Part shown: one piece after another, positions 1-20,614 of the stretch
Layout: each line of letters starts with the position of its first letter
How positions within the stretch are numbered: position 1 is the first letter of the stretch
From: a virus
Reading direction: 5' to 3' (one strand)
IMG/VR virus record: IMGVR_UViG_3300020419_001248
Location: 1-20,614 of that record
DNA: 20,614 nucleotides
Made by a program: the position numbers and the translations under genes
The notes under the pieces: model-generated
Database searches by the model: none
Seen by the model: only the letters and a program-made list of their open reading frames with translations
Told to the model about the DNA's origin: nothing

Positions 1-15
1 AGAAGTGTTTTTATT

Positions 16-1110
16 ATGCAGAAAGAAATATTAAGTTTTAGTAAAATGCATGTTGATGGTGACCTAGTCATCACAGCTACGCAAGATGAATTACTTTTAA
101 AAGATGGTAGAGTATTAAAAGATACCATGTCAGGTCTTTGGAATGTTACATTAGGATATTCTAATAATAATATAAAACAAGCAATGATGAATCAGTTAGT
201 TAAATTACCTTATTCAAGTAATTTTTCTGGTTATCATAGTGAAACAACAGAAAAATATGCTGAAGAAATTTGTAAAAGAACAAATATGAGTAGAGTTTAT
301 TTTACAAATAGTGGTAGTGCAGCCGTTGAAACTGCCATAAAATTAACAGGTAAAGAGATAGCAGTTTGTGGAAAACATAGTTATCACGGCTCTACAATAT
401 TAAGTGCAAACGCTAGTGACCAAGATATAAACAAATTTTGGGGTATACAAAATCCTATGAGTGTTCATAAGTTTGAAGATGTTGAAGATTTGATTAGTAT
501 ATGTAAAGGTCTTTATGATATGTCATTTGTAATTATTGAACCAGTTGTAGGTGCAGGTGGTGTTTATGATTGGCCACCAGAAATATGGAAAGTTTTAGAA
601 GAGTATCAACAAAAAGGTGGTATTGTAATACTAGATGAGACCGTTACAGGTTTTGGTAAACTAGGTACAATGTTTGCATTTGAAAAAATTAATTTTAAAC
701 CAGATATGATTGTATTAGGTAAAGGTATTACAAACGGATATTTTCCTATGGGAGCGTGTTTAATAAGTGAAAGAATTGAAAAATCAGTTAGAATGTTTAA
801 TCATGGTTTTACTTATTCAGGACATCCTGTTGGATGTGCAGCTGCTTTAGAAGTGTTAAAAGAAATTGATAGAAGTTATGAATGGTTGTTAGAACATAAA
901 CAAATTAAAGGTGCGACAAGACAATTTGGATGTATGGGTGCAATTGATTTTGAAACACCAAAACAATCATTAACATTTATTAAAAAGATGAGAGAAAAAG
1001 GTTACATATTAGAAGATGGCTCAGAAAATGTATCAACTGCCGTGTTTTGTTTACCGTTTATATTTCAAGACCATGAATTATTTGAAGAGGCAATAAAAGA
1101 ATGTATTTAA
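16..1110 (+). CDS. Class-III PLP-dependent aminotransferase, glutamate-1-semialdehyde aminotransferase-like, shortened
   Basis: Class-III aminotransferases move an amino group (or isomerise an amino aldehyde) using pyridoxal phosphate (PLP). Seen here: an N-terminal strand of the type DGRVLKDTMSGLWNVTLGY, the phosphate-binding NSGSAAVETAIKL segment (about residues 98-110), the YHG motif at 123-125, the cofactor aspartate in ILDETVTGFG (D207) and the Schiff-base lysine in LGKGITNGYFPMG (K236), followed by TYSGHPVGCAAALE. All key residues are present, so activity is plausible. At 364 residues it is shorter than the usual 420-450; the missing length lies mainly after the AAALE segment, in the C-terminal small domain. 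The frame stays open to the window edge and there is no clear ribosome site, so a start upstream of the window cannot be excluded. Its last 10 bases overlap the next gene, a second PLP-enzyme-like protein, which suggests a joint pathway. Substrate not predictable. Confidence 0.85.
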   Translation: MQKEILSFSKMHVDGDLVITATQDELLLKDGRVLKDTMSGLWNVTLGYSNNNIKQAMMNQLVKLPYSSNFSGYHSETTEKYAEEICKRTNMSRVYFTNSGSAAVETAIKLTGKEIAVCGKHSYHGSTILSANASDQDINKFWGIQNPMSVHKFEDVEDLISICKGLYDMSFVIIEPVVGAGGVYDWPPEIWKVLEEYQQKGGIVILDETVTGFGKLGTMFAFEKINFKPDMIVLGKGITNGYFPMGACLISERIEKSVRMFNHGFTYSGHPVGCAAALEVLKEIDRSYEWLLEHKQIKGATRQFGCMGAIDFETPKQSLTFIKKMREKGYILEDGSENVSTAVFCLPFIFQDHELFEEAIKECI

Positions 1111-1904
1111 CACCATCATACACAATACAATTTCCTGAAGTTAAAAGAGTAGTAGGTCATTATTTTACAAAGTTGTATGACCATGATAGTCTTATAAAAG
1201 ATAGACATGATATACAAGATAGATTTATTGAAAACTTTGTACCTTGGCTTAATAAAGGTCACATAAAATTTAAAGGCCTAAAAGACTTTAAACATGTTTA
1301 TATTACAAATGGCGTATCTGATTTTATCTATACATCTATGATAGAGCATAGTTTAAGACCGATAGTAATAAAAGATGACTACCCAGCATATGTTGAACAT
1401 GCTAAAATATTGGCTAAGTCTAATATTGGTTTAAGAAATAGAACAAACTATTTGAGTTTACCATTTTATAATACAGCAAATGAACATGAAAAGACAAATG
1501 ACTTATTAAAACAAGAGAATACATTTGTTGACCTTGCGTGGGCAGGTGGTTCTGGTCTTAAAAAAACATATGATTTAAGCAAAGTATCATACGCTTCTTT
1601 TAGTTTTAGTAAAATGTTTGGTATTCAATATCATAGAGTAGGCATATCCTTTTCTAAAAAACCAATTAGGACTTTAGAAATGTATAAGAAAGAGGCGTAT
1701 GTTAACCTTGCAGGTATAGGCCTAGTAAATCAATTAATGTCATTTTCACCATCATATTTCTATGATAAATATAGGGAGATTGCAAATACTATTTGTGATA
1801 AATTAGATATAGAAACCACACCTAGTTTATGGTTTGGTTTAAAACATAACAAGAAAGTACCATTATTAAATGAATGGATTAGAATAAATGCGAACGGAAA
1901 CTAA
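1101..1904 (+). CDS. Minimal fold-type-I PLP-dependent aminotransferase-like protein
   Basis: This looks like a reduced member of the aspartate-aminotransferase superfamily. Seen: VYITNGVSDFIYTSM (about 66-80), resembling the glycine-rich start of the PLP site; an aspartate in FVDLAWAGG (D144) where these enzymes hold the pyridine nitrogen; then SFSFSKMFGIQYHRVGISF, with lysine K171 in the usual SFSK context and R179 after it, as in SK..G.R.G of class-I/II enzymes. A WIRIN segment near the C-terminus may carry the substrate-carboxylate arginine. At 267 residues it is far below the usual 380-420, with compressed N- and C-terminal parts, so it may be a divergent phage form or act only with a partner. 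It overlaps the class-III aminotransferase before it by 10 bases and the hydroxylase-like gene after it by 17 bases. Superfamily call is fairly good; reaction unknown. Confidence 0.6.
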   Translation: MYLTPSYTIQFPEVKRVVGHYFTKLYDHDSLIKDRHDIQDRFIENFVPWLNKGHIKFKGLKDFKHVYITNGVSDFIYTSMIEHSLRPIVIKDDYPAYVEHAKILAKSNIGLRNRTNYLSLPFYNTANEHEKTNDLLKQENTFVDLAWAGGSGLKKTYDLSKVSYASFSFSKMFGIQYHRVGISFSKKPIRTLEMYKKEAYVNLAGIGLVNQLMSFSPSYFYDKYREIANTICDKLDIETTPSLWFGLKHNKKVPLLNEWIRINANGN

Positions 1905-2655
1905 AGAATTTTTTGAATATACTAAAAGTCTACCTTTTAAAGATATAACTCATTTTTGGGATATACCTTATAAAGAAATGTTAGATGAAATAAAAACGGT
2001 TGATGAAAGTTATTGGCGAAGACCTTTTGACGCTGATAATGACCAGATAGATAGAATGAAACTAGATGATTCTAAAAGTGTTAATCATTATCCTGGTATG
2101 AAAGGTGACCTTATTGAAGCACATGGTTGGAAGAGTTTATGTTTTTTAAATGAAACTGGTGATAGTAAAGACCAAATTACAAGATTTCCACCTGTATTTA
2201 ATACAGCAGGTGATTACAAAGAAACTTTAAAATATTTTCTTAACAATAGAAAATGGACAAATGTATCTGATTTTAGTCCTACATTAGTTAAATTTTTTAA
2301 AGAAGTTATAAGCAAATATATGCATGTAGGCCAAATATTTGTTACTAGATTAGAAAGTGGAGGTGTTATAACTGAACACAATGATATACCTGAAGATAGT
2401 AAACATTTATTAGATGGCGAACAAGTGCATATGTTTGATATGTTGAATACATTTAACTTATGTTTAAATCATGTTAAGTCATGTTATAGTGTATTTGACA
2501 ATAAAGTAATGCCAGCATATGATGGTTGTTTAAGATGGACAAATGTTGGTAAAAAACATTGGGTTGTTAATATGAATAGAAAACCACAATATCAAATTAT
2601 ATGGCAAGGTATATACAAAAAACAATTTAGACAACTGGTAATGGAGAATAAATAA
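1888..2655 (+). CDS. Aspartyl/asparaginyl beta-hydroxylase-like Fe(II)/2OG dioxygenase
   Basis: Fe(II)/2-oxoglutarate (2OG) dioxygenases hydroxylate or otherwise oxidise a substrate while decarboxylating 2-oxoglutarate. The C-terminal half carries the expected triad: H164-x-D166 in VITEHNDIPED, H224 in GKKHWVVNMNR, and R231 seven residues later, a good 2OG-carboxylate binder. The phrase order (HND, then a strand, then a VGKKHWVVN-like strand followed by NRKPQYQI) resembles the aspartyl/asparaginyl beta-hydroxylase family more than prolyl hydroxylases. The N-terminal 130 residues are aromatic and acidic with no domain I recognise. The start lies inside the end of the previous gene, giving a 17-base overlap. 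Known members of this family act on protein or peptide Asp/Asn, but the target here is inferred only from family. Confidence 0.68.
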   Translation: MRTETKEFFEYTKSLPFKDITHFWDIPYKEMLDEIKTVDESYWRRPFDADNDQIDRMKLDDSKSVNHYPGMKGDLIEAHGWKSLCFLNETGDSKDQITRFPPVFNTAGDYKETLKYFLNNRKWTNVSDFSPTLVKFFKEVISKYMHVGQIFVTRLESGGVITEHNDIPEDSKHLLDGEQVHMFDMLNTFNLCLNHVKSCYSVFDNKVMPAYDGCLRWTNVGKKHWVVNMNRKPQYQIIWQGIYKKQFRQLVMENK

Positions 2656-2659
2656 TAAC

Positions 2660-3328
2660 ATGGCACAAATTAACAATCACGAATTTTATGGTTTAGATAC
2701 AGCATATGTAGAAAAACACAAAGAATTATTTGACTTTTTTGAAGGTCAAAATTTAGACATTGAAATAAATGATGACTTTGAACAATTAAAAACTATACTA
2801 ACAAGTAAAGACAAAGACGATTACGCTTACGACTTTGACCCAGCGTTTGAAACTTTTTTAGATAATTCTACAGGTTTTATTTTATATTTAAGATATAACA
2901 ATGAAGTAGTTGCTACTTACGCAGCTAAAAAATTATCCTTACCTGTTTTCATAGAAGGTATGAAATTAAAATATCCTGGTAATTATGATACTATTGATAA
3001 TTTCCCTGGTCAATCAGCTTATAGTTCATGTCAATGGGTATCTAAAGACCATAGAGGTAAAAAGTGGGGAAGAGTATTAGACCATTTGAAAAAGAATTTA
3101 TGTTTTGACCTTATGAAGTGTGAAACAAATTTTGCTATACATAAATCAGATTTAAGAGATTATCATGTAAATCATTTAGCATATTCTAATAGTAAAAGAC
3201 TAGCAGTTATACCAAACGGTGATGTTGGTGGTGCAGGTGAAGTTATTGACAAAGAATATTGGATAGCATATTCTTCAATTACAGAATGGGCAGATAAACA
3301 AAGTGAAGTTAAAACATTATACACTTAA
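2660..3328 (+). CDS. GNAT-like N-acetyltransferase, divergent
   Basis: GNAT enzymes transfer an acyl group from acyl-CoA to an amine. The middle of the protein has a strand pair typical of the fold (FILYLRYNNEVVATYAAKK, about 73-92), then SCQWVSKDHRGKKWGRVLDHL (about 123-143), which resembles GNAT motif A: a beta-strand, an RGK-type loop for the CoA pyrophosphate, then a helix. The consensus glycine in R-x-x-G-x-G is a lysine here, so the match is imperfect. The N-terminal 60 residues are acidic and unlike any domain I know. It starts 4 bases after the preceding oxygenase gene and overlaps the next gene by 26 bases, so it belongs to the same translational unit. Acetyl acceptor unknown. Confidence 0.5.
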   Translation: MAQINNHEFYGLDTAYVEKHKELFDFFEGQNLDIEINDDFEQLKTILTSKDKDDYAYDFDPAFETFLDNSTGFILYLRYNNEVVATYAAKKLSLPVFIEGMKLKYPGNYDTIDNFPGQSAYSSCQWVSKDHRGKKWGRVLDHLKKNLCFDLMKCETNFAIHKSDLRDYHVNHLAYSNSKRLAVIPNGDVGGAGEVIDKEYWIAYSSITEWADKQSEVKTLYT

Positions 3329-3914
3329 AAATTTTTTATCTAGTCAAGAGATAGATTCTTTTAATTATAACATTAAACAAGAATTTAAATCCGATACTGG
3401 CGATTTAACATTATATCATCAAAAAATATCTACCTCTATTATAGAAAAAATTAAAAAATGTATAGGCGAATTTACTATTAGACACTCTCACATATACAAT
3501 TTAAAACAACCTTATAGATTACATTGTGATTCAGGCCAAGAAAATAATTCTTACTATACAATTATAGTGCCTTTAGATAAAAATCCTCAAGGTGGTCTTT
3601 TTATTATGAATCAATGGTCAGATAAAGCATATAGTTTAGATGATTACTACACACAAAATATTCAATCAGTTTTAAATTTTGAAGAAAGAAAAGAAAAGAT
3701 AAATGAATTTAATCCTAACATATCTCTACCTGACACAATAGATTTTAAACATATTAAAGATAAGAGAGGATTTTCAGTAAAAGATTATATTGATTATGAA
3801 TATAATAAAGCTATAATGTATCCTGGCAAATATTATCATTGTAGTCAAAATATAAAAAACTTTACAGGTAAAAAATCTTTAGCTATATTTACTAATGAAA
3901 CACTACACACTTAA
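3303..3914 (+). CDS. Small Fe(II)/2OG oxygenase-like protein
   Basis: A 203-residue protein with the layout of a compact double-stranded beta-helix oxygenase. Seen: H74-x-D76 in YRLHCDSG, a strand YYTIIVPLD followed by GGLFIMNQWS, the distal H179 in MYPGKYYHCSQN, and a basic K190-K191-S192 group 11-13 residues later, where a 2OG-binding Arg or Lys is expected. The start is GTG, the first in-frame start codon available before the N-terminal KHYTLKNFLSSQEID; this N-terminus resembles the common F(L)..eeid opening of phage 2OG enzymes. It overlaps the gene before by 26 bases and the gene after by 20 bases, and both overlaps share a near-identical 18-base sequence (separate repeat entries). Substrate unknown. 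Confidence 0.6.
   Translation: MKLKHYTLKNFLSSQEIDSFNYNIKQEFKSDTGDLTLYHQKISTSIIEKIKKCIGEFTIRHSHIYNLKQPYRLHCDSGQENNSYYTIIVPLDKNPQGGLFIMNQWSDKAYSLDDYYTQNIQSVLNFEERKEKINEFNPNISLPDTIDFKHIKDKRGFSVKDYIDYEYNKAIMYPGKYYHCSQNIKNFTGKKSLAIFTNETLHT
3312..3329 (+). repeat. Junction repeat copy 1 (gene-overlap sequence)
   Basis: aaacattatacacttaaa lies in the overlap of the GNAT-like gene and the GTG-started oxygenase-like gene. It matches the sequence at 3898-3915 at 16 of 18 positions. In one frame it ends the upstream protein (TLYT then stop); in another it encodes the KHYTLK near the N-terminus of the downstream protein. Confidence 0.8.
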
Positions 3915-4446
3915 ACCTTATGATTTAGAATCTAAACATCTATCTCAATTACATAATATTATTGAAAAAGTTGTAAGTGAGAAGAAAGATGAATATTGGG
4001 ATAATTATACAGACTATTCAGTATTTGACCAAACTATGATTACAATAGGTATGGTTGATGATAAAGTAAAATGTTTTTCATCTATATATACAAGAGAGTT
4101 TTATGGTAATTATGTATATAGATTATTTAATAGATTTTTAGTTGATGATGATATAAGAGAAGAAGGTGGCTCTAAATCATATAAGGGTGAACACCGATTT
4201 TTTGATATGATATATCAACAAATAGAATTTGTCAAGACACTACAACCTAAATTTTATTTTATGTCAAGACAGAGAAAAAATACTAGATGGTTAAAATGGT
4301 ATTTCAATAAGTTCAACAAACAATATGACACAAATCTAGTGGTGTCGGATGAACAATATAGAGTGTGTAATGGTAGTAATTATGATTGTTGCCAGACACT
4401 AATATATCCAAAAGAAATGAAAATACCATTTGAAAAATTATTATAA
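3895..4446 (+). CDS. Protein of unknown function, weakly GNAT-like
   Basis: I do not recognise this 183-residue protein with confidence. Seen: a first half with helix-rich LSQLHNIIEKVVSEKKDEYW, a strand pair MITIGMVDDKVKCFSSIYTREFY (about 43-65), then VYRLFNRFLVDDDIR and a basic helix region around FYFMSRQRKNTRWLKWYF (about 120-137). The strand, arginine-rich loop and helix order is compatible with a degraded GNAT fold, and its neighbour two genes upstream is GNAT-like, but no clear CoA motif is present. Its N-terminus, MKHYTLKPYDL, resembles that of the preceding oxygenase-like protein because of the repeated junction sequence. It ends the first enzyme cassette, and a late-promoter box overlaps its stop codon. 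Confidence 0.45.
   Translation: MKHYTLKPYDLESKHLSQLHNIIEKVVSEKKDEYWDNYTDYSVFDQTMITIGMVDDKVKCFSSIYTREFYGNYVYRLFNRFLVDDDIREEGGSKSYKGEHRFFDMIYQQIEFVKTLQPKFYFMSRQRKNTRWLKWYFNKFNKQYDTNLVVSDEQYRVCNGSNYDCCQTLIYPKEMKIPFEKLL
3898..3915 (+). repeat. Junction repeat copy 2 (gene-overlap sequence)
   Basis: aaacactacacacttaaa repeats the 3312-3329 sequence with two t/c differences. It sits in the same relation to its genes: it holds the stop of the upstream gene and the early KHYTLK codons of the downstream gene, here at the oxygenase-like/unknown junction. Confidence 0.8.
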
Positions 4447-4449
4447 ATA
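4442..4449 (+). promoter_or_regulatory. Phage late promoter box TATAAATA
   Basis: An exact TATAAATA, the late-promoter -10 motif of T4-like phages read by the phage late sigma factor. It overlaps the stop codon of the preceding gene and lies 16 bases before the start at 4466, with an AAGGAG ribosome site between (4454-4459). It would open transcription of the virion block. Confidence 0.65.
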
Positions 4450-4465
4450 GTTAAAGGAGATAATT

Positions 4466-4672
4466 ATGAATTCAGTTATGATTGACGGCAAAGAGTATGA
4501 TGTCAATAAATTAAGTCCAGAATTGCAAAATTACCTAGTGGTAAGACAAGAAATTCAGGCTTCAAAAGTAAGACACAAACTTGAGCTAGAAAAAATTGAA
4601 GTGCTAACAGCACATTATAACAAAAAAATTGCAGAATTAGTAAAAAAAGAAGTACCAGAAGAGAAAAAATAG
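4466..4672 (+). CDS. Small coiled-coil protein, DUF6447-like
   Basis: A 68-residue acidic/basic protein. It opens with VMIDGKEYDVNKLSPELQNYL and continues as a charged heptad-like helix (about residues 25-66) rich in Glu and Lys. The opening 'dGkeYdvd.Ls.e.q' followed by one helix resembles small proteins of the DUF6447 type that sit beside structural genes in marine T4-like phages; this family call is from memory and unverified. It has a strong AAGGAG ribosome site 6 bases before ATG and is the first gene after a late promoter. Its stop is immediately followed by the next ATG. Possibly a small virion or assembly protein. Confidence 0.45.
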   Translation: MNSVMIDGKEYDVNKLSPELQNYLVVRQEIQASKVRHKLELEKIEVLTAHYNKKIAELVKKEVPEEKK

Positions 4673-5014
4673 ATGGCCGCTATAGCAAACCTGACAATAG
4701 ACCAAGGCGCAACATTTAGTTCGGATGTAACGGTCAAAGATTCAAATAGTAATGCTTTTGATTTAACAGGTTATACAGCATCCGCTAAGATGGCCAAAGG
4801 TTATCAGTCAACAAAAACAAGAACCTCTATCACCTGTACCATATCCGCTAGCGCTACGACAGGTGTTATTACATTATCATTAACGGCAGACCAAACTTCT
4901 AATTTAGAAGAAGGTAGATATGTGTATGATTTAGAGATTTTACAGACTTCTTCAAGCACGGTTACCAGAGTAATTGAAGGTATAATTACGGTACGACCAC
5001 AAGTAACTACTTAA
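4673..5014 (+). CDS. Small beta-rich virion protein, BppU-N/Ig-like
   Basis: 113 residues, almost all short Ser/Thr-rich beta strands. The order 'LTIDQGATFSSDVTVKDSN', then 'FDLTGYTASAKMAKGY', then 'GVITLSLTADQTSNLEEGRYVYDLEI' is the pattern of N-terminal baseplate-upper-protein (BppU) or phage Ig-like domains, which often anchor fibres to the baseplate. No signal peptide or membrane segment. It starts directly at the previous stop and is followed by a 42-base gap holding the next late promoter. Likely a tail or baseplate decoration protein. Confidence 0.55.
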   Translation: MAAIANLTIDQGATFSSDVTVKDSNSNAFDLTGYTASAKMAKGYQSTKTRTSITCTISASATTGVITLSLTADQTSNLEEGRYVYDLEILQTSSSTVTRVIEGIITVRPQVTT

Positions 5015-5030
5015 TTCAACTCTTTTTTGT

Positions 5031-5038
5031 TATAAATA
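5031..5038 (+). promoter_or_regulatory. Phage late promoter box TATAAATA
   Basis: Exact TATAAATA in the gap between two structural genes, 18 bases before the ATG at 5057, with an AAGGAG ribosome site at 5044-5049. Spacing suits a start of transcription just upstream of the ribosome site. Confidence 0.7.
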
Positions 5039-5056
5039 TACACAAGGAGAGAATTA

Positions 5057-5305
5057 ATGCCTGATATAACAGCTAAGATTAATGTAAATACATCACAAGG
5101 ACCACAACAAGTATCTGTAGCTCTTCCATCTGCTCAGGCTGCTCAAAATAGTTCTCTTCAATTAAAATTATTAGGTGATGTTGATACAACTGACTTAAAT
5201 GATGGTGCTATATTACAATACAGGTCAAGCGACGCCAAGTTTGTTACAACAAATGAGATAGTAACGACAACTGGTACATTGACCATAAACGCAGGTTCAT
5301 TTTAG
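5057..5305 (+). CDS. Small structural protein of the fibre block, unknown
   Basis: 82 residues with no enzyme motif. The central KLLGDVDTTDLNDGAILQYRSSDAKF is a phrase common in marine phage fibre proteins (a 'GDVD...L.dG.iL.Y' linker). The C-terminus, LTINAGSF, parallels the DGGSF end of the next, much longer fibre, which suggests shared C-terminal strands. Good AAGGAG ribosome site, its own late promoter, and an ATG-started fibre gene 10 bases downstream. Likely a short fibre or connector protein. Confidence 0.5.
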   Translation: MPDITAKINVNTSQGPQQVSVALPSAQAAQNSSLQLKLLGDVDTTDLNDGAILQYRSSDAKFVTTNEIVTTTGTLTINAGSF

Positions 5306-5315
5306 GGAGTTTTAA

Positions 5316-7022
5316 ATGGCAACGGTAATTCAGATAAAAAGAAGTTCAGCTACATCAGCCCCAGCTACGCTGAAACTTGGTGAATTAGCCTATACTTTCG
5401 GTACAGGTACACAAGGTAATAATGGAGATAGATTATTTATTGGTGAGGGCGGTGTTGATGGAAATGGTGACGCAAATAATGTAACCGTCATAGGCGGTCA
5501 ATATTTTTCAGACATGTTAGACCATGTCGCAGGAACACTTACAGGTAGTTCAGCTCTTATAGCAGATTCAAACTTGGCGATTGACCAAGCAATTGTTGGT
5601 AATTCAGCAACCGTAGGTGGTACGGTAAAATTAAATGAGGGTACAAATAACGGTACAAACTTTATTGGTTTGAAAGCTCCTAACGCCGTTACTACTACAA
5701 CTACATTTACTTTACCAGACGGAGACGGAACATCAGGACAATTTTTAAAAACAGATGGTTCTGGTAATTTAGACTTTGCAACCGTAAATCAGTTTATAAA
5801 CTTAGCAGGTAATTCAGGAACAGATACTTATAATACTGCTGAAACTTTAACATTTGAAGGTTCAGGTGGTTTAGTTCAAACGGTAACAGATAATAAAGTA
5901 ACCGTAACTGCTACAGGATTAACAAATTCAAACTTATCAGGTAGTGCGGCTATTTCAAATGCTAACTTAGCAAATCCTACAACTACTTTAGGTTCATCTA
6001 CATTAACATTAGGTTCAACAACAACTGACATTGCAGGATTAACTTCATTAGTTATTGATAGTATTACAATCAACGGCTCTACAATGTCAACAGGTGCTGG
6101 TAATACAGATATTACCATGTCGCCACACGGCACAGGTACGGTAAAAGTTCCTAGTGGTTATGAAGATAGAGCAGGTTTTACAACTGACTCTCTTGCAAAC
6201 AAAGCTTATGTTGACCAAGTTGCACAAGGTTTAGATACTAAACCATCAACAAGAGTTGCTACGACAGCAAACTTAGCGGCTTCTTATTCAAACGGTACTG
6301 ATGGTGTTGGTGCAACATTAACAGCAAGTTCAAACGGTGCATTATCAATTGACGGTGTATCGCCTACAACAAATGATAGAATTTTAGTTAAAGACCAATC
6401 AACAGCTGCTCAAAACGGTATCTATGTTGTAACTACGGTTGGTGATGGTTCAAATCCTTTTGTGTTAACAAGAGCAACTCCTGAAGACCAACCAAGTGAG
6501 TTAACAGGTGGTTCTTTTGTATTCGTAGAAGAAGGTACTGCTAACGGAGATAACGGATATGTATTTACTCATACAGGTGCTCCAACTTTTGGTACAACTG
6601 CTTTAGATGTAGCACAATTTTCTGGTGCAGGTCAAATTACAGCAGGTGCAGCTTTAAGTAAAACAGGTAATCAATTAGATGTAGAAGTAGATGGTTCATC
6701 CATTGAAGTAAATTCAGACGCATTGAGAGTTAAAGCACTAGGTGTTACAAACGCAATGTTAGCTGGTAGTATTGACGGTGCAAAAATTGAAAACTTTGTA
6801 TTTACAGATGAAAGTTCTACACAAGGTGCAGTTACAATTGGTAACCCTATGGAATTTTTAGCAGGTGAAGGTATTAATACAACTTCATCTGGTTCTACTT
6901 TAACAATTGCAGGTGAATTAGCAAGTACATCAAACATAGGTGTGGCTTCATTTAATTCTGGCAATTTCACGGTTTCTTCAGGTGATGTAACCGTAACAAC
7001 GATTGATGGAGGTTCATTCTAA
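5316..7022 (+). CDS. Tail fibre protein with Mtd-N-like head
   Basis: A 568-residue Thr/Ser/Gly/Asn-rich fibre. Residues 1-50 (IQIKRSSATSAPATLKLGELAY and the following GDRLFIGEGG) resemble the N-terminal attachment domain of Bordetella-phage major tropism determinant and many marine fibres. A middle module at about 303-433 (QGLDTKPSTRVATTANL, DRILVKDQSTAAQNGIYVV, FVFVEEGTANGDNGYVFTH) is a recurring module of marine T4-like fibres. The C-terminal part is repetitive beta (ALSKTGNQLDVEVDGSSIEV) and ends in TIDGGSF. Likely trimeric and on the virion surface. It overlaps the next gene by one base (TAATG). No template repeat or reverse transcriptase for diversification is in the window. Confidence 0.85.
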   Translation: MATVIQIKRSSATSAPATLKLGELAYTFGTGTQGNNGDRLFIGEGGVDGNGDANNVTVIGGQYFSDMLDHVAGTLTGSSALIADSNLAIDQAIVGNSATVGGTVKLNEGTNNGTNFIGLKAPNAVTTTTTFTLPDGDGTSGQFLKTDGSGNLDFATVNQFINLAGNSGTDTYNTAETLTFEGSGGLVQTVTDNKVTVTATGLTNSNLSGSAAISNANLANPTTTLGSSTLTLGSTTTDIAGLTSLVIDSITINGSTMSTGAGNTDITMSPHGTGTVKVPSGYEDRAGFTTDSLANKAYVDQVAQGLDTKPSTRVATTANLAASYSNGTDGVGATLTASSNGALSIDGVSPTTNDRILVKDQSTAAQNGIYVVTTVGDGSNPFVLTRATPEDQPSELTGGSFVFVEEGTANGDNGYVFTHTGAPTFGTTALDVAQFSGAGQITAGAALSKTGNQLDVEVDGSSIEVNSDALRVKALGVTNAMLAGSIDGAKIENFVFTDESSTQGAVTIGNPMEFLAGEGINTTSSGSTLTIAGELASTSNIGVASFNSGNFTVSSGDVTVTTIDGGSF

Positions 7023-7231
7023 TGAAACTATGGACAAAAATTAAAAATTGGATTTCTAAACCTTACATGAAACCATTAGTCTTAAAAAAGAAAGACGAAA
7101 TAGATTTAAAAGGTTTAAAAAATAAAACAAAAAAAGAATTAGAAAAATTAGGTAGAAAAGTCGGTGTCGAATTAGACAGACGATTTACAAAAGACAAACT
7201 AATAAAACAAATAAAGAAACATTGTAAATAA
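7022..7231 (+). CDS. Small basic SAP/HeH-like protein
   Basis: 69 residues, about one third Lys/Arg. The C-terminal 45 residues (LKNKTKKELEKLGRKVGVEL, then DRRFTKDKLIKQI) match the helix-loop-helix pattern 'mtkkeLeelgre.GieldrR.tK..Li..I' of SAP/HeH-type domains that are found fused or free in many phage proteins and often bind nucleic acid. The N-terminal WTKIKNWISKPYM is a short amphipathic stretch. It is squeezed between two fibre-like genes with one-base TAATG overlaps on both sides, so it is made with them. Whether it binds DNA or is a virion part cannot be told. Confidence 0.6.
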   Translation: MKLWTKIKNWISKPYMKPLVLKKKDEIDLKGLKNKTKKELEKLGRKVGVELDRRFTKDKLIKQIKKHCK

Positions 7232-7614
7232 TGACTACGGTAATAAAACCAAAAAGAAGTGAAACTACAAGTCAGATACCTGGCTCAGGAGTATTGGCAG
7301 TTGGTGAATTAGCAATGAATGTTGCTGATGGTAAATTTTTTACTAAAACATCTGGTGGTACGGTTAAAGAAATGGGTGGTGCTGGTTCTGTAACACTACA
7401 AAATGTTACAACAAATAGTGCAACTACAACAAATGATATTTTACTTGACCAAGGTGCTAATTTAATATTTGAAGGTAACTTAGCAAATGCATACGAAACC
7501 ACTTTAACAGCCGTAGAACCAACAACTGATAATACGGTTTCATTACCTAATCAATCGGGTGTTTTAGCAACTGAAGGTGATAATCTTGCTTTTAGTATTG
7601 TATTTGGAGGATAA
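7231..7614 (+). CDS. Short fibre-like structural protein with the same head domain
   Basis: 127 residues. Its N-terminus (TTVIKPKRSETTSQIPG, then LAVGELAMNVADGKFFTK) is a second copy of the head domain type seen at the start of the 568-residue fibre, a 'kRs..t...P..l..GELA.n..dgk.f' pattern. Then comes a beta-rich stretch with LTAVEPTTDNTVSLPNQSG, typical of phage fibre linkers, and a short IVFGG end. Likely a small fibre or base-attachment protein. One-base overlap with the gene before; the next gene starts two bases after its stop. Confidence 0.6.
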   Translation: MTTVIKPKRSETTSQIPGSGVLAVGELAMNVADGKFFTKTSGGTVKEMGGAGSVTLQNVTTNSATTTNDILLDQGANLIFEGNLANAYETTLTAVEPTTDNTVSLPNQSGVLATEGDNLAFSIVFGG

Positions 7615-7616
7615 TA

Positions 7617-7967
7617 GTGGCAAGTACATTTAAAAATGCAGGTCTTGATGTAGGAGTTTTAGATACATCAGCAGGAGATATTTACACAGCTTCTGGTTCT
7701 GGCGTAACTGCCGTTATTCATGCAGTTTACATTTCTAATTTAAGTTCTACAAACGCAGCTAAAGTAAACATTAAAGTTACGGTAGATGGTGGTTCCACAT
7801 TTAGACATGTGGGTAGAAGTTTAAATGTATCTGCTAACAATACATTGATTATGGATAAACCAATTAATTTAGAAAACGGCGATAAGCTTAGAATATATGC
7901 AGACCCTAATCCAGATAGTTCATCTGTTGATGTAGAGGCATATGTAAGTATATTGGAGATTAGTTAA
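7617..7967 (+). CDS. Beta-sandwich virion protein, unknown
   Basis: 116 residues beginning with GTG; the reading begins ASTFKNAGLDVGVLDTSAGD and the GTG sits two bases after the previous stop with GGAGG just upstream (7606-7610), which supports this start. Strands such as AVIHAVYISNLSS, VNIKVTVDGGSTF and VDVEAYVSILEIS give a small jelly-roll or Ig-like protein with a repeated 'v.v.vdgg' phrasing common to phage head or tail decoration proteins. No enzymatic residues stand out. One-base TAATG overlap with the next gene. Confidence 0.5.
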   Translation: MASTFKNAGLDVGVLDTSAGDIYTASGSGVTAVIHAVYISNLSSTNAAKVNIKVTVDGGSTFRHVGRSLNVSANNTLIMDKPINLENGDKLRIYADPNPDSSSVDVEAYVSILEIS

Positions 7968-8572
7968 TGGCAGTAGTAGGACAAGTAGTACCTGAAGGAC
8001 AACAAACTAAAGAAACTTTCCATGCTTTAAGAAGAAGTACAGAGGGTCTTCTTTATTACACAAAAATTGATAAAGATAATACAGATACAATTGATTTATC
8101 TAACGGAAGTCCTGACCCTTTAATACAATTACCAACAAGTGGTAGTAATGTAGAAGGTAAAGAGGGATATATTGATACTCAATTATTTGCAGGTGATGGT
8201 TCAGATAAAACATTTGATTTAACGGTACCTGTTCCTGACGCAACTAGAATTAGAGTATATATAAATCAAGTTTTACAAAAAGAAACAATAGATTTTACTT
8301 ATTCATCTCCTACTATTACATTTAATATTGCTCCAGCAAACGGAGCTCAAATTGCAGTAGGCAGAGTAAATAAAGGTTATAAAAACAATACATCTGACTT
8401 ATATCAACAATATTTCTTTGAAAATGGTGACGCTACATTTTTTGTAGATAGTGATGGTTATTTAATTAAAAGAGAAAACAGAGCATACAATCAAACAGCA
8501 ACAACGGATGACCCGACAACTATTGAATCGTCTTACTCGACAGCTTCAACTAGTTACCAGGACGCTGTTTAA
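7967..8572 (+). CDS. Virion structural protein, unknown
   Basis: 201 residues. N-terminal half: VVGQVVPEGQQTKETFHALRR, then LLYYTKID and an acidic Asp/Thr-rich stretch. Middle (about 65-120): YIDTQLFAGDGSDKTFDLT, then TRIRVYINQVLQKETIDFTY and FNIAPANGAQIAVGRV, a repeated-strand unit often seen in phage fibre proteins ('v.vng......dyt....tv.f..aP..g..I.v'). C-terminal third has FENGDATFFVDSDGYLIKRENRAYNQ and a Thr/Ser-rich tail. Probably a fibre- or baseplate-attached protein. A 32-base gap with a late promoter follows it. Confidence 0.5.
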   Translation: MAVVGQVVPEGQQTKETFHALRRSTEGLLYYTKIDKDNTDTIDLSNGSPDPLIQLPTSGSNVEGKEGYIDTQLFAGDGSDKTFDLTVPVPDATRIRVYINQVLQKETIDFTYSSPTITFNIAPANGAQIAVGRVNKGYKNNTSDLYQQYFFENGDATFFVDSDGYLIKRENRAYNQTATTDDPTTIESSYSTASTSYQDAV

Positions 8573-8576
8573 TTTG

Positions 8577-8584
8577 TATAAATA
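8577..8584 (+). promoter_or_regulatory. Phage late promoter box TATAAATA
   Basis: Exact TATAAATA in the only gap before the 1171-residue fibre gene, 20 bases upstream of its ATG, with an AAGG ribosome site between. Confidence 0.7.
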
Positions 8585-8604
8585 GTAATATTACAAGGTA
8601 AAAA

Positions 8605-11600
8605 ATGGCAGATTTTAAACTAGGACGAATTAAATTTAAATGGAGAGGAGATTGGGCGGTCTCAACTGCTTATCTCATTGACGATATCGTCAAATATGGC
8701 GGTAATACTTATGTTGTATTATCAAATCACACATCACAATCTTCAGTAGCAAATTTTTATACAGATTTATCAGCAGGTAAATATGGATTACATACAGAGG
8801 GGCTTTTCTTTAAAGGAGATTGGGCAGGTTCTACATTTTACAAATTAAACGATTTAGTAAAATACGGTGCATATCAATATAGATGTAAATTACAACACAC
8901 TTCAGCAACAGATTTTGCAATAGGTTCAAATTGGGAAGTTTATGCTGAAGGATTACAATGGGAAGATTCTTATAGTTCTAGTACAACTTATCAAGATGGT
9001 GATGTAGTATCTTATGGTGGTTACACTTATGTTTATGTAAATGCTACACCAAGTTCTGGAAATACTCCAACAGATAATTCATATTGGGATGTTGTAACAA
9101 CAGGTTTTAAGGCATTAGGCACATACTCACACGGAACAGCATACAAAACAGGTGATACCGTTCAATACGGTGGTAATAATTATGTTGCAACTGCCAATCA
9201 TTCAAGTCAATATCCAGCAAACACTAACGGTACAACAAATACATCTTACTGGACATTAAACCTTGAAGGATTTAATTACAGAGCGGCTTATGACGCTACA
9301 ACAACTTACAATATTGGTGATGTTGTAAGACTAACGGCAACCTCTTATGTGGCTATAAAAGATAGAGTTCTTAATGTATCTCCAGATTCAGACGCAACTT
9401 CTTGGCAAGTGGTTGCACAAGGTGACTCAGGCGCAGTATTAAGCACAAGAGGTGATTTAATTAAACAAGGTGCTGCTGCCTCTGAAAGATTAGCAATTGG
9501 TCCAGTTGGTTCTGTTTTAACAACAGATGGTACAGACCCTAGTTGGTCTGCTCCAGAAGGTGCAAATGTTAAATATGTTGCAAACTCTGGTTCGGATAGT
9601 AATGCAGGTTCACAATATTTACCTTATAAAACAATTAACTATGCATTATCACAAGCTACTTCAGGAGATGTTGTTGAGATAGATACAATTTCAGGTGGTA
9701 CAGGCGGTGTTCCAGCAGTTTATGATGTAAACCAACACACTACAACAGGTTCAGGAACAGGATTTAAAGCTAGAGTAACAACAGACGGTTCATCAACTCC
9801 TACTATTATAATTATAGATGGTGGTTCAGGTCATGCAGCTGGTGATGATATTACATTACTTGGTTCAAATTTAGGAGGTGCTTCAAACTTAACTTTTAAT
9901 GTAGTTTCTGCTTCAATTGGTGATGTTATCTATGTTAAAAACGGAGTTTACAGAGAAAATTTACCTTTAAAAATCCCAGCAGGTGTTACCGTTCAAGGTG
10001 AATCTTTAAGAGGTACTGAAGTAAGACCCGCTTCAGGTACAGGTTCTCAAATTAAAACAATTTCAACAATTAATGGTGGAACAGGTGGTACTCCGGGAAC
10101 ATATTCTCATGTACACCAAACTAGTGCAACTGGTTCAGGAACAGGAGTTGTTGTAAATATTACAACAGACGGTTCATCAACACCTTCAATTACAATCTAT
10201 AATGGTGGTTCAGGATATGCTGCTTCTGACCAAGTTACAATAGGTGCAGCTAAAATTGGTGGCGCTTCTGATATAGTATTTACGGTTGCTACATTAGAAA
10301 ATAATGACGCTTCTAATATGTTCTTAATGAACAACAGCACAAACCTAGTTCAAATGTCAATGAAAGGTTTAACAGGAACGCCTGGTGCTGGTGGTACTAG
10401 TAAGGCTGCTGTTGTATCTTTAGACCCAGCAGGTTCTGTTACAACTGCTTCGGGTTATGTTCAAAACTGCTCTTCAGTTAGTGCAAACGCAACTGGTATT
10501 CAAATTGACGGACTTTTACATAGTGCAGGTAACAAATCAATTCTTGCAAATGACTTTACACAAATAAACTCTGATGGTCGTGGTGTTCATGCATTAGGTG
10601 GTGGTCGTGGTGAGATGGTTTCAATTTTCACATATTATTGTGATAAATCATTTTACGCAGAATCAGGTGGATTTATTAGAGGTTTAAATTGTTCATCTGC
10701 TTATGGTGAAAAAGGTGCTGAGGCTACAGGTACTTTAGCAACTGAAACTGCTGTATCAGTTCAAGCTCGTGGTCAAATGTTGAAATATGACTCAACACAA
10801 TTTATAGGCGCTGCTACAGAATCAGATGTACAAGACATGATTGCTACACAAGGTGTCGGTACTGCCACAATTTCAGGTGCTGGTGGTGCAAGTGCAACGG
10901 TCTTTAGAACAAATATCTCAACAGACCATTTTCATATAGAAAGTATTACAGGTTCATTTGTTAATGGCGAAACATTAACAATTACAAAAGAAGACTCTTC
11001 AACATTCCAAGTTAAAGCGGCTTCTTCATCAGCTCAAACAGGACAAACAGGTGCCTTAATTGCCGTTGACTCAAGTGATAGCACACTTGGTAGTGCAAAT
11101 GTAATTAAACTTGGTGCTAATGTTCAGTTTGCAGGTGATTCAACTTATTACAGAGTATCTGCTGTTAGTGAAGAAAATACATCAAATAGACAAGCGACAA
11201 TTCGTTTAACTTCTAGTGTTACTTCGGGTAATGCAATTGCAGATAACACAGCAACAACAATTACAACAGGTTATTCAAACATTCGTTTAACAGGTCACGA
11301 CTTCCTAAGCATTGGTACTGGTGACTTTACAACATCAAATTATCCTGGTGGTCCATCACAGGCTGCTGACCAATCAGACGAAGTAAATGAATTGTTAGGT
11401 GGTCGTGTTTACTTTACATCAACTGACCAAAATGGTGACTTTAGAGTTGGTGATTTATTCAGAATTGAACAGGCAACTGGTGTTGCAACTCTAAACGCAG
11501 ACGCATTTGACCTTTCTGGTCTAAGCGAATTACAATTAGGTTCTATTGGTGCTGAATTAGGTGCAACAATTAATGAATTTAGTACAGACGAAACACTAGG

Positions 11601-12120
11601 TAATGACGCTAATACTGCCGTACCTACTGAAAGAGCAATTGTAGGTTATACTCAAAGAGATAAAATGGGAACAGGTCATTTAGTGCCACCAACAGGTACA
11701 ACGGCACAAAGACCGACAGGTGGTTCACTATTTACAGGTGGTATAAGATATAACTCAACTCTAGTTACATGGGAAGGTTATAACGGAACACAATGGACAG
11801 GCTTAGGCGGTGGTAATCCATGGGCAACATTTACTGCTGATGGTTCAACTGCTTTAACGGTAGCTGCAAATGATAGATATTTTATTGATACTACAACGGC
11901 TGCTCAAACGGTAACTTTACCAGCCTCACCTCAAACAGGTGACCAAGTATCGTTAATTGATTTAGCTGGTACTTTTGATACTAACAATTTAACGGTGGGT
12001 AGAAATAGTTTAAAAATTATGGGATTATCGGAGGATTTAGTGATATCAACAGAGAATGCTGGTATTCAATTAGTTTATACTGGTTCTACATACGGATGGA
12101 AATTAACAAGTAACATCTAA
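8605..12120 (+). CDS. Long tail fibre with tandem aromatic modules and interrupted beta-helix
   Basis: 1171 residues, the largest gene here and probably the main host-contact fibre. Residues 12-270 hold five tandem units of 49-57 residues, each with an aromatic/charged start, 'Y..gD.V.YGG..Y' and a His/Thr/Ser turn; this resembles small carbohydrate-binding (chitin-binding type 5/12-like) modules. At about 323-475 the KYVANSGSDSNAGSQYLPYK and VYRENLPLKIPAGVTVQGE phrases mark a pectate-lyase-like right-handed beta-helix (DUF1565 type). Two related Gly-rich inserts (about 362-436 and 486-565) interrupt it. Later, GGRVYFTSTDQNGDFRVGDL (about 932-951) is a phrase shared by marine T4-like fibres. 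The C-terminal 120 residues end in TYGWKLTSNI. No catalytic residues evident, so a binding role is preferred to a lyase role. Confidence 0.85.
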   Translation: MADFKLGRIKFKWRGDWAVSTAYLIDDIVKYGGNTYVVLSNHTSQSSVANFYTDLSAGKYGLHTEGLFFKGDWAGSTFYKLNDLVKYGAYQYRCKLQHTSATDFAIGSNWEVYAEGLQWEDSYSSSTTYQDGDVVSYGGYTYVYVNATPSSGNTPTDNSYWDVVTTGFKALGTYSHGTAYKTGDTVQYGGNNYVATANHSSQYPANTNGTTNTSYWTLNLEGFNYRAAYDATTTYNIGDVVRLTATSYVAIKDRVLNVSPDSDATSWQVVAQGDSGAVLSTRGDLIKQGAAASERLAIGPVGSVLTTDGTDPSWSAPEGANVKYVANSGSDSNAGSQYLPYKTINYALSQATSGDVVEIDTISGGTGGVPAVYDVNQHTTTGSGTGFKARVTTDGSSTPTIIIIDGGSGHAAGDDITLLGSNLGGASNLTFNVVSASIGDVIYVKNGVYRENLPLKIPAGVTVQGESLRGTEVRPASGTGSQIKTISTINGGTGGTPGTYSHVHQTSATGSGTGVVVNITTDGSSTPSITIYNGGSGYAASDQVTIGAAKIGGASDIVFTVATLENNDASNMFLMNNSTNLVQMSMKGLTGTPGAGGTSKAAVVSLDPAGSVTTASGYVQNCSSVSANATGIQIDGLLHSAGNKSILANDFTQINSDGRGVHALGGGRGEMVSIFTYYCDKSFYAESGGFIRGLNCSSAYGEKGAEATGTLATETAVSVQARGQMLKYDSTQFIGAATESDVQDMIATQGVGTATISGAGGASATVFRTNISTDHFHIESITGSFVNGETLTITKEDSSTFQVKAASSSAQTGQTGALIAVDSSDSTLGSANVIKLGANVQFAGDSTYYRVSAVSEENTSNRQATIRLTSSVTSGNAIADNTATTITTGYSNIRLTGHDFLSIGTGDFTTSNYPGGPSQAADQSDEVNELLGGRVYFTSTDQNGDFRVGDLFRIEQATGVATLNADAFDLSGLSELQLGSIGAELGATINEFSTDETLGNDANTAVPTERAIVGYTQRDKMGTGHLVPPTGTTAQRPTGGSLFTGGIRYNSTLVTWEGYNGTQWTGLGGGNPWATFTADGSTALTVAANDRYFIDTTTAAQTVTLPASPQTGDQVSLIDLAGTFDTNNLTVGRNSLKIMGLSEDLVISTENAGIQLVYTGSTYGWKLTSNI
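8640..9420 (+). repeat. Five tandem 49-57-codon modules in the long fibre
   Basis: Units begin near 8640, 8809, 8956, 9110 and 9275. Each encodes a Trp/Tyr-led strand, then a GD.V or DD.V turn and a YGG..Y strand; the fifth is divergent (RLTATSYVAIKD). Nucleotide identity is low, so these are old protein-level repeats rather than recent DNA copies. Confidence 0.75.
9690..9910 (+). repeat. Gly-rich fibre module, copy 1
   Basis: Encodes SGGTGGVPAVYDV through SNLTFNVVSA. It shares with 10065-10300 the exact words ggttcaggaacagga (9748 and 10132) and acaacagacggttcatcaac (9778 and 10162) at a constant offset of 384 bases. It lies between SGDVVEI and IGDVIYV, two similar phrases of the beta-helix. 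Confidence 0.75.
10065..10300 (+). repeat. Gly-rich fibre module, copy 2
   Basis: Second copy of the 9690-9910 module, encoding NGGTGGTPGTYSHV through ASDIVFTVATLE. Its preserved DNA words show a younger duplication than the five N-terminal modules. Confidence 0.75.
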
Positions 12121-12125
12121 TAAAG

Positions 12126-12133
12126 GATAAATA
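12126..12133 (+). promoter_or_regulatory. Possible weak late promoter box GATAAATA
   Basis: One mismatch to TATAAATA in the gap before the glycine-rich fibre. It ends only 5 bases before the ATG at 12139, so a transcript begun here would be nearly leaderless. More likely the stretch just carries the AAAGG ribosome site. Listed with low weight. Confidence 0.2.
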
Positions 12134-12138
12134 ATAAT

Positions 12139-13794
12139 ATGTCAGATTTACAAGATTTTACGCAGAAAAATAGAAGACACACAGGTAATGCTGGTATTAC
12201 AGCGTCTAGCACAGGTTCAGGTGATGGTGGCAGAGTAAATGAAAAAGGTCGTTTAAGATTTAATGACGATACGGACTTGATGGAATATTACAATGGTTCT
12301 GAATGGAAACCTATTGACTCACCTCCTGTTATTACAACTATTGCAGTTGATGGTGGTACTGCTGGTACTACAGCAACGATTGATAACGAAGCTTCAGGCA
12401 CATTTTCTCTTGCAGTAAACGGTTCTTTATTTGATACAACAGGTGCTGCTGTTACTTTAGTTGGTACAGCTGAAACAATATCTGCTAATTCAATAACAAG
12501 AAATAGCGCAAATTTATTGACCGCTGTATTTACTAATTCAGCAGTTGATATTTCTAATAGCCCTTACACGGTTAAAGTAACTAACGGTTCAGGATTATCT
12601 GCTGAATTAGCAGACGCTATATCTGCTGACAGCACGACACCAACATTTACAAACGCAGCTGATACAACCGTTTCATTGTTTGATAGTGGTAGAGATGTTG
12701 GTATTGCAGCTGCCGATTTATGTGGTGCTTCAGGCGCTACTAACTTTGCTGTTACAATAGGTTCATTACCAGCAGGTCTTTCAATGACATCATCCACAGG
12801 TGCAATCACAGGAACAGCAAACGCAGTTGGCACAGATACAACATCAACATTTACGGTTACGGCTACAGGTGATGACGCAACGGCAACAAGACAATTTAAG
12901 ATTACGATTAAAGCTCCAAGTATAACATCTATAACTTCAACAGGTCCAGGTACTTTTTCAGTTCCTACAGGAGTTTCTACATTGCAGTTATTATTAGTTG
13001 CAGGTGGTGGTTCAGGTGGAAGTTCATTAGGAAGTGGCGCAGGTGGTGGAGGTATGTTAGAAGGAACGCTAACGGTAACACCGGGTTCAACTATCGCATA
13101 TGATATGGGAGCTGGTGCTGCTCAAGGTTCGCCTAATTCTGATTATCATAGTGGTAATTATGGTTCAGATACAACATTTGGACCTATTCCAGGTCCTGGC
13201 GCAACAGCAACTGCTCTTGGGGGCGGTTATGGATGTGGTCACGGAGGTGGTTCTCCAAAAGGTGACGGAGGAAAACCTCAACAAGCTACTCCAAATATTA
13301 ATATAGGTGGCACAGGAGGTTCCGGCGGTGGAACAGGAAGTGCAGACGGCCCTCAAACACAATATAGAGGTGGTTATGGAAACCAAGGTGATAGTGCCGG
13401 ATTAACAGGTTATGGAAATGACGGCGGAAACGGCGGTGGCGGTAACTCTCAAGGTTCACATAATGGTGGCGGCGGCGGTGGTGCCGGCGGTGCAGGTGAA
13501 GACGCAGGTACTGACGGTACAGGTCAAGGTGGTGACGGCGGAGCAGGAAGAGTTTCAAATATAACAGGTTCTCCGGTAACTTACGCAGGTGGCGGAGGAG
13601 GTTCTTACTATAATGAAGGCCCTCACGGAAGTAAAGGTGTTGGTGCAGCCGGTCCAGGTGGTGGAACAGCAGGCGTTCCTTCAGGAAGGTCAAGTGCTGG
13701 TGGTGCAAACACAGGTGGCGGTACAGGCTGTGGAGGATATCCAAGCGGCGGTGGCGGAACAGGTGGTCCTGGAATAATAGTTATTAAAATTTAA
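12139..13794 (+). CDS. Tail fibre adhesin with Ig-like domain and glycine-rich tip
   Basis: 551 residues. The N-terminal part contains GRLRFNDDTDLMEYYNGSEW (about 35-54), a short strand-turn phrase common to fibre ends. Residues about 195-257 form a putative Ig domain (He_PIG type: IGSLPAGLSMTSSTGAITGT, then STFTVTATG). From about 270 to the end is a glycine-rich domain beginning GPGTFSVPTGVSTLQLLLVAG and continuing as long Gly/Ser/Asn runs with His and Tyr, ending GPGIIVIKI. This matches the glycine-rich sandwich tips of phage adhesins, for example gp38-type and related receptor-binding tips, where Gly-rich loops form the receptor contact. The DNA of this half is visibly richer in GGC/GGA and G+C than its neighbours. 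Likely a receptor-binding protein; receptor unknown. Confidence 0.8.
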   Translation: MSDLQDFTQKNRRHTGNAGITASSTGSGDGGRVNEKGRLRFNDDTDLMEYYNGSEWKPIDSPPVITTIAVDGGTAGTTATIDNEASGTFSLAVNGSLFDTTGAAVTLVGTAETISANSITRNSANLLTAVFTNSAVDISNSPYTVKVTNGSGLSAELADAISADSTTPTFTNAADTTVSLFDSGRDVGIAAADLCGASGATNFAVTIGSLPAGLSMTSSTGAITGTANAVGTDTTSTFTVTATGDDATATRQFKITIKAPSITSITSTGPGTFSVPTGVSTLQLLLVAGGGSGGSSLGSGAGGGGMLEGTLTVTPGSTIAYDMGAGAAQGSPNSDYHSGNYGSDTTFGPIPGPGATATALGGGYGCGHGGGSPKGDGGKPQQATPNINIGGTGGSGGGTGSADGPQTQYRGGYGNQGDSAGLTGYGNDGGNGGGGNSQGSHNGGGGGGAGGAGEDAGTDGTGQGGDGGAGRVSNITGSPVTYAGGGGGSYYNEGPHGSKGVGAAGPGGGTAGVPSGRSSAGGANTGGGTGCGGYPSGGGGTGGPGIIVIKI

Positions 13795-13805
13795 GGATTA
13801 AAAAA

Positions 13806-14042
13806 ATGGCATTTAACAAATTCGCAGTTGTAAAATTAGACCCAGCAGAAAGTAATTCTACGGGTGGTATGGTTGAAGAATTAGCATACATGATTGACGG
13901 TGTTGATAGAAAAGATTCTAAAATGACGCAACATTGGGTTCATAAGTATGATGAATATGAATTAGTGCCTATCGAAGAAGATGACCCAGTAAAAGTAGGG
14001 TGGATTTATACAGACAAGACACATGAGTTTGTGGCTCCATAA
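13806..14042 (+). CDS. Small protein after the adhesin, unknown
   Basis: 78 residues, acidic C-terminal half (YELVPIEEDDPVKVGWIYTD). I do not recognise a family. It has an AAGGA-type ribosome site and starts 11 bases after the adhesin stop, so it is probably made together with it. Position after a glycine-rich adhesin gene is where phages often place a fibre-assembly or chaperone-like gene, but nothing in the sequence itself shows that role. Confidence 0.5.
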   Translation: MAFNKFAVVKLDPAESNSTGGMVEELAYMIDGVDRKDSKMTQHWVHKYDEYELVPIEEDDPVKVGWIYTDKTHEFVAP

Positions 14043-14046
14043 GTCT

Positions 14047-14054
14047 TATAAATA
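14047..14054 (+). promoter_or_regulatory. Phage late promoter box TATAAATA
   Basis: Exact TATAAATA in the 48-base gap between the fibre block and the downstream enzyme operon, 36 bases before the ATG at 14091; a GAGG ribosome site lies at 14080-14083. I found no further TATAAATA on the + strand from here to the window end, so this box probably serves the whole enzyme operon. Confidence 0.7.
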
Positions 14055-14090
14055 ATTTATACTATTACAGATGATTAGTGAGGTTTTAGC

Positions 14091-14837
14091 ATGGATACAA
14101 AAAATGAATATTGGTTATTCAATTCAATAATTTCTAAACAAGATTGCCAGAAAATAATAGATAGAGGTTTAGAGCAACTTGACCTTTTACAAAAAGAAGG
14201 TTTTGACTCTAATGCAACAACCTTTGGTGATGAACAAAAATCAGACACTAGAAAAATCTCTCAACAAGATTTAACAACTCAACAGATAAAAGAAAAAAAC
14301 ATTAATAAAAATGATGTTTATATAAGAGATAGTAACATATCTTGGTTAAGTGACCAATGGGTATATGATTTAATATGGCCTTGGGTTTTAAAAGCAAATA
14401 TTTCTGCTGGTTGGAGATATGATTTTGATTATGCTGAGCCTGCTCAGTTTACAATCTATAATAAAGACCAGTTTTATGGTTGGCATAGTGATGGTCCAAA
14501 TGATTATAATAATGTAAAAAGAAGAGAAATACCTGGTGTATATGATAAAAACCATTGTGATAAACATTTATTTACACCATTAAATGAATTGGTAGGTAAA
14601 GTAAGAAAATTATCAATAACACTAATGTTGTCTGACCCAAATGATTATGAGGGTGGAAATTTAAAATTTGATTTTGGAGCTCATAGTAAAAATAGATATA
14701 AAGAAATATCAGGTGGCCTAGTAAATCAAGGTTCATTAATAGTTTTTCCTAGTTATAAATTTCATTGTGTAACTCCTGTTACAAAAGGCACTAGATATTC
14801 TTTAGTAATTTGGTTTAATGGAAGGCCTATGAAATGA
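14091..14837 (+). CDS. Fe(II)/2OG oxygenase, PKHD-hydroxylase-like
   Basis: 248 residues with a textbook 2OG-oxygenase core. Seen: QFTIYNKDQFYGWHSD with H132-x-D134, a strand KLSITLMLSDPNDYEGGNLKF (the usual 'L.y.L......GGel.f' phrase), distal H225 in FPSYKFHCVTPVTKGTRYS, and R235-x-S237, the RxS pair that holds 2-oxoglutarate. This is the layout of PKHD-type/prolyl-hydroxylase-like enzymes. The N-terminal FNSIISKQDCQKIIDRGLEQ helix is also typical. First gene of the late enzyme operon; it overlaps the next gene by four bases (ATGA). Family evidence is strong; target (protein residue or small molecule) unknown. Confidence 0.85.
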   Translation: MDTKNEYWLFNSIISKQDCQKIIDRGLEQLDLLQKEGFDSNATTFGDEQKSDTRKISQQDLTTQQIKEKNINKNDVYIRDSNISWLSDQWVYDLIWPWVLKANISAGWRYDFDYAEPAQFTIYNKDQFYGWHSDGPNDYNNVKRREIPGVYDKNHCDKHLFTPLNELVGKVRKLSITLMLSDPNDYEGGNLKFDFGAHSKNRYKEISGGLVNQGSLIVFPSYKFHCVTPVTKGTRYSLVIWFNGRPMK

Positions 14838-15475
14838 TAAATGAAACAAAAAAATACTTTGATGAAAATGGTTATGTTGTTATTCAAAATTTTGTAAAAC
14901 CAGAAATGACTTCTCTTTTATATGAATATATGAAAAATAAAGCTCGTAGAGAAATGTTTAATGAGGCTTATTATCCAGAATTATTTAATATTCATATAAA
15001 CGGTAGATTTAATGACGAACAAGCTCCAGGAGCTTATTCATTATATGGTGACCCTTTAATGGATGCGTTATTAAAAAATTCAGCAAATTTTGTGTCTAAA
15101 ACAATTGAAATTGATTTAGTGCCAACATATTCTTATTGGAGATTATATATTACAGATAATGATTTAAAAAAGCACAAAGATAGACCTAGTTGTGAGTATT
15201 CAACAACTTTGTGTATTGGTTATGATGGAAGTAATTTAGATGATAAAAATTATAATTGGCCAATATTTATTAAATCTCTTAAAGGAGAAGAAAAATCTGT
15301 CTTACTAAAACCAGGAGATATGGTCATTTATAAAGGATGTGATGTTGAACATTGGAGAGATAAATATGAAGGATTAAATCATGCTCAGGTTTTTTTACAT
15401 TACAATAAAAAAAATGGGGAGTATGGAAATATAAATGACGGAAGAGAATTTTTAGGGCTTCCTTCAAAAACTTAA
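14834..15475 (+). CDS. Fe(II)/2OG oxygenase-like protein, divergent
   Basis: 213 residues. Opens YFDENGYVVIQNFVKPEMTS, the usual N-terminal strand and helix of phytanoyl-CoA-dioxygenase-like proteins. Seen: H114-x-D116 in LKKHKDRPSCEYSTTLCIGY, LKPGDMVIYKG, and distal H173 in DVEHWRDKYEG. After it comes LNHAQVFLHYN: where an Arg is usually found to bind 2-oxoglutarate there is only His/Gln, so cofactor use may differ or another residue may serve. Translationally coupled by ATGA to the oxygenase before it. The two form a pair, but they are not obviously recent duplicates. Confidence 0.65.
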   Translation: MINETKKYFDENGYVVIQNFVKPEMTSLLYEYMKNKARREMFNEAYYPELFNIHINGRFNDEQAPGAYSLYGDPLMDALLKNSANFVSKTIEIDLVPTYSYWRLYITDNDLKKHKDRPSCEYSTTLCIGYDGSNLDDKNYNWPIFIKSLKGEEKSVLLKPGDMVIYKGCDVEHWRDKYEGLNHAQVFLHYNKKNGEYGNINDGREFLGLPSKT

Positions 15476-15492
15476 ATTAAAAGAGGAAAAAA

Positions 15493-15879
15493 ATGGATAT
15501 TAAAACACAAAAAAATATGAAAACTTATGGCGGTGAAAAATTTAATTTCGCTGAGTTGAATAACGACCATACTAAAGCGGTAAAAGAAGCCTGTGAAATT
15601 TTAAAATCACAAGGTGTAGATGAAAATATTGTAAAAGACTTACAATTAAAATTTAAGGTAAAAGAATTACCAAAATACAATATAAATGAAAGTCCTATGT
15701 TTCAGTTTTGTAAAAAACTTAATATTGGTATGATGGAGCAAGGCTTCGTAACGGTTAAAGAAAATGGTGAAACCACACAATATCCTGTGGGTATTTTATG
15801 CGAAGACATTAGAATATTAAATAAATTATTTGAAAGTATTTTTAATGCTGGTGTAGAAGCCGCAGACCAAATTAAATAA
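15493..15879 (+). CDS. Small protein of unknown function within the oxygenase operon
   Basis: 128 residues, mostly helical by look: FAELNNDHTKAVKEACEILK, then VDENIVKDLQLKFKVKELP, and a C-terminal helix DIRILNKLFESIFNAGVEAA. A beta hairpin around GFVTVKENGETTQYPVGIL sits between. No catalytic motif, signal peptide or membrane span. It has a good AGAGG ribosome site of its own and small gaps on both sides (17 and 24 bases), unlike the overlapped genes around it. I cannot assign a family. Confidence 0.5.
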   Translation: MDIKTQKNMKTYGGEKFNFAELNNDHTKAVKEACEILKSQGVDENIVKDLQLKFKVKELPKYNINESPMFQFCKKLNIGMMEQGFVTVKENGETTQYPVGILCEDIRILNKLFESIFNAGVEAADQIK

Positions 15880-15903
15880 TAATTTTATTTAAGGCTTATT
15901 GTT

Positions 15904-16515
15904 ATGAAAGGTGATAAAAATTTTACATATTTATTTGGTAGTCCTATATGGATTTATCAAATTACATCTATTGATAAGAATATATTAAAAAATTATATTC
16001 TTGATTTAAGAAATAAAGATAACAATGGTCAAGTTCTTTCTAATAGTGGTGGAGGTTGGCATTCACACAATATACCTTTAGATACACCAGAGTTTAAATC
16101 TTTTTATTTTCTTATAACAGATGTAATGAATTCTTGTTTTTCTGAATTAAATGGTAAAACTGATAAATATAAAGTGGTCATAGAAGATTGTTGGGCAAAT
16201 GTAAATACAAAAGGTTCTTTTAACTGGCCTCATATACATACCGGATTTTTGTCAATGGTTTATTATGTAGAAGCAGATGAAGATACAGGAGATATTCAAT
16301 TTTTACACCCCTCTAAACTACAATCATTAAATTGGGATTTTGATATGTTTAACAATGAAAATATAACATCAACAGACGCAAGTTGGAAATTTAATCCTGT
16401 TACGAATAGATGTTTAATTTTTCCTAGCTGGTTAGAACATAAAGTAAATGCTAACAATACAAATAAAAAGAGAATTAGTATTTCGTTAAATACAAAGTTA
16501 GAAAAAATATTATGA
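15904..16515 (+). CDS. 2OG-oxygenase-like protein of the TIGR02466 type (HxH variant)
   Basis: 203 residues. The opening TYLFGSPIWIYQI and the centre (DCWANVNTKGSFNWPHIHTG, then FLSMVYYVEAD, GDIQFLHP) match TIGR02466-type putative 2OG-Fe(II) oxygenases of marine phages and bacteria, whose core reads roughly 'W.n....g..n..H.H....sgvyYv'. H110-x-H112 stands where most 2OG enzymes have HxD. Distal H179 is in FPSWLEHKVN and R190-x-S192 follows, giving the 2OG-binding RxS pair. Its last bases overlap the halogenase gene by ATGA, tying the two together in expression. A substrate shared with the halogenase is possible but only inferred from position. Confidence 0.7.
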   Translation: MKGDKNFTYLFGSPIWIYQITSIDKNILKNYILDLRNKDNNGQVLSNSGGGWHSHNIPLDTPEFKSFYFLITDVMNSCFSELNGKTDKYKVVIEDCWANVNTKGSFNWPHIHTGFLSMVYYVEADEDTGDIQFLHPSKLQSLNWDFDMFNNENITSTDASWKFNPVTNRCLIFPSWLEHKVNANNTNKKRISISLNTKLEKIL

Positions 16516-18092
16516 AAAATGTAAAAAGTATTATAATTTTAGGTGGTGGTAGTGCAGGTTGGATGACAGCCTCTACACTTATAAAAGAATTTCCTGACAA
16601 AGAAATTACCGTAATAGAAAGTCCTAATACTCCAATTATTGGTGTAGGTGAAAGTACAATTGGTGGTATAAAATATTGGACATCTTATCTAGGTATAGAT
16701 GATACTGAATTTTTTAAATATACAGACGCTACTTACAAATTAAGTATTAGATTTGAGGACTTTTATAAAAAAGGTGATGGTGGTTTTCATTATCCTTTTG
16801 GTAAATCAATTTATAATAGTGATGGTGGTTATAATGATTGGATATTAAAAAAACACATTTATCCAGAAACTCATAGGTCAGATTTTGCTGATTGTTTTTT
16901 TCCTCAAATGGCTTTAGTAAATAATAACAAACTTTTTGATAATGAGAAAAATGAATTACCTTTTAACTTTAGAGAAAATACAGCATATCATTTTGACGCA
17001 ACAAAATTTGGTTCTTTTTTAAAAGATAGATATTGTAAACCTAGAGGTGTAAAACATGTTGTTGATGATATAAAATCAGTAGAGGTTTCTAAAGATGGCA
17101 TACACTCGTTAGTTTCTGATAGTAATATGGGAGTTGGAAATAACAAATATAAAGCAGATTTATATTTTGATTGTACAGGTTTTAAATCATTATTATTAGG
17201 TAAATCATTACAAGAAGAATTTGAATCTTATTCAGATATGTTACCTAATAACTCAGCATGGGCAACTAGATTGCCTTATAATAATAAAAAAGAAGATATA
17301 AATTGTTATACAAATTGTACAGCCATTGAAAATGGTTGGGTGTGGCAAATACCTTTATGGTCTCGTTGGGGCACAGGTTATGTTTATTCAGATAAATTTG
17401 TAGATGATGAAACAGCTTTAAAAGAATTTAAAAATCATTTAGATAAAAAAGGCCAAGATTATAGTAACGCAGAGTTTAAGAAAATTAAAATGCGTGTTGG
17501 TATACATAAGAGATTATGGGTTAAAAATGTTGTAGGTATAGGTTTAGCGGCTGGGTTTATTGAACCTTTAGAAAGTAATGGTTTGTTTTCAGTACATGAA
17601 TTTTTAATGAGGTTTATTAGAAACGCACAGAGAGATATCATTACACAATGGGATAGAGATAATTTTACCTTTCAATGTAAAAAATTATTTAGAAATTTTG
17701 CAGAATTTGTTGCTATGCATTACGCAATGTCGAATAGAGATGATACAGAATATTGGAGAGCTAACGCTAATAAAGAATGGGAACCGGCTCTAGTAAATTT
17801 ATCTCCTTCATTTAAAGAAGGATTTTTAAATGCAGCCAATCAAAGAGATTGGCAAAGAAATTTTCCAGATGGTGGTTTACCTTGCATAGCGTTTGGCATG
17901 GAGTGGTATCCTTTAGACGCACCTACTATTAAATACCTTGATGGTAATAATGATGAACAATTTAAACAAAGGTATCACGATTCGGTTGTTAGTCTAAATA
18001 GTAGAAAAAATCAATGGGATTTAGTGGTAAAAGATAAACTAAGCTTTTATGATTATCACAAACAAAAATTTTATAATGATAGGAATGATTAA
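16512..18092 (+). CDS. Flavin-dependent tryptophan-halogenase-like protein
   Basis: Flavin-dependent halogenases use reduced FAD and oxygen to make hypohalous acid and install chlorine or bromine on an aromatic ring. Seen: the FAD-binding GGGSAGWM (11-18), the IGVGESTIGG loop, a lysine in ATYKLSIRF (K76) aligning with the catalytic Lys79 of PrnA, the halogenase signature W-x-W-x-I-P in NGWVWQIP (276-281), and AAGFIEPLESNGLF with E351 matching the catalytic glutamate (Glu346 of PrnA). The length, 526, equals that of PrnA-type enzymes (about 520-540). The key residues are all intact, so activity is plausible; it needs a flavin reductase that is not in the window. Free tryptophan, a peptide or another phenol/indole could be the substrate. 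ATGA overlap with the gene before, one-base TAATG overlap with the gene after. Confidence 0.9.
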   Translation: MKNVKSIIILGGGSAGWMTASTLIKEFPDKEITVIESPNTPIIGVGESTIGGIKYWTSYLGIDDTEFFKYTDATYKLSIRFEDFYKKGDGGFHYPFGKSIYNSDGGYNDWILKKHIYPETHRSDFADCFFPQMALVNNNKLFDNEKNELPFNFRENTAYHFDATKFGSFLKDRYCKPRGVKHVVDDIKSVEVSKDGIHSLVSDSNMGVGNNKYKADLYFDCTGFKSLLLGKSLQEEFESYSDMLPNNSAWATRLPYNNKKEDINCYTNCTAIENGWVWQIPLWSRWGTGYVYSDKFVDDETALKEFKNHLDKKGQDYSNAEFKKIKMRVGIHKRLWVKNVVGIGLAAGFIEPLESNGLFSVHEFLMRFIRNAQRDIITQWDRDNFTFQCKKLFRNFAEFVAMHYAMSNRDDTEYWRANANKEWEPALVNLSPSFKEGFLNAANQRDWQRNFPDGGLPCIAFGMEWYPLDAPTIKYLDGNNDEQFKQRYHDSVVSLNSRKNQWDLVVKDKLSFYDYHKQKFYNDRND

Positions 18093-18685
18093 TGATAAGT
18101 AATATAGAAAATTTTATAGGTGTATTTGATAATGTTTTTGATGAACAATATTGTAAATCAATAATAGACCATTTTGAAAAATTAAATAATTTTCATAAAA
18201 CTCAAAAAAGAGCTGACATTACTGGACATCCTGCTATTGAACAACAAAATGATGTTTATTATCCTATAGGTGAAAATGACTCTACTTTTATTAGTGCTAA
18301 TGATTCATTTTTATTAGAATTTAATTTAAAATTACAAGATTGCTATAAATTATATGCAAAAAAATATCCTATATTAGATGGTATGATGAAACATAGATTA
18401 AATTTAGATGTTAAATTACAAAAAACAATTCCAGGAGAAGGTTATCATGTGTGGCATTGTGAACATGATGGTGTACCATTTGGTAAAAGACTATTTTTAG
18501 TAATATTATATCTTAACGAAGTTTCTGGTGGTGAAACAGAATTTTTATACCAACATAAAAGAGTTGCACCTAAAACAGGTAGACTTATGATTTGTCCTTC
18601 AGGTTTTACGCATACACATAGAGGTAATCCTCCTTTAGATGGACTTAAATATATTTTAAATGGATGGATAGAGTTTATAGAATGA
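18092..18685 (+). CDS. Fe(II)/2OG oxygenase, prolyl-4-hydroxylase-like
   Basis: 197 residues. Opens IENFIGVFDNVFDEQYCKSI, a standard 2OG-enzyme N-terminal helix. The core reads GYHVWHCEHDG: H122-x-E124 is the likely metal pair (HxE in place of HxD), as in marine phage members with 'Y..WH.E'. Then LFLVILYLNEVSGGETEFLYQH, the usual strand with GGeT.F, PKTGRLMICPSGFTHTHRG with distal H174 or H176, and K186 in GLKYILNGW as the probable 2-oxoglutarate anchor. All landmarks are in order, so an active oxygenase is likely. Coupled to the halogenase upstream by a one-base overlap and to the next gene by ATGA. Confidence 0.8.
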   Translation: MISNIENFIGVFDNVFDEQYCKSIIDHFEKLNNFHKTQKRADITGHPAIEQQNDVYYPIGENDSTFISANDSFLLEFNLKLQDCYKLYAKKYPILDGMMKHRLNLDVKLQKTIPGEGYHVWHCEHDGVPFGKRLFLVILYLNEVSGGETEFLYQHKRVAPKTGRLMICPSGFTHTHRGNPPLDGLKYILNGWIEFIE

Positions 18686-19383
18686 AAAGAAAAATAGTAT
18701 ATTGGGCTCCTTGGTTTGTTCCACAAGAAGAACATCATTGGAACATGTTGTTCATAGAGCCTCAAAAATTGTTAACTAAAGTAGTCAAAGATGTATCATC
18801 TACAAGTGATGTAAGATTAAAAGCTATGATAAGATGTCCTGCTTTTTCTAGTATTGGTAAAAATACCTTCTTTGTTGAAAATCCTATGACTACTGAATTT
18901 GATATAGTAGATGGAGAAATTAAATACAAAGGAGATAATTTTTATTATTGTACATTATCAAAAGGCAAAAGCACATTTAAATATGGATTATCTTATATAT
19001 TTTTTTCTGAAGATGATTTAGAAATAATGATGACAGCTCCACACTTTTCTCAAACTGAACATACAAATTATGCTAAATTGGTACCTGGAAAATTCAATAT
19101 ATCAAAATGGTTTAGACCTGTAAATTTAGAAATGTTATTATATGATAATTATTTCAAAATGCCTGAACATGAACATATGGCTTATTTTCAATTTTTAACA
19201 GACGATAAAGTTGAATTAAAAAGATTTGAACTAAATGAAACTTTAAGAAAAATATCAGATACATGTTCTACCGTTAGTGATTGGTGGAGAAATGTTCCTT
19301 TAATTAATAGATATGATAGATTTTTAAAAACAAAAACTAATAGACTTGTAATGAAAGAAATAAAAAGACAATTGGTGGAATAA
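18682..19383 (+). CDS. Unknown protein of the oxygenase/halogenase operon
   Basis: 233 residues when started at the ATG of the ATGA overlap at 18682. An in-frame ATG at 18664 would add six residues inside the previous gene, but the coupled start fits the operon's habit. Begins KRKIVYWAPWFVPQEEHHWN and includes RCPAFSSIGKNTFFVEN, a long strand-rich middle (GLSYIFFSEDDLEIMMTAPH), and DNYFKMPEHEHMAYFQFLTD with a His/Glu cluster near residue 168. The C-terminus is a basic helix. Two Trp/Phe-rich segments suggest a beta-sandwich. Similar proteins sit beside oxygenases in marine T4-like phages as far as I recall, with no function known. I cannot name a family. Confidence 0.55.
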   Translation: MKRKIVYWAPWFVPQEEHHWNMLFIEPQKLLTKVVKDVSSTSDVRLKAMIRCPAFSSIGKNTFFVENPMTTEFDIVDGEIKYKGDNFYYCTLSKGKSTFKYGLSYIFFSEDDLEIMMTAPHFSQTEHTNYAKLVPGKFNISKWFRPVNLEMLLYDNYFKMPEHEHMAYFQFLTDDKVELKRFELNETLRKISDTCSTVSDWWRNVPLINRYDRFLKTKTNRLVMKEIKRQLVE

Positions 19384-19887
19384 ATGATAAAAATATACGA
19401 TAATAAAGTACCTTTTCATATTATGCACGATATACACGAATTTGTAATAAATTCAAGGTTTTATATTACGGGTTGGAAAGATAAAGATTATGTCAACAAA
19501 CACTCTATATATTCAGATTGGTCAATTGATGATTTAAAAAATGCTGGATTATATTCTTACCTAGAAGAAATACCATCTGTTGATTTTAGTAAATGGTATA
19601 AAACTATGGTAAATCTAAGCCACCCTAGTGACCATTACTACACACACACTCATGGAGAAAATGATTATGTTTTATTATATTATGTAAATTTAGAATGGCG
19701 TGATGAGTGGCATGGTGAAACTTTATTTTATGACCCTTTAAATTTACAAAAAATAGAGTTTGCTTCATCTTTTATACCAGGCAGAATATTACAATTTGAT
19801 GGCATACAACCTCATTCAATTAGACCACAATCAAGTGTTGGTCCTCAATATAGATTTACAATATCAAATTTTTTTAAGAAGAAATAA
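19384..19887 (+). CDS. Small 2OG-oxygenase-like protein (HxH variant)
   Basis: 167 residues, the smallest oxygenase-like protein here. Seen: VNLSHPSDHYYTHTHGEND with H88-x-H90, the strand YVLLYYVNLEW then EWHGETLFYDP, the distal H144 in FDGIQPHSIRP, and R157-x-T159 in QYRFTIS as the 2-oxoglutarate-binding pair. The HxH in place of HxD matches the other HxH protein at 15904-16515, so the two may share a subfamily, although their N-terminal parts differ. It starts directly after the previous stop, and heme oxygenase starts directly after its own stop. Iron binding with HxH is not certain. Confidence 0.65.
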   Translation: MIKIYDNKVPFHIMHDIHEFVINSRFYITGWKDKDYVNKHSIYSDWSIDDLKNAGLYSYLEEIPSVDFSKWYKTMVNLSHPSDHYYTHTHGENDYVLLYYVNLEWRDEWHGETLFYDPLNLQKIEFASSFIPGRILQFDGIQPHSIRPQSSVGPQYRFTISNFFKKK

Positions 19888-20472
19888 ATGTTAGACATAA
19901 AAGAATTAACCTGGGAACATCATAAAAATGCAGAAAGACAAGCGTTTGTAAAAATACTTATGTCTGGTCAAATAGATGAAAAACTATATGCTACTTTTTT
20001 ATACAATCAATTACAATGTTATTCTGTATTAGAGAAATACGGTTTACATAATTCTTTGTTTAGAGATACGCCTAATCTATTAAGAGGTGAACATATACAT
20101 TATGATTATCAAGCTTTATGGGGTGATATTGGTTCACCACCAGAAATAACTCAAAGCACAAAAGATTATGTAGCTCATATAGAAACAATACAAGATGAAG
20201 CTATGAAGTTATATGCTCATGTTTATGTTAGACACATGGGCGATTTGTCTGGCGGTCAAATGATAAAATCAAAAACACCAGGTCCTAATAGATATTATAT
20301 ATTTAAACATAATGAAGTTAGAGATTATAGACAAACGGTGAAAGAAACAATTAACACATATTTAAATGTATATGAACATTCGGTTGTTCCTGAAGCAAGA
20401 TATTGTTTTGAAAGTGCAACAAAATTATTTAAAGAAATGAAGGAGCTCCATGATTTGGGAAAGACTGATTAA
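19888..20472 (+). CDS. ho: Heme oxygenase, ferredoxin-dependent type
   Basis: Heme oxygenase cleaves heme to biliverdin, CO and iron, drawing electrons from ferredoxin in cyanobacterial and phage types. Seen: the proximal-helix phrase WEHHKNAERQAF, with H12 as the likely heme-iron ligand (aligned to H-x-x-A-E of known enzymes), and the distal-helix motif YVRHMGDLSGGQMI (113-126), with D119 at the place of the catalytic aspartate. The all-helical look and the EHIHYDYQALWG segment also fit. At 194 residues it is shorter than cyanobacterial HO1 (about 240) and has no membrane anchor. It overlaps the next gene, a probable bilin reductase that would use biliverdin, by 23 bases. Phage heme oxygenases of this kind are known from marine cyanophages and from ho/pcyX viral DNA. 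Confidence 0.9.
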   Translation: MLDIKELTWEHHKNAERQAFVKILMSGQIDEKLYATFLYNQLQCYSVLEKYGLHNSLFRDTPNLLRGEHIHYDYQALWGDIGSPPEITQSTKDYVAHIETIQDEAMKLYAHVYVRHMGDLSGGQMIKSKTPGPNRYYIFKHNEVRDYRQTVKETINTYLNVYEHSVVPEARYCFESATKLFKEMKELHDLGKTD

Positions 20473-20614
20473 GTGGGAACAAGATACAATACGATTACTC
20501 AATAAAGAATTGATGGAGTATGAAGAACCAGGTATGGAAAGATTTAATAAACCTGGTTGGACAAATAGAACATGGAAAAATGAGTTTATTAGAAGAGCTC
20601 ATGTAGATGTTGTT
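20450..20614 (+). CDS. Probable ferredoxin-dependent bilin reductase (PcyX/PebS-like), N-terminal part
   Basis: Open from an ATG inside the end of the heme oxygenase gene to the window edge: 55 codons, no stop. An AAGGAG ribosome site (20440-20445) lies four bases before ATG. The protein starts MIWERLIKWEQDTIRLLNKE and reaches PGWTNRTWKNEFIRRAHVDV; the 'NR.w....fR..H.ev' pattern aligns with the early strands of phycocyanobilin:ferredoxin oxidoreductase (PcyA: ENRCYQTPQFRKMHLEL). These enzymes reduce biliverdin to pink or blue bilins with ferredoxin electrons. The order heme oxygenase then bilin reductase matches ho/pcyX and ho/pebS cassettes of marine phages. The catalytic Asp/His part is beyond the window, so the exact enzyme cannot be set. 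Confidence 0.65.
   Translation, partial: MIWERLIKWEQDTIRLLNKELMEYEEPGMERFNKPGWTNRTWKNEFIRRAHVDVV

What the first reader, a model, noticed from the sequence alone, without database searches (positions are those of the whole stretch)
1..20614. A second forbidden word: ACAGT/ACTGT (ACWGT) also absent
I checked some 37 CAGT and some 27 CTGT sites; none is preceded by A, although A is the commonest base. ACGGT and ACCGT, the other two ACNGT forms, are frequent. Thr-Val pairs are written ACGGTN or ACCGTN throughout, although ACA and ACT are the usual Thr codons. In other frames AGC replaces the usual AGT after an xAC codon (AAC-AGC near 10330, GAC-AGC at 12628) and TGC replaces TGT (AAC-TGC at 10465). 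A palindromic five-base word with central A/T looks like a restriction/modification or other protein-binding site. I know no common enzyme with exactly ACWGT specificity, so this may mark an undescribed host defence.
Basis: seen in the sequence. Interest (0 to 1): 0.8.

Follow-up and report, generated by a model that had tools for sequence, protein, structure and literature searches.

The report
Marine phage genomes lacking word ACWGT
A marine bacterial virus, and several related viruses that reached the same state separately, have lost the five-letter DNA word ACAGT/ACTGT from every place where it should occur, most likely to escape an undescribed DNA-cutting defence of their bacterial hosts.

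Summary
ACAGT/ACTGT (ACWGT) occurs 0 times in the 20,614-base record; about 25 are expected from composition, 36 ± 3 from protein- and junction-preserving shuffles (0 of 1000 reach zero). ACSGT is in excess. The window is a whole IMG/VR fragment of a pelagimyophage relative. It is a lineage trait: ACWGT is 0 in three further records of 109, 73 and 51 kb (280 expected) but at expectation in Mosig, HTVC008M and Melnitz. On a polymerase tree the state changes at least 7 times. At 81 sites where a tolerant relative has ACWGT, no avoider compared keeps it; most single-step differences are synonymous and at the centre, W to S.

Best explanation: selection against a nuclease that cuts ACWGT but not ACSGT, most likely a host Type II restriction system. 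Neither enzyme nor host was found. 71 of 397 genomes of the Pelagibacterales order carry C5 methyltransferases over cut-off; of 12 such loci examined, one has a clear Type II restriction enzyme. Sampled host genomes do not clearly avoid ACWGT. A phage-borne nuclease is not excluded. The kind is known; this specificity appears unassigned.

The parts
1..20614 (.). ACWGT-free stretch: the whole IMG/VR record (linear fragment), 0 ACAGT and 0 ACTGT
8605..12120 (+). tail-fibre gene (1171 aa; PHROG 9851, E 2.4e-197), the anchor for 80 relatives; of 10 ACWGT sites in the nearest tolerant relative L004 none is kept here
10333..10338 (+). AAC-AGC in frame: the rare Ser codon AGC (20 of 151 AGY) used after AAC, where AGT would make ACAGT
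10465..10470 (+). AAC-TGC in frame: TGC (6 of 60 TGY) where TGT would make ACTGT
12628..12633 (+). GAC-AGC in frame: AGC after GAC, avoiding ACAGT
16512..18092 (+). tryptophan-halogenase-like gene (PHROG 2928); part of the phage gene content, also free of ACWGT

Best explanation
The phage lineage has been purged of ACWGT by selection because an endonuclease met inside its host cells cuts ACAGT/ACTGT but not ACGGT/ACCGT. Most likely this is an orthodox Type II restriction-modification system carried patchily by strains of the host population (probably SAR11/Pelagibacterales, inferred only from related isolates). Surviving phages lost their sites, mostly by synonymous changes that turn the central A/T into G/C. 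Lineages that stop meeting the enzyme regain the word, so the state flips repeatedly in the family. Shown: the absence, its W-specificity, the synonymous and centre-biased differences at homologous sites, its turnover across relatives, and that the presumed host order carries patchy Type II-like methyltransferases. Inferred: that the agent is a restriction endonuclease, that it is host-borne, who the host is, and which way each change went.
For: Absence beyond codon-aware nulls. 0 seen against 305 expected over four records, 253 kb, with ACSGT 562 seen against 465 expected. Sharp word boundary. Of 255 distinct viral contigs fetched as relatives, 27 have observed/expected under 0.15, 21 lie between 0.15 and 0.6, 192 are at 0.6 or more, 15 were too short to score. 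At least 7 state changes on an 84-row polymerase tree (79 rows scored), 6 forced by well-supported branches. In 23 avoider-tolerant pairs 0 of 161 ACWGT comparisons are kept (81 distinct sites of the tolerant partners) against 222 of 583 for control W-centred words; 68 of 110 single-step differences are at the centre and 89 of 110 are synonymous; with one avoider per partner, 0 of 81 kept against 127 of 319. Other words behave alike with different patterns (CATG 4, TCGA 5, CASTG 4, ACGT 2 changes), which fits a changing set of restriction specificities. 71 of 397 Pelagibacterales-order genomes have a C5 methyltransferase over cut-off and 23 of 397 a D12 one; of 12 C5 loci whose neighbours were scanned, one has two methyltransferases and a PADLOC Type II REase hit at 2e-19. 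Literature, as passages read: 19 of 172 Ca. P. ubique genomes carry systems classed as R-M (PMC11066056). Literature, as abstract read: site avoidance in phages concerns mainly orthodox Type II sites (PMC6286503).
Against: No ACWGT enzyme was found. 60 methyltransferase-bearing genomes of the order (55 of the 71 with a C5 and 5 of the 23 with a D12 methyltransferase; 20 kb each, three shorter) avoid none of the tested words clearly; pooled ACWGT is 1363/1412 = 0.97. The isolates Mosig and HTVC008M, whose recorded host is HTCC1062, tolerate ACWGT while avoiding many other words. Reports hold R-M to be scarce in SAR11: one of more than 100 genomes (PMC7029224, passage), none in 8 MAGs (PMC9516812, passage), none in 14 MAGs of one bloom (PMC11066056, passage). 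The host of this phage is not known.
Confidence: 0.66

Rival explanations
1. A phage-borne nuclease (for host-DNA breakdown or for excluding competing phages) cuts ACWGT, and the phage that carries it, or regularly meets rivals that carry it, must lack the word.
For: Genomes of the presumed host order do not clearly avoid the words that the phages lack and R-M is reported scarce in SAR11, yet several words are wholly absent from one phage. A GNAT-like gene behind the DNA polymerase is present in 11 of 13 avoiders against 5 of 52 tolerants with enough flank. In one contig (L012) all 10 ACWGT sites lie in the first 5.8 of 13.7 kb, as expected if the trait travels with a genome block.
Against: On six independent pairs the GNAT link is 3 to 0 with 3 ties, p 0.25, and Mosig and G004 carry the gene yet tolerate ACWGT. 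No restriction-endonuclease domain was found by Pfam in 20 chosen ORFs of G001-G003; these are a part of the 277 ORFs predicted there. The ORFs shared by avoiders G001 and G002 but unmatched in Mosig, Melnitz, HTVC008M and G004 (G001 35601-49282) include a tail-fibre gene; the rest match tail, chromosome-condensation-regulator-like or unknown families or nothing, none a nuclease.
Confidence: 0.2
2. Mutation, not selection: the word is methylated at its cytosine and decays by deamination to ATWGT or ACWAT.
For: C5 methyltransferases exist in the presumed host order. ATAGT is 1.27 of expectation in the avoiders.
Against: Only 29 of 110 single-step differences are C>T at position 2 or G>A at position 4; 68 are at the centre. 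ATAGT is 1.19 in tolerant phages too. Mutation pressure would leave residual sites; four records have none.
Confidence: 0.04
3. A by-product of codon, dinucleotide or codon-pair bias.
For: ACWGT is mildly low (0.78 of second-order expectation) in tolerant phages as well.
Against: Codon-aware nulls give 36-45 expected. Relatives with similar composition have the word at expectation.
Confidence: 0.01
4. Avoidance of a regulatory or other DNA-binding site rather than of a cutter.
For: The word is a short palindrome.
Against: Total absence in several lineages, several other palindromic words eliminated in the same genomes, and repeated flips between relatives fit changing nucleases better.
Confidence: 0.05

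Closest known systems
Elimination of orthodox Type II restriction sites in lytic phages (Rusinov et al. 2018, PMC6286503; abstract read)
   Same: A short symmetric word wholly or almost wholly removed from a dsDNA phage genome; the abstract reports complete or almost complete elimination for about one tenth of viral genomes.
   Different: No enzyme of this specificity is known to me (recall; REBASE could not be searched). Several words are eliminated at once, and the set changes between relatives.
GANTC depletion in pelagiphages (PMC9516812; passages read)
   Same: Phages of the presumed host order lose a short palindromic word, and its presence or absence partitions the phage tree.
   Different: There the word matches a known host methyltransferase motif; here GANTC is not clearly depleted in the window (GAWTC 19/25, GASTC 8/8) and ACWGT has no known methyltransferase.
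ACNGT-cutting Type II enzymes such as HpyCH4III/Tsp4CI (names and site recalled, not from a call)
   Same: Same outer bases AC...GT.
   Different: They would also remove ACSGT, which is in excess here.
CASTG-type site (TspRI, recalled)
   Same: Also a 5-base word with a two-fold degenerate centre; also absent from the window (0, 13 expected).
   Different: CASTG is low in most of the tail-fibre relatives (pooled 0.12 and 0.14 of expectation in the two GATC classes); ACWGT avoidance is confined to particular lineages.

Membership tests
Type II restriction-site avoidance | Word far below composition and codon expectation | tested here: met
   0 against 24.8, 36.2 and 45.4 expected
Type II restriction-site avoidance | Symmetric 4-6 base word with a sharp boundary | tested here: met
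   ACWGT 0/567; all one-base neighbours 0.67-1.68
Type II restriction-site avoidance | Sites lost by selection, mostly through silent changes | tested here: met
   0 of 161 comparisons kept (81 distinct sites), 89 of 110 single-step differences synonymous; the direction of change is not known
Type II restriction-site avoidance | Cognate restriction endonuclease in the host | tested here: inconclusive
   Patchy C5 and D12 methyltransferases and one REase-bearing locus in the presumed host order, none tied to ACWGT
Type II restriction-site avoidance | Cognate methylation or cleavage measured | not testable with these tools
   No long-read signal or wet assay available
ACNGT-specific enzyme as the driver | ACSGT avoided as well | tested here: not met
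   ACSGT 55 seen, 31.2 expected in the window; 562/465 over four records
GANTC avoidance of pelagiphages | GANTC depleted | tested here: not met
   GAWTC 19/25 and GASTC 8/8 in the window
Methylation-driven deamination | C>T and G>A changes dominate | tested here: not met
   29 of 110 single-step differences
Phage-borne nuclease | A nuclease gene shared by independent avoiders and absent from tolerants | tested here: inconclusive
   None found by Pfam in 20 chosen ORFs nor by PHROGs in 7 ORFs of the block shared by G001 and G002; records are incomplete

The most novel reading that the evidence does not exclude
The forbidden words of pelagimyophages are a readable record of nucleases nobody has described. 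ACWGT would be a new sequence specificity, imposed either by cryptic R-M systems in streamlined SAR11 populations thought to be nearly free of them, or by nucleases that the phages themselves carry and exchange, so that each phage clan has its own 'password' of missing words. The tail-fibre set even shows two alternative passwords: GATC and ACGT missing with CCGG and CATG present, or GATC and ACGT present with CCGG and CATG missing.
Probability: 0.35. Interest if true: 0.8.

Novelty: new member of a known kind. Interest (0 to 1): 0.6.

Why it matters
SAR11 is reported to have few restriction systems, yet T4-like phages of its kind lack several restriction-type words completely and change the set between relatives. 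Each missing word is a prediction of an enzyme specificity that can be looked for in methylomes, and for uncultured phages it could serve as a marker of which host strains they meet. ACWGT is a clean case because the word is defined to the base and close relatives differ.

Tried and rejected
Looked for the agent in the phage. ORFs of G001, G002 and G003 were compared with Mosig, Melnitz, HTVC008M, G004 and the window, 20 chosen ORFs were scanned against Pfam, 7 ORFs of the G001/G002-shared block (two read from G001, five from G002) and the GNAT-like gene against PHROGs, and genes around the polymerase were tested for association with avoidance. The gene most enriched in avoiders is a GNAT-like one (named by the Pfam match of its G003 homologue; the G001 copy matched no PHROG). 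It fails independence (3 to 0 pairs, p 0.25) and occurs in tolerant phages, so it stays a lead. In one search the avoider L268 is the same record as the query genome G001; one search left it out. Many other ORFs were not scanned.

Looked for the agent in hosts. Three methyltransferase families were searched in 397 genomes. 20 proteins beside such genes, from 16 of the 24 loci L415-L438 (all 12 C5 loci, 4 of 12 D12 loci), were scanned with Pfam, and ten of those 20 with PADLOC and NCBIfam. One clear REase (L420), one PD-(D/E)XK endonuclease just under its cut-off with a staphylococcal-nuclease-like gene near it (L421) and one AIPR neighbour (L415) turned up; none is linked to ACWGT. The lowest ACWGT ratio, 9/17.8 in L466, is not significant among 60 genomes.

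Sampled stretches of 39-50 kb from eight other marine phages for ACWGT: P-SSM2, S-SSM7, S-SKS1, P-TIM40, AG-345-F15, HTVC023P, S-WAM1, AG-345-P14. Ratios 0.85-1.25, none avoids it.

Rejected: codon bias, deamination, ACNGT specificity, a regulatory site (see rivals). Not done: structure predictions, a REBASE look-up (not available), a strict codon-pair shuffle, a polymerase placement of the window itself (no polymerase gene was seen in the fragment).

Limits: relatives were picked by similarity to four query proteins, one of them from an avoider, so their proportions are not a census. Fragments share ancestry. One search counted 24 pairs and 166 comparisons, but G001 and L268 are one record; one search repeats it without L268 (23 pairs, 161 comparisons, 81 distinct partner sites) and with one avoider per partner (12 pairs, 81 sites), and its numbers are the ones used here. 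ACWGT is not strictly all-or-none: 21 of 240 scorable contigs are intermediate.
Full report
What the window is. The 20,614-base window is a complete IMG/VR record, a linear fragment, so the rest of its genome cannot be read. Its genes are those of a T4-like marine phage: tail fibres, 2OG-Fe(II) oxygenases, an aminotransferase, a tryptophan-halogenase-like protein and a heme oxygenase. The nearest named genome found is Pelagibacter phage Mosig EXVC030M (Kyanoviridae; 76.7% DNA identity over 18% of an 11,868-base query; tail fibre 63% protein identity). The host of the window's phage is inferred from this and not shown.

The observation. ACAGT and ACTGT are both absent. The maximal-order Markov expectation is 24.8 sites (z -6.5, the lowest of all 5-mers). 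Shuffling synonymous codons gives 45.4 ± 4.1, and keeping the junction dinucleotides as well gives 36.2 ± 3.4; none of 1000 shuffles of either kind reached zero. ACGGT/ACCGT are in excess, 55 against 31.2. Before a valine codon the rare ACG and ACC stand in 36 of 36 cases, although ACA and ACT make up 501 of 582 threonine codons. In the same window GATC (0, 22.9 expected), ACGT (0, 20.4), CASTG (0, 14.4) and CTGCAG (0, 6.3) are also absent beyond the stricter shuffle.

It is not a property of composition. In 80 contigs that encode a relative of the tail fibre, ACWGT runs from zero to expectation. The named isolates Mosig, Melnitz and HTVC008M have it at expectation: 259/265, 398/410 and 361/352. 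Three longer records lack it wholly: G001 (109,063 bases, 126 expected), G002 (72,856, 114 expected) and G003 (50,929, 40 expected). With the window that is 0 against 305, while ACSGT in the same four is 562 against 465. The pooled avoiders give 0 against 567 under a second-order model, and each one-base neighbour lies between 0.67 and 1.68. Of 255 distinct contigs fetched by four relative searches, 27 are below 0.15 of expectation, 21 between 0.15 and 0.6, 192 at 0.6 or more, and 15 were too short to score: two peaks with some intermediates. These were chosen by similarity, one search having been seeded with an avoider, so the proportion is not a census. Stretches of eight other marine phages, cyanophages mostly, do not avoid ACWGT.

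It turns over. On a FastTree tree of 84 DNA polymerases (15 avoiders, 64 tolerants, 5 unscored) the ACWGT state changes at least 7 times, 6 of these forced by well-supported branches; shuffled labels need 13.9 on average, so the trait is also clustered. On the same tree CATG changes 4 times, TCGA 5, CASTG 4, ACGT 2, and GATC is avoided by all 80 rows scored for it. Contig L012 looks mosaic: its 10 ACWGT sites all lie in its first 5.8 kb and the last 7.9 kb have none (p 0.0015, one of 16 contigs tested). L057 was also uneven (p 0.007), L005 and L211 weakly so (p 0.03-0.04), the other 12 not at 0.05.

How the sites differ. For 23 avoider-tolerant pairs (polymerase or tail fibre, each avoider with its nearest tolerant relative), 0 of 161 ACWGT comparisons are kept; they rest on 81 distinct sites of 12 tolerant partners. 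Control W-centred words are kept in 222 of 583 comparisons. With one avoider per partner it is 0 of 81 against 127 of 319. Of 110 single-step differences 68 are at the centre, W to S; 89 are synonymous; 29 are the C>T or G>A changes that deamination would give (the first count, held one record twice). The direction of each change is not known. This is the pattern of selection against a protein that reads ACWGT and not ACSGT.

Who reads it. The commonest known reason is Type II restriction: Rusinov et al. (PMC6286503, abstract read) report that site avoidance in phages concerns mainly orthodox Type II sites and is complete or nearly so in about a tenth of viral genomes. SAR11 is said to have little R-M: one in more than 100 genomes (PMC7029224, passage), none in 8 MAGs (PMC9516812, passages), none in 14 MAGs of a bloom but systems classed as R-M in 19 of 172 Ca. 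P. ubique genomes (PMC11066056, passages). In 397 genomes of the order of a Pelagibacterales genome, 71 have a C5 methyltransferase over the Pfam cut-off (a few of these just over it), 23 a D12 methyltransferase and 356 an N6_N4 methyltransferase (probably the CcrM-type enzyme in most, by recall). Of 20 proteins beside such genes scanned with Pfam, one was a PD-(D/E)XK endonuclease just under its cut-off, one a staphylococcal-nuclease-like protein and one an AIPR protein; PADLOC, given ten of them, named one, in a locus with two C5 methyltransferases, a Type II restriction enzyme at E 2e-19, and gave weak endonuclease matches to the PD-(D/E)XK one. NCBIfam named none of the ten. So patchy R-M exists in the presumed host order, but nothing ties it to ACWGT. 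Against the simple host story, the host genomes themselves do not clearly avoid the phages' words: ACWGT is 0.84 (ACSGT 0.87) in 893 kb around 16S genes and 0.97 in 60 methyltransferase-bearing genomes.

A phage-borne agent. G001, the longest avoider record, is close to Mosig in gene content, and no restriction-endonuclease domain was found in 20 chosen ORFs of G001-G003. A block that avoiders G001 and G002 share and that has no match in Mosig, Melnitz, HTVC008M or G004 (G001 35601-49282) holds a tail-fibre gene and proteins matching tail, chromosome-condensation-regulator-like or unknown families; two of the seven scanned matched nothing. It hints at a shared host range, not at a nuclease. 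A GNAT-like gene directly behind the DNA polymerase is found in 11 of 13 avoiders and 5 of 52 tolerants with enough flank, but in only 3 of 6 independent pairs does it go with the trait (p 0.25), and tolerant Mosig and G004 have it. It remains a lead.

What is new. Elimination of restriction sites by phages is well known. What is not, as far as the searches go, is an ACWGT specificity: 'ACWGT' occurs in 8 papers of the library, whose titles concern virus detection, PCR and other unrelated subjects (listing only), and 'ACNGT' in 15, several of them on Helicobacter and on restriction of phage DNA (listing only). REBASE could not be searched. Filed therefore as a new member of a known kind. The combinatorial side is notable. 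In the tail-fibre set of 81 (window included), 63 avoid GATC and ACGT (0.03 and 0.00 of expectation) with CCGG and CATG at 0.58 and 0.55, while 12 have GATC and ACGT at 0.69 and 0.55 with CCGG and CATG at 0.03 and 0.01; 6 lie between. ACWGT avoidance occurs on both backgrounds (L010 and L016 on the second).

Verdict. The enzyme and the host are unknown, and the next tests are methylomes and cloned candidate loci.

Noticed in passing
L002-L081 (tail-fibre loci) and window: Two mutually exclusive sets: 63 of 81 lack GATC and ACGT but hold CCGG and CATG at about half of expectation; 12 hold GATC and ACGT but lack CCGG (3/90) and CATG (4/288); 6 lie between.
   Followed up: partly
window 1-20614; relatives: CGCG is absent or nearly so (0/137 in the 28 ACWGT avoiders, 3/772 in the 192 tolerants) and CASTG is low in both (10/162 and 364/1474).
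   Followed up: partly
L082-L084 (Mosig), L168-L170 (HTVC008M), L165-L167 (Melnitz): Several six-base words are also at zero: TCTAGA and AGTACT in both Mosig and HTVC008M, GAATTC and TCAAGA in HTVC008M, AACGTT and GGTACC in Melnitz.
   Followed up: no
G001:C1:88628-91239 (L283); G003:C1:12332-31999: Behind the DNA polymerase of G001 stand a GNAT-like gene, an MT-A70 adenine methyltransferase and a DruA (PF14236) homologue; G003 has one N6_N4 methyltransferase over cut-off and two weaker matches, two of the three within 7 kb of the polymerase.
   Followed up: partly
G001:C1:35601-49282 and its G002 counterpart (L287): ACWGT- and CATG-avoiding G001 and G002 share a tail-fibre-containing block that has no match in Mosig, Melnitz, HTVC008M and G004.
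   Followed up: partly
L420 (G094:C1:526952-530914): A Pelagibacterales-order genome with two adjacent C5 methyltransferases and a convergent Type II REase (PADLOC, 2e-19); tandem C5 methyltransferase pairs recur in other genomes of the order.
   Followed up: partly
L415 (G384:C1): A C5 methyltransferase next to an AIPR (abortive-infection phage-resistance) gene in a Pelagibacterales-order genome.
   Followed up: no
L012:1-13732: Probable mosaic: all ACWGT sites in the first 5.8 kb, none in the last 7.9 kb.
   Followed up: no
L519, L520, L522, L523, L525, L526 (cyanophage and marine-virus stretches): CCGG is at zero in six of eight sampled marine phages.
   Followed up: no

Follow-up and report, generated by a model that had tools for sequence, protein, structure and literature searches.

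Two modules of 2OG-oxygenase-like genes around the tail-fibre genes of a T4-like pelagimyophage

Gene content and layout of the window

The window analysed here is a stretch of 20,614 nt (positions 1 to 20,614 of IMGVR_UViG_3300020419_001248) from a T4-like pelagimyophage that is nearest to Pelagibacter phages. SAR11 bacteria (Pelagibacter) are abundant in the sea. The window fits a pelagimyophage host-recognition cluster by its synteny with Mosig and other relatives; Mosig and HTVC008M have the same layout, and the fibre block is 80% identical to that of Mosig at the nucleotide level. In the available part of the paper that describes it (Zaragoza-Solas 2020, PMC7029224), this cluster is likewise a variable island by the neck genes that holds fibres and many non-structural genes. 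The window ends with a heme oxygenase gene, beyond which the neck gene would lie. Its fibre block ends with a glycine-rich protein (Table 1), as in the T-even phages, where gp38-type tip adhesins are glycine-rich proteins at the distal end of the fibre operon. However, the tip protein of this phage was matched via PF21722 and not the gp38 family.

Seven 2OG-type copies lie around the tail-fibre genes within this 20 kb, and all seven open reading frames begin where a sequence-only reading of the window had placed them. That reading regarded the seven as a collected set without tandem duplication, sharing one operon with the halogenase. No pair among them is better than E = 0.11, and the set thus did not arise by tandem duplication. 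The operon, however, holds for five of the seven: the oxygenases are two modules with different neighbours, not a single set. The downstream module consists of five oxygenases and the halogenase in one operon (14091-19887), whereas the upstream module consists of the genes at 1888 and 3303 (genes are named here by their start position) with two aminotransferase-like genes and a GNAT-like gene. The density of oxygenase genes, described earlier as very high for 20 kb, is not unusual in this phage group. Many 2OG genes per genome are usual for T4-like marine phages (Mosig, HTVC008M and S-CREM1), and 24 have been reported for S-SCSM1 (PMC9602691).

Table 1 Features of the window, with the matches or observations that support them
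Feature	Position	Strand	Match or observation
Class-III aminotransferase, upstream cassette	16..1110	+	PF00202 2.3e-51
Putative fold-type I aminotransferase, upstream cassette	1101..1904	+	No Pfam match; Mosig homolog labelled putative aminotransferase
Asp/Asn-hydroxylase-like 2OG oxygenase	1888..2655	+	PF05118 (Asp_Arg_Hydrox) 0.013, below cut-off
GNAT-like protein, weak call	2660..3328	+	Acetyltransf_1 0.12; conserved in cassette
2OG-oxygenase-like protein, optional cassette member	3303..3914	+	DUF6445 0.007, below cut-off
Conserved cassette protein	3895..4446	+	31% identity to neighbour of 1888 homolog, Oligoflexia MAG
TATAAATA, late-promoter-like motif before fibre block	4442..4449	+	
Tail-fibre assembly-like protein	4673..5014	+	phrog_3304 1e-23
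TATAAATA before 5057 gene	5031..5038	+	Motif in 13/13 homologous upstream regions
Tail-fibre protein, conserved backbone gene	5316..7022	+	PHROG tail fibre
TATAAATA before large fibre gene	8577..8584	+	Motif in 40/80 homologous upstream regions
Large tail-fibre protein, four CBM_5_12 stretches	8605..12120	+	phrog_9851 2e-197; PF02839
Glycine-rich fibre-tip (adhesin-like) protein	12139..13794	+	PF21722 1e-10; Gly reaches 46% per 100 aa
TATAAATA before first gene of oxygenase-halogenase block	14047..14054	+	36 nt before 14091
2OG oxygenase, PKHD/YbiX-like	14091..14837	+	PF13640 (2OG-FeII_Oxy_3) 1.4e-13
2OG oxygenase, wrongly named 'ferrochelatase' in PHROGs and related records	14834..15475	+	PhyH 0.07, below cut-off
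Small conserved protein inside block	15493..15879	+	phrog_10937 4e-14; recurs in block of relatives
2OG-like protein, HxH..H..R, TIGR02466 type, optional member	15904..16515	+	PF13759 (2OG-FeII_Oxy_5) 3.4e-19; TIGR02466 over cut-off
Putative flavin-dependent halogenase, VirX1 type	16512..18092	+	PF04820 4e-104; VirX1 6qgm 5e-102
2OG oxygenase, HxE..H..K	18092..18685	+	PF13640 1.1e-8; phrog_61 2e-42
Conserved block protein	18664..19383	+	phrog_17480 8e-23
2OG-like protein, HxH..H..R, FlmC-like	19384..19887	+	PF13640 4e-5 and NF052475 4e-11, both below cut-off
Heme oxygenase, neighbour judged outside block	19888..20472	+	PF01126 6e-22

The oxygenases, the halogenase and their neighbours

All seven genes are supported as 2OG-oxygenase-like by ligands conserved in relatives, and three of the seven exceed Pfam cut-offs. 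The HxD/E...H metal ligands of the 2OG-Fe(II) superfamily are conserved in 14091 (H132xD134..H225..R235, all 100% in 48 rows of the alignment), 14834 (H114xD116..H173, 100% in 55 rows), 18092 (H122xE124..H176..K186, 18/18 close homologs), 3303 (H74xD76..H179..K191, 100% in 7 rows) and 1888 (H164xD166..H224, 100% in 11 rows). The 15904 and 19384 proteins have HxH...H...R in its place (H110xH112..H179..R190 in 9/9 close homologs, and H88xH90..H144..R157), conserved at 94-100%, and are putative members of the superfamily. A 2OG-binding Arg/Lys follows the distal His in 14091, 15904, 18092, 19384 and 3303. It is absent at the usual spacing in 14834, which has other invariant Arg, and is replaced by an invariant Gln in 1888, a bacterial homolog of which retains the Arg. 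The same bacterial homolog matches Asp_Arg_Hydrox (PF05118, 3e-7) over the cut-off, a homolog of 3303 matches 2OG-FeII_Oxy_3 (PF13640, 1e-4), and 14091 matches a family of Fe2+-dependent dioxygenases (NF003974, 6e-17) below the cut-off. The 15904 gene is found in some relatives only. A tblastn search of the phage collection returned no match for 1888 and 3303, and profile searches of PDB sequences with the 1888 and 14834 families gave chance matches only.

The 14834 protein is the weakest of the seven by sequence. Structure prediction had been suggested for each oxygenase, and it succeeded for this one: the AlphaFold2 model (pLDDT 94.7) has a clear 2OG fold, with SnoN (Z 17.5) and the HIF and bacterial prolyl hydroxylases (PHD2 and P4H, Z ~16.5) as best PDB matches. 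The model of 3303 was poor (pLDDT 57) and was left out of the evidence, and the oxygenases other than 14834 were assigned by sequence families. The ferrochelatase label of the 14834 homologs was rejected, as the confident model matches 2OG oxygenases throughout.

The halogenase named in the sequence-only reading was confirmed as a PF04820 member (Table 1). Its GGGSAG, GWVWQIP, ATYK lysine and EPLES glutamate motifs align with VirX1 of cyanophage Syn10 (PDB 6qgm; PMC8407142), the nearest solved structure. It is predicted to be a VirX1-type enzyme by the GxGxxG FAD-binding motif, WxWxIP and the catalytic Lys and Glu, although the full-length sequence is well diverged from VirX1. No flavin reductase for the halogenase was found in the window. 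Large phenols and other aromatics are substrates of VirX1 (PMC8407142), which serves as a biocatalyst, yet its natural substrate is not named in the review passages or other literature consulted.

In relatives without oxygenases, the heme oxygenase directly follows the fibres. This weakens the idea that it supplies iron to the oxygenases, with the qualification that the oxygenase-free loci were retrieved via heme oxygenase, which fixes its presence among them.

The upstream cassette has a fixed gene order and is found next to three or more different fibre tips. Its reported content of a GNAT protein and two aminotransferases holds in part: the PF00202 gene is a clear aminotransferase, while the GNAT-like protein and the second aminotransferase are weak calls. 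In an Oligoflexia MAG, relatives of 1888 and 3895 are adjacent and lie beside two ATP-grasp genes. Since a bacterial relative of part of the cassette is found beside such ligases, the upstream module is more likely a separate cassette that makes or modifies an amino-acid-derived small molecule or peptide. An ectoine-type pathway (class-III aminotransferase, GNAT and 2OG hydroxylase) was considered and rejected: no ectoine family is among the best NCBIfam matches listed, and ectoine synthase is absent from the window.

Late-promoter motif and glycine-rich tip

The window has four copies of the motif TATAAATA, each at a gene boundary and on the + strand. Related phages often have it ahead of the first gene of a block and hardly ever ahead of internal genes, with 0/41 occurrences before the halogenase and 0/58 before internal 19384-type genes. 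The number of matches by itself is not above chance, and a general promoter and terminator scan was near chance. Together, the motif and the gene order support the downstream block as a T4-type late transcription unit, in which the motif would act as the promoter. No late motif precedes the upstream cassette in the relatives checked.

In relatives, the tip is followed in a constant order by the oxygenases, the optional halogenase, heme oxygenase, PcyA and the neck genes. At least two oxygenases lie between the tip and the heme oxygenase or neck gene in 24/25 loci whose tip is glycine-rich (at least 35% Gly over 100 aa) compared with 4/23 other loci, the tip categories having been defined after the data were seen. 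Loci with other tips mostly have no oxygenases; two of them have four each, and four to seven are kept beside a Gly-poor tip homolog in L292 and L284. The link between tip and block is kept where the whole block is inverted (HTVC008M, G016 and L299) and with other fibre architectures (L326 and L095). Among eight cyanophages chosen for having a related halogenase, seven have, in this order, one or more Gly-rich tips, a ~135-220 aa protein or 2OG gene, one or more halogenases and several 2OG genes. In Syn10, VirX1 comes after Gly-rich proteins and before 2OG genes, and in S-CREM1 a run of 2OG genes lies behind the halogenase.

Across 15 phage genomes that have a Gly-rich (PF21722) gene, 46/203 2OG matches lie within 8 kb of it compared with 21.4 expected by rotation (p = 0.001), and the remaining 157/203 lie farther away. 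The same test gave 21 compared with 10.3 in the seven genomes that were not picked by halogenase (p = 0.02). S-RIM32, S-SCSM1 and P-SSM2 have a Gly-rich gene and no 2OG match near it. Trees of heme oxygenase and gp13 left only two supported pairs as independent contrasts for tip and block; these are too few, so shared descent could explain the association. The expected correlation of the oxygenase set with fibre type thus appears in the raw counts of the downstream block, confounded by descent, and fails for the upstream pair. Since that pair has no tip link and, of the two modules, only the downstream block has the late motif, a single late modification system of seven oxygenases is wrong as a unit, and late expression is supported for the downstream block only.

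Tips from loci with a halogenase contain more His (3.35 vs 0.76%) and Tyr (4.1 vs 2.95%) than those without, a difference that we discount as evidence because most halogenase-bearing tips are from cyanophages or one pelagiphage clade. In S-B64 the halogenase is located among replication genes, and the halogenases of G016 and P-SSM2 are far from any Gly-rich gene.

Possible roles of the two modules

The recurrence of the block beside glycine-rich tips in related phages suggests, short of proof, that its enzymes may chemically finish the part of the virus that contacts the host. We then propose, tentatively and with somewhat less than even confidence, that the window is part of a host-recognition cluster in which the downstream block performs late tailoring of the glycine-rich tip and the upstream genes are a separate small-molecule or peptide cassette. 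The downstream operon would be transcribed late from its own T4-like promoter, and its enzymes would act late in infection on the neighbouring tip protein. Side chains in the exposed loops of the tip may be hydroxylated, and also halogenated where a halogenase is present, which could adjust receptor binding or shield the tip. We found no demonstration of a modified fibre residue in the literature searched.

It is also possible, though we hold it with some reserve, that both modules act on the host or on small molecules (amino acids, peptides, lipids or the host envelope, e.g. against superinfection) and that the fibre neighbourhood is a gene-collecting island. Glycosyltransferase, radical SAM and further biosynthesis genes are found in the same island (PMC7029224), which in Mosig includes TauD, methylase, FMN reductase, peroxiredoxin and carbamoyltransferase genes, and the majority of 2OG genes are located away from the fibre region. 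The aminotransferases of the upstream cassette and the ATP-grasp neighbours of its bacterial relative point the same way. However, the downstream block follows the glycine-rich tip and not the island generally, and it has its own late-promoter motif, as the fibre genes do. The available part of PMC7029224 stresses glycosyltransferases; the oxygenase-halogenase block and its tip link do not appear there. A passenger hot spot, where recombination swaps genes that share no function and holds them close to the fibres, would account for gain and loss gene by gene, the whole-block inversion and the strong sequence turnover. It seems improbable, given that the metal-ligand residues are intact in all families, the same gene order is seen again in divergent phages and oxygenases are mostly missing beside other tips.

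T4-like cyanophages have comparable 2OG arrays with prnA (Sullivan 2010, PMC3037559; PMC9602691; PMC9964418), from the same families (pfam13640, 13661, 13759, 05721 and TIGR02466) and in many copies per genome. Those arrays have been read as host-metabolism genes, whereas the present window comes from a phage of the Pelagibacter type and has seven copies within 20 kb. Auxiliary metabolism, in which the oxygenases use up 2-oxoglutarate and the halogenase protects against antibiotics, altering host nitrogen signalling or energy, was put forward for cyanophages (PMC3037559, PMC2984593, PMC9964418) and is unlikely here: lowering the pool leaves several unrelated families side by side and their placement beside the glycine-rich tip unexplained, and the NtcA argument applies to cyanobacteria only, whereas this phage is nearest to Pelagibacter phages. 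Earlier work also connects phage 2OG genes with the repair or modification of nucleic acids (PMC3037559, PMC7029224). Nucleic-acid modification (AlkB/TET-like or base hypermodification) is nevertheless very improbable for this set, whose best family and fold matches are PKHD/prolyl-hydroxylase, Asp_Arg_Hydrox, TIGR02466 and PhyH-type; no AlkB/TET-like match is among the matches listed, an absence that proves little.

2OG oxygenases and a halogenase rank among the most common enzymes without an explanation in marine T4-like phages, and the tip association gives one concrete candidate substrate. It is tempting to speculate, doubtful as the idea is, that marine T4-like phages carry a movable adhesin-finishing operon in which unrelated 2OG oxygenases and a VirX1-type halogenase modify the glycine-rich tip, so that receptors would be recognized via side chains outside the genetic code and VirX1 would have its native role there. 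Host recognition by such modified residues would be invisible to sequence-based host prediction.

Seven oxygenase-like genes and their metal sites

All seven 2OG-oxygenase-like ORFs proposed around the fibre genes by the sequence-only reading are present (see table; genes are named by start coordinate). 14091, 15904 and 18092 pass Pfam gathering scores. Since the other four fall below, relatives were gathered from IMG/VR and the metal-binding residues inspected, which are kept in every one of the seven families (each with between 6 and 87 distinct relatives, few in the case of 3303). At the sequence level, this ligand conservation exceeds expectation from chance motif spotting, with few relatives for 3303, and upholds the proposed 2OG-like cores. 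The best pair among the seven reaches only E 0.11, in line with the earlier denial of tandem duplication. The AlphaFold2 model of 14834 (pLDDT 94.7) has structural matches that are all 2OG enzymes (Z-scores 17.5 for SnoN and ~16.5 for prolyl hydroxylases).

Two sites depart from the usual pattern. In 15904 and 19384, HxH..H..R replaces HxD/E..H..R (at least 94% conserved; a few relatives retain Asp), a possible three-histidine metal site. Residue 234 of 1888 is Gln in all phage copies and Arg in the bacterial homolog. The Arg at this position normally binds 2-oxoglutarate, and thus 1888 may differ in its co-substrate or in how this is bound.

Coordinates and features of the genes, motifs and related loci
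Feature	Position	Strand	Observation
1888	1888-2655		HxD..H; conserved among IMG/VR relatives
3303	3303		HxD..H..K; conserved; relatives few
14091	14091		HxD..H..R; conserved among IMG/VR relatives
14834	14834-15475		HxD..H; conserved among IMG/VR relatives; doubtful PHROG-derived label
15904	15904-16515		HxH..H..R; conserved among relatives
18092	18092		HxE..H..K; conserved among IMG/VR relatives
19384	19384-19887		HxH..H..R; conserved among relatives; doubtful PHROG-derived label
TATAAATA	4442, 5031, 8577	+	ahead of fibre genes
TATAAATA	14047	+	36 nt 5' of downstream block
Large fibre protein	8605-12120		four carbohydrate-binding (CBM_5_12) stretches
Fibre tip	12139-13794		glycine-rich, adhesin-like
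Heme oxygenase	19888-20472		follows downstream block
Inverted downstream block	L238 6403-9682; L248 9354-12819; L299 1212-6057
Radical SAM gene	L271 7293-8609		replaces most oxygenases in one relative with glycine-rich protein
Oligoflexia MAG contig	L349 132-3971		one ATP-grasp protein of R2K clade; peroxiredoxin-like gene
Other doubtful PHROG-derived labels	L001 22738-23508, 23508-24020

Two modules on either side of the fibres

The seven genes, previously read as one set, split into two modules; 14091, 14834, 15904, 18092 and 19384 do share a unit with the halogenase. This downstream block (14091, 14834, 15493, optional 15904, halogenase, 18092, 18664, 19384) consists of genes that mostly overlap or nearly so. 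Individual genes are gained or lost, 15904 for instance being absent from several relatives, and HTVC008M, G016 and L299 carry the entire block flipped with respect to fibres and neck genes.

The upstream cassette has a fixed order in relatives: class-III aminotransferase, second aminotransferase-like gene, 1888, GNAT-like gene, optional 3303, and 3895. It adjoins the glycine-rich tip in the window, a (459)(286)(250)(557)-kind tip in L015/L241 and a (478)(498)-kind tip in L166/L245, which contradicts a tie of 1888 and 3303 to fibre type. On an Oligoflexia MAG contig, relatives of 3895 and 1888 are adjacent, followed by two ATP-grasp genes. These varied tips and ATP-grasp neighbours favour amino-acid or peptide chemistry over fibres, making a small-molecule or peptide pathway the likelier role of the cassette.

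Late motif, fibre tip and the downstream block

TATAAATA is the core of T4 late promoters. The window has four copies, each on the + strand at a gene boundary, a count not above chance (5.1 expected from shuffling). Unlike the bare count, its pattern across relatives is, as sequence evidence, informative on timing. It lies upstream of the 5057 gene of the fibre region in 13/13, the large fibre gene in 40/80, and 14091-type and 15493-type genes, either of which can lead the block, in 15/68 and 6/17. It was found upstream of none of 41 halogenase genes, 58 19384-type genes and 25 first-three genes of the upstream cassette in relatives, and among the three inverted blocks only that of L299 has it 5'. 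Late expression is thus suggested for the downstream block but not for the cassette.

Loci fetched via heme oxygenase were compared together with those of Mosig, HTVC008M and G016: at least two 2OG-type genes separate the tip from heme oxygenase or neck in 24/25 loci with a glycine-rich tip versus 4/23 without (Fisher p ~2e-8, ignoring relatedness and with tip categories defined after data inspection). Trees of heme oxygenase and gp13 give only two supported independent pairs differing in tip, too few for a tree-based test; the expected fibre-type co-occurrence holds as a raw association of the downstream block. Glycine-rich proteins precede the halogenase, followed by several 2OG genes, in 7/8 cyanophages selected for a halogenase close to the window's. 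In 15 genomes that encode a PF21722 (glycine-rich) protein, at least 46 2OG hits lie within 8 kb of its gene versus 21.4 expected (p 0.001), and in the seven not halogenase-selected at least 21 versus 10.3 (p 0.02), about twofold enrichment in the hits listed.

From position, timing motif and co-occurrence, the likeliest though still tentative reading is that the downstream-block enzymes finish the glycine-rich adhesin late in infection. A small-molecule or envelope role is somewhat doubtful but nearly as likely. Among the matches listed, 157/203 2OG hits lie more than 8 kb from the glycine-rich gene, and three genomes with that gene have none near it. Among solved structures, cyanophage Syn10 VirX1 (E 5e-102) is closest to the halogenase, which retains its FAD motif, WxWxIP, and catalytic lysine and glutamate. 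Iodide is the preferred halide of VirX1, and its substrates include large phenols and other aromatics (PMC8407142); phage halogenases have been viewed as possible antibiotic-protection genes (PMC2984593, where the idea is called speculative; PMC9964418). A limited, incomplete search of open-access literature found no description of a tip-halogenase-oxygenase link. Of the late modification system proposed earlier, late motif and tip co-occurrence support the downstream part, while the cassette stands apart with other chemistry likelier. Glycine-rich tips in halogenase loci contain more His (3.35 vs 0.76%) and Tyr (4.1 vs 2.95%) than those in loci lacking the halogenase, a lineage-confounded difference.

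Relatives and database labels

In the phage collection, only the Pelagibacter phage Mosig EXVC030M matches closely at the DNA level (fibre genes, 80% identity); it shares the layout of enzymes 5' and 2OG-type genes 3' of the fibres. Six 2OG-type genes lie downstream in Mosig, of which one carries the label ferrochelatase and another DNA endonuclease V; after them come heme oxygenase, PcyA and the neck genes. The region corresponds to the hypervariable host-recognition cluster known from pelagimyophages (PMC7029224). Cyanophages usually have 1-5 2OG genes per genome (PMC3037559), with 24 in S-SCSM1 (PMC9602691) and 10 in S-CREM1 (PMC9964418). By annotation and our relabelling, Mosig has 16 (9 in the host-recognition island) and HTVC008M ~18 (5 between fibres and neck); the high density noted earlier is real but ordinary for this phage group.

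'Ferrochelatase' (phrog_2954), the label of 14834 in related records, was rejected given its modelled 2OG-oxygenase fold. Proteins labelled 'DNA endonuclease V' (phrog_274) cluster with 2OG families and bear HxD/E/H..H motifs. Both PHROG-derived labels look wrong on these proteins.

The heme oxygenase, with the PcyA gene following in relatives, places phycobilin genes ahead of the neck genes. The nearest relative in culture of these phages infects Pelagibacter, which is non-photosynthetic.
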